From positions 62,001 to 126,000 of the forward strand of contig QFBS01000001.1 of the NCBI GenBank assembly GCA_003265895.1: a stretch of DNA of 64,000 nt, read 5' to 3'. Position numbers and translations under genes: made by a program. The stretch comes from Candidatus Marinamargulisbacteria bacterium SCGC AG-410-N11. GTDB lineage: Bacteria > Margulisbacteria > Marinamargulisbacteria > GCA-2716485 > AG-410-N11. Numbering within the stretch: position 1 is the stretch's first letter; every line of letters begins with the position of its first letter. Under the pieces are notes generated by a model. The model worked only from the letters and a program-made list of their open reading frames with translations. It had not been told where the DNA came from and did no database searches. Of the stretch, positions 1 to 64,000 are shown piece by piece.

Positions 1-9
1 TTGTTAAGT

Positions 10-717
10 TTAGGTTTGCAAATTAAAGTCATAAAAAATGTATCCCCCTGTTGGTTTGACGGTGTTAACTGTTAATGTATAAGGGTTAAGTTCTAACCAT
101 TCTAAAATACTTTGTTTAAATAAAGTCAAGTTTTCAACTAAGCAAAAACCTTGAAACATAATATTGGTTTTAGAAAGAGAAAGTGACTGAATAATAACAG
201 GTTGTGTTTTTAAAAACTCGTAAAAAGATAATAACTCTGTATTAGCTGTTTTTGAAATATCAATCGTATTAGCAAGTTTTATATGAAATGTTTTTATAGT
301 TTGTTCCACACGTTGATTTTGATTTACTTGACGTTGATTTGAGTAATAATACAAAAAATATCCAGATTGAAATGAAAAGACTAACAGGAATAGTATTGTG
401 ATAGCATAGTGAATTGAAAATTGAGATAAATGATATTTAATTCTTTCTATTAAAGATTGAGTATATATATGACGTAAATGATATCCGTATTGTTTGAATA
501 AATCTCGTAATGTTTGAGTAATGGATTGAAGCTCAACTTTAGAAAATTGATTCGCTAATGAAGAATCAATGGTAATGGAGTAGCTGTATTGCGATTGAAG
601 CGAGTTAAAGAAAATAGCATGCGATGAAGTATCGTTTAAAAGTGTAAATAACGATAGATCCAGTAGTTGATGGGTGTTTATAGATGATATTGTAAATGTG
701 ATATTTTTTGATCTCAT
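10..717 (-). CDS. Single-pass membrane protein, PilN/GspL-like pilus or secretion assembly protein
   Basis: This 235-residue protein has about 100 hydrophilic N-terminal residues, one clear membrane helix at about residues 101-123, and a C-terminal domain of about 110 residues. The C-terminal half resembles the periplasmic ferredoxin-like domain of PilN/GspL: a short helix, then a strand pattern (VIIQSLSLSKTNIMFQGF), a helix, and a final strand pair ending in FDFNLQT-like alternation. PilN has its helix close to the N-terminus, so the longer N-terminal region is closer to a reduced GspL layout. The likely role is in the inner-membrane platform of a type IV pilus or type II secretion-like machine. 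Stop and start are both inside the window, and no pilus neighbour is visible because the window ends here. The family call rests on pattern only. Confidence 0.4.
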   Translation of the reverse strand: MRSKNITFTISSINTHQLLDLSLFTLLNDTSSHAIFFNSLQSQYSYSITIDSSLANQFSKVELQSITQTLRDLFKQYGYHLRHIYTQSLIERIKYHLSQFSIHYAITILFLLVFSFQSGYFLYYYSNQRQVNQNQRVEQTIKTFHIKLANTIDISKTANTELLSFYEFLKTQPVIIQSLSLSKTNIMFQGFCLVENLTLFKQSILEWLELNPYTLTVNTVKPTGGYIFYDFNLQT

Positions 718-935
718 GTAAATAATATTTTATAAATTAAAAAGTATTACGTCAATAAAAATAATTTAATGTAAATTCTTTCTTTTTATGAACTATTAAT
801 AATTGATAGTCGTGATGCAGTTTTGATTTAAGGGATAGCGTTAATTGGAAGGTTTTCATAAATTAAATATATAATGATAGTATAATAAAGATTTGAACCT
901 TATTATTTGATGAAAGAAACGAGACATATAAGATA

Positions 936-2726
936 ATGCAATGGGTAAAGCAATTTTTTAATTTTGATTTTTTAGAAATTTTAGATCGAAACGAAAAAAA
1001 AGTGTTTTGGTTAATCATAATACTAATGAGTGTTTTTTCATTGGTAGAGGCGTTCACTTATACACTAATAGTACCTTACATTAATGTTATTATAGATCCA
1101 GACCGTATTTATTCGATTGCTAAATTACAACCCATTTTAAAATGGCTAAATTTAACTGAGTCTAAGCAGTTAGTAATCCTTATTTCAATCATTTTTTTAG
1201 GTATGTATTCCATTAAGTCAGGATTACAATTAATAACTAATTATTTTATTGCTAAATTTCCCCAAACAATTTCGCAACATAGAATGGCGTTTATGTATTC
1301 TAAATACTTAAAGATGAACTACAGATCGTATTTAGAAAAAAATACAAAAGAGATGGTAAAGGTATTAACTCAAAACGTTTATCAAGTCGGAGTTTTAATA
1401 CAATCGTCGTTATTTTTTATATCATATCTCATTACATGTATAGGTTTAGTCTTGATTCTTATAAATAAGTCGTTAATAACCACCGTGATTATTATGATCT
1501 TTTTTGTTTTATCTGGTTCCGTTGTTCATTTATCTATTAAAAATCGTCAAAAAAAAGCCGGTGTTGATCTAGATAAATCTTATAATACAGTTTATAAAAT
1601 AACATCAGACTCGTTAACGTTAATTAAAGATATTCGATTATATAAAAAAACAGAGTATTTTATTGATAAGGTAGCAGCTGTTGTTAAAAATGTCTGTGGT
1701 GCCTATAAGGTTAACGCATTCTTATCGGGTTTGCCAGGAGTTTTACTAGAATATTTAGTAATCATATTTTTGGTTTTATTTAGTTTAATATTTATATTAA
1801 AAGGGATTGATATAAAGTCGTATGGAACCTTATTTATTTTTTATGCGGTAGTTGGGAGACGTTTATTAAGCTGTTTAGGGCAGGTGATATCGGCCAAGAA
1901 TACAATTAATTTTTGTAAAGCATCATATGAAACGTATAAGTCAGAGCTTCAATATATTGAATCAGAAAAGTTTGAAATAACAGAAAATATAGCAGAAAAA
2001 GATTTTAATTCCATGTCATTACAAAATATTTCATTTAGCTATAAACCAAAGTTACCTATATTAAAAAATATTTCGCTTGATATTAAAAAAGATGAACTCA
2101 TTGCGTTTGTAGGAACATCAGGGTCGGGGAAAACAACATTGGTGGATGTTATTGGATCATTCTTAAAGCCGAGTTCAGGGGAGTTTTTAGTTAATGGTCA
2201 AAAAAAAGAGTCATTGTCTTCGATACGTCATAAAATGGGTTACGTTCCGCAACAAATGTTAATTTTAGATGATTCATTTAAGAATAATATTGCATTAGGG
2301 TGTGATTCTATTGATCAAAATCGATTAAATCAGGCCATAAAATTAGCCCATTTAGATGAGTTGATCAATGAACTAGATCAAGGGGTAGATACAATTTTAG
2401 GTGATCGAGGTATTCAGTTGTCGGGAGGGCAGCGACAACGGGTGGCTATTGCTCGTGCATTATATGTTCAACCGGAAATTTTATTATTTGATGAAGCGAC
2501 ATCGGCATTAGATGCTAAGTCGGAAAAAGTTATTACGAATAGTATTCTTAATTTAAGAGGAAAGATGACAGTTATTGCGGTAGCTCATCGTTTAAGTACG
2601 ATTAAGGGATTTGATAAAATATTTGTGTTAGAAAATGGTCAGATTGTTAATGCCGGTACACACCAAGAGTTAATCAAGTCTTGCTCAACATATAATAAGA
2701 TGGTAACTTTGGGCGCGTTAGATTAG
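936..2726 (+). CDS. ABC transporter, MsbA/PglK-type lipid-linked glycan exporter
   Basis: This 596-residue half-transporter fuses an N-terminal membrane domain (about six helices, residues 20-320) to a C-terminal ATPase. The ATPase has Walker A GTSGSGKTT at about 393, the Q-loop GYVPQQ, the signature LSGGQRQR at about 495, Walker B ILLFDEATSALD at about 515 and the H-loop AVAHRLST near 550. Fused exporters of this size flip lipid A precursors or lipid-linked oligosaccharides across the inner membrane (MsbA, PglK). It opens a long glycan biosynthesis locus, so I infer that it flips the glycan made by the following genes. No Shine-Dalgarno sequence is visible. The AT-rich hexamer TAAGAT lies six bases before the ATG. 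The exact substrate is not readable from sequence. Confidence 0.88.
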   Translation: MQWVKQFFNFDFLEILDRNEKKVFWLIIILMSVFSLVEAFTYTLIVPYINVIIDPDRIYSIAKLQPILKWLNLTESKQLVILISIIFLGMYSIKSGLQLITNYFIAKFPQTISQHRMAFMYSKYLKMNYRSYLEKNTKEMVKVLTQNVYQVGVLIQSSLFFISYLITCIGLVLILINKSLITTVIIMIFFVLSGSVVHLSIKNRQKKAGVDLDKSYNTVYKITSDSLTLIKDIRLYKKTEYFIDKVAAVVKNVCGAYKVNAFLSGLPGVLLEYLVIIFLVLFSLIFILKGIDIKSYGTLFIFYAVVGRRLLSCLGQVISAKNTINFCKASYETYKSELQYIESEKFEITENIAEKDFNSMSLQNISFSYKPKLPILKNISLDIKKDELIAFVGTSGSGKTTLVDVIGSFLKPSSGEFLVNGQKKESLSSIRHKMGYVPQQMLILDDSFKNNIALGCDSIDQNRLNQAIKLAHLDELINELDQGVDTILGDRGIQLSGGQRQRVAIARALYVQPEILLFDEATSALDAKSEKVITNSILNLRGKMTVIAVAHRLSTIKGFDKIFVLENGQIVNAGTHQELIKSCSTYNKMVTLGALD

Positions 2727-2787
2727 ATTTAAATATTATAAAACGATAATTTTTCTAATTTAGGTTATTTTTTGATATGATATTAGA

Positions 2788-3786
2788 ATGCAAAATTCTA
2801 AAATAAACCATTCAAATGTACTTGTTATTGGAGGCGCTGGCTTAATTGGCTCACACTTAGTAGATGAATTACTATTAACTGATGTTAAAAAAATAGTTAT
2901 ATTTGATAATTTTACAAGAGGAACCTATACAAATCTTAAAGCAGCTTTATTAGATTCTAGAGTATCGGTTTTTGATTTGGGTGGAGATATTTTGCATGTG
3001 GATATTTTAAATGAAGCATTTAAGGATATTGATTATGTATTTCATTTGTCAGCACTATGGCTATTACATTGTCATGATTTTCCAAGAAGTGCGTTTCATG
3101 TCAACATAGAAGGTACGTTTAATGTTCTGGAGGCATGTGTTAAACATAATATTAAAAAATTAATTTATTCATCATCGGCTTCTGTATATGGTGATGCTAT
3201 TGAGACGCCTATGACGGAGGATCATCCCTATAACAATAAAACATTTTATGGTGCAACAAAAATTGCAGGAGAGCATATGTGTAGAGCATATCATCATCGA
3301 TATGGACTCGACTACGTTGGCTTAAGGTACATGAATGTCTATGGTTCTAGACAGGATTATAAGGGTACATATATTGCTGTTATTATGAAAATTTTAGATC
3401 GACTGGATCAAGGGCTTCCTCCCGTTATATATGGAGATGGGTCTCAGTGTTATGATTTTATTTACGTTTCAGATGTTGCAAAAGCTAATATTTGCGCCCT
3501 GAATTCGGATGCTACTGATGCAAATTATAATGTAGGAAGTGGCATAAAAACATCGATAAAAGAATTAGTAGAAATGATTTTAAAATTAAAGAAAAGTGAT
3601 ATTCAAATTGTTTATGAACCACAAGGGCAAACTTTTGTTACTCATCGTGTTGGTGATCCTAATCTTGCAGAAAAGGAAATGGGATTTAAACATAGTATAA
3701 ATCTAGAAGAAGGTCTTACTAAATTAATTGAGTGGCGTGATAAACATAAATTAGAAGTCGGTAATCAAACGCTAGCAACTATTTAA
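2788..3786 (+). CDS. NAD-dependent sugar epimerase/dehydratase (extended SDR)
   Basis: This 332-residue enzyme belongs to the extended short-chain dehydrogenase family acting on nucleotide sugars. The NAD-binding loop GGAGLIGSH is at residues 15-23, SSSASVYGD precedes the active site, and the catalytic YxxxK is Y154-K158 in FYGATK. The C-terminal part carries YGDGSQCYDFIYVSDVA, the usual sugar-nucleotide-binding stretch. Members are UDP-glucose/UDP-GlcNAc 4-epimerases or 4,6-dehydratases. The catalytic loop SASVYG suits either, so the reaction is undetermined. An aminotransferase of the perosamine type starts four bases downstream, so a keto-sugar product is plausible. Upstream there is no Shine-Dalgarno, only TATGAT six bases before the ATG. 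Confidence 0.85.
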   Translation: MQNSKINHSNVLVIGGAGLIGSHLVDELLLTDVKKIVIFDNFTRGTYTNLKAALLDSRVSVFDLGGDILHVDILNEAFKDIDYVFHLSALWLLHCHDFPRSAFHVNIEGTFNVLEACVKHNIKKLIYSSSASVYGDAIETPMTEDHPYNNKTFYGATKIAGEHMCRAYHHRYGLDYVGLRYMNVYGSRQDYKGTYIAVIMKILDRLDQGLPPVIYGDGSQCYDFIYVSDVAKANICALNSDATDANYNVGSGIKTSIKELVEMILKLKKSDIQIVYEPQGQTFVTHRVGDPNLAEKEMGFKHSINLEEGLTKLIEWRDKHKLEVGNQTLATI

Positions 3787-3790
3787 GCAT

Positions 3791-4942
3791 ATGTCTACTT
3801 CTTCTATTAAAAAAATGATTCAAATTTCAGAACCGGTTATTGGAGAGCAAGAATGCTTAGCTGTTCAAGAAACATTAAAATCTGGTTGGACAACTCAAGG
3901 GCCTAAAGTAAGAGAATTTGAAAGAAACTTTGCTAATATTCATCAGTCAAAATCAGCGATTGCATCAACAAGTTGTACAACAGCGTTACATTTAATTTTA
4001 AAGGCATTAAACATTAAAGAAGGTGATGAAGTTATTGTCCCTGCGTTTACCTGGGTTTCAACAGCTAATGTTGTTGAACATTGTTTGGCAGTACCTATTT
4101 TTGTAGATATTGATATTAACACGTTTAATATTGATCCAAAACAATTAAAAGAAAAAATATCATCTAAAACAAAAGCAATTATAGCGGTACATTTATTTGG
4201 ACTATGTGCGGATATTAAAGCAATTAAAAAAATTGCAAACAATATTCCCATTATTGAAGATGCGGCATGTGCGGCAGGTAGTTTTTCTCCAGAGGGAATG
4301 GCAGGGTCTTTAGGAATTGCAGGGGCATTTTCGTTTCATCCTCGAAAAATTATTTCAACAGGGGAAGGCGGCATAATAACGACGAATAAACAAGAACTTG
4401 CGGATAAAATAGATGTTTTACGAAATCATGGAGCTAGTTTATCAGAGGAAAAGCGACACCATAGTAGTCAGCCATTTATTCTTCCAGATTTTAATGTGTG
4501 TGGGTTTAATTATCGAATGACAGATATCCAGGCATCAGTAGGTATTATTCAGTTAGAAAAATTAAAAGAATTTATTGATTTTCGCCAATACTGGGCAGCC
4601 TTTTATCAAGAACAATTGTCGGATATAAAGTGGTTAAAGCTCCCTGAGATACCAAAGGGGTATGGAATGAACTGGCAATCATTTGTTTGTGTATTTAATA
4701 AAAGTAAACACTTTAGAACGCGTAATGAGATCATGCTTCAATTACAAGAGAAAGGTATTAGTACAAGGCCAGGCACCCATGCTGTTCATTTATTGGGATA
4801 TTATCAATCAAAATACCAGTTTAAAGATAATGACTTTCCTGCGGCAAACTTAGCTGATCAACAAACGCTTGCAATCCCACTGCATAATAAAATGACAGAA
4901 GAAGATTTTAAATACATTGTCGATATCATTAAGGGCTTATAA
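3791..4942 (+). CDS. DegT/DnrJ/EryC1/StrS-family PLP sugar aminotransferase
   Basis: This 383-residue protein has the hallmarks of nucleotide-sugar aminotransferases. The entry motif is SGWTTQGPKVREFE, STSCTTALHL forms the phosphate-binding region, IIEDAACAAGS holds the aspartate that pairs with the PLP ring nitrogen, and the Schiff-base lysine is K186 in FHPRKIISTGEGG. This active-site string matches perosamine/4-keto-sugar aminotransferases. The likely reaction is transfer of an amino group from glutamate to a 4-keto sugar nucleotide made by an SDR such as the upstream gene. Four bases separate it from the epimerase, and its stop overlaps the next start (TAATG). The resulting amine could be the acceptor for the formyltransferase encoded at 6851-7639. 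Confidence 0.9.
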   Translation: MSTSSIKKMIQISEPVIGEQECLAVQETLKSGWTTQGPKVREFERNFANIHQSKSAIASTSCTTALHLILKALNIKEGDEVIVPAFTWVSTANVVEHCLAVPIFVDIDINTFNIDPKQLKEKISSKTKAIIAVHLFGLCADIKAIKKIANNIPIIEDAACAAGSFSPEGMAGSLGIAGAFSFHPRKIISTGEGGIITTNKQELADKIDVLRNHGASLSEEKRHHSSQPFILPDFNVCGFNYRMTDIQASVGIIQLEKLKEFIDFRQYWAAFYQEQLSDIKWLKLPEIPKGYGMNWQSFVCVFNKSKHFRTRNEIMLQLQEKGISTRPGTHAVHLLGYYQSKYQFKDNDFPAANLADQQTLAIPLHNKMTEEDFKYIVDIIKGL

Positions 4943-6858
4943 TGTGTGGCGTTGTTGGGGTTGTTGATCAAAAAGGAAATCAAGTTAAACCCGCTGTCAT
5001 TGAAGCAATGATTAATAACATCAGACATAGAGGCCCCGATAATCAAGAAGTTATTATTGATAAAAATATTGGAATAGCACATTGTCGGCTTTCGATTATT
5101 GATTTATCAGATTTGGCAAATCAACCCATGGTAAGCCAGAATAAACGATTTATAATTTCTTATAATGGAGAGGTCTATAATTTTAAACAAATACGATCCG
5201 AATTACAGCGGTTAGGGAGACGATTTATATCTAATTCTGATGCTGAAGTTGTTTTGCAATCATATGAAGAATGGGGGATTCGCTGTTTAACTAAATTTAA
5301 CGGTATGTTTGCATTTATAATTTGGGATAAGCAAAATAATCAGTTTTTTATAGCGAGAGATCGATATGGGATTAAGCCGTTATATTATGCAACATTTGAT
5401 AATGTATTTATGGTAGCTTCTGAGCAAAAGGCATTTGCCAAACATCCTAAGTTTAAATCAGAGTTGGACTATGAAGCATTATTAGAATATTTTACGTTTC
5501 AAAATATTTTTACAAATAAAACATTTAATACACGTATAAAATTGTTTCCTCCAGGGCATTATGGTGTTATTTCGACTATAAACAAGCAAAGTTCATTACA
5601 ATTAACACAGTATTGGGATTTTCATTTTGAAGAGCCAAGTGACCCCGCATCAGAAGCTGAGTATATTGAGGAATTGGACCGCCTATTCAAGCAAGCAGTA
5701 GAACGTCAAATGGTTAGTGATGTTGAAATAGGCTCTTATTTGAGTGGCGGGATGGATTCAGGGGCTATTACAGCGTTAGCTGCAAAGCAAAATCCTTATA
5801 TTAAAACATTTACGTGTGGGTTTGATTTGAATTCTGCTCAAGGATTGGAATTAGGGTTTGATGAACGTGAAAAAGCAGAGTATATGTCTTATTTATTTCA
5901 GACAGAACATTATGAAATTGTGTTAAAAGCAGGGGATATGGAACGATGTTTATCTCAATTAGCTTATCATTTAGAAGAGCCTCGAGTAGGTCAATGTTAT
6001 CCTAATTTTTATGCATCTAAGTTGGCGTCTAAATTTGTGAAGGTTGTGTTGTCTGGGGCAGGTGGTGACGAATTATTTGGAGGATACCCATGGCGTTATT
6101 ATCGTGCGGTTGTGAATGATGATTTTGAACATTATATTGATAAGTATTATATTTTTTGGCAGCGATTAATATCAAATAAAGATATCAAAAAGGTATTTTC
6201 TCCGGTTTGGGATAAGGTAGGTCATGTTTGGACTCGCGATATTTTTAGAGACGTATTTAAAACACATGCCGAACAATTTACAAGGCCTGAAGATTATGTA
6301 AATCATTCGTTGTATTTTGAAGCGAAGACTTTTTTGCAAGGATTGTTGATTGTAGAAGATAAAATGAGTATGGCACATAGTTTGGAAACACGGGTACCGT
6401 TTTTGGATAATGATTTGGTGGACTTTGCGATGAAGTTACCTGTTAAGCTGAAATTGGGGAATTTGTCTAAGGTTGTTAGAATTAATGAGAATGAGCCGGG
6501 CTCTAAGACTAAAAAGTATTTTAACAAAACTAAGGATGGGAAGTTGATTTTGCGAAAAGCAATGCAGGCTTATATTCCTGAATCAGTGACAAAAATAGAA
6601 AAACAGGGGTTTTCTGCGCCAGACCAGAGTTGGTTTAAAAAGGATAGTTATAAATTTATTGAGAAATTATTATTAGATAAAAACTCAAAGATATATGATG
6701 TTTTTGATTATGAGAGTATAAAAAGCTTAGTGGATTCTCATCTAGCAGGTGAGGAAAATCGGCGGTTGTTGATTTGGGGGTTGTTAAATGTGAATGAAAT
6801 TTTAAATAATACATTTATATTGTTAAATGAAAAAAAAATGGTAGCAAATTATGATTAA
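4942..6858 (+). CDS. asnB: Asparagine synthetase-type glutamine amidotransferase, copy 1
   Basis: This 638-residue two-domain enzyme starts MCGVVGVV, leaving Cys2 as the glutaminase nucleophile. The N-terminal class II amidotransferase domain has RHRGPDN, SYNGEVYN and RDRYGIKPLYY. The C-terminal ATP-pyrophosphatase domain has the PP-loop SGGMDS at residues 268-273 and SGAGGDELFGGYPWRY. Canonical AsnB makes asparagine. Homologues inside O-antigen loci often amidate sugar acids or other glycan carboxylates. It sits in tight series with sugar genes, and a second copy lies at 16345-18216, so a glycan-amidating role is more likely than amino-acid biosynthesis. It overlaps the aminotransferase by one base and the formyltransferase by eight bases. 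Confidence 0.88.
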   Translation: MCGVVGVVDQKGNQVKPAVIEAMINNIRHRGPDNQEVIIDKNIGIAHCRLSIIDLSDLANQPMVSQNKRFIISYNGEVYNFKQIRSELQRLGRRFISNSDAEVVLQSYEEWGIRCLTKFNGMFAFIIWDKQNNQFFIARDRYGIKPLYYATFDNVFMVASEQKAFAKHPKFKSELDYEALLEYFTFQNIFTNKTFNTRIKLFPPGHYGVISTINKQSSLQLTQYWDFHFEEPSDPASEAEYIEELDRLFKQAVERQMVSDVEIGSYLSGGMDSGAITALAAKQNPYIKTFTCGFDLNSAQGLELGFDEREKAEYMSYLFQTEHYEIVLKAGDMERCLSQLAYHLEEPRVGQCYPNFYASKLASKFVKVVLSGAGGDELFGGYPWRYYRAVVNDDFEHYIDKYYIFWQRLISNKDIKKVFSPVWDKVGHVWTRDIFRDVFKTHAEQFTRPEDYVNHSLYFEAKTFLQGLLIVEDKMSMAHSLETRVPFLDNDLVDFAMKLPVKLKLGNLSKVVRINENEPGSKTKKYFNKTKDGKLILRKAMQAYIPESVTKIEKQGFSAPDQSWFKKDSYKFIEKLLLDKNSKIYDVFDYESIKSLVDSHLAGEENRRLLIWGLLNVNEILNNTFILLNEKKMVANYD

Positions 6859-7639
6859 GATTGTTTTTTTTGGATGCACAAACTTTAGTAAGGAGTTATT
6901 TGATCATTTACAAATGATCAAAAATATTAATATTAAAGCTATATTTTCAATACCAGAACAGTTTAATATTTCTTATAGTAAGACAAAGGTAAAAAATTAT
7001 AATTATTATTCATTTTATCAAGATGCAAAAGAATTAAATATTCCTTTCTATGAAGTGAATTCTAAAGAAAATGATATTATTGATTATAAATCTATTCTTT
7101 CAGATATTGAACCTGATTTAATTCTCGCATTTGGTTGGTATTATATGATTCCAAAACAAATAAGAAGGCTTGCGAAATATGGTGTTTGGGGGATGCATGC
7201 TTCCCTTTTACCTAATTATGCAGGAGGAGCTCCATTAGTTTGGGCAATGATAAATGGAGAAAAAACTACCGGTATTAGTTTATTTAAATTAGAAGATGGT
7301 ATTGATAACGGACCAATTATTGCGCAGGAAAAGTTTCAAATTGATAAATTAGATACAATCAAGAACGTAATAGATAAATCTGTTGTCGCTTCAAAAAAAA
7401 TATTAACTAATATTTTTAGACAGAATCTTGATAAAATAAAATATACGCATCAAGATCAATCAAAAATAAAAGTTTATCCTCAACGATCTCCAGATGATGG
7501 AGAAATTGATTTTAGTATGTCTGCAGAAGAAATTTATGATTTTGTTAGAGCGCAAGGAGATCCATACCCTGGGGCTTTTATAAAATCAAGTGATAATAAG
7601 AGAATTGTTGTTGAAAAAATTAGAATAGAAGAATTTTAG
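6851..7639 (+). CDS. Formyltransferase-fold protein, probable sugar N-formyltransferase
   Basis: This 262-residue protein carries the formyltransferase fold, with LILAFGWYYMIPKQI followed by HASLLPNYAGGAPLVWA and EDGIDNGPIIAQ. The family uses 10-formyltetrahydrofolate to formylate Met-tRNA (Fmt) or sugar amines. The catalytic His (H116) and Asp (D152) are present. The usual Asn two residues before the His is Gly114 here (WGMHASLLP). The protein is shorter than Fmt (about 310 residues) and lacks most of the tRNA-binding C-terminal domain, which suits sugar formylation. Its place directly after an aminotransferase supports an N-formylamino sugar. The missing Asn means activity should not be assumed, although a group of glycan-locus homologues may share it. 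Confidence 0.75.
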   Translation: MIKIVFFGCTNFSKELFDHLQMIKNINIKAIFSIPEQFNISYSKTKVKNYNYYSFYQDAKELNIPFYEVNSKENDIIDYKSILSDIEPDLILAFGWYYMIPKQIRRLAKYGVWGMHASLLPNYAGGAPLVWAMINGEKTTGISLFKLEDGIDNGPIIAQEKFQIDKLDTIKNVIDKSVVASKKILTNIFRQNLDKIKYTHQDQSKIKVYPQRSPDDGEIDFSMSAEEIYDFVRAQGDPYPGAFIKSSDNKRIVVEKIRIEEF

Positions 7640-7722
7640 TGTTATTTATGGTGGAGCTTGAATATTTTTGAAGAAACAAACTAAATATTTAGGGATTTGC
7701 AAAAAATAAAGGAAGATATTAA

Positions 7723-8010
7723 ATGCGTAATAGAAAACTAGAATTTGGTTACAAGTGGGCGCAAAGAGATAGTTATGAGTCTGATCACGTAGAAAAAGAA
7801 GGAAGACGATGGCTATTTGAAAGACATTGTAATAATGGTCATCAAAAATTAAATAAAAGTAAACATCAAGATACATTTCATAATTTATATATGACAGACT
7901 TTATTCAGTATAGTATTGATGAGGGGGTTGAAGTAAAGCCCTGTTATATAAATAATGGATGGATTGAAATTGATAGTATTAAGGATTTAAAGGCATATGA
8001 AAACCGATAA
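7723..8010 (+). pseudogene. C-terminal stub of a sugar-phosphate nucleotidyltransferase
   Basis: The 95-codon open frame ends with YMTDFIQYSIDEGVEV and NGWIEIDSIKDLKAYE, which is the C-terminal signature of NTP-transferase-type sugar or choline phosphate nucleotidyltransferases. These enzymes normally have about 230-260 residues and begin with a GxGxRxG nucleotide loop, which is absent here. In the neighbouring forward frame, 7660-7850 still reads like protein (DLQKIKEDIK, LVTSGRKEIV) but is broken by several stops. I therefore read this as a decayed gene that has lost its N-terminal half through frameshift or deletion. Translation of the stub may survive because its last 14 bases overlap the start of the deacetylase gene. 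It could instead be a genuine small protein of unknown role. Confidence 0.6.
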
Positions 8011-8725
8011 ATTGAATTCAAAATTAATATCTGAAATAAATTTAAATAATTCTGATAATTGGAGTGATCAAGTATTTATTACTATGGATATTGATTGGGC
8101 TCCAGATTTTGTTATTGAAGATACATTGTCTTTTTTTGAGAATATCAAATTAACACTTTTTGTTACTCATAAGTCCAAAATTTTGAATTCACTAGTAAAT
8201 AATAATAATTTCGAGTTAGGAATTCATCCAAATTTTAATTTTTTATTAAATGGTGATTTTAGATATGGGGATACTATAGAAAAGGTGATAGAGTATTATT
8301 TAGAATTTGTTCCTAATTCTAAATCAGTTAGATCTCATTCTTTGGCTAATAATTCGCATATGCTAGATATTTTTACAAAAAAAAATATAGTATACGATTG
8401 TAATATTTTTATTCCTTATTATTCAACAATAAAACTAAATCCTTGGTTACATTGGGATAAAAAGCTAATAAGAGTTCCTTATTTTTGGGAAGATGATGTG
8501 CAATTTATGTATGATCCTAATTGGTTGTCTAAACCAGAGGATATTATAAATTCTAATATTTTTAGGGTTTTTAATTTTCATCCTATACATATTTTTTTGA
8601 ATACTGAAAATATTGATCGTTATATAGCTGCAAAACCTTATTTAAACAACAAAGAAAAATTAAAAGAGTTTATTAATAAAAGTAAATATGGAACTAAAGA
8701 CTTTTTAGTTGATTTAATTAGATAA
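7997..8725 (+). CDS. WbmS-like polysaccharide deacetylase family protein
   Basis: This 242-residue protein begins its catalytic fold with FITMDIDWAPDFVI (D31, D33, W34, D37), followed by the metal-ligand style segments LGIHPNFN (H77) and SVRSHSLANN, and ends with VFNFHPIHIFLNT. This arrangement matches the WbmS-type branch of the NodB/CE4 superfamily found in O-antigen loci. The TIM-barrel-like metal enzyme would remove an acetyl group from an N-acetylated sugar, or act on a related amide. No signal peptide is seen, so it should act in the cytoplasm on a sugar nucleotide or lipid-linked intermediate. The gene overlaps the nucleotidyltransferase stub by 14 bases and the next start follows immediately after its stop. 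Confidence 0.72.
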   Translation: MKTDKLNSKLISEINLNNSDNWSDQVFITMDIDWAPDFVIEDTLSFFENIKLTLFVTHKSKILNSLVNNNNFELGIHPNFNFLLNGDFRYGDTIEKVIEYYLEFVPNSKSVRSHSLANNSHMLDIFTKKNIVYDCNIFIPYYSTIKLNPWLHWDKKLIRVPYFWEDDVQFMYDPNWLSKPEDIINSNIFRVFNFHPIHIFLNTENIDRYIAAKPYLNNKEKLKEFINKSKYGTKDFLVDLIR

Positions 8726-9994
8726 ATGAAAAAAAATATTAAAATTGCATTAGTAAATAACATGAATAATAATTTTTTTTCTTTTCAAAGATACTTATTA
8801 GACAAGGGATTATGCGTAGACCTTATACAAATCGATGATTTGGATGATCATTTTATGCCTAAAGCAGATTCGTTTTTTGAAGATGAATTCAATAACTTTA
8901 TTGATCTTAGAGGGAAATTAGAATTACGTAATATTATTTATAATCCTTTCTTTCCATTATTTAATAAAAAAGCATTGAATATGATTCATGAAACTTTATG
9001 TCATTATGATCTTATTATCGCGTGCGGAAATATATTTTTCTTAACTGCAGCTGGCATTCAAGTAGATATTTATGTTCCTTACGGAAATGACTTTTATCGA
9101 ATATTAGATCCTCCAAAGTTTAAATATAAAGTTCCATTTTTAGATTATTTTAGATTGAAAGGTCAAAAAAAATATTTAGAATTACAAAAAAAAGCTATAA
9201 AACAATCAAGGGTAATTGTTTTAGATGCTGAAATCTTCTTGATACTCAAAAAAGCATTAAATGTATTAAATAGAAAATCATTAAATTTAAAATTCCCAAT
9301 ATTATTTATGGATAAGAAATACAAAAATAAAATAGAAAGGTTTAATCCAATATGGGATAGTTTGTCAAACAAAGATTTTATTTTGTTTAGTCATACAAGA
9401 CAAAATTGGAAAAATAAAAAAAAATTAGGCCAGGCTTATAAAGGCAATGATATAGCAATTAAAGGATTTGCTAAGTTTTTAAAAAATCAAAAAAGATATC
9501 ATAAACCTTGTTTAGTTTTATTTGAATATGGTTTAGATATTGAATATTCTAAAAAATTAATTAAAGAATTAAATATCCAAGATTTTGTTGTTTGGAAAAA
9601 AAAGATGCATCGAAAGCATATATACCAAGGCATAATAAAATCTAATTTGATTATAGATAGCTTTAATACAGAAATGATTTCTTTTGGTGGATGTCCATGG
9701 GAAGCCTTTATTTGTCAAAAACCTATCATAGGAAATGCGATTGTCAAAGGAAAATCAAAAGAATCTGAATATTCTATAATTCATGCAAGAAATGTAAAAG
9801 ATGTATATCAAATCTTACTTGATTATTCAAAAAACGAAGAAAAATATAAGGAAATTGGAAAAAAATCATTTGATTGGTTTCAAAATAATGTAGGATTTAA
9901 AAATATTGATAGATACATGGACTTATTTGAGGTTTTGTTAAGTAATCCCAAAAAAAAGTATGAAGATTTAGTAAATATTTTAAATAAAAAATAA
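8726..9994 (+). CDS. Glycosyltransferase, GT4/GT1-like
   Basis: This 422-residue cytoplasmic protein has two Rossmann-like halves. The N-terminal half runs through VNNMNNNFFSFQRYL and VPYGNDFYRI. The C-terminal half contains IKGFAKFL, CLVLFEYGLDIEYSKKLI, a repeat of hydrophobic strands, and the donor-binding-like segment SFGGCPWEAFICQKPII, comparable to the E-x7-E region of GT4 enzymes. A long Lys/Asn-rich composition reflects the strong AT bias. It is one of several glycosyltransferases in this locus and probably adds one sugar to a lipid-linked glycan. The start directly abuts the deacetylase stop. Donor and linkage cannot be deduced. Confidence 0.7.
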   Translation: MKKNIKIALVNNMNNNFFSFQRYLLDKGLCVDLIQIDDLDDHFMPKADSFFEDEFNNFIDLRGKLELRNIIYNPFFPLFNKKALNMIHETLCHYDLIIACGNIFFLTAAGIQVDIYVPYGNDFYRILDPPKFKYKVPFLDYFRLKGQKKYLELQKKAIKQSRVIVLDAEIFLILKKALNVLNRKSLNLKFPILFMDKKYKNKIERFNPIWDSLSNKDFILFSHTRQNWKNKKKLGQAYKGNDIAIKGFAKFLKNQKRYHKPCLVLFEYGLDIEYSKKLIKELNIQDFVVWKKKMHRKHIYQGIIKSNLIIDSFNTEMISFGGCPWEAFICQKPIIGNAIVKGKSKESEYSIIHARNVKDVYQILLDYSKNEEKYKEIGKKSFDWFQNNVGFKNIDRYMDLFEVLLSNPKKKYEDLVNILNKK

Positions 9995-10041
9995 ATAGGG
10001 GTTTTGATTAAAAAATTAATAAAGTAGGAGTTTTAAATAAT

Positions 10042-10809
10042 ATGATATCTTTTGAAAAAAAAAAATTAATGGAATTTTCTTCTTCTCTTTCTTTTCAAAG
10101 AGATAAAGAGTTTTTTCATCGAGTTTGGAACACTAAATTAGATGTGTATATAAATAGATTAAAGGCAATTGGTTTTTTTGATAAGGATTATGTTTTAGAT
10201 GCAGGATGTGGTTTTGGACAATGGAGTGTTTGTCTTTCTGAACTCAATAAAAAATTAGTATCTATTGAAATTGATTCAGAACGCACTAATGTTTGTAAAA
10301 AGCTATTTGATTATTTAAATTTAAAAAATATTGATTTAATGCAGTCTTCTATAGAAAAGTTGAAATTTAAAAATAATACATTTGATGTGATATTTTGTTA
10401 TGGCGTAATTTTTTTATGTGATTATAAGTCAGCGTTAAAAGAGTTTTATAGAGTTTTAAAACCTAATGGCAAATTATATTTTAGTGGAGCGGGATTGGGT
10501 TGGTATATAGATAATTTAATAAATGATCATCATAATACGAAGGATTTTAATAGTTTTGATATGGCTGTATCTTGTTTGAAAAATACTATTAACTTTATGA
10601 ATGACCTTCCCTTCGATAATAGTAACAATAAACAAACTATAGTGCCATCTATAATTATGAAAAAGTTATGCTCAGAGATTGGATTTCAGAATATAATGTG
10701 TGATGGTGAAGGTTTTATTAATTTAACAAATATGAAAAATGTAAGATCTTTTTTTCCGAAAGAACACTTTGGTATTGAATCTGGATATGAAATATTGTGT
10801 GAAAAATAG
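10042..10809 (+). CDS. Class I SAM-dependent methyltransferase
   Basis: This 255-residue enzyme has the SAM-binding motif I VLDAGCGFGQW at residues 51-61, an acidic motif II (VSIEIDSERT), the post-II segment FDVIFCYGVIFL and the typical FYRVLKPNGKLYFSGAG. It belongs to the Methyltransf_11/25 group and would transfer a methyl group from S-adenosylmethionine, here probably to a sugar. A clear Shine-Dalgarno (TAGGAG) lies about ten bases before the ATG. The 47-base gap before it and its own ribosome site suggest some independence from the preceding operon. A truncated relative of this same gene lies tail-to-tail just downstream on the opposite strand. Confidence 0.82.
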   Translation: MISFEKKKLMEFSSSLSFQRDKEFFHRVWNTKLDVYINRLKAIGFFDKDYVLDAGCGFGQWSVCLSELNKKLVSIEIDSERTNVCKKLFDYLNLKNIDLMQSSIEKLKFKNNTFDVIFCYGVIFLCDYKSALKEFYRVLKPNGKLYFSGAGLGWYIDNLINDHHNTKDFNSFDMAVSCLKNTINFMNDLPFDNSNNKQTIVPSIIMKKLCSEIGFQNIMCDGEGFINLTNMKNVRSFFPKEHFGIESGYEILCEK

Positions 10810-10811
10810 TA

Positions 10812-11087
10812 GGTATTAGTAATTTTAATATCAATAAAATAATTATTTGGAAAAGGTAGATTTTCTATTGATGAATACAAGAAATCTATGTTTTTTGCAT
10901 GATTATTTTGTGCTAGTTTTTTAGCAATAAAGATTCTGTGAATCGATATATCTACTGTGTGAATATTTTCATTTAGTTGAGAAATTGTTGAAGACCATTG
11001 GCCCTTTCCACATCCTGAATCTAAAACGATTTTTTGATTTATTAATACTAAATATTTAAGTCTTTCTATGTATTTATCAGTAGATCT
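10812..11087 (-). pseudogene. Truncated inverted paralogue of a SAM methyltransferase
   Basis: The minus strand of this otherwise empty gap reads, in one frame without stops, KYIERL, KIVLDSGCGKGQWSST and NIDFLYSSIENLPFPNNYF. This lines up closely with residues 35-110 of the intact methyltransferase at 10042-10809 (YINRL, VLDAGCGFGQWSV, NIDLMQSSIEKL). No start codon precedes the homology: a TAA lies just upstream in frame at 11088-11090. The fragment stops being similar where it runs into the end of the intact gene. It is therefore the N-terminal part of a second methyltransferase, inverted and cut off. The rest of the gap (11088-11205) holds only the leader of the next operon. Confidence 0.78.
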
Positions 11088-11205
11088 TTAGTTAAGAAAT
11101 TCATTTTGAATAAAAAGAGTTTAATAGGGTTGAATGTTTTGTTATTTCTTAAGAATTTATAGGAGTATTTAAATATTTATAGTAAAATCTTGTTAAGGAG
11201 AAATA

Positions 11206-11886
11206 ATGAATAAAGTTGATACATTTGAGAATTTTTTGGCAATACAAGGTGGATTTACCTCACCTTTTATATTTGCAATTAATTTAATTTTAGTTGCTCT
11301 TCTTTCATATATCTTAAGTGTTATATATATTCATTATGGCCAAAGTATTTCTAATAGACGATCTTTTTCATATCATTTTGTACTTATTAGTATGTCTACA
11401 ATGATCATTATTTCTATTGTTAAATCATCTTTAGCATTATCTCTGGGATTAGTAGGTGCATTATCTATAGTACGATTTCGTACAGCTATCAAAGAACCTG
11501 AAGAACTATCATATCTGTTTTTTAATATTGCGTTAGGTTTAGGTTTTGGTGCAAATCAAAAATTAGTGACAATTATTGGGTTTGTTTTAGTTTGTTCATA
11601 TATTTTTATAAGAAATTGGAAAAAGAGAGTCGTTAAAGAAGAAAGTTTGATATTAAATATTAGTTTTAGCCCTAAAATTGATATTAGTTTAGAAAAGTTA
11701 GTTAATTTGATTGAACCTTTTTGTAGTCAATTAGAATTAAGGCGATTTGAGTATAATAATAATATTATTGATGCCTCTTTTATATTTGAATCTCCTGATA
11801 CAAGTAAAATAACAAAAATTAAGGAGGTTCTTTTAAAGAAAGATAAATCTGCTCAAATTCAATTATTAAGTTTACAGCATTTATAA
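11206..11886 (+). CDS. DUF4956 family membrane protein
   Basis: This 226-residue protein has about four membrane helices in its first 145 residues, followed by a soluble C-terminal domain of about 80 residues. The stretch SLALSLGLVGALSIVRFRT followed by KEPEELSYLFFNIALGLG is the signature of DUF4956 proteins. Their biochemical role is unknown. They are repeatedly found beside VTC-domain polyphosphate-polymerase-like proteins and CotH proteins, exactly as here. A strong Shine-Dalgarno, AAGGAG, lies five bases before the ATG. The gene appears to start a new transcription unit, since a 396-base gap separates it from the previous intact gene. The CotH gene begins seven bases after its stop. Confidence 0.85.
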   Translation: MNKVDTFENFLAIQGGFTSPFIFAINLILVALLSYILSVIYIHYGQSISNRRSFSYHFVLISMSTMIIISIVKSSLALSLGLVGALSIVRFRTAIKEPEELSYLFFNIALGLGFGANQKLVTIIGFVLVCSYIFIRNWKKRVVKEESLILNISFSPKIDISLEKLVNLIEPFCSQLELRRFEYNNNIIDASFIFESPDTSKITKIKEVLLKKDKSAQIQLLSLQHL

Positions 11887-11893
11887 GCGTAAT

Positions 11894-14536
11894 ATGAAAT
11901 TAAAAAAAAAAAAAAATAGTTGGTATAATTATTTTAAAGAAATTTTTAAAAAAAAAGCTACTTTCTTTTTACTAATCTTTATAACATATAATATTTTTTT
12001 GCTTGTAGCGTTTTCTATTATTATTTATGTAAAATATCCTACTAAATTTGAAAATATTCTTATTAAAACTAATTATTATATTCATGGAACTTATTTGAAA
12101 TTTCGATATTTTTTAAAACCTATATCTGTTCCTCAATTAAGTTTTGATATTAAACATAAAAATTTTCAAAAACTTCGTTTTAAGCGTTACGAAGCTTTAA
12201 ATTCATCGATGTATTATAATAGGAATTATCCACGTTTGATTAAAAAAGATTCAGATTGGGTTCCAGCGAAGCTTAATTATCAAAATAATGATTATAAAAT
12301 AAACTTACGCTTAAAAGGAAGGGCTTCTGATCATTGGCATGGTGAAAATCATTGGTCTTTTAATGTAAAATTAAAAGGTGATGAGACTTTTTTAGGGATG
12401 AAGTACTTTAGTTTGCAACATCCAAAAACCAGAGGTTATTTAAATGAGTGGTTATTACATAAATTTTTAAGGTATAACAACTTAATTTATTTAAGATATG
12501 ACTTTGTAAACTTAAGTATAAACGGTAAAGAAAAGCAGCTTTATGCGTTAGAGGAAGGAATGGGGAAAAGATTATTAGAAAATAATCAACTTAAGGAGGG
12601 GCCCATATTAAAGTTAAATGGGGATCATCATTGGTTTTGGGGAGGCTTTGGTATTATAGATATAGATTATACTAATACTGATATTGTTGCATACAAAAAA
12701 AATAAAATAAAAAAGTCCTCTTTGCTTTCATCACAGTTTTTACAAGCAAGAAATAATTTAGAATTATTTCGGCAAGGTAAGCTAAGTGCTTCAGATATTT
12801 TTGATATTTATTCATTAAGTAGATTTATGGCTATTATAGATTTGTTTGGTCATCATCATGCTAATAGCATAGATAATTTGAAGTTTTATTATAATCCTAT
12901 AACATCAAAACTAGAGCCAATTGGTTATGATAATCAAGCGATTTTATCTTTATCTGTTCAAAATTTATGGGGAAGTAGTAAATATACTATAAATAATGGT
13001 AAATCTAAATGGCGGTTAGATTTATTAAAAGATCGTGAGTTTTTCGCATTATATATAAATGCATTAGAAACTATATCTAAAAAAGAATATTTAGAGCAGT
13101 TTTTTGAAGATATTGAATTTGAACTTGTTCAAAAAGAAATGATTTTGTTATTGAATAGTATGCAGATATCAGAAGTGGGATCAGTAAACTTTAAAAATAT
13201 TTTATTTCAAAATCAAAGGTATATACGTGATGTCTTAATGAAAGATAAAAAAATGATACAAGTTTATTTTTCATCATATAACTCTCAAAAAAATATTCTT
13301 ACTTTAAATGTACTAAATACGTTTAGGTTTCCTATAAAAATAAAAAGATTAACTGGGTTGCCTATTAAATCAGAGTTAACGGAAGTCTTATTGTCGAATT
13401 CGTTAGAGTCTCCTTTTAACTATAAGAAAATAGATATTCAATTAGAGAAAAATATTATATTAGATGATAATATAAAAAATAATTTGAAATTACAGTTTTC
13501 TATTATGGGAGGGAGTAAACTTTTTGAAAGTTCAATTGATACTTGGCCATTTAAAAAAACTGTAGATGATAAAGACATAACGACTAAAATATCTCCAATT
13601 AAAAATTTGCCTTTTTTACAAATTAATGAAAAGTTAAAAGAAATTAATTTTAAAAAAGGTTCGTGGAATCTCAAAAATAACCTTATCATTCCAAAGGGAT
13701 ATACTTTTAAAGTTTTTAGTGATACAAAGATCAATTTATTAAATAACGCTTTTATTTTATCCTATTCACCTTTAAAATTTATTGGGAGTACCAATAAGCC
13801 AGTTAGAATTACTTCAACTGATCAATCAGGGCAGGGGCTTATTGTTTTAAATGCCGAAAAAAGATCAATTCTGAATTATGTTATTTTTGAGGGGTTAAAG
13901 TCTGTTAATCAAGATGATTGGAATTTAACTGGTGTTGTTACATTTTATGAGTCAGATGTTATTATTTCCAATTGTCAATTTATTAACTCAAATGCAGAAG
14001 ATGCGTTAAATGTTGTTAGGTCTAAAGTTAAATTAAATAATTCTGGATTTAAAGATTCACGGTCAGATGCATTTGATGGTGATTTTGTACAAGCAGAAGT
14101 ATCAGATTGTGTGTTTGTAAATAATGGAAATGATGCTGTTGATTTTTCAGGCTCTCAGATTAATATGAAAAAAGTAGAAATTGTTAATGCTGGCGATAAA
14201 GCTATAAGTGCGGGTGAAAATACGGTAGTTTCAGGTGATTCAATATTTATTAAAGATTCTGGTATTGGTATAGCAAGTAAGGACTCATCAAATGTTAAAT
14301 TGGAAAAAGTAAATATGTATAATGTTGATTTAGGGATTACGACTTATCAGAAAAAATCTGAGTTTTCATATGCTACAGTTTCAGTGGACAACTTTAAAGT
14401 TGAAAATGTTAAAAAAAATATTTTGATTGAAAATGGATGTCGGGTTTTTATTGATGGAATTGAAGTTATGGAATTTTCAAATAATGTAAAGAAAGATATG
14501 TACGGAAAAAAATATGGAAAACAAACCATTAAATAA
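11894..14536 (+). CDS. CotH-like kinase-fold protein with C-terminal beta-helix
   Basis: This 880-residue protein has a membrane anchor near residues 20-48 and then a CotH-type region. The CotH region shows LRLKGRASDHW near residue 138, FLGMKYFSLQHPK, a YALEEGMGKRLLE segment near 217 and GYDNQAIL near 345. CotH in Bacillus spore coats is an atypical protein kinase. About residues 620-840 form short repeats (NCQFINSNAEDALNV, GFKDSRSDAFDG, VFVNNGNDAVDFSG) typical of a right-handed parallel beta-helix such as those that bind or cut polysaccharides. It lies between DUF4956 and VTC genes, overlapping the latter by 23 bases. A role in modifying surface protein or polymer outside the inner membrane is likely. 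The substrate is unknown. Confidence 0.78.
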   Translation: MKLKKKKNSWYNYFKEIFKKKATFFLLIFITYNIFLLVAFSIIIYVKYPTKFENILIKTNYYIHGTYLKFRYFLKPISVPQLSFDIKHKNFQKLRFKRYEALNSSMYYNRNYPRLIKKDSDWVPAKLNYQNNDYKINLRLKGRASDHWHGENHWSFNVKLKGDETFLGMKYFSLQHPKTRGYLNEWLLHKFLRYNNLIYLRYDFVNLSINGKEKQLYALEEGMGKRLLENNQLKEGPILKLNGDHHWFWGGFGIIDIDYTNTDIVAYKKNKIKKSSLLSSQFLQARNNLELFRQGKLSASDIFDIYSLSRFMAIIDLFGHHHANSIDNLKFYYNPITSKLEPIGYDNQAILSLSVQNLWGSSKYTINNGKSKWRLDLLKDREFFALYINALETISKKEYLEQFFEDIEFELVQKEMILLLNSMQISEVGSVNFKNILFQNQRYIRDVLMKDKKMIQVYFSSYNSQKNILTLNVLNTFRFPIKIKRLTGLPIKSELTEVLLSNSLESPFNYKKIDIQLEKNIILDDNIKNNLKLQFSIMGGSKLFESSIDTWPFKKTVDDKDITTKISPIKNLPFLQINEKLKEINFKKGSWNLKNNLIIPKGYTFKVFSDTKINLLNNAFILSYSPLKFIGSTNKPVRITSTDQSGQGLIVLNAEKRSILNYVIFEGLKSVNQDDWNLTGVVTFYESDVIISNCQFINSNAEDALNVVRSKVKLNNSGFKDSRSDAFDGDFVQAEVSDCVFVNNGNDAVDFSGSQINMKKVEIVNAGDKAISAGENTVVSGDSIFIKDSGIGIASKDSSNVKLEKVNMYNVDLGITTYQKKSEFSYATVSVDNFKVENVKKNILIENGCRVFIDGIEVMEFSNNVKKDMYGKKYGKQTIK

Positions 14537-15245
14537 AAATAAACTTGACGGAAAACAGGTTTGGAGATATGAACGAAAAATACCAATTATTAATTATGAT
14601 AAGAAACAGTTAGAATTTTTAATTCGTAGAAACTTTTATTCTTTTGTTCCTCACTATCCGGATAGATATATTTACAATATTTATTATGATTCTAATAATT
14701 TTCAATATTTTCATGAAAATCAAGAAGGTCTTTCAAATAGAAAAAAAATAAGGCTTAGATGGTATAATAACAATCAAAAAATTCATAATTCAAAATTAGA
14801 AATTAAATCTAAAAAAGGGATGGTTGGTTCTAAACAAGTATTTCATCTCCCAGATTTTAATATGTTAATCTCATCAAAAAACTTGGTTAATACAAATAGG
14901 AAACTATTGGAAGCAGATTCTCTTCCAAATTGGGTTAAAGAAATGAGTATGTTCCTACAACCTACTTTATTTAACTCCTATAAAAGGCAATACTATATTT
15001 CAAAAGATAAATTATTTCGTATAACGTTAGATACTCAACTGACATTTCAAGATCCATTAGAAAAATATAATGTATCTAAACTTCTATTGCCAAGTAATTT
15101 AATGGTTTTAGAAATAAAGTATTTAGCAGAGAATGATCAAAAAGCTTCTGAAATTATGAACTCTTTTCCCTTTAGAGTAGATAAGTTTTCTAAATATGTA
15201 TTTGGTTTAAATAAAATTCGTATTAAGAATTACGCAACTATATGA
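14514..15245 (+). CDS. VTC-domain protein (polyphosphate polymerase-like)
   Basis: This 243-residue protein shows the VTC tunnel-fold pattern: WRYERKIPI at the start, YIYNIYYDS, KKIRLRWY, SKLEIKSKKG, YKRQYYI, RITLDTQL and MVLEIKYL. These alternating Arg/Lys/Glu strands line the active tunnel of yeast Vtc4, which makes polyphosphate from ATP. Bacterial relatives next to DUF4956 and CotH genes have no established function. No membrane helix is visible, so it would act in the cytoplasm, perhaps against the DUF4956 membrane partner. The start chosen overlaps the CotH gene by 23 bases and leaves a complete domain. Its stop overlaps the following glycosyltransferase start by four bases. Confidence 0.82.
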   Translation: MENKPLNKNKLDGKQVWRYERKIPIINYDKKQLEFLIRRNFYSFVPHYPDRYIYNIYYDSNNFQYFHENQEGLSNRKKIRLRWYNNNQKIHNSKLEIKSKKGMVGSKQVFHLPDFNMLISSKNLVNTNRKLLEADSLPNWVKEMSMFLQPTLFNSYKRQYYISKDKLFRITLDTQLTFQDPLEKYNVSKLLLPSNLMVLEIKYLAENDQKASEIMNSFPFRVDKFSKYVFGLNKIRIKNYATI

Positions 15246-16345
15246 CTAAAATCAAAAATATTATTTTCTATTCAGATATAAGTTCAGTTTTATCTCAAAA
15301 AAGAGCTTTAGCAATTCAGTCATTAGGTTATAACGTATTTTGTATTTCACCGAAGCCAGAAAAAGATATTCCGAACCTTACCATTCATTCTTTAAATGTT
15401 AAGCAATATCCACCTATATTTCGTGAATGTATATTTATTATTTTTTTTATCTTTTATTTTATAAGAATCAAGCCAAAATTTATTCATATTCATTGGGCAG
15501 CTATAGGTTTACAGAGTTTTTTATTGATGTATTTAGCACCTTTAGTTGTGACGGTAATGGGCGGAGATGTTTTAGAGGACCAAGGGCAATTAACGTTTTT
15601 TCGAAAATGGTGTTTAAAGCGATTATTAAATAAAGCTAAGGCTGTTACTGTCAAATCGGAGTTTCTAGCAAAAGAAGTTGAAAAATACGGTGTTTTAAAA
15701 GAAAATATTCACGTAATAAACTGGGGCATAGATTTTGATCTAATTGATAACATTTCAGTAAACCACATTACACAGTCTTCACGATTCAAAGATCAGTTTA
15801 TCCTTTTTTCTCCGCGTCTATGTCAGCCATTATATAATATAGATAAGATTGTTGAATCGTATATTGTGTTTGAAAAACAGTATCCAAATTCTCTATTATT
15901 AATTTCTGAATTTATGGCAGATGCTGACTATCTTCGTGTATTAAAGAAAAAAGTAGCGTCTTCTGGTTTGGGCAAGAAAGTATTGTTTTTAGGCTCTATA
16001 CCTTGGAACGATATGATTGGTTATTATAAAGTATCAGATTGTGTGGTATCTATTCCTAATTCAGATGGATTTCCACAGACTATTATTGAGGCAATGGCTT
16101 GTGGGTGTTTTCCAATTATGGGTAATTTAGATCAATATTCAGAGCATATTACCCATAGTAATTCAGGTTATTTGGTAGATTTAGAAGAGGAAACCTCCTT
16201 ATTAGCTGCATTTAAATGGGTTTATAATCTTTCTAAAGAAAAAAGTGAAATAGTTGAGAAAAATATGAAATATTGTAAAGAAATATTTGATTCTAAAGCA
16301 CAATTAGGTAAGTTGGCTAGAATTTATAATGATATAATAAATTAA
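15242..16345 (+). CDS. Glycosyltransferase family 4-type protein
   Basis: This 367-residue enzyme has a GT-B fold. The N-terminal domain includes FIHIHWAAIGLQS and VTVMGGDVLEDQG. The C-terminal domain includes LFSPRLCQPLYNIDKIVESY, KVLFLGSIPWNDMIGYY and the donor-binding string SDGFPQTIIEAMACGC, the E-x7-E style motif of GT4 retaining glycosyltransferases. One hydrophobic stretch near residues 60-77 suggests membrane association, as is common for enzymes using lipid-linked acceptors. It is translationally coupled to the VTC gene (ATGA overlap) and to the next asparagine-synthetase-type gene (TAATG). This ties the DUF4956-CotH-VTC module to glycan assembly in one operon. Confidence 0.85.
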   Translation: MTKIKNIIFYSDISSVLSQKRALAIQSLGYNVFCISPKPEKDIPNLTIHSLNVKQYPPIFRECIFIIFFIFYFIRIKPKFIHIHWAAIGLQSFLLMYLAPLVVTVMGGDVLEDQGQLTFFRKWCLKRLLNKAKAVTVKSEFLAKEVEKYGVLKENIHVINWGIDFDLIDNISVNHITQSSRFKDQFILFSPRLCQPLYNIDKIVESYIVFEKQYPNSLLLISEFMADADYLRVLKKKVASSGLGKKVLFLGSIPWNDMIGYYKVSDCVVSIPNSDGFPQTIIEAMACGCFPIMGNLDQYSEHITHSNSGYLVDLEEETSLLAAFKWVYNLSKEKSEIVEKNMKYCKEIFDSKAQLGKLARIYNDIIN

Positions 16346-18216
16346 TGTGTGGAATCTTTTCTATATTAAACATTAAAAATAATCCAGTTGAGTCAGATAT
16401 TGTTGAGAAATCACTACAATTAATCGCGCATCGTGGACCAGATGCAGAAGGTGTTTTTTTTGACAGAAATATTGGTCTAGGACATAGACGATTATCAATA
16501 ATTGACTTAGATAAAGCATCTAATCAGCCCTTTAAAGGTTTAGACGGATTGGTTATGACATATAACGGTGAAATCTATAACTACTTGGAACTGCGAGAAG
16601 AGTTAGAGTTGTTAGGATATACATTTAAAACAAAATCAGATACTGAAGTATTATTAGCGAGTTATCATTGTTGGGGAAAAGATTGTTTAAATAAATTTAA
16701 TGGAATGTGGGCGTTTGTAATTTATGATCCCAAGAAAAAGGAATTATTTGCAAGCCGTGACCGATATGGCATCAAACCGTTATATTTTGCAACTATAGGG
16801 GATTATTTTGTGATTACTTCTGAAATTAAGCAATTTACTGTTCTGCCAGGCTGGACGGCTAGTTTAAATGATCTGCGTGCATTGGATTATTTTTATTATG
16901 GTGTAATAGATCATACTTCGGAGACAATGTTTAAAAGTGTTTATCAGTTAAGAGGCGGTGAAGCGTTAACTTATCAGCTAGACCAACACAAGAAGACTGT
17001 GTTTCAATGGTATCATATTAAAGATAAAATAAGTCCTTTTGAGGGTGATGATAAAGATGCTATTTATGAATTCAAACGTTTATTAATAGACTCCGTAGCT
17101 CTACGTTTGCGATCTGATGTTAGTATTGGATCAAGTTTGTCTGGTGGTATAGATAGTTCTAGTATTGTAGGTATTATTGATCGGTTACTATTGAAGGATG
17201 GGGGTAAACGTCATTCGCAATCTATTATTAGTGCTTGTTATGAAGAGTCGAAATATGATGAACGGCGATTTATAGATGCTGTTGTTGATAATAAGATGAT
17301 TAATAGATATGATGTTTTTCCACAAATTGATGATTTGTTTTCAGATGTTGATTCTATGATTTATCAACAAGACGAACCATTTAAATCTCTTAGTACGTAT
17401 GCGAGTTGGAACGTCTATAAAAAAGCTGCTGAAAAAAAGTTGACAGTGATGTTAGATGGACAGGGGCCTGATGAACAATTAGCTGGATATTTGACATCTT
17501 TTTATCCTTTTTTAAGTGGGTTATGCAGTATTTTTACTATGAAATCGTTTTTTTCTGAATTATTCTCAATAAATAAAATACATAATATTTCGGCTTTGAA
17601 TTTAGGTTTTATTAGTCTCGCAACTAAGATATTACCTGTTTTTATGAAATCAGTAATAAAAAATCGATCTTTAAAATTAGGGTATCCTTGGATAAACCCT
17701 AAATATTCTAAGAAATTTTTTCGGGAGAACTCTCTTTCTTTAGTTTTTTATAATAATTTAGAAGATTTTTTATTTAATATGTTTTTTGCGACATCTATAC
17801 CAAATATATTACATATTTTAGATCGGAATAGTATGTCCTATTCGATTGAATCTCGGGTTCCTTTTTTAGATTATCGGTTAGTCGAATTATGTTTTAGTTT
17901 AAATCAAGAATTTAAAATTCAAAATGGTATGACCAAACAAATATTACGCCAGTCTATGTCTGATTTTATACCAGAAATTATACAGAACCGTGTTGATAAA
18001 ATGGGGTTTATTACTCCAGAAGATAAATGGATTAGAACTCACCAAAAAGAGTTTAGAGATATTATATTAACAAATGTTCCTCCATTTATAGATAAAATGA
18101 AACTTGAAAAATGGCTTTCTTTGCATTTGGATTCTGTGTCCATACATGACAATAGGTTATGGAAATTATTATGTTTTCAGAGATGGGCACAGATTTTTAA
18201 TGTTAAATATTCGTAA
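16345..18216 (+). CDS. asnB: Asparagine synthetase-type glutamine amidotransferase, copy 2
   Basis: This 623-residue protein has the same two-domain plan as the copy at 4942-6858: Cys2 in MCGIFSIL, RGPDAEG, TYNGEIYN and RDRYGIKPLYF in the glutaminase domain, and SGGIDS at about residues 266-271 plus DGQGPDEQLAGY in the ATP-pyrophosphatase domain. The two copies differ throughout, so they are not a recent duplication. In glycan loci such enzymes probably amidate uronic acids or attach amino-acid-like groups. Two in one locus suggests two separate amidation steps. It ends the operon, and a decayed gene on the other strand follows. Confidence 0.86.
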   Translation: MCGIFSILNIKNNPVESDIVEKSLQLIAHRGPDAEGVFFDRNIGLGHRRLSIIDLDKASNQPFKGLDGLVMTYNGEIYNYLELREELELLGYTFKTKSDTEVLLASYHCWGKDCLNKFNGMWAFVIYDPKKKELFASRDRYGIKPLYFATIGDYFVITSEIKQFTVLPGWTASLNDLRALDYFYYGVIDHTSETMFKSVYQLRGGEALTYQLDQHKKTVFQWYHIKDKISPFEGDDKDAIYEFKRLLIDSVALRLRSDVSIGSSLSGGIDSSSIVGIIDRLLLKDGGKRHSQSIISACYEESKYDERRFIDAVVDNKMINRYDVFPQIDDLFSDVDSMIYQQDEPFKSLSTYASWNVYKKAAEKKLTVMLDGQGPDEQLAGYLTSFYPFLSGLCSIFTMKSFFSELFSINKIHNISALNLGFISLATKILPVFMKSVIKNRSLKLGYPWINPKYSKKFFRENSLSLVFYNNLEDFLFNMFFATSIPNILHILDRNSMSYSIESRVPFLDYRLVELCFSLNQEFKIQNGMTKQILRQSMSDFIPEIIQNRVDKMGFITPEDKWIRTHQKEFRDIILTNVPPFIDKMKLEKWLSLHLDSVSIHDNRLWKLLCFQRWAQIFNVKYS

Positions 18217-18248
18217 GTAGTCTATAAAAAATGTTTTTTTATTTTAAT

Positions 18249-18670
18249 TTAGATAGTACAAATTTGACAGCTTTTAAAAATACCGCCCCTATTAATAGAG
18301 TATATTTTTTTGCAACATAACTTCAGTCTGATGATAACAGAAGCTATATCCACAAATATATTTACTATGGAGTAGCATATCGATTTTTTTGAATAGATTC
18401 TTTGATTTTAAAGTTTGTTTTTTATCGTCATATCTCTTTCAATGTCTCCTAGAGAAATGCATAATACATTAATATTAAACTTTAGTAGTTCTTTTGATAC
18501 TGAATAATTGAATGGTTGAAAGTTTCAAGGTTGACCTATTATTGAAGAAATATTAATGACATCGTTCCAAACTTTAGCAGTCATCATTAAGAGCGTTTGG
18601 TCTTTTGTAATTCCTTCGCAATTTACTAATACTTTGATAGCGTGAACTTTTTTGATGATTTTTAAGATTA
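18249..18670 (-). pseudogene. Decayed fabG-like short-chain dehydrogenase
   Basis: The minus strand of this 475-base gap keeps unmistakable fragments of a FabG-type 3-oxoacyl-ACP reductase: VLVNCEGITKDQTLLMMT, then VWNDVI, NISSIIGQP, a stop codon, NFQPFNYSVSKE, LLKFNINVLCIS, and IERDMT. These equal the NNAG loop, the catalytic Ser segment NISS, and the YxxxK active site of the family. About 25 residues are missing between VWNDVI and NISS, and about 10 after SVSKE. Stop codons interrupt near 18515 and 18415, and the N-terminal third with the GxxxGxG NADP loop is absent. A weak tail INRGGIF near 18280 may be the C-terminal DGG. The order of fragments shows decay in place rather than chance similarity. 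Confidence 0.8.
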
Positions 18671-18691
18671 AGTAGGGTAATATAAAACAAA

Positions 18692-19804
18692 ATGATTAAA
18701 AAACAAAAAATACTCCATATATTAGGAGCTAGGCCTCAATTTATTAAATTAGCACCTCTTCATAAAGTATTACACAATAATTTTAAACAATTTATTTTAC
18801 ATACTGGACAGCATTATGATCCAAAAATGTCAGGCCAGTTTTTTGATGAACTAAATTTACCTAAACCAGATTTTAATCTTGAGGTTTCGGGAGGCGGGCA
18901 TGCTCATCAAACTGGTCGTATGTTAATGGCTCTAGAGCCTATTTTAAAACAACACCCCCCTCATATAGTTATCGTATATGGCGATACAAACTCAACTTTA
19001 GCCGGTGCATTAGCCGCATCAAAACTAAATATTCCAATAATACATGTTGAAGCAGGATTAAGATCTTATGATTGGAAAATGCCTGAAGAACAAAATAGAG
19101 TTTTAACCGATAGAGTATCTCAAATATTAATGTGCCCAACAGAACAAGCAGTAACTAATTTACAAAAAGAAGGTATTCGTGAAGGCGTTTATATTTCTGG
19201 AGATTTAATGATGGATACTATTCGACAATATACAGATTCTAATAAATTAGAACAATCATTAAAAAAACTTAAAAAAGAAATACCTAACTTTAATTTTACA
19301 GACGATTTCTTTTTCTTAACACTGCATCGTCCATCTAACGTAGATAACCCAGAGATGTTAAGTGGTATTATAAACAGTTTAAAAGATAGTTCCAAGCCCA
19401 TTTTATTCCCAGTTCATCCAAGAACTAAAAAAAATTTAATTCAATTTTCAATTAATATTCCTAAAACGGTAACACTAGTAGAACCGTTAAGTTATCAAGC
19501 ATTATTAACAGCAGTAAAGAAATCAAAAAAAGTTATAACTGATAGTGGTGGTCTGCAAAAAGAGGCCTGTTTTTTAGGTGTTCCTTGTATCACGCTACGG
19601 GATACAACCGAATGGGTCGAAACAGTAAATATCGGAGTCAATCAATTAGCATTAAAGGATGCAAATAAAATCGATCAACGCTATTTTTTACAATTATTAA
19701 ATGACAATGTGTCCTGTTTTGATGGCCCCAGTATAAACCCATACGGAAATGGAACATCAGCTAAATTTATTTGTGACGTCCTTTTAAAAGAGTTTAAAAC
19801 ATAA
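18692..19804 (+). CDS. wecB: UDP-N-acetylglucosamine 2-epimerase (non-hydrolysing)
   Basis: This 370-residue enzyme interconverts UDP-GlcNAc and UDP-ManNAc, supplying ManNAc-type sugars for surface glycans. The family motifs are present in order: ILGARPQFIKLAPL at the N-terminus, LHTGQHYDPKMSGQFF, VYGDTNSTLAGALAA, HVEAGLRSYDW, PEEQNR, TLHRPSNVDN, FPVHPRTK and DSGGLQKEACFLGVP near the C-terminus. Length is normal for the family. No Shine-Dalgarno precedes the ATG, but TAATAT lies eight bases upstream. The gene follows the fabG-like pseudogene and converges with a glycosyltransferase gene only four bases downstream. Confidence 0.93.
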   Translation: MIKKQKILHILGARPQFIKLAPLHKVLHNNFKQFILHTGQHYDPKMSGQFFDELNLPKPDFNLEVSGGGHAHQTGRMLMALEPILKQHPPHIVIVYGDTNSTLAGALAASKLNIPIIHVEAGLRSYDWKMPEEQNRVLTDRVSQILMCPTEQAVTNLQKEGIREGVYISGDLMMDTIRQYTDSNKLEQSLKKLKKEIPNFNFTDDFFFLTLHRPSNVDNPEMLSGIINSLKDSSKPILFPVHPRTKKNLIQFSINIPKTVTLVEPLSYQALLTAVKKSKKVITDSGGLQKEACFLGVPCITLRDTTEWVETVNIGVNQLALKDANKIDQRYFLQLLNDNVSCFDGPSINPYGNGTSAKFICDVLLKEFKT

Positions 19805-19808
19805 CGTA

Positions 19809-20855
19809 TTAGATATCTGCTAAAAGAGTTTCCCAGCTAAGTTTACTAAGGGCCAGTGATTGAATATTATGATGATCAAAGGACTGATTCATAATTATTG
19901 ACATAGTTGTCTGTGGACTTTCTAAGTCTAAATGAAAAATATATGGCGATAATTCAGGAATATCAGAGGCACAATCTTTATAGTTAACTAAAATAGGAAG
20001 TCCATTAGCAAGATATTCTCTGGTTTTAAGGGGGCAGGCCTCTGTTAGTTGAATGGATTTAAAATTTAAAGAACCAATACCAATAAAACACATTTTATAA
20101 AGTTGAGAAATTGTTTCGGGCGATTGTTTTCCTGTGTACATTAAATTTTTATGATTTTCATTAATGTTATAAGGACCAACAATAATAAAACCTAAGTCTG
20201 GAAATTGTTCAGTAATGGAAATTAGCGACTGAATACCATGCCATGAATAGCCATTACCTACAAAAATAGCAAGTTTTTGATATGAATGTTGAAATGATTT
20301 AACCCTCTCAATTAGGGATTGATTTACAAACTGTTCGTTTTTATCAGGAGGCAAGTATCCATTTTGTATATACATAATTTGGTCGGATTTAAATCCAAGT
20401 GACATTAAATGGTTTTTAATTTCTTTAGTAACACTAACATGAGAAAAAGGGAAATATTTAAACAGCCAGTAAAATAAAGCATGAATTTGATTTTCAATAG
20501 TTCGATTAATAAATGGAAGTTCATTAGAAAGAATAGAGTTATGTTCTAAATAGATAGGTTTAAATATAGAGAAAAGAATGCTAAAACAATTAGTAAAAAT
20601 ACTTTTTGGATTATAACGAATATAGACCCGACTTGAAACCATGATAAATAAACAAGATTTAATTTCAAACCATAAATATAGACATAGTTTTTTAATCAAA
20701 TTGTCGGAAGTAAGATAATTAAAATAATGAGAACGAACGTAATATTTTTTACTTAAAGCTTTTAATTGACCTAAAAATTTAATTTTAAGACCAGCATGTT
20801 CAAGATTAGTAGGAAATATATACGCTAATGACATTTTTTTTAGACCCATACACAT
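19809..20855 (-). CDS. Glycosyltransferase, GT4-like
   Basis: This 348-residue GT-B-like protein has LAYIFPTNLEHAGLKIKFLG at the N-terminus and a mid segment HVSVTKEIKNHLMSLG followed by YIQNGY. The C-terminal half has LAIFVGNGYSWHGIQSLI, FIIVGPYN and CPLKTREYLANGLPILV, the last being the donor-site region of GT4/GT1 enzymes. Hydrophobic segments near residues 62-75 and 85-98 suggest membrane contact. The open frame begins at Met1, but Met8 (MSLAYIF) gives a better match to the family start. It is the only intact sugar gene of the locus on the minus strand, and its stop is four bases from the wecB stop with no recognisable terminator between. Confidence 0.75.
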   Translation of the reverse strand: MCMGLKKMSLAYIFPTNLEHAGLKIKFLGQLKALSKKYYVRSHYFNYLTSDNLIKKLCLYLWFEIKSCLFIMVSSRVYIRYNPKSIFTNCFSILFSIFKPIYLEHNSILSNELPFINRTIENQIHALFYWLFKYFPFSHVSVTKEIKNHLMSLGFKSDQIMYIQNGYLPPDKNEQFVNQSLIERVKSFQHSYQKLAIFVGNGYSWHGIQSLISITEQFPDLGFIIVGPYNINENHKNLMYTGKQSPETISQLYKMCFIGIGSLNFKSIQLTEACPLKTREYLANGLPILVNYKDCASDIPELSPYIFHLDLESPQTTMSIIMNQSFDHHNIQSLALSKLSWETLLADI

Positions 20856-20915
20856 AAGTTTACTATAAGTTGGGTATACAACCCAAAAGAGATCTAATGC
20901 ATTAGTATAAAAACA

Positions 20916-22172
20916 TTATTTAAAAAAAGAAAAGAGCTTATTACATGTATCAGAAAGTCGATAAGTAAGTTCTTTGCGACACAAAGCGTCTCGTCGAGCC
21001 GTCATTCCTAGAGCAGATTGATTTTCAGAAAATCGCCGCAAAGTATAAGGTTCCGGATCAAAACCAAAAGGAACATAAACGCCAACGGGACGATCAGTAA
21101 TAGCAGATCCTATAACCATTCCTTTTAAATTTCCAATCTCAAAAGAAGGTAGTTCATGAGCTTTTTGGATAATTTGGGGGTTATGAGATGCTACCAATAT
21201 ATGGTGGTTAATGGTAGTTAATGAAGAAAAGTAATCGATAATAGCTTCCATATTTTGATGCGTCTCTTCAAATGTTTGGTTAGTAATATCAGGAAAACGG
21301 TCACGGTCTAAATCATAAGCACCTTTAACTAGTTTGCATTTAAACATTAGATTGAGATCAATTTTAGAATTAATAATGGCAAGTTTCTCAACCTGATGTT
21401 TAATTCTAGAAAGTGTATCATTACGAGTACACTGATAAGTTGGTATAAATACTTGATTATATTTTAACGATAAGTCATGACTAAGACGATCAATTAATGG
21501 CTGTTCAGAAACGCTTTCTGCATCAATATAAATAGTCGTATTTGATTTTTTAGCATACTTACCTAAAAGATTAAGTTGGTCTTGAGCCCACAAAAAGTCA
21601 GGGTGTTGATGGTCTTGTTCCACTAGAACGGAGCTAGGGCAAATACCACTAATTTTGATAGCCATTTGGGAGACCTGTTGATGTTGAACCATCGATAGAT
21701 AATGGTGCATAGTTTCTTCGCAATCAATTCGCTTATCAGAACCTTCTTTAATGTAATCAAAAATGGGATAAGGAATATTATGAATAGACGTGTGAAAGAT
21801 AGCATCTTTTAATGATCCAGAAACACAAAATTGATTGAAAAAGGGGTTTAAAAGTTTTTTTGATAACCAAGCAAAAGGTTTAATTGTATGATTAGTAAAT
21901 GTTGAAATAGTAGTAGCAACGGGCACTGAAAGTGGCATGTTAATAGCTTTAAAAATAATCAGTTCTTTAATAAGCGACGATGTTTTTTGCATTTGAAATG
22001 TTTTTCGGATTAGTGGCTTTGAATAATAATCTTGAGAATGAATCGAGGAAGTTTTCTTAGAAGGAACCTTTGTATGGCCTAATCGCTGCGCGGATTGTCT
22101 AGATAATGTATGACCACCGAAAGATAATATCGATAATGGTTGTAATCGATGAGCTAATCGAGAAATATGCAT
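20916..22172 (-). CDS. Proline dehydrogenase (PRODH), stand-alone, eukaryote-like
   Basis: This 418-residue flavoenzyme would oxidise proline to pyrroline-5-carboxylate. The barrel motifs are present: YIDAESVSEQPLIDRL, FIPTYQCTRNDTL, KCKLVKGAYDLDRDRFPD at about residues 278-295, HILVASHNPQ and GVYVPFGFDPEPYTLRRFSE, the last two matching the substrate and FAD sites. Wording such as KLVKGAY, YQC and YVPFG resembles mitochondrial PRODH more than the PutA type. An N-terminal region of about 60 residues, rich in Ser, Gln and His, precedes the fold. A good Shine-Dalgarno (AAGGAG, on the minus strand) lies just before the ATG. No P5C dehydrogenase gene is nearby. Confidence 0.85.
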   Translation of the reverse strand: MHISRLAHRLQPLSILSFGGHTLSRQSAQRLGHTKVPSKKTSSIHSQDYYSKPLIRKTFQMQKTSSLIKELIIFKAINMPLSVPVATTISTFTNHTIKPFAWLSKKLLNPFFNQFCVSGSLKDAIFHTSIHNIPYPIFDYIKEGSDKRIDCEETMHHYLSMVQHQQVSQMAIKISGICPSSVLVEQDHQHPDFLWAQDQLNLLGKYAKKSNTTIYIDAESVSEQPLIDRLSHDLSLKYNQVFIPTYQCTRNDTLSRIKHQVEKLAIINSKIDLNLMFKCKLVKGAYDLDRDRFPDITNQTFEETHQNMEAIIDYFSSLTTINHHILVASHNPQIIQKAHELPSFEIGNLKGMVIGSAITDRPVGVYVPFGFDPEPYTLRRFSENQSALGMTARRDALCRKELTYRLSDTCNKLFSFFK

Positions 22173-22466
22173 ATTTAGACTCCTTGATATATGTTGAAAA
22201 TATCATCAATTAAAGCATATGTAATTCATCAAATCAAATATAAGAGTAATATAAGTAATTTGAAAAGAGCTGCCAAATAATAAACATTATAATTAAATTT
22301 GGGTGACCATGGCCAATCATACAGAACTAAAATGGTACCAAATTAAGCAAATTAGACAATTTATAATATAATTTATTTAGATCTTCTTAAAATATAGTTC
22401 CAAAATAAACAAATCACTTTTATAATCAAGTTATACTAAATAAGTAATTAACAAGGAGTCGTAAAA

Positions 22467-22883
22467 ATGAAAAGTTATCGTAAAGAACTTTGGTTTCAAA
22501 CCCCAAATAGAAGAGAACTAATAAATATTACGCCATCTGTAGAAGAATGTTTGCAAGAGAGTGGTGTTACAGAAGGTTTATTATTGTGTAATGCTATGCA
22601 TATATCTGCCAGTGTCTTTATTAATGATGATGAATCCGGTCTTCATCAAGATTTTGAAACCTGGTTAGAAAAGTTAGCCCCAGAAAAACCCTACGATCAA
22701 TATCATCATAATGGTTATGAAGATAATGCAGATGCCCATTTAAAACGAACAATTATGGGCCGTGATGTAACCGTTGCTATAACAGAAGGTCAATTAGATT
22801 TTGGGCCATGGGAACAAATATTTTATGGAGAATTTGATGGCAAGCGAAAAAAACGAGTATTGGTAAAAATTATTGGTAATTAA
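22467..22883 (+). CDS. YjbQ/UPF0047 family protein
   Basis: This 138-residue protein matches the small trimeric YjbQ family throughout: [37 protein letters not shown], a [15 protein letters not shown] segment with conserved Asn and His, and [19 protein letters not shown] near the end. Some family members show weak thiamine-phosphate synthase activity, and the physiological role is unsettled. The start is backed by a strong Shine-Dalgarno, AAGGAG, about eight bases before the ATG. The 294-base gap upstream contains only AT-rich sequence, with possible promoter boxes such as TATACT near 22432. The radical SAM gene overlaps its end by 11 bases. Confidence 0.88.
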
Positions 22884-23631
22884 AGCATCTAAAATTTCAT
22901 TTTTATCATTATTTTCACAATTTACATTACGATTAACAACGGAATGTACCTATCGTTGTAGTTTTTGTAATTTATGGAAAAAGCCAGCCATAGCCGCTAA
23001 TCAATTAGTAGAGGTAATTAAATCTGGAGATTTTTTTAGTATGTTTCCTAAAAAAAAGGTCTTTAATATTGTTGGTGGCGATCCATTTTGTCTGGATAGT
23101 GTTGGTTACATAATCACTTATTTAGCACAACAAAAGTGCAAAGTAAGATGTTGGACAAACGGATATTTTCCAATAGATTTAATGACCTCATCACTAACCT
23201 CTATTTCAGAATTATATTTATACTTTCCAGCATTTAACGCTGAAGATTTTGCGATGATTACAGGTTATGGTAGTATGGCTGATTTTGAACAAACGTTAGA
23301 TTATTTGCGGGGAGAAAAAGTAAATGTAATTTTAAATCACCCAATTAAAGTAGATACGGTTTCGCAATTGCCAGACATTTATGCATTTGCATATAAACAT
23401 AACTGTAAGTTGTTGCTACATTATAACCCCAAAGATAATTTTTCTGCAGAAGCCAGAATGGCAATTCATCATTTTTTTAAAGTTAAAAATGTAGAAGTTT
23501 ACCCAACTATACCAAGCCAAGATATGATGTGCGAGGCATATCCAGGAACAGGAATCCAAAAAAAGAGTTATATTATCTACAATACCTGGAGAGAGTCCAT
23601 AAATGGAGTCTATAACAAAATTACGTTATAA
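22873..23631 (+). CDS. Radical SAM domain protein of unknown specificity
   Basis: This 252-residue protein has the iron-sulphur ligand motif CxxxCxxC at C25, C29 and C32 ([13 protein letters not shown]), followed by [10 protein letters not shown], the GGxP-like SAM-contact segment. The rest is a partial TIM barrel without a SPASM or other accessory domain. The only possible start is TTG at 22873, overlapping YjbQ by 11 bases, which implies translational coupling. Substrate and product are unknown. Coupling with YjbQ may hint at a joint pathway, but I cannot name one. The next operon, glyQS, begins 32 bases downstream with its own ribosome site. Confidence 0.8.
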
Positions 23632-23663
23632 TATCCGATAAAATCAAATTAAAAAGGATTATA

Positions 23664-24554
23664 ATGTCAGAAACTAAAAGTTTTCAGGAAATCATATTTA
23701 CATTACAGCAATTTTGGAGCTCTAAAGGGTGTTTAGTTTTACAACCTTTTGATACCGAAAAAGGTGCTGGTACAATGAGCCCGTATACGTTTTTAAAAGC
23801 GTTAGGAAAAGAACCTTGGAACGTCGCTTATATAGAGCCGTCTCGTCGCCCTACGGATGGTAGGTTTGGAGAAAATCCAAACCGTTTACAACATTATTTT
23901 CAATTTCAAGTCATTTTAAAGCCATCTCCTTCAGATGTTCAAGACATGTATATTCAAAGTTTAGAAGCGATTGGTATTTATGCCAAAGATCATGATATTA
24001 GGTTTATCGAAGATAATTGGGAGTCTCCAACATTAGGCGCTTGGGGATTAGGTTGGGAAGTGTGGCTAGATGGAATGGAAATCACTCAATTTACTTATTT
24101 TCAACAGTGTGGCGGGTTTGACTGTCAGCCAGTTTGTGTTGAAATAACTTATGGTTTAGAGCGATTAGCGATGTTTATACAAAAGAAAAGCCACGTGTTT
24201 GATATCGTGTGGCAAACACAGGGTGATAAAGAAATATTGTATTCAGATATCTACAAACAGTTTGAAATAGATCATTGTCACTATAACTTAGAAGTTGCAG
24301 ATATAGACACATTATTTAGTTTATTTAATAGCTATGAACAAGAGTGTAATAAAATATTAGCAAAAAACCTAACATATCCAGCTTATGAATATTGTTTAAA
24401 GTGTTCACATACTTTTAATTTATTAGATGCCAGAGGTGCTATTTCAGTAACAGAAAGACAGGCCTATATCCTTAGAATTCGTAAATTAGCAAAATCGTGT
24501 GCTGAGAGTTATTTAATTGGAACCGGAGAACTAGAAAAGGAGCTTGTAAAATGA
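23664..24554 (+). CDS. glyQ: Glycine--tRNA ligase alpha subunit
   Basis: This 296-residue protein is the catalytic alpha chain of the bacterial heterotetrameric glycyl-tRNA synthetase, a class II enzyme that charges tRNA-Gly in the cytoplasm. Recognisable segments are [83 protein letters not shown] and [15 protein letters not shown]. Length is typical. A Shine-Dalgarno-like AAGGAT precedes the ATG. It overlaps glyS by four bases (ATGA), as in most genomes with the split enzyme. Confidence 0.97.
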
Positions 24555-26629
24555 GTGATTTAGTTATAGAAATTGGATGTGAAGAAATACCGGCACGATT
24601 TATTGATCAAACCTTAGCTCATTTCAAAGATCAATTCGAAAAACGATGTCAGCAAAAGCGATTAACTTTAGATTCGGTAAACGTAATCGGGACATATCGT
24701 CGATTAACTTTATATGTAACAAACTTAATTGACCAACAACCTGATATTACTCAAGAAGTCAACGGGCCGCCACTAAAAATTGCTAAAAATGAAGACGGTA
24801 CCTATTTACCACCAGCGATTGGTTTTGCAAAAAAAGTCGGGGTTGATGTTAGTGAATTACAGATAAAAATAGATAATAATCGTGAAATATTATGTATAAA
24901 AAAACATGAAAAAGGGCAACCTACAAAAAATTTATTGCCTCAAATAGTAGCAGAGTCTTTATTAGCGATACCGTTACCTATTGCAATGCGATGGGCCAAT
25001 GAAACAACCCCTTTTATTCGACCCATTCATTGGATATTATGTTTGTTTGGGACTGAAGTGATTAAGTTTAAGAGTTTTAATATCGAGTCTTCGAATAAAA
25101 CATATGGTCACCGATTTCTAACAAAGTCACCTAAAGAGGGTGCTATTTCAGGAACTGAAATAACAATTACAAAATCATCAGAATACGTCCAGAAATTACA
25201 AGAGATCGGTCATGTTATGGTCAAAAAAGACGACCGAAAAAAAATCATCAAAGACTTTTTAGATCAGAACACACAATCAGATAAAATAGATTTGAATTTA
25301 TTAAATGAAGTTACCTATTTAGTAGAGTGGCCAACACCAATGATCGGAGAGGTAGCTGCTGACTATTTAAAATTACCAAGCCAAGTTTTGGTTGAATGTA
25401 TGAAAAAGCATCAGAAATATTTTCCAATATATAAGAATAATAAATTATCTAATCAGTTTATTGTTGTTGCAGATAATCTAACAGCTCAAAATAAAACCAT
25501 TATTCTAGAGGGTAATCAAGCCGTATTAAGAGCACGTTTAGAAGATGCAAACTATTTTTGGAAAGAAGATTTAAAACATGGCTTAGATAAAAATATAGAG
25601 AAGTTAAATCGTGTAGTGTTCCAAAAAGGAGCTGGCACTATTTTTGATAAGAAGGAACGAGTTAAAAAATTAACAAATCAGTTAAATAAGACTATCGATC
25701 AAGTATCGTTAAGTGAGTCGATTATTAACCGAGCTGCCGACCTCATGAAAGCAGATTTAGTTAGTAATATGGTCTATGAATTTCCAGATCTGCAAGGAAA
25801 AATGGGGCAATTATATGCCCAAAAGCAAGGTGAAGATAATCAGGTTTCAGAATCTATTTTTGATCATTATTTACCGCTAGCGTCAGGAACTAAACCTCCA
25901 AAGACTGATTTAGGAGCATTATTAGGTTTATCTGATCGAATGGATACGATCGTATGTTGTTATCAACAGGGATTAATTCCTACGGGATCACAAGATCCAT
26001 GGGGGATTCGTCGAGCAATGTATGCTATTTTAGCGATTATATTAGACAAGAAATATGAAATTAATTTAGAGGAACTCATCGACCAAGCTTATCAAAATTT
26101 AACGAATGAACCTAAAAATAAGAACGAATTGAAAGTATTCTTTTTAGCAAGAGTTAAAAGTTTTTTAATCGATCAAAAAATTAGCTATGATAGTGTCGAT
26201 TCGATGATCCATAAATCCCTAGAAAATTTAATTGAATCTTATAAAATGGCATCACAATTAGATATGTTTCGAGAAAAGCATCAATCTGAATTTAAGTTAT
26301 TAATTGATACGGCGGTACGGGTAAAGCGATTATCAGTTCACGCTAAAGATCAAATTGTTAAAACTACATTTTTTAAAGAAGAACAAGAAAAAATAGCCTT
26401 AGAGGCCTACAAAAAACATAAAACAGAGTTAGAGACACAGCTATCAAATGGTAACTTAGAGGACGTTTTTTCTCAGTTAACATGTTTATCCAAGCCGATG
26501 AGTGATTATTTTGACAAGATCATGGTAATGGCCGATGACGATCAAGTAAAGTCAAATCGACTGGCCTTTATTCATCAAGTAAATACATTATTTCAACGAT
26601 GTGGAGATTTTGAGAAAATAGTTTTATGA
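24551..26629 (+). CDS. glyS: Glycine--tRNA ligase beta subunit
   Basis: This 692-residue protein is the tRNA-recognising beta chain of glycyl-tRNA synthetase. It starts with [15 protein letters not shown], continues with [20 protein letters not shown] and [14 protein letters not shown], and has the HD-like region [17 protein letters not shown] with [11 protein letters not shown] and [12 protein letters not shown]. The C-terminal part is the DALR-type anticodon-binding region, ending [18 protein letters not shown]. Length and order are normal. It is coupled to glyQ upstream and overlaps the reductase gene downstream by four bases. Confidence 0.97.
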
Positions 26630-27630
26630 TCACAAAAGCGGCTATTCATTCTAGGTACGGAGATGCCCATGACGTTGTCGCCATTAAAGAAGTCCAGTTA
26701 GCGCCCTTTAATAGCGGTACAGTTTTGGTTAAAATGATATATTCTCCTATTAATCCAGCCGATATTAATATGTGTGAAGGGAAATATTATGTACAACCGA
26801 AACTGCCTTGCCAATTAGGAAATGAAGGAGTCGGAATCGTCGAAGACGTATCCGGAAACAATCAGACAGTCCATAAAGGCGATCATGTCATTATCCCATT
26901 TAAATCAAAAGATCATTGGATTGGGTCATGGTCTCAACGAGTTGTAGTGGATGCAGAAGATTGTGTTGTTATTCCAAAAGAGATAGATTTAAAACAAGCG
27001 TCGATGTTAACCATTAACCCTCCGACAGCCTATCTTTTATTAACTCAGTTTAAGTCATTTAAAAAAGGTGATTGGGTGGTTCAAAATGCAGCAAATTCGT
27101 CAGTGGGGCGATGGGTAATTTATTGGGCAAAGCAGCAAGGATTAAAAATAGCAAATATTGTACGAAATAAAGACCAAATTAACCAGTTAAACCAGTTAGG
27201 ATCCGATCTTACAATTGAGTTTGAGCCAAGATGTGCCAATAAAGTCAAGGAAGTAACCGGCGGTGTTTCCTTAGCATTAAATGGGGTAGGTGGCCAAATT
27301 GCCATTGAGACATTGCGAACATTACGATCAAATGGGGTAATGGTAACGTATGGCGCCATGTCAAAAGAACCTGTCCAGGTAGGAAACGCCGCACTGATTT
27401 ATAAAACAGTATCGGTAACAGGGTTTAACCGTACTAAATGGCTCGAAACAACAGACCGAAAAGCGGTCAAATTAATGTACAATAAGATTTTAAATATTTA
27501 TAAGTCCAAATCAATATCAATTCCAATTGCTAAGGTATTTCCATTTTCCAAAATCAAAGATGCTATCAACTTTTCAAATAGCGAAAGCAGGCAAGGAAAA
27601 GTTTTAATTGATTGGAGAAAGAGTAATTAA
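26626..27630 (+). CDS. MECR-like trans-2-enoyl thioester reductase (MDR superfamily)
   Basis: This 334-residue medium-chain reductase lacks the zinc ligands of alcohol dehydrogenases. It has the motifs of mitochondrial 2-enoyl reductase (MECR/Etr1): YSPINPADINMCEGKY, LGNEGVGIVEDV, NPPTAYLLL and QNAANSSVGRWVIYWAKQ, the NADPH loop. The predicted reaction is NADPH-dependent reduction of trans-2-enoyl-CoA or enoyl-ACP, the last step of fatty acid elongation. No other fatty acid gene is intact nearby, although a fabG-like pseudogene lies 8 kb upstream. It overlaps glyS by four bases, so it is co-transcribed with it. It converges with mazG, the two stop regions overlapping by four bases. Confidence 0.8.
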   Translation: MITKAAIHSRYGDAHDVVAIKEVQLAPFNSGTVLVKMIYSPINPADINMCEGKYYVQPKLPCQLGNEGVGIVEDVSGNNQTVHKGDHVIIPFKSKDHWIGSWSQRVVVDAEDCVVIPKEIDLKQASMLTINPPTAYLLLTQFKSFKKGDWVVQNAANSSVGRWVIYWAKQQGLKIANIVRNKDQINQLNQLGSDLTIEFEPRCANKVKEVTGGVSLALNGVGGQIAIETLRTLRSNGVMVTYGAMSKEPVQVGNAALIYKTVSVTGFNRTKWLETTDRKAVKLMYNKILNIYKSKSISIPIAKVFPFSKIKDAINFSNSESRQGKVLIDWRKSN

Positions 27631-28412
27631 TTATCAACCTTATTAAGCTGTAATTTAGATTCTTCCCAAAGAGTTTCCATTTCATCTAATGACAAACTCG
27701 AAAATGGTTTTTGAAATTTATCAGAGGATAAAGACTCCATCATATTAAAGCGTGACATAAATTTTTGATTACATTGTTTTAAGGCGTCTTCTGGGTCAAT
27801 ATCAAGTTTTCGTAAGATATTAACAAATGAAAATAAAACATCGCCTGCTTCATCTAAAATCGCATCGGTATTTTTTGGTGTTTGATTAATGGCTTCTTCA
27901 AATTCTATTAATTCTTCATGTAATTTATCCTGAGCACCTTTCACATGTTCCCAGTCAAACCCTAAGCGAGCAGCACGTTTTTGAATTTTATGAGCCTGCA
28001 TTAATGCCGGTAGGCTAGGTGCTACAGATGCCATCGTTGATTGTGGTGATTCTGTTTCTTTTATTTTCTCCCAGTTATGCCAAACCTCATCAACAGAGTC
28101 TACCTTTTGATCTCCAAATACATGCGGATGGCGCCGAACCATTTTAGCCATAACTCCTTCTGTAACATCTTTAATCGAAAATGCTTGTTGTTCTTCAGCC
28201 ATATTAGATAGCATTACAACATGAAGTAAAACATCGCCCAGCTCTTCTTTTAAATGATCATTAGGCCCTGTCTTCATAGCATCCGTAAGCTCATAAGCTT
28301 CTTCAATAATATGAGGAATTAAGCTGGAAAAAGTTTGCTTTTGATCCCAAGGGCAGCCACCAGGGGCACGTAATGTTTTAACAACATCAATAAATTGATC
28401 AAAAGATTCCAT
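27627..28412 (-). CDS. mazG: Nucleoside triphosphate pyrophosphohydrolase MazG
   Basis: This 261-residue protein has the usual two MazG repeats. The first has GGCPWDQKQTFSSLIPH, EEAYELTDAM and EELGDVLLHVVM with the EExxE metal-binding helices. MVRRHPHVFGD follows, and the second repeat has FEEAINQ and DEAGDVLFSFVNI. It hydrolyses NTPs and dNTPs to monophosphates and clears damaged or excess nucleotides. Length equals that of E. coli MazG. The gene is the last of the yggS-sepF-mazG series, six bases after sepF. Confidence 0.95.
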   Translation of the reverse strand: MESFDQFIDVVKTLRAPGGCPWDQKQTFSSLIPHIIEEAYELTDAMKTGPNDHLKEELGDVLLHVVMLSNMAEEQQAFSIKDVTEGVMAKMVRRHPHVFGDQKVDSVDEVWHNWEKIKETESPQSTMASVAPSLPALMQAHKIQKRAARLGFDWEHVKGAQDKLHEELIEFEEAINQTPKNTDAILDEAGDVLFSFVNILRKLDIDPEDALKQCNQKFMSRFNMMESLSSDKFQKPFSSLSLDEMETLWEESKLQLNKVDN

Positions 28413-28418
28413 GAAAAG

Positions 28419-28901
28419 TTATGAATTAGAAACTTTTTTAAAGAAAATATCTTTTTCTTTTTGTTCCATTCCTTCTTGAAGTGTCGTTTTTTCTTCAGAG
28501 TTAGTGATAGTAACTTGATTCGGAGTAAATAAGAAAATATTTTCTCCAATTTTCATCATATGACCATTAATGGCATATGCAGTACCACATACAAAGTCAA
28601 TTAAACGTTTGCTAGATGTAGCATCTAAAAACTTTAAGTTAACAATAACTGGATTATTTTCACGAAGATGAGTAGCGATTAATAATGAATCTTCATAAAT
28701 TTTAGGTTCTTCAACTTTAATTTGAGACATAGAGAACTTTTTAGCATTTTTAGTATGGATCAGAGAACCTTGAAATGGCTTACTTTTTTTAGTAATTATG
28801 GGCTCCTCTTCTGGCATATTTGCCACCGGTTGCTCATTAAATAGTTCTTTTTCTTCTTTAAAACCAAAGAAAACCTTCACCTTCTCTAAAAAATCATCCA
28901 T
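28419..28901 (-). CDS. sepF: Cell division protein SepF
   Basis: This 160-residue protein starts with an amphipathic segment (MDDFLEKVKVFFGFKEE) that in SepF binds the membrane. A variable linker of about 70 residues follows, then the conserved C-terminal fold: EDSLLIATHLRENNPVIVNL, DATSSKRLIDFVCGTAYAI and GENIFLFTPNQVTI. SepF polymerises into arcs and tethers FtsZ to the membrane. It is known mainly from Gram-positives and Cyanobacteria. An excellent ribosome site, AAAGGAG, precedes the ATG on the minus strand. The yggS gene ends 14 bases upstream, the same pairing as ylmE-sepF in Firmicutes. Confidence 0.92.
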   Translation of the reverse strand: MDDFLEKVKVFFGFKEEKELFNEQPVANMPEEEPIITKKSKPFQGSLIHTKNAKKFSMSQIKVEEPKIYEDSLLIATHLRENNPVIVNLKFLDATSSKRLIDFVCGTAYAINGHMMKIGENIFLFTPNQVTITNSEEKTTLQEGMEQKEKDIFFKKVSNS

Positions 28902-28915
28902 TTCATTCTCCTTTG

Positions 28916-29584
28916 TTATTTAAAAATAGCACGGCCCAACCGAATAAGATTGGCACCTTCTTCAATCGCAATATTATAATCATTACTCATTCCCATACTT
29001 AAATAGGATAGAGTGGGGTGACGCGTTTGAAGATCATCAAATAACTGCTTACCTTGTCTAAACAAAGGACGCAAATCTTCTGACCTATCAATATAAGGCA
29101 TCATTGTCATTATACCTTTAATTTTTAAATTTGGAAAAGAAAAGATTTTTTCTTCTTGATTTAACACTTCAGAAATTGAAAATCCAAATTTTTGATCTTC
29201 ATTTGCAATATTAACTTGAATAAAAATAGCCGTAGGATGACTTGAATTTGAAATCTCATTTAGTTTTTCCAGTAACCGAATACTATCTACAGAGTCAATC
29301 GACGAAAAAAGCTGGCTGGCTTTTTTTGCTTTATTACGTTGTAAGTGTCCAATAAAATGCCATTCGATATTAGGGTTATTTAAAGAATGAATTTTTTGTT
29401 CAGCATCTTGAATTTTATTTTCTCCAAATAGAGTAATTCCAGATTTAATAACCGAATCAATTTGCTCTAATGTTGCATATTTAGTGGCAATCATTAGGTG
29501 AATGGGGTAGTTTATTTTATTCGATTTAGTAATCGATTGGATATTAGATTGTATATGTTGAATATTTTTTTGTATTTGGTCCAT
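28916..29584 (-). CDS. yggS: PLP homeostasis protein YggS/YlmE
   Basis: This 222-residue PLP-binding barrel protein carries the Schiff-base lysine K35 in MIATKYATLEQI, the segments FGENKIQDAEQKI, WHFIGHLQRNKAKKA, IFIQVNIANEDQKFGF and IKGIMTMMPY, and ends with LSMGMSNDYNIAIEEGANLIRLGRAIF. The family balances free pyridoxal phosphate and amino-acid pools and has no clear catalytic reaction. It lies immediately before sepF, an arrangement retained across distant phyla. The 82 bases between it and sfsA contain no clear ribosome site near the ATG. Confidence 0.95.
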   Translation of the reverse strand: MDQIQKNIQHIQSNIQSITKSNKINYPIHLMIATKYATLEQIDSVIKSGITLFGENKIQDAEQKIHSLNNPNIEWHFIGHLQRNKAKKASQLFSSIDSVDSIRLLEKLNEISNSSHPTAIFIQVNIANEDQKFGFSISEVLNQEEKIFSFPNLKIKGIMTMMPYIDRSEDLRPLFRQGKQLFDDLQTRHPTLSYLSMGMSNDYNIAIEEGANLIRLGRAIFK

Positions 29585-29666
29585 ATTGAATCACTTGTTT
29601 AGTATATAATGCAAGCTGTAAAAATAGCTAGCGTTAAGTTACTCATATAAGTTGGAAGAGATTAGT

Positions 29667-30368
29667 TTAGACATAGGATAGATCAACGTTAACTAAAGAA
29701 CCAACTTGAATATCAGGGGGTGAGATTAATGTATCATAACAATAGACAGTTACGCCGCTGGCAACAGCTTTTTTTAATAGATTTGCATAATCAGGATCTA
29801 TTTCATGAGCGGGTCTAAATATCTTAGCATCTGATCGTTGAATTAGATAAAACATACTGGCCTTTTGTCCCTGTTCTACAACCTTGATAAGGTCACTGAT
29901 ATGTTTTTGGCCACGTTTGGTTATTGCATCTGGAAACTCATAAAAAGATTCATTAACAAGGGTTACGGATTTAACTTCTATATAATGGTTGATGTTCTGG
30001 TTTGATAGTAAGAAATCGAAACGACTGTTTAAAAAAGAAACTTCTCGTTGAATAGATTCATACACGGAAAGATCCGGTATGATATTTTGTTTAAGGGCAT
30101 CATGGACAATATTGTTAGCACGTTGTGGATTAATGCCAATCCAGCAACTACCACTATGAATAAATTCAAGAGTATAATCTAGTTTACGTTTTGGGGAGGG
30201 GTTAAAGTCAACAAGGACTCTTGCATTTTCTGCTAAACAACTTTTAAGAGATCCTGTATTTGGGCAATAAGCACAGATGATTTGTCCATTTTCGAGTTTT
30301 ATATCCGCAAAAAAGCGTTTATAACGTTTAAGAAAAAAACCATTGAGTAAACGATCAGTTTGAATCAT
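29667..30368 (-). CDS. sfsA: SfsA family DNA/RNA nuclease-like protein
   Basis: This 233-residue protein is a complete SfsA. It has the OB-like N-terminal domain with LLNGFFLKRYKRFFADI and YCPNTGSLKSCL, and then the nuclease-like domain with SRFDFLLSNQNINHYIEVKSVTLV, DAITKRGQKHISDL and FYLIQRSDAKIFRPA ending in DPDYANLL. E. coli SfsA was first linked to maltose metabolism and later described as a nucleic-acid-binding or nuclease protein. The E-x-K of IEVKSV fits a PD-(D/E)xK active site. TATAAT lies only ten bases before the ATG, leaving little or no leader. Confidence 0.93.
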   Translation of the reverse strand: MIQTDRLLNGFFLKRYKRFFADIKLENGQIICAYCPNTGSLKSCLAENARVLVDFNPSPKRKLDYTLEFIHSGSCWIGINPQRANNIVHDALKQNIIPDLSVYESIQREVSFLNSRFDFLLSNQNINHYIEVKSVTLVNESFYEFPDAITKRGQKHISDLIKVVEQGQKASMFYLIQRSDAKIFRPAHEIDPDYANLLKKAVASGVTVYCYDTLISPPDIQVGSLVNVDLSYV

Positions 30369-30411
30369 AATAGTGAATTATATCAAAATACAATAGATTT
30401 AAAAAAGTTAA

Positions 30412-30999
30412 ATGAAAATACCGATTATTATTTTTTTTATTGTTTTAGTAAGTTTAGTAGCGATTAAGTGGGTGTTACCAGGATCCTTAAGGTTTTTGGG
30501 TAATCAGTTGGTGTATACAACAGATCTAGCAAAGTCAGATGCTATTGTTGTGTTAAGTGGCGGATTAGGAAACAGGACAAAGCTGGGTATTGATCTTTAC
30601 AAGAAAGGGCTAAGTTCCAAATTGATTTTATCAGGAGGTCAATTATTTAGAGAGCTGGCTGCTGCTGATTTAATGTCAGAATATGCATTAGAACTAAATG
30701 TTAAGAAGGAAGATATTGTATTGGAGAGACAGTCTCAAAGTACCTATGAAAATGCCACTTTTACGTTGAAAAAGTTACAACAGTTAAATATTCGTTCAAT
30801 AATAGTAGTTACCAGTAATTTTCATACTAAGCGATCATTTAAGATATTTCAAAAGGTACTAAAAGGTAGCGATATTAAGATTCAAATAACAGGATCAGAA
30901 GATAATATCGATTACGATCAATGGTGGAAAGACTATGAATCATCTCAAAAGATATTAACAGAGTGTTTTAAATCAATTGTATACAAAATAATACACTAA
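30412..30999 (+). CDS. YdcF/DUF218 family protein
   Basis: This 195-residue protein has one N-terminal membrane helix (residues 3-20) and a DUF218/YdcF Rossmann-like domain. The domain shows DAIVVLSGGLGNRTKLGIDL, KLILSGGQ, YALELNVKKEDIVLE and STYENATFTLKKL, with ending VVTSNFHTKRSF. The family includes SanA and ElyC, which affect envelope barrier function and peptidoglycan precursor metabolism, and YdcF, which binds SAM. I infer an envelope-related role with the domain on the periplasmic side. It diverges from sfsA across 43 bases and ends next to the tandem-repeat island. Confidence 0.85.
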   Translation: MKIPIIIFFIVLVSLVAIKWVLPGSLRFLGNQLVYTTDLAKSDAIVVLSGGLGNRTKLGIDLYKKGLSSKLILSGGQLFRELAAADLMSEYALELNVKKEDIVLERQSQSTYENATFTLKKLQQLNIRSIIVVTSNFHTKRSFKIFQKVLKGSDIKIQITGSEDNIDYDQWWKDYESSQKILTECFKSIVYKIIH

Positions 31000-31021
31000 C
31001 CCCAAAAAACAAACATAAAAT

Positions 31022-31475
31022 CAAACCACCCCAAAAAAGACCGCGCAGCGAAAAAAGAAAAAAAACTAAACGTGAGTGAGAGTCTTAAAATATATCCACA
31101 TGGAACTATCAAAAAATAAACCACCCCCAAAAAGACCGCGCAGCGAAAAAAGAATAAAAAACTAAATGTGAGAGAGAGTCTTAAAATATATCCGCATGGA
31201 ACTATCAAAAAATAAACCACCCCCAAAAAGACCGCGCAGCGAAAAAAGAATAAAAAACTAAATGTGAGAGAGAGTCTTAAAATATATCCGCATGGAACTA
31301 TCAAAAAATAAACCACCCCCAAAAAGACCGCGCAGCGAAAAAAGAATAAAAAACTAAATGTGAGAGAGAGTCTTAAAATATATCCGCATGGAACTATCAA
31401 AAAATAAACCACCCCCAAAAAGACCGCGCAGCGAAAAAAGAATAAAAAACTAAATGTGAGGGAGAGTCTTAAAAT
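31022..31475. repeat. Five tandem copies of a 96-bp repeat
   Basis: The core CCGCGCAGCG occurs at 31041, 31136, 31232, 31328 and 31424, giving spacings of 95, 96, 96 and 96 bases. Units 2-5 are almost identical. Unit 1 is more diverged, and a partial copy seems to precede it at 31000-31021. Each unit also contains AACCACCCCCAAAAAGA, GAGAGTCTTAAAATA and TATATCCGCATGG. The units abut without spacers, so this is not a CRISPR array. Local GC clusters stand out in AT-rich surroundings. It fills the gap between the YdcF-family gene and the surface-protein operon. Confidence 0.93.
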
Positions 31476-31583
31476 AGAGTCAGGTGGCTATATTTTTTTA
31501 AGCCCAAGAGCCCGGAGCGAACAGCGCAGGGTGTGGAGTTAAATTAAAAAATATATCCGCATGGCACTATTTTAAGATTCTCC
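31461..31583. repeat. Imperfect 40-bp inverted repeat with GC-rich centre
   Basis: The left arm 31461-31500 (starting GGAGAGTCTTAAAATAG) and the reverse complement of 31544-31583 (starting GGAGAATCTTAAAATAG) agree at 33 of 40 positions by my count. The 43-base centre is GC-rich (GCCCGGAGCG, CAGCGCAGGG). The RNA or single strand could fold into one long hairpin. Parts of both arms are found inside the neighbouring 96-bp unit, so the element and the tandem array are related. It looks like a palindromic intergenic element, perhaps MITE-like or a structured RNA. No gene overlaps it. Confidence 0.8.
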
Positions 31584-31664
31584 CTTTGGGGAATATATCT
31601 AGAAATTTCTATACAATATTTTTTTTAAATAACTCGATATCCATATTAAGGTGAAAAAGAAGCT

Positions 31665-31670
31665 TATAAT
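31665..31670 (+). promoter_or_regulatory. Possible -10 box before surface-protein operon
   Basis: A perfect TATAAT lies 33 bases before the ATG at 31703, followed by a purine-rich ribosome site (AGGGGGAG). The -35 region at correct spacing is poor, so the promoter call is tentative. Sequence between 31584 and 31702 holds no gene. Confidence 0.35.
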
Positions 31671-31702
31671 AACAATGTTATTTAGGGGGAGAAAGTTTTA
31701 CA

Positions 31703-32359
31703 ATGGTTAAAGAATCGTATCGTAAAAAAGACATAAAAAAAACGAATAACAAAACGATAATAGGATTAATTATCCTAACTTTTTGTATAAGTATTTTCTT
31801 TTCATCTTCAATTTTTGCAAAAACTGAAAATAAAATTGATATTCAAAATTCATATGTTCAGTCTGGTATAACAAATAAATGGGCGGCGGGTTTAAAGGGG
31901 ATTTATGCAAAATTAAAGCCATCAAATAATCAAACAAGTTTTCAAAATAGAAAAGATAAATTAATTATTGTAAATGCAGGATTTAGTGCGGTAAAAAATA
32001 GTGTTGCTCTAGGCTTTCAGGATTTGCAAATGATGGAAGATGAAGAGAATGTAGAACCAAAAGTAATTGGAGATGCTCTTTGTTACCCAAATCCATTTAG
32101 GCAAGCTACAGGGACAACATTAGGGTACGAACTATCTAAAGATATGGATATCGATATATACTTATATAATATGATGGCTCAATTAATTGCCAAGAAAACG
32201 TATAGTAAGCAAACTGATGGTGGTCACGGTGGATATAATACATTAAATTTGGAAGCAAACTTTTTAGACGGTAAAATGTTATCAGCGGGAGTTTATTTTT
32301 ATTTGATTGTTCATAATGATAAAGTTTTGGCTAAAGGAAAAATGGCGGTGAAACCATAA
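31703..32359 (+). CDS. Exported protein with FlgD-like/type A sorting-like C-terminal domain
   Basis: This 218-residue protein has a long basic N-terminus, then a hydrophobic stretch (residues 24-40) ending SSIFAKT, a likely signal peptide or anchor. The middle is Asn/Lys-rich and unremarkable. Residues about 122-218 form a FlgD-like Ig domain: DALCYPNPFRQATGTTLGYE, DIDIYLYNMMAQLIAK, a Gly-rich turn, and LSAGVYFYLIVHNDKVLAKG ending MAVKP. This domain type is the C-terminal sorting signal in type IX secretion and is also common at the ends of exported proteins in several phyla. It overlaps the barrel gene by one base. I infer that it is exported with the help of that barrel. Confidence 0.7.
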   Translation: MVKESYRKKDIKKTNNKTIIGLIILTFCISIFFSSSIFAKTENKIDIQNSYVQSGITNKWAAGLKGIYAKLKPSNNQTSFQNRKDKLIIVNAGFSAVKNSVALGFQDLQMMEDEENVEPKVIGDALCYPNPFRQATGTTLGYELSKDMDIDIYLYNMMAQLIAKKTYSKQTDGGHGGYNTLNLEANFLDGKMLSAGVYFYLIVHNDKVLAKGKMAVKP

Positions 32360-33375
32360 TGAAATTTAAGACACTAATGATAAATGTAATATGTTTGATA
32401 CTAGTAAGTATAATAGGTATCCATAGTTATGCCGCTGAGTTTTTTGATCATACCCAAGTTGGATCATCAGCAAGAACAATTCGGATTGGACATATAGAGG
32501 GATTTGGAGTAGCTTCCAATGGCGTTTTTGATAATCCTGCGTCATTATATAAGACAAAATATTTGTCAGCATCAATGTTTACTACTCGCTTTATTAACGA
32601 TATTTTGTATTATAATGGATCTGTATCTGTTAGACTTCCGATTGGTACAGTAGGTTTTGGTTATATGGCGCAAGAAATTGATGATATAAAGAAAACATAT
32701 AAGAACGAATTCGATAGAATTGCGATCCAGAGCGTGTTTAATCAGCGACGTGCTGTATCAAAGTTCTCTTATCAATATTCGTATTCAGATTTAGTTCATT
32801 TAGGAGCTACTTATTCAATATTTACAATGAAAATGGATTCAGTAGAGGGGACGGGGCAGAATTTAGATATAGGTTTATTTTTTGATATGAAACAATTTGA
32901 TGTTTCATTTGCATTAAAAAATTTAATTTCATCAAAAAAAGTTGAATATACAGATTCAGGTCCAGACACTATCATTGATAATTGGGGTAGGGAAGTTACT
33001 TATAGTAGTGCCGGTCAAAAAGAAAATTTAGAACTGCAAGGAATATGTTCGTTATCTTGGCATTACCGATTTATTAAATTATATAGTCAGATTAAAATGT
33101 CTGGAGAGGAACGAGTCTATAGTAAATCGTTTGGTGCAGAATTTATACCACTAAAATTTATTCAGGTATCAATGGGCCTAAATGAAACCCCTGTATTTAG
33201 AGTTTTAGGCGATGAAAAAGGAGAATTAGTGATAGATCGTTCCATTACGGCAGGTGTCGGTTGTGATTTATGGGGCGTTTCACTGGATTATGCCTATCAA
33301 AAAGAGTTAGAATCAAAGATAGTACATAAAGAATATAAAGATAAGCATTATTTTTCGATTGGCTTATCTTTTTAA
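32359..33375 (+). CDS. PorV/UPF0164-type outer-membrane beta-barrel protein
   Basis: This 338-residue protein has a cleavable signal peptide (residues 1-25, ending HSYAAEF) and an N-terminal GSSARTIRIGHIEGFGVASN followed by VFDNPASLY. This is the standard entry of PorV/PorQ-like barrels of the FadL-related group. The rest alternates amphipathic strands, and the last residues DKHYFSIGLSF end in phenylalanine, the usual outer-membrane assembly signal. In Bacteroidetes, PorV shuttles sorting-domain cargo in type IX secretion. It sits between a sorting-domain-like protein and a giant adhesin in one operon. This is the best evidence for an outer membrane in this organism. Confidence 0.82.
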   Translation: MKFKTLMINVICLILVSIIGIHSYAAEFFDHTQVGSSARTIRIGHIEGFGVASNGVFDNPASLYKTKYLSASMFTTRFINDILYYNGSVSVRLPIGTVGFGYMAQEIDDIKKTYKNEFDRIAIQSVFNQRRAVSKFSYQYSYSDLVHLGATYSIFTMKMDSVEGTGQNLDIGLFFDMKQFDVSFALKNLISSKKVEYTDSGPDTIIDNWGREVTYSSAGQKENLELQGICSLSWHYRFIKLYSQIKMSGEERVYSKSFGAEFIPLKFIQVSMGLNETPVFRVLGDEKGELVIDRSITAGVGCDLWGVSLDYAYQKELESKIVHKEYKDKHYFSIGLSF

Positions 33376-33396
33376 GATGAAAATGAGAAAAGAGAA

Positions 33397-36300
33397 ATGA
33401 TGATTACAAGAGTATTTCAATTTTTCAAAGCTGTTTTAATAATGGTTAGTGTATTAACCATGTTACAAGCATCCTTAATTGCTGCATCTTCAGATTCCAA
33501 AACAACAATTACTTTTAGAGAAAGAGTCGGATCTGTAGAAAAAGTAGGTTATTTAGAGGGCGTATATCCGTCAGTGGAAGTGGGTCTTTATAAAAAGTCT
33601 GGTACTGTTTTAAAAGCAGAAGATCAATTATGGAAAGAAGATCATTCAAAAGTTTATTTTAATAACGGTTTTTTTAATTTAATTATAGGAAATGGTACTA
33701 ATCAAGTAGGTCATGTAACTTATATTAAAAATAAAAAGTATAATGTAGGAAATGATTTTAGTGCCAATTGGTTTTCAGTTACAAATAATATTGTGATTGG
33801 TTTGAAAGTGGGCGGAATAAAGAATCGGATTTTTGAGTTTGAATTATCTGCAATTCCTTATACTATTCGATCAAAGGTGTCCGAAACGGCTACAAATATG
33901 GATGCAAGTGTTCTTGTAACGGGAAATATTAAAGACCAAAGAACAGTCTTTAGTAAAACTGTAACGGTTAATGCAGATACTAGTTTAAGTGATCTGGTTT
34001 ATATCAAAAACGAAATCCCTAGAGTACTACTGGGTAGAAACCCCGAAAAAAAAGCGTTAGGTTTCTTAACTTTTAATAAAAGTCGTTTAAGCCAAATTCC
34101 TAACATAAGAGAGTCAGATATCGAAAAAGTATGGAAAAATTTAGATTTTCATGGATATATAAAGATTTTAGATGATAATACCAGTCAAGCTCATGTCATT
34201 CCGCCAGTAAATATTGATAACCATTTATTTTTAATTGATATGAAGCCTGTTTTATTAAAAAAATATAAAGAAGATCTTAGGAAAATATTTAAACAATATC
34301 TTGAAGAAACTGCAGGAATTGAAATCGATGGTTCTGTAAAAGCAACCGCTTATTTTAAAAATGGAAATCCTTTATTAGATACTTTTTCTTGGAAAAAGAG
34401 TAAACTAAACCCCAATTCTATTTATTTAACGGGCCGTAAACTGGGGATACAAAAATCAATGCCTCGTCATGATGTCCATGTAAAAGGCGCCATTAATGCT
34501 CATCAATACAAATTAAATGGATTCGACTTAGAGACAAGTTGGATAGTTACGGGTAATGGAACCAACCCAGAATCTAATATTTACACTAAGCCTAATACGA
34601 AAGTTGGTATAGATGTTTATTATCCGATCGAAGCAGTAGAGGTTAATGGCGGTATTAAACTAGGAGATCGTCATTCTGTAAAATTAGGTCAGAAAGTACC
34701 AACACAGCCAGGTACAATTATTTGGGATGGTAAAAACTTTAAAGGGTTTGTCAATAATAAGTGGGAAAATCTTTTGATCTTTGTAGGGAATGGTAAAAAG
34801 AATGAAATTGGCTTTCTAAAAAACTACAGAGAGTTAAATCGATCGCCATCATTCATTTGGGATACAGATACAAATCGTTTAAATATCGGCGTTGAAAAAT
34901 CAAATTCAAAAGTAAATATAGCAAGTAATCGATATGTCGATAAACTATTAAAGATTTCAACGGCTAATGTTGGAACTAAAAATCAGGTAGTTATGGAGAT
35001 AACAAATGACGGTCTGGTTGGTATTGGAACAACTCCAAATACCCATCTCGTTCAGGTAGCCGGTATTACAAATTCGGAGGATATGTTAGAGGGAGGACTT
35101 CCCATTAGACTCGTATATGCCTTAGGAACTTATTTTAAAAAGAATAAAGAAAAGGATATTTATTATCAAAGAGGGAACGTTGGGATTGGTATGCCAGATC
35201 CTACAAGTAACCTAGAAATAGCATCGCCATACAAGGAAGAAGATATTGATATACCGCTAAAAGATGCTGCGATTTCTATGGAATATGTAAAAGATGGTAC
35301 TCCCTTTACATATACTATGGGGGTAGATGCCGATGGTCCCGATGGTGTTTTCTTAATTGAAAATTCTTCAAAGTTAGGATCTACAAAGCCTCTTTTTGTG
35401 TCACAAGACGATCGCTTTGGAGTTGGTGTTTTACCGCCCGCTGCTAACTTGCATGTATCCGGAAACTTAGGATTAATTGTAAGTGGTGAAATCGATACAG
35501 CAACAGCTTCAGCCAGTTTACCGACAGAAGGCCCTGGTACTAGATTGAATTTTTATCCACGAAAAGGAGCCTTACGAATAGGCACTCTAGCTAACACATC
35601 TAAATTAGAAGGTAAAGAGTGGGATGAACGAAGAATTGGTGAATTATCAATATTGTTTGGGTTTAATAATGTAGCTAGTGGTACTTACACGTCATTAATT
35701 GGAGGTGCCAATAATGATTTAGAAGGTGCCTACTCTACCATTTTAGGAGGGTCAGATCATAATGTCCGTGGTTTTTTCGCGTTAGCATTAGGAGAAAAGA
35801 CAAAAATTAACCATCATGGTTCGTTTGCATGGAATGATTATGGATTTGGAATAGCAAAGCAAGCCCTAGAGACAGCTTCTCCAAATCAAGTTGTGATTAA
35901 TGCTATTTCTGGGGTCGGTATTGGGTCAAACCGAACGGATCTAAATGGAGAGCCTTCGTTATTAACGTTATCAGCAAGCGCCGTAATGAAGAGCGATTTT
36001 TTAGAAACTCTGCCTAACTATAAAGGGTTAACTCAAGAAACAGATGAGGATTTAAAAAATGTAAATAAAATTTGGCAACAATTAGTCAAGGATAATTATA
36101 TAGATTCCAATGGCCATTTTAAAAAGTTTATGACAAACTTTGATATTCCTACAAATTATATTGCTTATCCCTTTAGAGCTGAAATTTCAACATTTAATGT
36201 CTATAAAGAACTTAAAGCAATTTATCCTGCAAAAAGAGTAAGCCCTGATATGTTTGTTAATTTAATAACTATTCATGAAGATTTAGATGATTTTATAACG

Positions 36301-39300
36301 CCAGAACATGTATTTAATAAATGGAAGGCAATAAATGAAATTGCCTATGCTAGGGTATTTAATAATTTAAAGGATTTAGAAGTAGTTACATTAAATATTC
36401 TTGGTAAAATGGTCGTTAATAAAAACTTGAAAATTAAAACAAAAGACTATGATTTAAATGACATAAAATATACAAAACATCCCTATTATGTAAAAGATCC
36501 TTCATTAGTGGTTAATTTTTTAAATAGCAAAAAAAATAAAGAAGTTTTAGCAATAGATTTTCAACCGTTTATTGATTTAGGTGATAAATTCAATAAAGAT
36601 CGATATCAGGAATATAAAGAAACTCAACTAAAAGAATATATTTCTTATCGAATTTGGAGTCAATTACTTCAAAAGAATTACATAAGAAAAAACAAAGTAT
36701 TTGATAAATTTAGACCTTCATTTGTTGAAAATGAAGATTATAATAAGTTAGTTCCTGGAGTAACCGTAGCTCAAATAAATAAGGTATTAATGACGCGATA
36801 TAAACAGCAATTATTTGATTCACGTGGTCTAAAAGAAGTACAAGGCTTATCTTTATATAATAATGCAAAAGTAAATGTAGGATATAAAGACCAAGGGTCG
36901 GCAGCATTAGCTGTAAATGGTAATTTAGGTATCGGTACAACTAAAACGTCTGCCCCTTTAACAATTCAAGCTAATAATAATATTATTGAAGATGGCGAAA
37001 ATGCCGGACGTCCTTATATTTTTGAAGTACATTCTCTAAAAGATGTTAATACAATTGCAGAATACCCAGATTCTGCGCTAACAGTGTTTAATCAAACAGC
37101 AGAGCTAATAAAGAAAAAAGATGTCGATCCAGTGGTTATTCCAACGAAGAGTGTATATCCGACACCATCATTTGTTGTGAATAGTAAGGGAAGAGTTGGT
37201 TTTAATATATTTAACGATATTAATCCAACGGCCAATGGCAAACGAATTACAGGTAATATTAGTGTAAGAGTTGGCGATGGCGGTGTTCGTGCTGCAGGAT
37301 TACTTCTACCATCAGGTCAAGAAATATCACAAAAGCCACCGGTTATTGTATGGAGCTATGTTGATATAAAAGACCCTGAGTTTTCAGATATATACTATAC
37401 TTCTGGAAATGTAGGTATTGGAACAATAGAACCTAATAGCTTATTAGAGTTATCAAATGAAGAGGCGAATGACCCTGTTATAACTTATGATCTTAATGGG
37501 GTTGATTACTATACAATGGGAGTAAGTCAGAAAAAACCATCTGCATTCCAAATTGTGCCAAAAGGTAAGCTAGATAATATTGATCCTGTTTTTTCAGTTG
37601 TTGATAATAAAATAGGTATCAATACAATAGACCCTAAACATCAACTGCATGTATCAGGAAATGTTTATTCTAAAGGTGTTTATTTTAAACTAGACCATAA
37701 TCAAAAAGAAAAGAAAGACTATGGGTTTATTGCAAATAACTTATATACCAAAAGATTAATTATTAATGGCGAAAATATTGTTGGTAGTGGTACAAAATGG
37801 GTACCAACAAGAAATGAGCTAGAAGATATTGATTGGATATATCGTCGTGATTTACTAACAAACATCGGTTTCGGAACGGATGATCCAAGTGCTTATGTTG
37901 ATATAGCAGGTACTTTAAAATATAAAGATGGATTAAATATTAGACAGGAGTTATTTTCAAAAGAAGAAATTAAGTTAAATAAATTAAAGTTTAAAAATGG
38001 AACACCTATCCCAAGTGAACTTTATGTTACAGGGTCTTATTTAATTTTAGAGTCAAAGTTACCGCCCAAAACATTTAATATTTCAAACGTACTTACAAGA
38101 GGAGAAGCCAGTGAAGGTGAATTTATTGTATGGAAAGATGCAGAGAATAGTATACTTGTCGATTCTGCGATTTATTGGAGCGATTCTCAGAAAGATCCAG
38201 GTTGGGAATATAATCAAAACCAACAAAAATGGGAGTTTAAACCAAGTTACTCATATGATAAAACATTTAAACAACCAACTACTATGTTTCCGGTTATTCC
38301 TAAAAAATATTTAGATTCTCCAGAAAAATATCCTAACGAAATAAAACGAGTGCAAAATAGTCATATCAAGTTATCAAGAACCTTTGTTTCTACAGAAAAT
38401 AATGATATTAACTTATTAAATAAGTTTACTTTTGGCGCAGAAACAAAAAATGTAAACAGTAAGATAGATGCAGAATTTACCTATAGTGGAGTCTTTTTTA
38501 AAGATTCATATAGCCATTCAGTGGGTCGAATAAACGTTAATTATGATTTTGAAGAGGATTTATTAAACTTTACGCCAAGAGGAATTAATATTCAAATTAA
38601 AGGTGAAAAAGATAAAAATAATAGAGTCCCTTCGATTGTTAATGGTACAACTTTAACGGGTTTAAATGTAGATGTATCAGATGTTTCAGTTCAATTAGGA
38701 GGGGAGCAAACAAGAGGGTTTAAGCATCCTGCAATATTTAAAGGAGATGTAGGTATTGGTACAGAACCTATCAGGCCTGGGATCGAGTTATATCCTAGAT
38801 TAGCTCCTGCAGACGCTATCAAAAAGTTATCAGATACATACCTTTTAGATATCAAAGGGGCATTAAGAGCGACATCTTTTAATATAACTGAAAGATTAAT
38901 TATTACAACAATAAATGTAATACCGGATTCATTAGTAGTAACAGACAAAGGCGCTGTGGGTGTTAATACTGGGTCCCCATCAACAAAATTAGAGATTGAC
39001 GGACTAACAGCTGCCAATTTTACCTCAAGTAATTATATAGAGGCTCCAAACGTTCAGTTTTCTAGTAATAAGTTAATTATTAAAGAAGATGGTTATATTG
39101 GTTTCCGAAAGTTAGAGAATGAAAATCAAATTGTTAGTCTTGAGTTGGATAAGCAATTTGAGAATCAAATTAATCAACCATTTACGTATCATACAGTATC
39201 GATAAATTTAAATTTAGCAGACCCAAAACCAGTTACCGATTCGATTACAGGCCTTGATATTTCAATGCTTTCTAATACATCTCAAAATACGTTTTCAATA

Positions 39301-42300
39301 GAAAAAATTAAAGGAATTGATATAGATTTAACACAATTAGAAAATTTATATCAAGATATAGATAAAGATGGTATTTTTGAAGACAACGCAAAAGTAGTAG
39401 GTTTAGATGTTGTTATTACAAAAAATGTCATAGCGGCGACATCAACGGATCCTAAATATCCATCAATGAATGTTGCTGTTTTTATGGGAGGAAAAGTTGG
39501 TATAGGTACAAGCACTCCTGAATATACATTAGACGTAAATGGTAATATTTACGCTAATGATACCAAGTCTTTACAATTTGAAAATGCTCTTGAGGGAGCT
39601 ACAATAACGCAACGTTTAGTCGTATCTAATAATTTGACATTTAGTTACAAAATCCCGAACGCAAAAATAGTAACGATGAATTATGTCGAAGTTGATAATA
39701 TTATCTTAAAAGATTTAAGTGTTGCAACACCAGATGCGACAAGCTTAAATATAGTGAATTTATTAACGGGTAATAATTTAAATATCACCTCAAATACAGA
39801 TGCTGTTAATGTTAATGTTAACAATAAATTAAAAGCAGTATCTATGAACGTCTTATTCCTGAAAGAAGGTGACACAGATTCCAGTCAAGCACTAGCTGTT
39901 AAAAATACACTAACGGTTAATAGTATTACCGTTAATAACACCACAACAAGCAAAGTAATTAAAGATAACCAATTTGCAGTAAAAAACAACGTCGGAATAG
40001 GAACTTCAGAATCGTTTAATAAATTACATGTAAATATAGAACCATTAAAGAAAAACTTTTTAGAAGTAAAGTTTGATCCAAGAGATAATTTATCTTGGAA
40101 TGCGATTCGATATCAGGTTAGTAGTAATAACGTTACAAATCTTTCGGCAGGACTACTATTAGCCGCAGGTGCGGAAAAAGATCATGTTCCTGCTGGAGTA
40201 GTAGCTCTAAATGAAAGCAGACCAACCGGATCTCATTTAGTAATTCTAACAGGAAAAGAGCGAATCAGAGCATCTTCTACAGGGAATATTTTTATAGGAC
40301 GAAAAACAGAATTATTAGATATAGATAACAAAACACCAGCTTTATTTTCGATAGAAGGAACTGTTAAAACCTCATCATTTTTAATTGACAAAACAAAGCC
40401 AACAGATCAAAACTTTATAATAATAGAGGGTATTGGAGGTTCTCCGTCTATTTTAAGTCCAGCTATAGTTACTACCAGTAGATCAATTATTGCAGATAAG
40501 TTTATCGTCCAAGATGTTTTAGCTATTCCAACACTATCTAATTTTGAGGTTTTAAAAAATCAAGGTGGTCTATTTGTAAGTAGTAATAAAAGTTTATTTT
40601 ATACCAATCATTTTGATGGAGATGCTAACAAGGTCTTTGGAAGTTTTGATAATCCGTTTTTTGTAACAGAAAAGAATACAATTCCTTTTTATACAGCTAC
40701 TAGAAACCTACATTCATCAACAATGAAATTTGTTACATCAAATATTAATTCAAGATTACAATTAAATAGTACACAAGCTAAATTAGCTGCAATTATTCAA
40801 AATGGAACCATTCCAACATATAACTTAAATCAAAATATAAGTTTATTATCATTAAAAACAACACAAAGCTTTTTTCCTAAAAATCTTAAAACAACGTCAT
40901 TTAATTTAGTTCATATTAAAGCTACGGGTAATCCGAATACACGAGATAAAACAATCCAAGATTCAATCGTTGGCTTATCGGTTAATTTAAGTCAATTACA
41001 AAGCGAAAATATAATTAATGTTGGTTCGGAAGTATTCGAAACCAAAGGAGTAAAAAATGCAGCTCGATTCCTAGGTGGTAACGTGGGGATCTCGACAAGT
41101 GAAAATACAAATGTTGTTCATTTTGAACCAAAAAGTACTTTACATATTTTAAATACAACCGAAAATTATTCGTTTATTGTTCAACCTAAAGCTAGCTTAA
41201 AGCATTCAATGATAGTGTCATCAAATGGACTTGTTGGGATTAATACAGATGTACCCAAAGGTGTATTACATATTGGTACAAGTGAAAATCGAACGACTTT
41301 ATTAGTTAAAAGTGTAGAAGGAGAACCCTTATTTAGTGTTGCAGATTCGATTAATATTGGCCCTTCAGCCATTAATAAAACAGCGTCTCTTAATATAGAA
41401 GGTAAAATAAAAGCAGAAAGTTTAAATGCTAAATTTATTAAAGGAAATTCATTAGCTATTAATAATGGTACAGCCTCTATTTTATCTGTAACAGATAAAG
41501 GGAATATCGGTTTTGGTATTGCAGTGCCAGAAGCTCAGCTTCATATTCGAAGAGAGATCAATAAAAATGTAATCCAAAATAACCAAAGTGGATATATTCA
41601 TCAAGCTATTAATATTAATACTTCAGGAGCAAAGCCAGTAACTGAAAGTATTACAGGGATTTCAATGATCATTTCATCAAATATAGAAACTGAAACAGAT
41701 CGACGAAAAAATAGTTTAGATGATAATTATACGGCAAAAGGGTTAAATATAGACTTAAGATCGATTCAAAAGAATACATCTAGTAATGTTATTGGTTTAG
41801 TTGTTAATGCAAAAACAAAGATTAAGGCTGCAGGTGGTGGCGGTATTGGCGGTGTAGTTGGCGGTACTGATCCTGTTAAAAATATAGCTGCTTTATTTAA
41901 TGGAGGAAATGTTGGTATAAATACGTTGCAACCAACGGAGAAATTACATATAAACGATACAATAAAAACTAAGCAATTAACACTAACAGATACAGTAGCG
42001 CTAACCTTGAAAGATGTTACTGTTAACTCTGTTATTGTAACTAATTCTATAATGGCAAATGTAAAAATGGACCAATTAAATAGTTCCGAAAATTTAGAAG
42101 TAAATATATTAAGGTTACCCTATTCATTTGAAGAATTAAAAGATAATAATATTACAGTAAATATTACTGGGAAAATTGTTGTGAAACCTAAAACAGAAGG
42201 CGATAAAACAATTCCATCTAGATTATTTTTTGGGACATCTTTCCCTAATCCAACTAATTCTATAATGGTAGCAATTAATCGAAATGAAAATGAAATTAAA

Positions 42301-45300
42301 CCAGGGTTTAATGGGATTGCAATAGGAAAAGAAGGTTCTGCAACCTTTAATATATCAAATTCCTTAACTGTTACATCAAGTGGTTATTTACAGCTCCAAA
42401 AAATAACAAGTAATAAAGATAATCTGTTATCAATATTTTCTAATGCATTAATAGTAACTGGTAATACTGTGGGTCAAAAAGGAGTAACTATTAATCAAGG
42501 TTTAGCCTCTAATAAGTTAATGTTTAATAACATGTCATTATCACCCACTCATAGATCACATTCCGGTTTGTTATATAGAAACTCCGATTCAAATCATTTA
42601 ATGTTTAAAATGCATGATGGGACCGAAAAAAATATTTCAGCAGTTGTAAAATCAACGCCAAATACAGTCGTCAAATTTGCAAAAGATACTATAACAAGCA
42701 GTAATATTTTTACATATTTTAATCGAAATCAATTGAATTTTAGTATAGGAACCTCAAATGTAGCTAATACTCAATATTTTAATAAAAAAGATAAATTAAC
42801 AATAACAAGTAATATTTCAGCTACTGCTATATTTGAAAATAACAGTTTTTTTGCACATGATATCAATGGGTTCTTTCCTAATAGGCAAACAGCGAAGGAT
42901 GGCAGTAATAAAGTTCTGCGAGGGTTATGGATCAAATCAGGCAGCATAAACACAAACCAAGATATCGAAAAGTTACATGGTAAGGGTAAGGGCAACGGTG
43001 CTAAAGAAAAAGTCTTAATTGGCTTAGAGGTAGATATGTCCAAATTAAATGCCAAAACAACAGATCAAACTGAAGGAAGTAATAATGTATCTGGCGAAAA
43101 ATATGCAGGTATTTTTACAGGCGGTAGCGTTGGTATTATTGTAAGTCCTAATAGCGAGACCTTATCTTATAAATTAACTACTCGTAAAATACCTTTACCT
43201 TCTGCAAATGTTCATATTATCAGTAATATGATAGCTCATGACAAAGATAGTAAAAGACCGATCCAAAATGATTTATGGATCGAGACAACACAAAATACAG
43301 TATTTTTAGTAACTAAAAATTTCTCAACAACTGAACTTGTTACTAGAAATTATATATCTATAGGTAAAAAAGATAATATAACTAAAAGTAATGCCCATTT
43401 AACATTAATTAGCCCATCCGATAAGCCCTCATTTCAAATTGACAATAATACAAATACATTGTTAAGCATTAAAAAGAATGCTAATGGTAAGTATGGTTTA
43501 GGAATTAATACATCTGAAATTGATAGTCAGTTAAATTTAAAAGGAAATGGCATAAATGATATATTAAATATTTCAACAATATCAACGGCTAATATCTTTC
43601 ATATTTCAAACGAAAATAAAATTGGTTTAAGAACCGCAAATCCAACGAGTATACTCGAAATAAATAGTAACAAAATAAATAAATATTATTTACAAATAGG
43701 GCTCGGTAGCCAATCGCTAATCGTAACACAAAACCAAGTATTGGTTAATTTAAAAGGAGATAAACCAGAAAAAACAACAAAAGAGTCTATTAACGCATTA
43801 AAAGTAAATAAAAGTTTATATTCTGGGGTTAATACCGAAAATAGAACAGCTGACAACACTCACATAAAAGTTGATACCGCTATACGATCTAAAAATATTC
43901 CAGCAACGATAGCAGAATTTACTTCAGATAATCAATCCTATTATTGGAGTTATATCAATAATGATAGTGCAACTGGTCTAGAAATTATTTTAAAAAATCA
44001 GAACGTAGCCGTCCCTGGTGAATTATTATTAAATGAACTTTCAAATGCAGCAGGTCCAGTTCAGATTACTCCAGGTCAAATAAGATATCAACCATTTATT
44101 ATTAATACGATTAATCAAGGAGATATTAAAATTAAAAATATTAAACTAGGTGTTAAAAATGGTAATGGACAACAAATAACCGCAACTTTGTTGGATAAAG
44201 ATGGAAACCCAGCACCAGATACAATACCTGTAGATAAAATCCTATCTTCTGATGGAACTGATACAAGTTACAATACGATATCTTTTAATTCAAATACACT
44301 TATAACAAATCAAGTATATTATTTAAAAATTGAAAATAAAGGTACGCAAACAATTGAGTTATCGCCACAAGAGCAAACAGTGGGGCAAATTTTAACAGTT
44401 CCAAATGATCCAAATGGTTTATCTATAGCGACCCAGCAAAATATGATGATGGATATCATTAGACAATTACCAGAAAATCAATTTTATGTCGGTTTTAATA
44501 AGTTAGACTTCAAAATTAAACCAAGTAGTATGTCTACAGACCTACTTAATATCGGTCAAAAGGGGGTTGCGATCAATACGGATGTTGTTGGTAGAGCTAC
44601 AACAGCTAATTTTATTGTTAAAGCTTCCAAAAGTGATAATATTGTCGATGTAAGTCAATACAGTGGTAACCAAAAAGTACAATCGCTATTCATTTCAAGA
44701 GGTGGTAGTGTTGGTATTGGAACAAGTAATGTTGGCGTAGGTACTAACGCATCAGCATTAGTTGTAGACGGAAATACAAAAGTATACCAAGTTTCAAAAA
44801 ACGAAAATGGAACAGCCTTAACATTTACAGCTCCAAATCAAAATTATAATTTTACAATTACTAGTAACTATACTCCCTTTGTCCAAGAGAGAATTACATC
44901 AACATCAACAAGTAACTTTATGATTGAAAAGAAAATCAAAACCAACTCCGGAATAGACTATACTGCCGCTAGTGTAAAAACTAATGTTGGTATGGAATGG
45001 GGTTATTTCCAAAAAGAAAGTAATCCTAATATTAAAAAAGACTTAAATGGATTATTTGTTAATATTAGATCGGGTACTAATTTGGGTGCTATAAAGAGAA
45101 AAGATATGCATGTTTTAGAAAATGATTCGAGCGATGATACAGCTATCGTTGATGCTACAAAAGATATAAGCACTGGTCAGCAAACAGATCTTCCCATAGT
45201 CCATGGTGTTAAAGTCTATATGGATTTATTAGCAAAAGATCCATCATTTGGAACAAAAGAAGGTAAAATTGTTCCAGCATCATTTACCAGTTTAGATTCT

Positions 45301-47973
45301 CAAGGTGTTCGCGATACAAAGGTAGGGATTGGTATTGTAGTAAGTCAAAACTATGATTGGAAGCCATCTCTTCCTGCCTTACACGTTGGTGCATTTCAAA
45401 GTTTTGATACAAAAGCTTTTGATATATCAAAAGCTTATGAGGATTTAAGACCTACCGGAACGATAGCGTTATTAGAAACCGATGATATTTATATTGATTT
45501 CACAGGAGATAATTTTCAACAACAATTAACGTCATATGTTGATGGTGAACCACCTGTTACTTTTGATGCTAATAGTGATTCCGGTTTATCAGAAAAAAAA
45601 GGAGGTAGTCAACTATTTATTACAGCTCTATTTGATAAGGAATCAGGTATAGAGACTACTTATACAGGAAACAAACCAATTCGGGTATATAAGTCTAATG
45701 AATTTGATGATGCTAGCGACATAGATGACTTTGAAGATGGGGAGCTACCTCTCTACATACAAAATTATGCTATGAGAGCAATTAACACTACAGACAAGTT
45801 AACCAAAGAGGTCATCAATGTAAATGCTGATTTAATGACAATGATTAATACGGAGCTAGATAATGCCGATATTATCAAGAAACCTGGAATTGGTACAGAA
45901 AGACAAGGTGGAGAATTGGCGGATGATTGGTATCAAAAAGTGAAAGATCAACAATTATTCGGCGGTGCAAAATTAATAAAAGCTAATGTTATCGAACGTG
46001 TATTAAGACAATATAACCAACGTCAATCATTTGCCTTTATGGTTCGATTTAAACAACCCATTGTAGAAGGACGTAACGTAAAATTTATGTGGAATAAGTA
46101 TAATATGATGCCGAATGAAGAATTTATGTGGTATAGAAATCCAACAGGATTAGACGATAAAGGAATAGGTGTTGATTCAACAGATTATAGCGTGAAAAAG
46201 AAGGTCGAGACGTATGGAGGCTATACTGCTGCTAACGAAGAAATCTCAGCGTATGGGTGGAAAAAAACAAAAGGTGTTAACAAAGGTGCTGATGTATATG
46301 GCGTAGATCCAAAAGATACCAAAATCGAGATACCTTTAATCATGATGACAGGTACACAGCCGTTAATTGGTGCAAATGCGTTTGGCGGTCGTGTTGGGAT
46401 CGGTATAATACCTGGTGATTTTTTAAATGGAAACAAGACTAACCCATTACATTCTACGTCCATTGGATCTAAAACGGCACATCAAGGATCTCAAAAACTA
46501 TTAAATCAAATCCATGAAGCATTAACAGTATCGGGAGATATGAGAATCGGTATTGTAAATCCAAAGGGAGCACAAACTGGTATTTTTCCTGGTAAATTAA
46601 TTTTTTCAGGAGGGCCAAATTTTTATACAGGAGATGGAAAATTAGATCATTCAGAAAATAGAGACCAGTTTTTTATGTTTAGACGTAATTTCCAAGAAAA
46701 TAAAACCCATTTAGTAGTACAGTTAAAAGATGAATATGATTTAGAAACAGATATTTCATTTAAGATTGGTCATGAAACAGATTTAAAAAGAGGAGATAGC
46801 AAAGATAATTTAAAAGATAAAAATCAGTTAACAACTAAATATGGTCCATTAATCGGGGATGCAAATTCTGATAACTCAACATTTAAAACCGCTTTTATAT
46901 TTACATTAAAACAAAATGTTAACGGCGAATCATTAACAGATGCAAAGCCAATGGTAGGTATTGGCGAATATCGAAAAAATGAGACGATCACAATCGATTC
47001 TAAGAACTTGTCTAAACAAAATAATATAGGAACTCAATCAGATATAGATCAATTTTATTCACCTTTAACCCAAGACAATATCAAAAGTTATTTGCACGTA
47101 CAAGGACGATCTATTTTTAACACTAACGAAAAGGTATATCCAAACACTGCTGCAAATGCTTTTACTAATCAAGAAAACGATGAGGAACATGTAGCGAGAT
47201 TTGAAGATTTGAAAAAGGTATCTAAACATGAACAAAGTGTACTAGGAATAAACTTCGCAAGTGCCGCAACAGCTGATAGTTTTAACTATATGACATTTCT
47301 AAAATGGAATGCTACAAAAAGTAATTCAGCAACGGCAGTTGAAGGATATAACTCTTTGGGCGCTATTGAAGGATATGCAACTGGCGTATCTTTTTCATCT
47401 CCAGAAAAAGATTACGCAGAATATTTACCAAAATTAAATCAAGCCGAGGTATTAAATCAAGGTGATATAGTTGGAATCGTTAAAGGCAAAGTAACAAAAT
47501 CAATTGAAAATGCAGAATCTATAATGGTAATTAGTACAACGCCAATTGTTGTGGCAAACTGGCAGCCTGAAGATAAATTAGACGAATTTGCGCTGGTAGC
47601 ATTTATTGGCCAAGTTCCGATAAAAATAAAAGGTTCAGCTCAAAAAGGCGATTATATTATTGCATCGGGTAATAATGATGGTATTGGATATGCAATTAAC
47701 CCTGACAAGATCCAGTTAAATCAAATTCCACTTTTAGTAGGACAGGCAATTAATGATGTCTCCGACAATCAAACAACCCAAAAAGTATTGTGTTTTGTTG
47801 GATTTCCATTTAAGTATCAAGCCATTCAACATATTAAGCAAAATTTAGAAATTAAAATGATTAAATCAAAGCAAGAAATGATGGCTTATAAAGATCAGAT
47901 GAACCAAACATTAGATAACCGTCAAAACAAGATTAAAGAATTAAAACTAAAGATAAAGGAACTATCACAATGA
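33397..47973 (+). CDS. Giant repetitive surface protein 1 (4858 residues), tail-fibre/adhesin-like
   Basis: The protein begins with a signal peptide (about residues 1-32). A beta domain follows (to about 180) with LWKEDHSKVYFNNGFFNLII and LSAIPYTIRSKVSE, the usual N-terminal domain of this protein class. More than 20 GxVGIGTxxPxxxLxVxG-type repeats start near residue 540. A YadA-head-like island lies at 754-818. Three GYI-type helical segments lie near 234-305, 891-955 and 1087-1150. An Ig-like insert lies near 3530-3660. The C-terminal part has DYAEYLPK near 4672, a beta domain of about 110 residues and a helical tail rich in Lys/Gln. I see a single cysteine. Such repeats occur in trimeric fibre proteins of phages and uncultured bacteria. 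A cell-surface fibre is likely. It overlaps the Nudix gene by four bases. Confidence 0.8.
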   Translation: MMITRVFQFFKAVLIMVSVLTMLQASLIAASSDSKTTITFRERVGSVEKVGYLEGVYPSVEVGLYKKSGTVLKAEDQLWKEDHSKVYFNNGFFNLIIGNGTNQVGHVTYIKNKKYNVGNDFSANWFSVTNNIVIGLKVGGIKNRIFEFELSAIPYTIRSKVSETATNMDASVLVTGNIKDQRTVFSKTVTVNADTSLSDLVYIKNEIPRVLLGRNPEKKALGFLTFNKSRLSQIPNIRESDIEKVWKNLDFHGYIKILDDNTSQAHVIPPVNIDNHLFLIDMKPVLLKKYKEDLRKIFKQYLEETAGIEIDGSVKATAYFKNGNPLLDTFSWKKSKLNPNSIYLTGRKLGIQKSMPRHDVHVKGAINAHQYKLNGFDLETSWIVTGNGTNPESNIYTKPNTKVGIDVYYPIEAVEVNGGIKLGDRHSVKLGQKVPTQPGTIIWDGKNFKGFVNNKWENLLIFVGNGKKNEIGFLKNYRELNRSPSFIWDTDTNRLNIGVEKSNSKVNIASNRYVDKLLKISTANVGTKNQVVMEITNDGLVGIGTTPNTHLVQVAGITNSEDMLEGGLPIRLVYALGTYFKKNKEKDIYYQRGNVGIGMPDPTSNLEIASPYKEEDIDIPLKDAAISMEYVKDGTPFTYTMGVDADGPDGVFLIENSSKLGSTKPLFVSQDDRFGVGVLPPAANLHVSGNLGLIVSGEIDTATASASLPTEGPGTRLNFYPRKGALRIGTLANTSKLEGKEWDERRIGELSILFGFNNVASGTYTSLIGGANNDLEGAYSTILGGSDHNVRGFFALALGEKTKINHHGSFAWNDYGFGIAKQALETASPNQVVINAISGVGIGSNRTDLNGEPSLLTLSASAVMKSDFLETLPNYKGLTQETDEDLKNVNKIWQQLVKDNYIDSNGHFKKFMTNFDIPTNYIAYPFRAEISTFNVYKELKAIYPAKRVSPDMFVNLITIHEDLDDFITPEHVFNKWKAINEIAYARVFNNLKDLEVVTLNILGKMVVNKNLKIKTKDYDLNDIKYTKHPYYVKDPSLVVNFLNSKKNKEVLAIDFQPFIDLGDKFNKDRYQEYKETQLKEYISYRIWSQLLQKNYIRKNKVFDKFRPSFVENEDYNKLVPGVTVAQINKVLMTRYKQQLFDSRGLKEVQGLSLYNNAKVNVGYKDQGSAALAVNGNLGIGTTKTSAPLTIQANNNIIEDGENAGRPYIFEVHSLKDVNTIAEYPDSALTVFNQTAELIKKKDVDPVVIPTKSVYPTPSFVVNSKGRVGFNIFNDINPTANGKRITGNISVRVGDGGVRAAGLLLPSGQEISQKPPVIVWSYVDIKDPEFSDIYYTSGNVGIGTIEPNSLLELSNEEANDPVITYDLNGVDYYTMGVSQKKPSAFQIVPKGKLDNIDPVFSVVDNKIGINTIDPKHQLHVSGNVYSKGVYFKLDHNQKEKKDYGFIANNLYTKRLIINGENIVGSGTKWVPTRNELEDIDWIYRRDLLTNIGFGTDDPSAYVDIAGTLKYKDGLNIRQELFSKEEIKLNKLKFKNGTPIPSELYVTGSYLILESKLPPKTFNISNVLTRGEASEGEFIVWKDAENSILVDSAIYWSDSQKDPGWEYNQNQQKWEFKPSYSYDKTFKQPTTMFPVIPKKYLDSPEKYPNEIKRVQNSHIKLSRTFVSTENNDINLLNKFTFGAETKNVNSKIDAEFTYSGVFFKDSYSHSVGRINVNYDFEEDLLNFTPRGINIQIKGEKDKNNRVPSIVNGTTLTGLNVDVSDVSVQLGGEQTRGFKHPAIFKGDVGIGTEPIRPGIELYPRLAPADAIKKLSDTYLLDIKGALRATSFNITERLIITTINVIPDSLVVTDKGAVGVNTGSPSTKLEIDGLTAANFTSSNYIEAPNVQFSSNKLIIKEDGYIGFRKLENENQIVSLELDKQFENQINQPFTYHTVSINLNLADPKPVTDSITGLDISMLSNTSQNTFSIEKIKGIDIDLTQLENLYQDIDKDGIFEDNAKVVGLDVVITKNVIAATSTDPKYPSMNVAVFMGGKVGIGTSTPEYTLDVNGNIYANDTKSLQFENALEGATITQRLVVSNNLTFSYKIPNAKIVTMNYVEVDNIILKDLSVATPDATSLNIVNLLTGNNLNITSNTDAVNVNVNNKLKAVSMNVLFLKEGDTDSSQALAVKNTLTVNSITVNNTTTSKVIKDNQFAVKNNVGIGTSESFNKLHVNIEPLKKNFLEVKFDPRDNLSWNAIRYQVSSNNVTNLSAGLLLAAGAEKDHVPAGVVALNESRPTGSHLVILTGKERIRASSTGNIFIGRKTELLDIDNKTPALFSIEGTVKTSSFLIDKTKPTDQNFIIIEGIGGSPSILSPAIVTTSRSIIADKFIVQDVLAIPTLSNFEVLKNQGGLFVSSNKSLFYTNHFDGDANKVFGSFDNPFFVTEKNTIPFYTATRNLHSSTMKFVTSNINSRLQLNSTQAKLAAIIQNGTIPTYNLNQNISLLSLKTTQSFFPKNLKTTSFNLVHIKATGNPNTRDKTIQDSIVGLSVNLSQLQSENIINVGSEVFETKGVKNAARFLGGNVGISTSENTNVVHFEPKSTLHILNTTENYSFIVQPKASLKHSMIVSSNGLVGINTDVPKGVLHIGTSENRTTLLVKSVEGEPLFSVADSINIGPSAINKTASLNIEGKIKAESLNAKFIKGNSLAINNGTASILSVTDKGNIGFGIAVPEAQLHIRREINKNVIQNNQSGYIHQAININTSGAKPVTESITGISMIISSNIETETDRRKNSLDDNYTAKGLNIDLRSIQKNTSSNVIGLVVNAKTKIKAAGGGGIGGVVGGTDPVKNIAALFNGGNVGINTLQPTEKLHINDTIKTKQLTLTDTVALTLKDVTVNSVIVTNSIMANVKMDQLNSSENLEVNILRLPYSFEELKDNNITVNITGKIVVKPKTEGDKTIPSRLFFGTSFPNPTNSIMVAINRNENEIKPGFNGIAIGKEGSATFNISNSLTVTSSGYLQLQKITSNKDNLLSIFSNALIVTGNTVGQKGVTINQGLASNKLMFNNMSLSPTHRSHSGLLYRNSDSNHLMFKMHDGTEKNISAVVKSTPNTVVKFAKDTITSSNIFTYFNRNQLNFSIGTSNVANTQYFNKKDKLTITSNISATAIFENNSFFAHDINGFFPNRQTAKDGSNKVLRGLWIKSGSINTNQDIEKLHGKGKGNGAKEKVLIGLEVDMSKLNAKTTDQTEGSNNVSGEKYAGIFTGGSVGIIVSPNSETLSYKLTTRKIPLPSANVHIISNMIAHDKDSKRPIQNDLWIETTQNTVFLVTKNFSTTELVTRNYISIGKKDNITKSNAHLTLISPSDKPSFQIDNNTNTLLSIKKNANGKYGLGINTSEIDSQLNLKGNGINDILNISTISTANIFHISNENKIGLRTANPTSILEINSNKINKYYLQIGLGSQSLIVTQNQVLVNLKGDKPEKTTKESINALKVNKSLYSGVNTENRTADNTHIKVDTAIRSKNIPATIAEFTSDNQSYYWSYINNDSATGLEIILKNQNVAVPGELLLNELSNAAGPVQITPGQIRYQPFIINTINQGDIKIKNIKLGVKNGNGQQITATLLDKDGNPAPDTIPVDKILSSDGTDTSYNTISFNSNTLITNQVYYLKIENKGTQTIELSPQEQTVGQILTVPNDPNGLSIATQQNMMMDIIRQLPENQFYVGFNKLDFKIKPSSMSTDLLNIGQKGVAINTDVVGRATTANFIVKASKSDNIVDVSQYSGNQKVQSLFISRGGSVGIGTSNVGVGTNASALVVDGNTKVYQVSKNENGTALTFTAPNQNYNFTITSNYTPFVQERITSTSTSNFMIEKKIKTNSGIDYTAASVKTNVGMEWGYFQKESNPNIKKDLNGLFVNIRSGTNLGAIKRKDMHVLENDSSDDTAIVDATKDISTGQQTDLPIVHGVKVYMDLLAKDPSFGTKEGKIVPASFTSLDSQGVRDTKVGIGIVVSQNYDWKPSLPALHVGAFQSFDTKAFDISKAYEDLRPTGTIALLETDDIYIDFTGDNFQQQLTSYVDGEPPVTFDANSDSGLSEKKGGSQLFITALFDKESGIETTYTGNKPIRVYKSNEFDDASDIDDFEDGELPLYIQNYAMRAINTTDKLTKEVINVNADLMTMINTELDNADIIKKPGIGTERQGGELADDWYQKVKDQQLFGGAKLIKANVIERVLRQYNQRQSFAFMVRFKQPIVEGRNVKFMWNKYNMMPNEEFMWYRNPTGLDDKGIGVDSTDYSVKKKVETYGGYTAANEEISAYGWKKTKGVNKGADVYGVDPKDTKIEIPLIMMTGTQPLIGANAFGGRVGIGIIPGDFLNGNKTNPLHSTSIGSKTAHQGSQKLLNQIHEALTVSGDMRIGIVNPKGAQTGIFPGKLIFSGGPNFYTGDGKLDHSENRDQFFMFRRNFQENKTHLVVQLKDEYDLETDISFKIGHETDLKRGDSKDNLKDKNQLTTKYGPLIGDANSDNSTFKTAFIFTLKQNVNGESLTDAKPMVGIGEYRKNETITIDSKNLSKQNNIGTQSDIDQFYSPLTQDNIKSYLHVQGRSIFNTNEKVYPNTAANAFTNQENDEEHVARFEDLKKVSKHEQSVLGINFASAATADSFNYMTFLKWNATKSNSATAVEGYNSLGAIEGYATGVSFSSPEKDYAEYLPKLNQAEVLNQGDIVGIVKGKVTKSIENAESIMVISTTPIVVANWQPEDKLDEFALVAFIGQVPIKIKGSAQKGDYIIASGNNDGIGYAINPDKIQLNQIPLLVGQAINDVSDNQTTQKVLCFVGFPFKYQAIQHIKQNLEIKMIKSKQEMMAYKDQMNQTLDNRQNKIKELKLKIKELSQ
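35656..35850 (+). other. YadA-head-like repeat island in giant protein 1
   Basis: Residues about 754-818 read as 14-16-residue steps: FNNVASGTYTSLIGGANN, DLEGAYSTILGG, NVRGFFALALGEKT and then HHGSFAWNDYGF. The S-x-A/I-x-G-G spacing is that of the left-handed beta-roll of YadA-type trimeric adhesin heads. It occurs once in this protein and once at the matching place in the second giant. Confidence 0.75.
47405..47870 (+). other. C-terminal DYAEY domain of giant protein 1
   Basis: The region begins KDYAEYLPKLNQAEVLNQGD and continues with GIVKGKVTKS, FIGQVPIKIKGSAQKGDYII and SGNNDGIGYA. It resembles the DYAE(Y/W) domain described for Peptidase_G2-type intramolecular chaperones of phage fibres. 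The same order is found at the end of giant protein 2. Self-cleavage is inferred, not seen. Confidence 0.6.
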
Positions 47974-48503
47974 TCAGTGAAAAGAGAATAACTTCTGAAT
48001 TAATTTACCAAGGTTCAATTTTAAATGTTCGCAAAGACATTGTTAAGTGTTCGAATAGTCAAGAAAGTACTAGAGAGGTCGTTGAACATTGTGATGCGGT
48101 TGTGATTATGCCTGTCACTCAAAGCTATGAACTTTATTTAGCATATCAGTTTCGTTATGCAACCAATCAAACACTTTTAGAGTTTCCTGCTGGAAAAATT
48201 GATCCAGGTGAAACACCATTAGCAGCAGCTAAGCGAGAATTAAAAGAAGAGACAGGGCTTTTAGCCAATCAGTGGGTAAGTATGGGCTCTTCATATGCTT
48301 CGCCAGGTTTTTGTAACGAGAAATATCATTTTTTTATAGCTCAAGACTTAGATCAAGGCGACCGTAAATTAGATGATGACGAAAATATTATCGTTCATAA
48401 AGTATCATTTAAAGAGTTATGGAATCAACTTAAAGAGCAGTCATTAAATGATACTAAAACAATTGCAGGCTTATTTTTTGTAAAGGAATATTTAGGATTG
48501 TAA
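47970..48503 (+). CDS. Nudix hydrolase, ADP-ribose pyrophosphatase-like
   Basis: This 177-residue enzyme carries a complete Nudix box at residues 75-97 (GKIDPGETPLAAAKRELK followed by EETGL), preceded by QFRYATNQTLLEFPA. This LLEFPAGKID wording is typical of NudF-type ADP-ribose pyrophosphatases, which cleave ADP-ribose and related sugar nucleotides. After the box comes SSYASPGFCNEKYHFFIA, also characteristic of the group. The start overlaps the giant gene stop by four bases, and the recombinase gene follows three bases after its stop. The three genes between the giants appear to be ordinary housekeeping genes in the same operon. Confidence 0.9.
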   Translation: MISEKRITSELIYQGSILNVRKDIVKCSNSQESTREVVEHCDAVVIMPVTQSYELYLAYQFRYATNQTLLEFPAGKIDPGETPLAAAKRELKEETGLLANQWVSMGSSYASPGFCNEKYHFFIAQDLDQGDRKLDDDENIIVHKVSFKELWNQLKEQSLNDTKTIAGLFFVKEYLGL

Positions 48504-48505
48504 AT

Positions 48506-49372
48506 ATGATTAATCGAACATATATAAAAGAATTTATTATATATTTAAAAGTAGAGCGTGGGCTAGCATCGCATACGATAAATGCTTATAAAACGGATAT
48601 TGAAGAATTTTATGATATATGTGAAAACGATATTATAAACGCCAAAAAAGTTAGTCACTATATCCAGCAATTGGGATATCGAGAATATACATCTTCAACA
48701 GTACAACGAAAAGTTTCAGCAGTACGAACATTTTTAAAATTTTTAAATTTACAAGAGGATATTAACATAATATTACCTAGTAGCTATGAGTTACCAAAAT
48801 TAAAAAGAAAGTTACCAAAATCAGCTAGCGAAAAAACGATTGAACAACTACTTAAAAAACAGGATCAGTCGCCATATCCAAATCGAAATAAAGCTATTAT
48901 CGAGTTGGCCTATGGGTCTGGTTTAAGAGTATCAGAAATTATTCAGATGTCTTGGTCTTCATTTGACGATACATTAACCCATATCAAAGTAAACGGAAAA
49001 GGTAATAAACAACGACTCGTTCCTGTTAGTGAATATGCAAAACAAGCTATTCAGCAGTATCAACATAACGAATATCCTGATCTTGTTCGGCATTGGTCTA
49101 AAGATACGTGCTTTTTAAGTCGGCAAGGAAAGCCAATTTCAAGACAAATGATTTATTTAATAATTAATGATAAGGCTAGTAATCAACCTATTTCACCACA
49201 TCAGTTACGGCATAGCTTTGCAACACATTTATTAGATGGCGGAGCCCCTTTAAGAGATGTCCAAGCATTATTAGGACATGAAAGTATTACAACAACACAA
49301 CGATATACCCATGTATCTAGAAAAAAAATAAAAAAGATCTATGATCAATTTCACCCGAGGGCGCAGCAATGA
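48506..49372 (+). CDS. xerD: Tyrosine recombinase XerD-like
   Basis: This 288-residue recombinase has an N-terminal SAM-like core-binding domain (FIIYLKVERGLASHTINAYK) and the catalytic domain with all expected residues. These are Arg in YGSGLRVSEI, Lys in VNGKGNKQRLVP, H-x-x-R in HQLRHSFATHLL, His in LLGHESITTTQ and Tyr in QRYTHVS. The C-terminal HPRA resembles XerD rather than XerC. It resolves chromosome dimers at dif sites. It lies between two giant paralogous genes, but nothing in the sequence ties it to their rearrangement. Confidence 0.87.
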   Translation: MINRTYIKEFIIYLKVERGLASHTINAYKTDIEEFYDICENDIINAKKVSHYIQQLGYREYTSSTVQRKVSAVRTFLKFLNLQEDINIILPSSYELPKLKRKLPKSASEKTIEQLLKKQDQSPYPNRNKAIIELAYGSGLRVSEIIQMSWSSFDDTLTHIKVNGKGNKQRLVPVSEYAKQAIQQYQHNEYPDLVRHWSKDTCFLSRQGKPISRQMIYLIINDKASNQPISPHQLRHSFATHLLDGGAPLRDVQALLGHESITTTQRYTHVSRKKIKKIYDQFHPRAQQ

Positions 49373-49986
49373 CAATAACCATGATAGTAAGTCAAATTAC
49401 AATATTATTAATATCTATAGTAATCCATGAATTAGCTCATGCGTTTACTGCCTATAAATTAGGGGACCCAACTGCGAAAAATTTAGGCAGATTAACATTA
49501 AACCCAATTAAACATTTAGATATCATCGGATCGTTTATCTTACCAGCATCATTAGCTATTATTAATAGCCCGGTAATGTTGGGTTGGGCAAAGCCTGTAC
49601 CTGTTGATTGTAGATATTTTAAGAATCCAGTTAAAGATATGGCCAAAGTAGCAATAGCAGGTCCCTTAAGTAATATAATTCTGGCTTGTATAGGTATCCT
49701 ATTATTTAAATTAAAATTATCAACTTACATAGCCGTTTATCAGATTCTTTATTCTTTCATATTAATTAACTTAATATTAGCCATATTTAATTTACATCCA
49801 ATACCACCATTAGACGGTTCTAGAATCATAAAGTTGTGGTTATCACCAAAGTGGCAGTTCACATTAGATAGAATAGAGCCTTTTGGAATATTAATAATAT
49901 TTGGATTATTGTACTTCAATATTTTTGATATATCATTCAATTTTATTATTAAATATTGTCAAATAGTGTTATTAAACGGGATATAA
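49369..49986 (+). CDS. Site-2 protease family (M50) membrane metalloprotease
   Basis: This 205-residue membrane protein has the zinc motif HELAH (H20, E21, H24) inside its first helix, followed by KLGDPTAKNLGRLTLNPIKH and LGWAKPVPVD, and the third ligand in NLHPIPPLDGSRI (D149). This is the short M50 group lacking a PDZ domain, common in bacteria and often annotated as site-2 protease family. Such enzymes cleave membrane proteins inside the bilayer. The substrate is unknown. It overlaps xerD by four bases. If giant protein 2 starts at 50085, as I prefer, the two genes are 98 bases apart. Confidence 0.88.
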   Translation: MTITMIVSQITILLISIVIHELAHAFTAYKLGDPTAKNLGRLTLNPIKHLDIIGSFILPASLAIINSPVMLGWAKPVPVDCRYFKNPVKDMAKVAIAGPLSNIILACIGILLFKLKLSTYIAVYQILYSFILINLILAIFNLHPIPPLDGSRIIKLWLSPKWQFTLDRIEPFGILIIFGLLYFNIFDISFNFIIKYCQIVLLNGI

Positions 49987-50039
49987 CTATGATTTTCGAT
50001 ACAAGTTTCATTAAAAAATTTACGATTTCATTATTAAAC

Positions 50040-50059
50040 AGGAGTATATTATTATGTAA
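50040..50059 (+). promoter_or_regulatory. Strong ribosome site with start-stop ATG-TAA before giant gene 2
   Basis: AGGAG at 50040-50044 is followed nine bases later by ATG at 50054 and at once by TAA. The real ATG of the giant is at 50085, with a weaker site AAGAAGGGG (50063-50071). A start-stop element in a leader can hold ribosomes. A chance match in AT-rich DNA is also possible. Confidence 0.35.
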
Positions 50060-50084
50060 TATAAGAAGGGGTTTTGTAGAATTT

Positions 50085-53000
50085 ATGAAACAACGGATAA
50101 AGCAGTATATTTTAATATTAGTATCATGTTTAATGGCAGGATCGTTAGTAGTTGCAAATACTACCCCGATGACGATTTCATTACAAGCAACGTTGCAAAC
50201 GCAAAAAACAAACTTAAATGCCGAAGTTGCAGATATTAAAGTTGAATTAGAAGGAAAAAAAATAAGGCCAGAAGATGGGAAATCAGTCCTAATTACAACA
50301 TGGTCCCAAAAATATAAACAAGAAATGATTCGTAATGGCCGGTTTTCTGTTGTATTAGGAACCGATCCTAAAAATCCAATTAAAGCAGAGATGCTTAATT
50401 TACAAGAACCCCATTTTAGAATTACCCTAAATGATAGAGATGATTTAACCGCTCGGTTTCCAGTTCCATCTGTTCCATATTCAATTCAATCAAAAGTAGC
50501 CGAAGAGGTATTATCCGTAAAAGCTGAAAATATTCATGGTGTATTTACCAATCCATTTTTAGTAAAAGCCGATATGAACATTAACTCGAATACATTAGTT
50601 GTTAAAAAGAATGGAAACGTAGGGGTAAACACCGCAACGCCAAATTATATGTTAGACGTAAATGGGAATTTAAATGCAAGTGAATATTATTATACCGATA
50701 AAAGTGGCAAACAGTTAAAGTTAGAAGAAGCTTTATCTTGGCGTAAGTCGGCAGATAATCAAAGTTTGTATTATGTAAGTGGAAATGTTGGGATTGCAAC
50801 AGAGAACCCTAAATATGCATTAGATGTAGTAGGAACCGTGAATGCAACACAGTATCTTATAAAGGGAGAACCTTTAAACGATTGGTTATCAGGTTCTTTG
50901 AGTTGGCGAAAAACAAAAGCCGATAGTATTTATTATAAAATTGAAACTAGTGATGGCGGAGTTGGTATTGGTACCGATAATATTAGTGAACGTTTAGATG
51001 TTGATGGCGCTATTCGTATTGGAAATAGTATTCAAAAATTGCCTAAGGCTGGAACAATAGAATATTCGTTAGATAGTAAAGGACTTCCAGATTTTTATGG
51101 TTATGTTAGAGATGGTATCCGTTTTTCATTAACTGGTCTAAAACCTGAAAATGATCCTCAGAAAAATCAGATACTATTTTATACTAATAAAGATCGAGTT
51201 AGTGGCTCTGATCAACTAACATTTGTTAACGAGAGGCTAGGTGTTGGAACGCCTACTCCTGATGCGACAGTAACGATTGTCGGGTCACCAGATCAAAATG
51301 AAGATTTATTAAATATAAAAAATAGTGATGGGAAAACAGTTTTAAACGTTAAAGATAAAAATGTTGGGATTGGAACGGATGATCCAAAATTTAAATTAGA
51401 TGTTAATGGAATATTAAATACACAAGAATATTATATAAATGGAGAACCACTTAATAAGGCCTTTTCCACAGGTACATTTTTCTTGAAAGGAAATAACGAA
51501 GCTGTTTTTTATGATTTAGGAAACGTTGGGATTGGAACATCAACTCCGAAAAACTTACTAGAAATTTCAAGTCCAACTCGAAATGCTGCGATTACATTTG
51601 ATATCTTAGGAGATGATCTATTTACAATTGGTGTAGATTCATTAATTGAAAATACATTTATTTTTTCAAAAGGAAGCGACTTAAGCCAGCCAGTATTTTC
51701 ATTTAATGGAGAACGAATTGGTGTCGGTTTAAATCAACCAAAATCAAATCTTCATGTCAGTGGGAATTCAGGGCTATTAGTAGAAGGAACCTTTGGTGAT
51801 CCAAACGCATTTTTACCAGCAACAGGTGCTGGGACACGAATGATTTGGTATCCTGGAAAAAGTGCTTTTAGAGTAGGTCATGTTGAAGGCTCTAACTGGA
51901 ATGATGTTAACTTAGGACTACATTCAGTGGGGCTAGGGTATGATCCGTTAGTAACAGGAGAATATGCTGTAGTAGCTGGTGGATATAAAAACCAAGCAAT
52001 TGGAAAAAATTCATTCGTTGCCGGTGGTTTAACAAACATAGCAGAAGGTCATTATAGTTTTGCTGCAGGTCATAATGCATATGCTAAGCATCATGGTTCC
52101 TTTGTATGGGCCGATTATACACCTACTGCAAATCCATTTGAATCAACAGCTCCCAATCAGTTTTTAATTCGAGCTAATGGAGGGGTTGGTATTGGAACAA
52201 ATAAAACGGATAAAAGTGTATTAACAGTATACAGAGATAATGATAAATCTCATCGTTTAATTACATTGGGAAATGTTAACAATCCTGATAATGTAACGGT
52301 TGTAAATGCTGAGGGGCAGCTTGGTATTGGTGTTTCTAAAATTCCTGATAATACTAAAATGACTGTTATGGGCGGAAATGTGGGAATAGGAACAACTATG
52401 CCTAAAGCAATGTTAACTATTTCATCTAATTTAACTGAGGGAAATATATTAGAAATAAAAAACGAAAATGTATCATCAGATCCATTAGTTGTTATAAGTC
52501 ATGAAGGAAACATGGGAGTTGGTGTTAGGGATCCTCAATATGCATTAGATTTAGGTGCCGGTAAAATATATGCATCGCAGTTTTTAATGGTAGACCCAAA
52601 TGATCCTAGTTCCGTTATTGTGTTACAGCCAAGTAATGGATCACCTTGGGCGGATCCGTCAGAAAATGGTAATAATACATACCGAGCTCAAGGACTTATC
52701 GGTATTGGTACTGCAACCCCAAACAGCCTATTAGAGTTATCAAATCAAAATTCAAAAGGAAGTCCACCTGTCATTACATTTGATCTTAATAAAAATGATA
52801 TTTATTCAATTGGCGTTGTAACGGATAATAACAACATAAAATATTTTACAATTCAACCAGGTTCATCATTATCCCAAAAAATAGCCCCAATTTTAATAGC
52901 TACACAAAGTGTAGGAATCGGAACAACAGTAAATCCTCCAAGTAGCAATCTACATGTTTCAGGTAATACAACTATAATTGGCTCATTATTAGTAGGAACA

Positions 53001-56000
53001 ACCAACGTGAAGCCAGGTTATGAAATATTTATTGATGGTACCTTAAGAGGTATGAACTTAGGTGATAATTTTGTGATTAATGACGATAAATGGGATCCTA
53101 AACCAACACCTTGGAAAACAAATAAAAAAACAGATGAAATTTATTATACATCCGGAAATGTAGGGATAGGAACGGCATTTCCTACCGCAACATTAGATGT
53201 AAATGGTACAGTATCTGTTAATCGATTCGAAGTAAAATCGCCAATTAAATTAGATGGAGATTTAACAACAAAGCTCCTAAAGTTAAAAGATATAAAGCAA
53301 ACAGTCGCAACTTATGGCATGCTATTTGTTGAAGATACAGAATTAAAATATCGAAAACCTGGTTCTAATGAAGATAAAATTATTTCATCTCCCATTAAAA
53401 AAGAAGATGGGTTGTTTTCAGGGCCATTATCATATTGGATCGACGAATCAACAATTGGTATAGCTCCTATTTTTTGGAATAATGATAAAGGTATATTAAG
53501 TGCTAGCTCTAATCTTAGAGTAAACGGTTATATCCAAGAAGAGCTTGGACTAACAATTACATCAAATACAGAATTTGGAATTCCAAGCTATAATCAATCT
53601 ATAAGCTCATTTCGAATTGACTCAGAGTTAACTCATCGAGGTAAAATTACAGAAGTAACATCTTATACTGGCCAAGATATTAATATTGTTTTTAAAAAAG
53701 ATTGGGGAACAGATACCGAAGAGCCTGTTATTATTAAAGGATTAGACTTAAATTTAAGCCAACAAGGTGGAAAAGTTCTAAATCGATCAAAAGTAATTGG
53801 TTTAAATGTTGATGTAAGCTCTGTAAATATTGAGTCAAATTCCAATAAATATGCTGCTCTATTTATGGGAGGTAATGTCGGGATAGGAACAGAATCTCCA
53901 TTAACAGAGCTAGAAGTAAATGGTGTCGTTTCTGCAAACTTTTTCAATTTAACAGGAGGGTTAGACGTTTCGACATTAACGATTAACAAAGAAAATAAAG
54001 GGTTTTATGCAGAAACTAGTCGGAGTAATCAAACGCGAATAGGTATAGGAACCTTAACACCAGAAACTGAGTTAGATGTTCACGGAACCGTATCAACGAA
54101 CCGATTAATAGTTAGGTCTGGATTAGTTGCAACCACTATGAACATTGGTAATAATAATTTTGTCGTTGATGACGCTGGTAATATTGGAGTAGGAACGGAT
54201 AAACCAAATGCATTTTTAGAATTAAGTAAAGAAATAACAAAACCATTAGATAAACCATATATTGGAGAAAAGATAGGAATAAACATAGCAAGAGCCAAAG
54301 AAAAAGGAGATTCATTTAAGTTGTTAGAAGATCTAACAGGGTTACAAGTTAATATGAGTTCTGAAAAAAATAACAAATTAGGTGGTCAAAAAGTTGCCAC
54401 GGCTATTAAAGTCGATTTATCCAATATTCAACTAGATAAAGATAGTAAGGCTGTAGGTTTAGATATTAATGTTGAGTCACCCGAAACGGATAATCCTGGA
54501 GCAATTCGCTATGCCGCATTATTTAATGGTGGTAAAGTGGGAATAGGAACAAGAGAACCACTAGCAACATTGCATGTAAGTGGAAATTTAAGAGCTAATA
54601 AAATTATTTTAGGAGAGTCAATTGATACTCCTTTTGCGACATTTAATAGTTTAGTTGTACAAGGTGTTGCAAGTTTTAATCGTGTTACGTTAAATGAATT
54701 AGTCATTAATGATCGTATTTCGGCTAATAGACTAACAATACAAAAAGGAATTGAAGCACCTTTTGGAGAATTTTCACAACTCACTGCTAAAATAGCATCC
54801 TTTAATACAATTAAAGCAAACAATTTAACGGTTTCAAATAATTTATCAAGCCTTTTTGGCGAGTTTTCAGGTGGTATTGGTATTGGTGGCGTCCAAGCAC
54901 CAACGTCAGGTATTCTTGTAAGCGGTAATATTTCAGCTGGCGATTTAGTCGTCAATAACAATTTAATTATATCTAAAAATGCAACATTTCGAGTTAATAA
55001 TTCAGACTTATATGTCGATAAGTCTGGCTTAGTTGGTCTAGGAACAATTAACCCCAAAAATAAGTTACATGTTTATTTTGATAAATCGGTAGAATATGAT
55101 GAAGAGAACTCAAATTCATGGAACGCCATTCGAGTAGAATCAAATGTAAATCAAAATGAAGGTGCCGCTGGTATTTTATTAGTACCAAACAATAGTGCTC
55201 CATCATCATCAATTGGATCAGGTATCGTTGCTGTTCGAGGAAATCCAGATATCAATGCTTCAGATTTAGTATTTATAACAGATCCAATAGAAGGTTTACC
55301 TAAAGAAAGAATCAGAATAACATCGGAAGGAAAAATAGGTATTGGACTAAAAACTCCTCAACATGAGTTAGACATAGCGGGAACAACAAGAGTGAGTGGT
55401 AATCTAATTATCGATGGACAACTAATTGTTAAAGAAATTAAATCCAATGGTTCATTAGTAATAAGTCCAAATCAAGAAATTATATTTAAAGAATTTGCAA
55501 CATTTGAAAAACCAGTAACCTTAAATAAAGGATTATATTTTCAAATCAATAATACAGTCCCGCCAGTTAGTAAATTTGGTCAAATATACTTAGATAAAAA
55601 TCAAGACTTAATTTATCAGATTCCAGGTGAAACAAATACTAAAAATATTTCATCTGCATTTACAGGAAAGTCATCAGTTATTCCATATTTTGATAAAAAT
55701 GGAAACTTATCTAGCCAAGCATCATTAACATACTCTACAGAAACAAATAAAACAACAATCGGAGATAAAGATAATTTAGGACAACTTGAAATAATCAACA
55801 ATTTTAATAAAGATAATGAAGGGAATATGTCCGCTGTTTCAATTAATATGCAATTTAAAGATAGAACCGCAGCCACACAAAAGGGTACATTTAAAGGTTT
55901 AAATATCGATTTTAGGTCAGACCCGTTACCAGGAGAGGATCCTTTATTATTTGGTAGATTAGGAGATCAAGAAGTTGCTATTGGTCTAAATATCGATTTG

Positions 56001-59000
56001 AGAAACTTAATAGCAGATTATAGTATCAATAATAAAAATACATCAGCAACAAAATATTCAGCTCTATTTCAAGGTGGAAATGTCGGTATCGAAACAGAAA
56101 CTCCTCAAGCCGCTTTACATATCGTATCAGATGGTCAAAAGGATGCTTTTAGAGTAGATACAAAAGATAAATTAAATACGTTGATTGTTAATAAAGATGG
56201 GTTAGTGGGAATAGGTACAGGTTCTCCAGAGTCTATGTTACATATTGAAAATACGCAAGATAAAGCGTTTGCCATGATCGTTAGTAGTAATAGTAAAACT
56301 GTATTAGCAGTTTTAAAAAATGGAAACGTTGGAATTGGTACGGATAGCCCAAGTGAAAAATTAGAAGTATCAGGTACTGTATCTGCTAATATAGCAAATG
56401 TAGGTACCTTAGTAGGAACTACTTTAAATATAGCAAATGGTGCCTTAGTAGTTAGTAATAATATTGTGGGTATCGGAACATTAAATCCTAAAGGAAATAT
56501 TCAGTTTAAAAAAGAGCTAACTTCTAATTCAGAGGAAAGTCCATTTATATCCCAAAAAATGGAGCTAGTTATAGCGGGTGATCCTGCAAAAGAGCAAGGA
56601 GGCTTTTTTAAATTACAGCGTGATCTAACAGGGATTAATATTGATATAGATACTAATACAGGCAGTAGTATTGGTGATAATACAGTGGGAGTTACAGTAA
56701 ATGGAATGGTAATCGATTTAACTGGGATTACATTATCATCTGATAAAAGTAATGCTACAGGGTTAAATGTTGATGTTACAGGAGAAGAAGGTAATCGGTA
56801 TGCCGCCCTATTTTTGGGAGGAAATGTTGGTATTGGACTAAAAACGCCAACACAGGACTTAGTCGTTTCTGGTAACATTAAAGCTAAAAATATCATTATT
56901 GAAGACCATTTAGATGCAAGTATTGCCATTGTAACAGCTAATACATTAAAGGTATTAGATAAAGCTACTTTTAAAACAGTAACTATAAACTCATTAGTTG
57001 CAGATTTAGTTTCAGCTAATAAGATAACTATTAAGGAAGAGCTAACGGTATCTACAGCATCTTTTACAGAAATAACTGCTAATTTACTAGCTGCATTTAA
57101 TAAGGTGGGTGTAGGAATTGCAGATCCTACAGTTGAGTTAGATGTAAGTGGTAGTGTTAAAGTAAGCGGTAATATCATTATTCAAAAGGAATTAATGGTC
57201 CATAGTATCACCGCTAATAATAAAATTATAACAATTAATGCTAATGAACTATTTATTAGTGGAAAAGTATCTGTTAATAATACTCTTAGTATCAAAGAGC
57301 ATATGTTTTTAACAAAAGGAATAACCCGAGATTTAACGGAAAGGTCAAGAACTCAATTATTTGTAGATAGCGACGGTCATTTAAATTATGCTTTACCAGA
57401 TACAACTATAGCGACTATAAATATTACCAAGCCATTATCCGGAACTCCTGGTCAAATTCCTTTTTACGGAGACAATGGACTTGTAACTGGAAATCCTAAT
57501 TTTACATATGATAACAGTAATAATAAAGTTACTTTGGGTATAGCTAATCAAGCCACAAGCTTATTTATCAATTCCACATTTGATAAAGATCTTACAGATA
57601 ATGAGATTTCTGCTCAAACAATCTTTTTTGATATCGCAGACCGATCAGGTTTTGATGACAAAGATCAAACATTCAAAGGATTAAATATTAAGCTCCAATC
57701 AAATCCACTAGAGACTAATGATCCATTTAACTTTGGTCGATTATCAGATAAAGAAGTAGCTATAGGGGTTCATGTTGATATGACAAACGTATCAGCAAAA
57801 TATACATCATCACAAAAAAACCCAAGTGCATATAAAGGTACTAAGTATGCCGCACTATTTTCTGGAGGTAACGTAGGAATTGGTCCAGATGCTACGTTTA
57901 AACCAAATGCAACATTACACATTAAATCATCAAATGATAGCGAAGATATATTTAGAATTGATTCGTCAAATCAAGATAGTGCCTTACATGTCAATGGATT
58001 AGGTCTAGTAGGTCTAAATCAATCTAATCCACAAGCTCAACTACATATTCAAAAGCAATTAAACGCAACTAGACCATTATTGAAAATAACCAGCGATAAC
58101 GAAACCGCAGATTTCTTAATTGTAGATCAAAAAGGGTTTGTTGGGATTGCTAGCAGTAACCCAACTAGTATTTTAACAGTGTCTGGTGATATAAAAATTA
58201 ATAACAGTAAGAATGAAAAAGTTTTAGCGACTAATCAAGGTAACATAGGAATTGGAACCGAAACTCCAGAAGCCTTATTAGAAATAACAAGAGCAATAGC
58301 TAATTCTGAAAGTTATTTTAAAATTAAAAATGACTCTAAAACGAACTTTGTTGTTAATAAATCTTCAGATGGTGTTAATGTTGGTGTTGGTTTAGACAGT
58401 CCTAATTATAATTTAAGTGTCGATGGCTTAATTCAGGCAACAGACGGTCAATCAACGTTACTTCCCTCGTTTGTTAATGATAGTAAATCAAGAGGGTTTA
58501 TTGTTGAAAATCAACAAAGTTTTCTTTTCTATGGAATTAATGGTGAGTCAAGTACGCCTGAACCTTCAATCGTATGGGGGCCTGATAATAGTACAAAGTT
58601 AACATTTAGATATTCAGATAATAATGATAATTTTTCTGATACAAAGTCAATTTTAACTTTAGTGCCTGAGACTTTATCAGAGGGCTCTAGAGTTGGTATC
58701 GCAACATCAAATCCGTTAGCAACATTAGGTGTTTCAGGGAATGTTGTTGTAATGACAGCAGATGGCTCAGTTAAGGCTATGATCGTAACCAAAAACTCTC
58801 AAGGTAATTCAATCATATCCATTGGCGGTAACCCGTCAATACAGGATTTAAATCAGCAAACTGCTAGTTTAAATATAAATGGAGACCTTAAGACAAATTC
58901 AATTTCAATTGTAAAAGGAAACGTCGAGTTATCAACAGTTAATATTACAGGAGAGCTAGTAGTATCTAGAAAAGTAGATGAGGCAACCGTCGATTATAAA

Positions 59001-60695
59001 TATCCACAACAAACATCAGGTCAAACAATTTCAATTAATATTGCAGAAGAGTTATCACATAATGTAACAGGACTAGACATAAATATAACGGCAGCAGATA
59101 ATATAGCTGCAAATAGAAAGTATACAATTTGGAATAATAATGTAGCATATGGATTAAAAGTTGATGTCAGTAGCTTATTATATGAGGATGCTTCATTAGC
59201 TAACATTGAAGATTTTGAAATTTATCCAAAAAATAGAAATGGAAATAAATATGCTGCTGCATTTCTAGGAGGAAACGTTGGAATTGGTGTTAATGAACCT
59301 AAATTTCCATTACATGTAAAAAGTAATGTAAGAGGTAATATAGCACAGTTTTCAGCTACAAATACGGACTTATTAATTAAAGATTATGATAATGGATCGA
59401 TCGGTTTCAATCTAATTAACGCAAAAGAGCCTGGTATCGAAAATAGAGCTATATTATTACAACCTACAAGAGTTGGAATTGGAACAACACCAACGCAAAT
59501 GTCAGATGGAAACCCAGAAACAAGGCTTCTTGTTAATGGTGATATCAGAGTTGGTATTAATAATATAAATATCAGAGGAACCGCGGCTAGTGGAACTGCA
59601 ACACCAGAAATTACAGCTCTCAATATCGGTAATAGATTGTTTTTTTCAGGTGGTACACATACAAGTTCAGCTAGTAATAGTGATAATAATGACCCAATTT
59701 GGATAGCTAGATATAATGAGGCCACTAACAAATCTAGCTTATTGGTTAATGTTGGAGGATATGCAGATACTGCCGATTCTACAAAAAAAGAAAATGATAA
59801 ATTTATTATCGGATATCCGAAAGGTACAGGTGGCGAATTCCAAAATGCATTTGTTGTCCAAATGGATGGTAAAGTAGGAATTGGTCCAAATAATAACGCT
59901 ATGAATCCAAAAACCTGGTTACATGTTAAAGGAGACTCCCAAGGACCTGCCGATAAACCTGAAAATTCAGTTGTATTAATTGAAAATACCTCAGGAAATG
60001 GAAATGCATTAGCTTTATCAACAATATCAGATCAGGGACATCTAGCTACATTCTACTCTGCTGGAACCTTAGTAGGTTCAATAAAGGCAAATAAGGATTC
60101 AGTTAGATATCAAACAATCGGTGCTGACTATGCAGAATATTTACCTAAAATAAATCAAGAAGAAGTAATATCTAAAGGGCAAATCGTAGGTGTTGTAAAT
60201 GGAAAAATTAGTAAAGATACATCAAATGCACAGTTATATTTAGTAAAAAGTACTAGTCCAGCGGTTGCTGGAAATTGGCCTGGTGAAGATAAGACTGGAT
60301 TTGAATTAATAGCCTTTTTCGGACAAGTAGAAGTCGAAGTATTAGGCTCGGTAAACGAAGGTGATTATATTATTCCTTCTGGTAAAAATGACGGTATCGG
60401 TATTGCTAAGCCAGAATCTATGTTATCAGCGATCGAAAAGCAAAAAATTGTTGGCCGGGCATGGGAGTCCTCAGATAATAAAAATATTAAAAAGATTAAT
60501 GTAGCCGTTGGTATGAATTTTAGCCGACCATCTATTCAATCAGATATAAATCAATTAACAAAATTAGAAGATAAACTAATTCAGTTAGAATTAGATAAAC
60601 AAACAATTCAAGAAGATCTTAATTCAAGATTAAATAGCCAAGACAATGAACTTAAAATGTTACTAAATAAAGTTGATAAATTATCTAGCAATTAA
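50085..60695 (+). CDS. Giant repetitive surface protein 2 (about 3536 residues), tail-fibre/adhesin-like
   Basis: I place the start at 50085 because MKQRIKQYILILVSCLMAG is a clean signal peptide. The open frame reaches back to 49956 but that extension has no domain character and overlaps the protease gene. The N-terminal beta domain (residues about 24-145) has NGRFSVVLGTDP and VPSVPYSIQSKVAEE. About 35 GNVGIGTxxPxxxLDVxG-type repeats follow, with a YadA-head-like island at 615-679 and six larger GLNVD/KYAALF modules. The C-terminus has DYAEYLPK near residue 3347, the same downstream domain as giant protein 1, and a coiled-coil-like tail. It is almost free of cysteine. The protein is a likely secreted fibre or adhesin. 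It is paralogous to giant protein 1. Confidence 0.8.
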   Translation: MKQRIKQYILILVSCLMAGSLVVANTTPMTISLQATLQTQKTNLNAEVADIKVELEGKKIRPEDGKSVLITTWSQKYKQEMIRNGRFSVVLGTDPKNPIKAEMLNLQEPHFRITLNDRDDLTARFPVPSVPYSIQSKVAEEVLSVKAENIHGVFTNPFLVKADMNINSNTLVVKKNGNVGVNTATPNYMLDVNGNLNASEYYYTDKSGKQLKLEEALSWRKSADNQSLYYVSGNVGIATENPKYALDVVGTVNATQYLIKGEPLNDWLSGSLSWRKTKADSIYYKIETSDGGVGIGTDNISERLDVDGAIRIGNSIQKLPKAGTIEYSLDSKGLPDFYGYVRDGIRFSLTGLKPENDPQKNQILFYTNKDRVSGSDQLTFVNERLGVGTPTPDATVTIVGSPDQNEDLLNIKNSDGKTVLNVKDKNVGIGTDDPKFKLDVNGILNTQEYYINGEPLNKAFSTGTFFLKGNNEAVFYDLGNVGIGTSTPKNLLEISSPTRNAAITFDILGDDLFTIGVDSLIENTFIFSKGSDLSQPVFSFNGERIGVGLNQPKSNLHVSGNSGLLVEGTFGDPNAFLPATGAGTRMIWYPGKSAFRVGHVEGSNWNDVNLGLHSVGLGYDPLVTGEYAVVAGGYKNQAIGKNSFVAGGLTNIAEGHYSFAAGHNAYAKHHGSFVWADYTPTANPFESTAPNQFLIRANGGVGIGTNKTDKSVLTVYRDNDKSHRLITLGNVNNPDNVTVVNAEGQLGIGVSKIPDNTKMTVMGGNVGIGTTMPKAMLTISSNLTEGNILEIKNENVSSDPLVVISHEGNMGVGVRDPQYALDLGAGKIYASQFLMVDPNDPSSVIVLQPSNGSPWADPSENGNNTYRAQGLIGIGTATPNSLLELSNQNSKGSPPVITFDLNKNDIYSIGVVTDNNNIKYFTIQPGSSLSQKIAPILIATQSVGIGTTVNPPSSNLHVSGNTTIIGSLLVGTTNVKPGYEIFIDGTLRGMNLGDNFVINDDKWDPKPTPWKTNKKTDEIYYTSGNVGIGTAFPTATLDVNGTVSVNRFEVKSPIKLDGDLTTKLLKLKDIKQTVATYGMLFVEDTELKYRKPGSNEDKIISSPIKKEDGLFSGPLSYWIDESTIGIAPIFWNNDKGILSASSNLRVNGYIQEELGLTITSNTEFGIPSYNQSISSFRIDSELTHRGKITEVTSYTGQDINIVFKKDWGTDTEEPVIIKGLDLNLSQQGGKVLNRSKVIGLNVDVSSVNIESNSNKYAALFMGGNVGIGTESPLTELEVNGVVSANFFNLTGGLDVSTLTINKENKGFYAETSRSNQTRIGIGTLTPETELDVHGTVSTNRLIVRSGLVATTMNIGNNNFVVDDAGNIGVGTDKPNAFLELSKEITKPLDKPYIGEKIGINIARAKEKGDSFKLLEDLTGLQVNMSSEKNNKLGGQKVATAIKVDLSNIQLDKDSKAVGLDINVESPETDNPGAIRYAALFNGGKVGIGTREPLATLHVSGNLRANKIILGESIDTPFATFNSLVVQGVASFNRVTLNELVINDRISANRLTIQKGIEAPFGEFSQLTAKIASFNTIKANNLTVSNNLSSLFGEFSGGIGIGGVQAPTSGILVSGNISAGDLVVNNNLIISKNATFRVNNSDLYVDKSGLVGLGTINPKNKLHVYFDKSVEYDEENSNSWNAIRVESNVNQNEGAAGILLVPNNSAPSSSIGSGIVAVRGNPDINASDLVFITDPIEGLPKERIRITSEGKIGIGLKTPQHELDIAGTTRVSGNLIIDGQLIVKEIKSNGSLVISPNQEIIFKEFATFEKPVTLNKGLYFQINNTVPPVSKFGQIYLDKNQDLIYQIPGETNTKNISSAFTGKSSVIPYFDKNGNLSSQASLTYSTETNKTTIGDKDNLGQLEIINNFNKDNEGNMSAVSINMQFKDRTAATQKGTFKGLNIDFRSDPLPGEDPLLFGRLGDQEVAIGLNIDLRNLIADYSINNKNTSATKYSALFQGGNVGIETETPQAALHIVSDGQKDAFRVDTKDKLNTLIVNKDGLVGIGTGSPESMLHIENTQDKAFAMIVSSNSKTVLAVLKNGNVGIGTDSPSEKLEVSGTVSANIANVGTLVGTTLNIANGALVVSNNIVGIGTLNPKGNIQFKKELTSNSEESPFISQKMELVIAGDPAKEQGGFFKLQRDLTGINIDIDTNTGSSIGDNTVGVTVNGMVIDLTGITLSSDKSNATGLNVDVTGEEGNRYAALFLGGNVGIGLKTPTQDLVVSGNIKAKNIIIEDHLDASIAIVTANTLKVLDKATFKTVTINSLVADLVSANKITIKEELTVSTASFTEITANLLAAFNKVGVGIADPTVELDVSGSVKVSGNIIIQKELMVHSITANNKIITINANELFISGKVSVNNTLSIKEHMFLTKGITRDLTERSRTQLFVDSDGHLNYALPDTTIATINITKPLSGTPGQIPFYGDNGLVTGNPNFTYDNSNNKVTLGIANQATSLFINSTFDKDLTDNEISAQTIFFDIADRSGFDDKDQTFKGLNIKLQSNPLETNDPFNFGRLSDKEVAIGVHVDMTNVSAKYTSSQKNPSAYKGTKYAALFSGGNVGIGPDATFKPNATLHIKSSNDSEDIFRIDSSNQDSALHVNGLGLVGLNQSNPQAQLHIQKQLNATRPLLKITSDNETADFLIVDQKGFVGIASSNPTSILTVSGDIKINNSKNEKVLATNQGNIGIGTETPEALLEITRAIANSESYFKIKNDSKTNFVVNKSSDGVNVGVGLDSPNYNLSVDGLIQATDGQSTLLPSFVNDSKSRGFIVENQQSFLFYGINGESSTPEPSIVWGPDNSTKLTFRYSDNNDNFSDTKSILTLVPETLSEGSRVGIATSNPLATLGVSGNVVVMTADGSVKAMIVTKNSQGNSIISIGGNPSIQDLNQQTASLNINGDLKTNSISIVKGNVELSTVNITGELVVSRKVDEATVDYKYPQQTSGQTISINIAEELSHNVTGLDINITAADNIAANRKYTIWNNNVAYGLKVDVSSLLYEDASLANIEDFEIYPKNRNGNKYAAAFLGGNVGIGVNEPKFPLHVKSNVRGNIAQFSATNTDLLIKDYDNGSIGFNLINAKEPGIENRAILLQPTRVGIGTTPTQMSDGNPETRLLVNGDIRVGINNINIRGTAASGTATPEITALNIGNRLFFSGGTHTSSASNSDNNDPIWIARYNEATNKSSLLVNVGGYADTADSTKKENDKFIIGYPKGTGGEFQNAFVVQMDGKVGIGPNNNAMNPKTWLHVKGDSQGPADKPENSVVLIENTSGNGNALALSTISDQGHLATFYSAGTLVGSIKANKDSVRYQTIGADYAEYLPKINQEEVISKGQIVGVVNGKISKDTSNAQLYLVKSTSPAVAGNWPGEDKTGFELIAFFGQVEVEVLGSVNEGDYIIPSGKNDGIGIAKPESMLSAIEKQKIVGRAWESSDNKNIKKINVAVGMNFSRPSIQSDINQLTKLEDKLIQLELDKQTIQEDLNSRLNSQDNELKMLLNKVDKLSSN
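51927..52119 (+). other. YadA-head-like repeat island in giant protein 2
   Basis: Residues about 615-679 show VTGEYAVVAGGYKNQAIG, KNSFVAGGLTNIAEG, HYSFAAGHNAYAKHHG and SFVWADY. The regular S-F-A-A-G steps every 14-16 residues match the YadA/Hia head fold more closely than in giant protein 1. Confidence 0.8.
53731..59290 (+). repeat. Six long GLNVD...KYAALF...GGNVGIGT modules in giant protein 2
   Basis: A larger module recurs at about 53731-53895, 54340-54553, 55894-56098, 56631-56839, 57679-57884 and 59071-59295. Each opens with GL(N/D)(V/I)(D/N), has a second GLNVD-like strand, then (K/R)YAALFxGGNVGIG. The modules differ in the linker, and at DNA level they are well diverged. Confidence 0.75.
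60122..60545 (+). other. C-terminal DYAEY domain of giant protein 2
   Basis: The region starts ADYAEYLPKINQEEVISKGQ, continues GVVNGKISKD, AVAGNWPGED, FFGQVEVEVLGSVNEGDYII and SGKNDGIGIA, and matches the end of giant protein 1 step by step. A helical tail of about 50 residues follows (QLTKLEDKLIQLELDKQ). Confidence 0.6.
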
Positions 60696-60764
60696 AATTT
60701 TTAGTGAAATATGATAATCTTTTATATATAATTACCAAATATAACTAATTGTATAGGAGAAACT

Positions 60765-61259
60765 ATGGATATTAAATCGTATGACGATATTGAGGTACCA
60801 GAAAGATTTGTATCATTTATCGTGTTTGAACCAGCATCAATTCGAGTAAACCCGATCGATATTTTACTTGTTGGAGATAAAGTTCCTTTATTCTTTGAAG
60901 AAATTCAAAATAAGTTACTAGAAAGAGAACAAACATTAAAAGAAAATATTTTACAAAATCAATTTAACAAAATTGGTCAAATGTTAAGTTTATTAAAAAA
61001 TTATGATAATGTAATCATCACAAGATTCTTCGATCGTATTTGGAGACGATACTCCTATATTAGTCATTTAGGTGAAATGTTTGTAAATTTAAAAACATAT
61101 AAAGAGTTTTTACCAGAAGTAACAGATGTTTCCGATATTATTACACAACGATTTGATGACGAAGATTTAACTGAGCTAATAGAGGCAGGAGAAGAAGATA
61201 ATGCTGAGGACGAAAATGTAGTTGATAATGAAACGGTAGCGCAAAAAAAAGAAAAGTAA
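60765..61259 (+). CDS. Acidic protein of unknown function
   Basis: I do not recognise this 164-residue protein. It starts MDIKSYDDIEVPERFVSFIV, has a central helical part with LLEREQTLKENI and the basic stretch FFDRIWRRYSYISHLGEMF, and ends in a low-complexity acidic tail (residues about 134-160) finishing AQKKEK. No signal peptide or membrane helix is visible. A good Shine-Dalgarno (TAGGAG) stands six bases before the ATG, and ychF starts within its stop (TAATG). Codon use and the conserved-looking core argue that it is real. The tight coupling hints at a housekeeping role with the GTPase. Confidence 0.7.
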   Translation: MDIKSYDDIEVPERFVSFIVFEPASIRVNPIDILLVGDKVPLFFEEIQNKLLEREQTLKENILQNQFNKIGQMLSLLKNYDNVIITRFFDRIWRRYSYISHLGEMFVNLKTYKEFLPEVTDVSDIITQRFDDEDLTELIEAGEEDNAEDENVVDNETVAQKKEK

Positions 61260-62356
61260 TGACGTTATCAATTGGTATTGTTGGGTTACCCAACGTTGGA
61301 AAATCAACACTGTTTAATGCTGTCACAAATTCAGGCGTAGAGGCAGAAAACTATCCGTTTTGTACAATAGAACCGAATAAAGGCATTGTACCTATCCCAG
61401 ATCCAAGGCTGGAAAAACTAGGTGCTTTATCAAACACTGATAAAATCATCAATGCAACAATCGAATTTGTAGATATAGCCGGGCTAGTTAAGGGTGCTGC
61501 AAATGGTGAAGGGTTAGGTAATCAGTTTTTAACAAATATAAGACAAACATCTGCTATTTGTCATGTCTGTCGTTGTTTTTCTGATGATAATATTACACAT
61601 GTTCATGGTAATATAGATCCTTTATATGACATTGATATTATTAATTCAGAATTACTATTAGCCGATTTACAGCAAGTAGAAAAAATGAGAGATGCTCAAC
61701 AAAAAAAAGCTAAGTCAAATAAAAAAGAAGAAGTAGCCCTTTTATCGTTATTAAATAAATTATATGATCATTTATCAACAGAAAATCCAGTTAGAACGAT
61801 TCAGTTGTCAGAAACCGAAGAAAAGTTATGTAAACAATATCAATTCCTAACAGCCAAAAAAGTGATATATGTAGCCAATATTAGCGAAGATGAATTAATG
61901 AATAAACTACCTAAATCAGTTGAAAAGGTCAAAGAATATGCCAATAATATGAATGATCAAGTAGTCGTTATTTCAGCAAAAATAGAACAAGAGCTATCTC
62001 AATTAGAACCGGATGAAAAAAAAGAGTATTTAGCAGAACTAGGTTTAGAACAATCAGGTTTAGACCAACTTTCAAAAGCTTGTTTCAAATTATTAGGACT
62101 ACAAACCTTTCTAACAACAGGAAAAAAAGAAACCAGAGCATGGACAATTCCGTCAGGATCGTTAGCACCTCAAGCAGCAGGTGTTATCCATACAGATTTT
62201 GAAAAAGGGTTTATTCGCGCAAATATTATTAATTATTTAGATTTTATAAAAGTTGAGAATTTAAAAGTAGCCAAAGAAAAAGGATTAGTCAGACAAGAAG
62301 GTCGGGACTATATTATGCAAGAAGGTGATATAGTCGAGTTTTTATTTAATGTTTAA
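61259..62356 (+). CDS. ychF: Redox-regulated ATPase/GTPase YchF
   Basis: This 365-residue P-loop protein of the Obg-like family has GLPNVGKSTLFNAVTNS at residues 8-24, NYPFCTIEPNKGIVPIPD, the G3 region FVDIAGLVKGA, NGEGLGNQFL and a coiled-coil insert with KMRDAQQKKAK. The nucleotide-base segment is VANISED. The C-terminal TGS domain includes LQTFLTTGKKETRAWTI and GFIRANIINYLDFI. YchF prefers ATP and is linked to ribosome and stress functions. Length and order are standard. Confidence 0.97.
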   Translation: MTLSIGIVGLPNVGKSTLFNAVTNSGVEAENYPFCTIEPNKGIVPIPDPRLEKLGALSNTDKIINATIEFVDIAGLVKGAANGEGLGNQFLTNIRQTSAICHVCRCFSDDNITHVHGNIDPLYDIDIINSELLLADLQQVEKMRDAQQKKAKSNKKEEVALLSLLNKLYDHLSTENPVRTIQLSETEEKLCKQYQFLTAKKVIYVANISEDELMNKLPKSVEKVKEYANNMNDQVVVISAKIEQELSQLEPDEKKEYLAELGLEQSGLDQLSKACFKLLGLQTFLTTGKKETRAWTIPSGSLAPQAAGVIHTDFEKGFIRANIINYLDFIKVENLKVAKEKGLVRQEGRDYIMQEGDIVEFLFNV

Positions 62357-63143
62357 AACCTTTCTTAAAGGATGTGTAATTGGTATTGCTAATATTATAC
62401 CAGGGGTTAGTGGTGGGACATTTGCAGTAATTTTAGGCGTCTATCAGTCCTTAATTAATTCTTTAGAAGAACTAATTAGTTTTAGATTTAAGAAAGAGTC
62501 CATCGTCTTTTTATTATTAATTGGAATGGGTGCTATTAGCGGAGTTGTAATCTTTGCTAAATTAATCAATTATTGTATGGGTATTAATACAGCCAATACG
62601 TATGCTTTATTTATTGGTTTAATAATAGGAAGTATCCCATTAATCGAAAATCGTTACAAATTAAGACATAATTTATCGTTAATAAATATAATATGCTTTT
62701 GTGTAAGTTTTAGTTGTATGGTTATACTATCGTATTTACCAGAATTTAAATCACTAAGTTATGAATTAATATTAATTACGTTATCTGGGTTTATTGCTAT
62801 GTCTGCTATGATAGTTCCTGGAATTAGCGGTTCACATATTCTATTAATAATAGGTACATATAACCTTATATTAAAAGCTATTTCAGAGTTTAATTTTAAA
62901 TTATTAATTCCATTTATGGTAGGAGCCTTAGTTGGCGTAATAACAACTGCAAAGTCTATAAAATGGTTATTAAAGTATAAACAGTATCAAACTTATTCAT
63001 TTATCATGGGTTTAGTAGTTGGATCTATTCCGTATTTATGGTTTAAAATTGATACAATTAATAATCCTATCTTATTTATTATAATTCTTGTAGTAAGTAT
63101 AGTATCGGTTATATCTTTAGATAAACTATTAGCTAGGCAATAA
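62349..63143 (+). CDS. DUF368 family polyprenyl-phosphate transporter (PopT-like)
   Basis: This 264-residue membrane protein shows the paired DUF368 re-entrant motifs: IANIIPGVSGGTFAVILG at residues 13-30, and later MSAMIVPGISGSHILLIIGT. About eight helices surround them. DUF368 proteins have been assigned as transporters that recycle undecaprenyl phosphate across the cytoplasmic membrane (PopT). This carrier would be needed for peptidoglycan and for the glycan made by the locus at 936-20855. It overlaps ychF by eight bases and converges with the peptidase gene seven bases later. Confidence 0.88.
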   Translation: MFKTFLKGCVIGIANIIPGVSGGTFAVILGVYQSLINSLEELISFRFKKESIVFLLLIGMGAISGVVIFAKLINYCMGINTANTYALFIGLIIGSIPLIENRYKLRHNLSLINIICFCVSFSCMVILSYLPEFKSLSYELILITLSGFIAMSAMIVPGISGSHILLIIGTYNLILKAISEFNFKLLIPFMVGALVGVITTAKSIKWLLKYKQYQTYSFIMGLVVGSIPYLWFKIDTINNPILFIIILVVSIVSVISLDKLLARQ

Positions 63144-63150
63144 TAACTTA

Positions 63151-64000
63151 TTATTTACTAACAACTTTAGTATTTTTTAAAACTTTTTGTAAGAATGTAA
63201 ATTCTTGAGGGTTTTTAAAGTATTGCTGCGCGGTTTTTCGAATATCGTCTTTAGAAATAGAGTCAATATCTTTTGTAATCGATAAATAGTGGTCAAATCC
63301 TCTACCATATAATTCATCGGCAGCTGTAATGATAGCTAAGTTTTCTAAACTAGAAATACGATCTTTATAATAAAACTTTACTTGTGATTTAGCTAAAGAA
63401 AATTCTTTATCCGTAATAGATTCATATTTTACTGATTGAATATGATCTAAGATAATGGATTTAACCCGTTCTACTTTGTCAGCACTCGTTAATGCATAAA
63501 TAAAGAAGTAACCTTGATCAATACCTGTTCTATTCATAGCATGAACGACATATACTAACCCCTCACCTCTAAGCTGAGTATGTAATCTACCTCCTGGGTA
63601 GTTCATACCTGATAGTACAGCATCTAAAATATCAATTTTAAGGTTATCTTCAACCTGATTTAGTTTTGTCGTATCAAAACCTAATAATAATACAGCTACA
63701 TCTTGTTTTATGGGCAGTTCATATGAATTTGCCGATGCATGTATATCGGTTTGAATAGGTAACGAGGGTAATTCATTCTTGGAAGATTTTAATGTACCAA
63801 ATGTACTTTCAATTTTACTTAAGACCTGATCTTGATTAAAATCACCAAAAATTGAAATAACCATATTTTGTGGGTTTTTTAATGATTTAAAATAATCCAT
63901 AATAGACTCACGAGTTAAGTTTTTAATAGTGTCTTTTTCACCTAACTTGCTAAGTCCATAAGGATGTTGTTTAAAAAAAGTCTTTTTAAAATGATAAACA
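63151..64000 (-). CDS. M16 family zinc peptidase, C-terminal part (runs off the window)
   Basis: The reading frame is open to the window edge at 64000, where it reads VYHFKKTFFKQHPYGLSKLG, then KDTIKNLTRESIMDYFKSL and MVISIFGDFNQDQVLSKIE. This is the link and second half of an M16 peptidase. The following stretch has VLLLGFDTTKLN, MNYPGGRLHTQLRGEGLVYV and AMNRTGIDQGYFFIYALT, the R/Y-type substrate-binding C-terminal domain. The zinc motif HxxEH would lie beyond the window. Family members are processing peptidases or periplasmic proteases. At least 283 codons are present. The ATG at 63900 is internal and not the start. Confidence 0.88.
   Translation of the reverse strand, partial: VYHFKKTFFKQHPYGLSKLGEKDTIKNLTRESIMDYFKSLKNPQNMVISIFGDFNQDQVLSKIESTFGTLKSSKNELPSLPIQTDIHASANSYELPIKQDVAVLLLGFDTTKLNQVEDNLKIDILDAVLSGMNYPGGRLHTQLRGEGLVYVVHAMNRTGIDQGYFFIYALTSADKVERVKSIILDHIQSVKYESITDKEFSLAKSQVKFYYKDRISSLENLAIITAADELYGRGFDHYLSITKDIDSISKDDIRKTAQQYFKNPQEFTFLQKVLKNTKVVSK

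Follow-up and report, generated by a model that had tools for sequence, protein, structure and literature searches.

How two exported giant proteins that resemble phage tail fibres reach and hold the cell surface is the question raised by a 64,000-nucleotide stretch of Candidatus Marinamargulisbacteria bacterium SCGC AG-410-N11 (here the window), where they lie beside a small sorting-domain protein and a PorV-like barrel. A sequence-only reading had proposed that the small protein acts as an adaptor in a system related to type IX secretion, or that the giants follow a new barrel-assisted route. The source genome is a bin of 1.5 Mb in 52 contigs, 56% complete, and the locus was compared across a set of 36 genomes in which marine relatives are labelled Marinamargulisbacteria and deeper ones Saganbacteria, WOR-1 or Termititenax. 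The conserved gene set that emerged suggests export and anchoring of a type IX-like kind beyond the Bacteroidota.

The small protein, the barrel and the two giants were all confirmed where that reading had placed them (Table 1). Translation of giant 2 from the ATG at 50085 gives its 3536 residues, the longest open frame, from a TTG at 49956, encoding 3579 aa. The paralogy of the giants was also upheld, by five stretches of 25–45% identity (best E 6e-84). In the window the start of the barrel gene overlaps the stop of the small-protein gene by a single base, and 21 bases separate the barrel from giant 1. No barrel gene of its own lies directly before the start of giant 2, and the NUDIX, xerD and M50 genes between the giants look like housekeeping genes.

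Table 1. Features of the surface-fibre locus (window positions 31703-60695), in their order along the plus strand
Feature	Positions	Strand	Basis
Proposed adaptor, a small exported protein of 218 aa made up of a signal peptide, a short variable segment and a type A sorting domain at the C-terminus	31703..32359	+	TIGR04183
Type A sorting domain, residues 128-217, conserved lysine at residue 213	32084..32353	+	TIGR04183, alignment
PorV/PorQ-like outer-membrane barrel, 338 aa	32359..33375	+	NF033709, PorV_fam matches of relatives
Giant fibre 1, 4858 aa, exported, tail-fibre-like	33397..47973	+	ORF, family matches
DYAEY (Peptidase_G2-like) domain of giant 1, then helix of about 50 residues (47812-47967)	47410..47967	+	PF11962; model
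NUDIX hydrolase gene, probably a mere neighbour	47970..48503	+	
xerD-type recombinase gene, probably a mere neighbour	48506..49372	+	
M50 site-2-type protease gene, probably a mere neighbour	49369..49986	+	
Giant fibre 2, 3536 aa, paralogue of giant 1	50085..60695	+	ORF, alignment
DYAEY domain and C-terminal helix of giant 2	60126..60692	+	PF11962 below cut-off; 38% identity to that of giant 1

Profile searches matched residues 128-217 of the small protein's 218 to TIGR04183, the model for type A sorting domains in type IX secretion, at 29.6 bits against a cut-off of 23, and 14 of 15 relatives matched the same model; the type B model (TIGR04131) gave no match to the small protein. The sorting-like domain described from the sequence is therefore real, but the name FlgD-like given with it is better replaced by type A sorting domain. 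Its end coincides with the C-terminus of the small proteins or falls a few residues short of it. A lysine six residues from the C-terminus is invariant across 15 aligned small proteins and is retained in most other sorting domains of Margulisbacteria; the lysine of type A sorting domains is described as nearly invariant, of functional importance and contacting PorV (PMC10994853). Between signal peptide and sorting domain the small protein has only a short, weakly conserved segment, and its profile found no relevant chain among the sequences of solved structures.

Over residues 54–338 the barrel matched NF033709 (PorV/PorQ) with an E-value of 3.3e-9, its 36.8 bits lying below the curated cut-off of 90. 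Matches to PorV_fam and to PorQ were each obtained with 14 of 16 related barrels (best 6.8e-17), and the PorV-type barrel of the sequence-only reading is accordingly PorV/PorQ-like at the level of the family. No relevant chain was found with the barrel profile among sequences of solved structures, and no relatives of the barrel among contigs of the viral collection. A plain FadL-like porin had been named as one finding that would refute the proposed surface-assembly system. The barrel showed no match to the FadL family, and up to E 0.1 the only Pfam match was a weak one to TraF_2. PorV and PorP-like shuttles are, however, themselves FadL-type barrels (PMC9143113), so this contrast is not decisive and concerns function more than fold. 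In five other loci (L234, L235, L236, L238, L246) PorV-like barrels of 600–743 aa carry a long additional C-terminal part, which in L238 appears TPR-like by eye.

The N-terminus of each giant is a Sec-type signal peptide; both match tail-fibre families and contain VGIGT-like repeated motifs, 12 in one and 25 in the other with fewer than one expected from composition. An N-terminal head domain is common to both and to nearly all fibre proteins encoded behind the barrels. At the C-terminus PF11962 (DYAEY/Peptidase_G2) matched giant 1 with 26.4 bits (cut-off 25) and giant 2 with 18.5 bits, below the cut-off, and a structure model of giant 1 continues beyond the DYAEY domain into a helix of about 50 residues. 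Profile scans detected no sorting domain in either giant; nor was there a match to any membrane-anchor family, the C-terminus of giant 1 being modelled as a long helix. Comparison of the DYAEY fold gave nothing under E 0.001, the best weak matches being phage capsid decoration and head-fibre proteins. DYAEY relatives turn up in numerous viral-collection contigs, most of the sampled ORFs there terminating just past the domain, and on these grounds the idea that DYAEY is a novel sorting signal was rejected. The earlier observation that both giants end in DYAEY and lack a sorting domain stands, but the domain is a C-terminal domain of phage tail fibres and not an alternative signal. Related autocleavage domains at the C-terminus of phage proteins drive trimerisation and are then released (PMC8326128), and by analogy the giants would trimerise and cleave themselves. 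At L067:4790-18522 a giant is split into frames of 3834 and 656 aa with DYAEY on the second, representing either a real break or an assembly error.

To establish how widely this arrangement occurs, barrel and small protein were used as queries against the 36 genomes, mostly metagenome bins, and 45 barrel places were recovered. A sorting-domain gene lay directly upstream of the barrel on the same strand in 33 of the 45, with approximately 0.01 expected by chance; the adjacency of the two genes is not chance. Most pairs, those of paralogous cassettes included, overlap by 4 bases; the distance from barrel to fibre gene is 9–22 bases in the main cassettes. The complete order of small protein, barrel and giant was found in 15 genomes including that of the window, some of the giants being cut by contig ends, and the possibility that these genes are never neighbours elsewhere therefore fell away. 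In eight other genomes DYAEY giants stand as a tandem pair. Two relatives have the NUDIX-xerD-M50 trio behind the giant, and a third has it on the other strand.

Occurrence of the giants is tied to that of the pair. Within the class, 14 of the 16 genomes that have the pair also have DYAEY giants, against none of the 11 that lack it (p 6e-6), and in the two pair-bearing genomes without a DYAEY giant the giants are cut by contig ends. Counted by family, the only form in which kinship was considered, the association was 7/8 against 0/9 (p 4e-4). At five loci (L057, L060, L063, L065, L088) a barrel without an upstream sorting-domain gene was observed, in genomes also without DYAEY giants. Barrels, sorting domains and fibre heads showed correlated distances (Mantel r 0.76 for barrel and domain, 0.73 for barrel and head, 0.62 for domain and head), and the cassette therefore duplicates and diverges largely as a unit.

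Paralogous copies of the pair elsewhere in these genomes precede other fibre-like proteins, bearing an S74 chaperone in one case, a weak gp37 trimerisation match in one, a phage depolymerase C-domain in one and DYAEY in others. A fused form, with the sorting domain at the end of a larger upstream protein and the barrel gene right behind it, was also found; it occurs at two loci of the class (L087, L239) and in the phylum's outer members. The largest fused cargo is an open frame of 9118 aa with a sorting domain at its end and a barrel of its own behind it (L236 and L245, G032:C1 near 656,000). The separate small protein may have derived from such fused cargo, rather than the reverse. Since the main cassettes of the class have a separate sorting-domain protein and other loci of the phylum fuse this domain to a larger cargo, the adaptor role first proposed for the small protein is plausible; that the giants contact it or use its route would be a further step.

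A search for SprA and PorU homologues elsewhere in the genome had been suggested. No SprA-like gene was found in the window's own bin, but the phylum has a candidate family. The SprA model gave weak and often repeated matches, all below cut-off, in 29 of the 36 genomes, mostly on one outer-membrane-type protein of 1300–1850 aa, and a profile of this SprA-like family recovered it in 33 of 36. A structure model of one member (residues 23–1222; pLDDT 78, pTM 0.53; last 104 residues missing) was compared with the PDB, and the four best matches were the four SprA structures (E 1.7e-15, 5.3e-15, 1.3e-14 and 2.3e-9), followed by a phage protein at 5.6e-7 and the first uptake receptor at 2e-5. TM-scores of this fold match were low, at 0.16–0.28, and the modelled member is distant within the phylum. 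As searches with the family profiles against sequences of solved structures gave no relevant chain, the link to SprA rests on fragmentary HMM matches, fold and gene neighbours. The Pfam family SprA_N matched none of the relatives and none of the controls either. The three genomes without an SprA-like gene (the window's bin, G017 and G013) also lack queA, its usual neighbour, and absence from the bin may for this reason be a gap. In seven Saganbacteria/WOR-1-type loci (L136, L138, L139, L140, L142, L143, L144) the gene adjoining the SprA-like gene encodes a protein of 711–770 aa with a C-terminal sorting domain.

Several further arrangements were seen around this family. Two of the sorting-domain neighbours were scanned and are S8 proteases, each possibly a maturation protease or a marker substrate. 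At L127:16776-18408 the SprA-like gene is followed by a gene for 557 aa and then by ExbB, ExbD and TonB, a possible energy source at this locus only. At L105:2-8102 the end of a giant, a gene of LolA-like size, a PorV-like barrel, a possible propeller protein and an SprA-like paralogue of about 1000 aa lie in a row.

Known systems share parts of this inventory. In Bacteroidota, SprA takes in cargo with a type A domain; PorV then binds the sorting domain and moves out sideways together with the cargo (PMC10994853). The present system has in common with this a type A sorting domain with its terminal lysine, a PorV/PorQ-like barrel and an SprA-like protein in the phylum, whereas it belongs to another phylum, carries the sorting domain on a separate small protein and has a dedicated barrel in each cassette. 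It may also differ in its further machinery, as no PorL/GldL motor was matched in the 36 genomes and a PorU-type C25 peptidase (PF01364) was matched in one of them, control genomes giving no match to either. Type B giants such as SprB have their own SprF-type barrel encoded directly downstream and remain anchored on it (PMC9143113, PMC12618676). The SprB-SprF pair of Flavobacterium johnsoniae, with its type B domain and PorP/SprF-type barrel, thus resembles the cassette in its giant surface protein and in a dedicated shuttle barrel directly downstream of the sorting-domain gene that is also an anchor; in the cassette, however, the domain is type A, the barrel PorV/PorQ-like, and the giant a third gene without a sorting domain. 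Phage tail fibres and neck appendages with a C-terminal chaperone (Peptidase_G2, S74) share the DYAEY C-terminus and the repeated fibre motifs, and sister cassettes likewise carry S74 or other phage-fibre domains, whereas the giants differ by signal peptide, cellular gene neighbours and an additional C-terminal helix. Trimeric autotransporter adhesins (type Vc) are also very long surface fibres, and the giants are probably trimeric like them, but the giants end in a helix where these have a C-terminal membrane anchor.

The best reading of the cassette, tentative and at somewhat short of an even chance, is a type IX-like variant where the fibre is encoded apart from its sorting-domain adaptor and the latter is held by a dedicated PorV-like barrel. 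All products of the cassette would be exported by Sec. The type A sorting domain of the small protein would then cross the outer membrane through an SprA-like translocon encoded elsewhere in the chromosome and be collected and held at the surface by the PorV-like barrel of the same cassette, leaving the free portion of the small protein to act as adaptor or anchor for the giants. A giant might travel with the adaptor or meet it outside. In this proposal the giants could not carry a sorting domain themselves because their C-terminus is taken by a phage-fibre-type maturation domain and coiled coil. Use of the SprA-like translocon, contact between adaptor and giant, trimerisation and surface display are steps that we infer. 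The fuller proposition, a sorting signal acting in trans in Margulisbacteria, whereby a small adaptor on its own PorV-like barrel brings a trimeric phage-fibre-like giant through the SprA-like translocon or anchors it outside, is held with more reserve still. The type IX link first drawn from the sequence is thus retained for the type A domain, the PorV/PorQ-like barrel and their conserved adjacency, and the giants may be exported by the same route.

The main rival, which we judge less likely, accepts that the genes cooperate and gives the small protein no part as export adaptor: with the barrel it would form a surface attachment complex, as PorZ does with PorQ, or a receptor, and the giants would reach the surface by their own SprA-like contact or another route, such as one using the head domain. 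That domain, shared as it is by giants and nearly all fibres, might act in docking or as a signal for export; giant 2 lacks a barrel gene immediately upstream, and PorQ matches are as frequent as PorV_fam matches. Pairing of sorting domain and barrel with much larger fused cargo is nevertheless what would be expected of a shuttle and its substrate, and argues against this rival. A second rival, improbable, takes the barrel for an ordinary porin-like protein, the small protein for an envelope protein unrelated to it, and their neighbourhood for an inherited gene order without joint function. The PorV match below the curated cut-off and the barrels that stand alone in some genomes would fit such an account, but adjacency in 33 of 45 places, co-divergence, presence tied to the giants and a 4-base overlap kept in most loci, paralogous cassettes included, speak against it.

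Far less probable again is an origin of the giants as tail fibres of a prophage or domesticated phage unconnected with the cell surface. Matches to tail-fibre families and the DYAEY domains of viral-collection contigs point that way; signal peptides on both giants, housekeeping surroundings and an arrangement kept between families led to its rejection.

If the sorting-domain adaptor on a dedicated barrel is the correct reading, the separation of sorting domain and cargo would show how a fibre whose maturation depends on its C-terminus may nonetheless be sorted by a C-terminal signal, and the pulling and the anchoring parts of the machinery could then be told apart by experiment. Margulisbacteria are usually placed near Cyanobacteria. 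Among the papers searched, none mentions type IX secretion together with Margulisbacteria; database annotation may already label such proteins singly. Type IX secretion has been called exclusive to Bacteroidota (PMC12618676), and the occurrence of an SprA-like family, of type A sorting domains and of PorV-like barrels throughout Margulisbacteria would alter the picture of its origin or spread.

Elsewhere in the window, at 936-2726 and 16345-19804, genes for an ABC exporter, an asparagine synthase and a UDP-GlcNAc 2-epimerase were observed, possibly representing a surface-glycan cluster.
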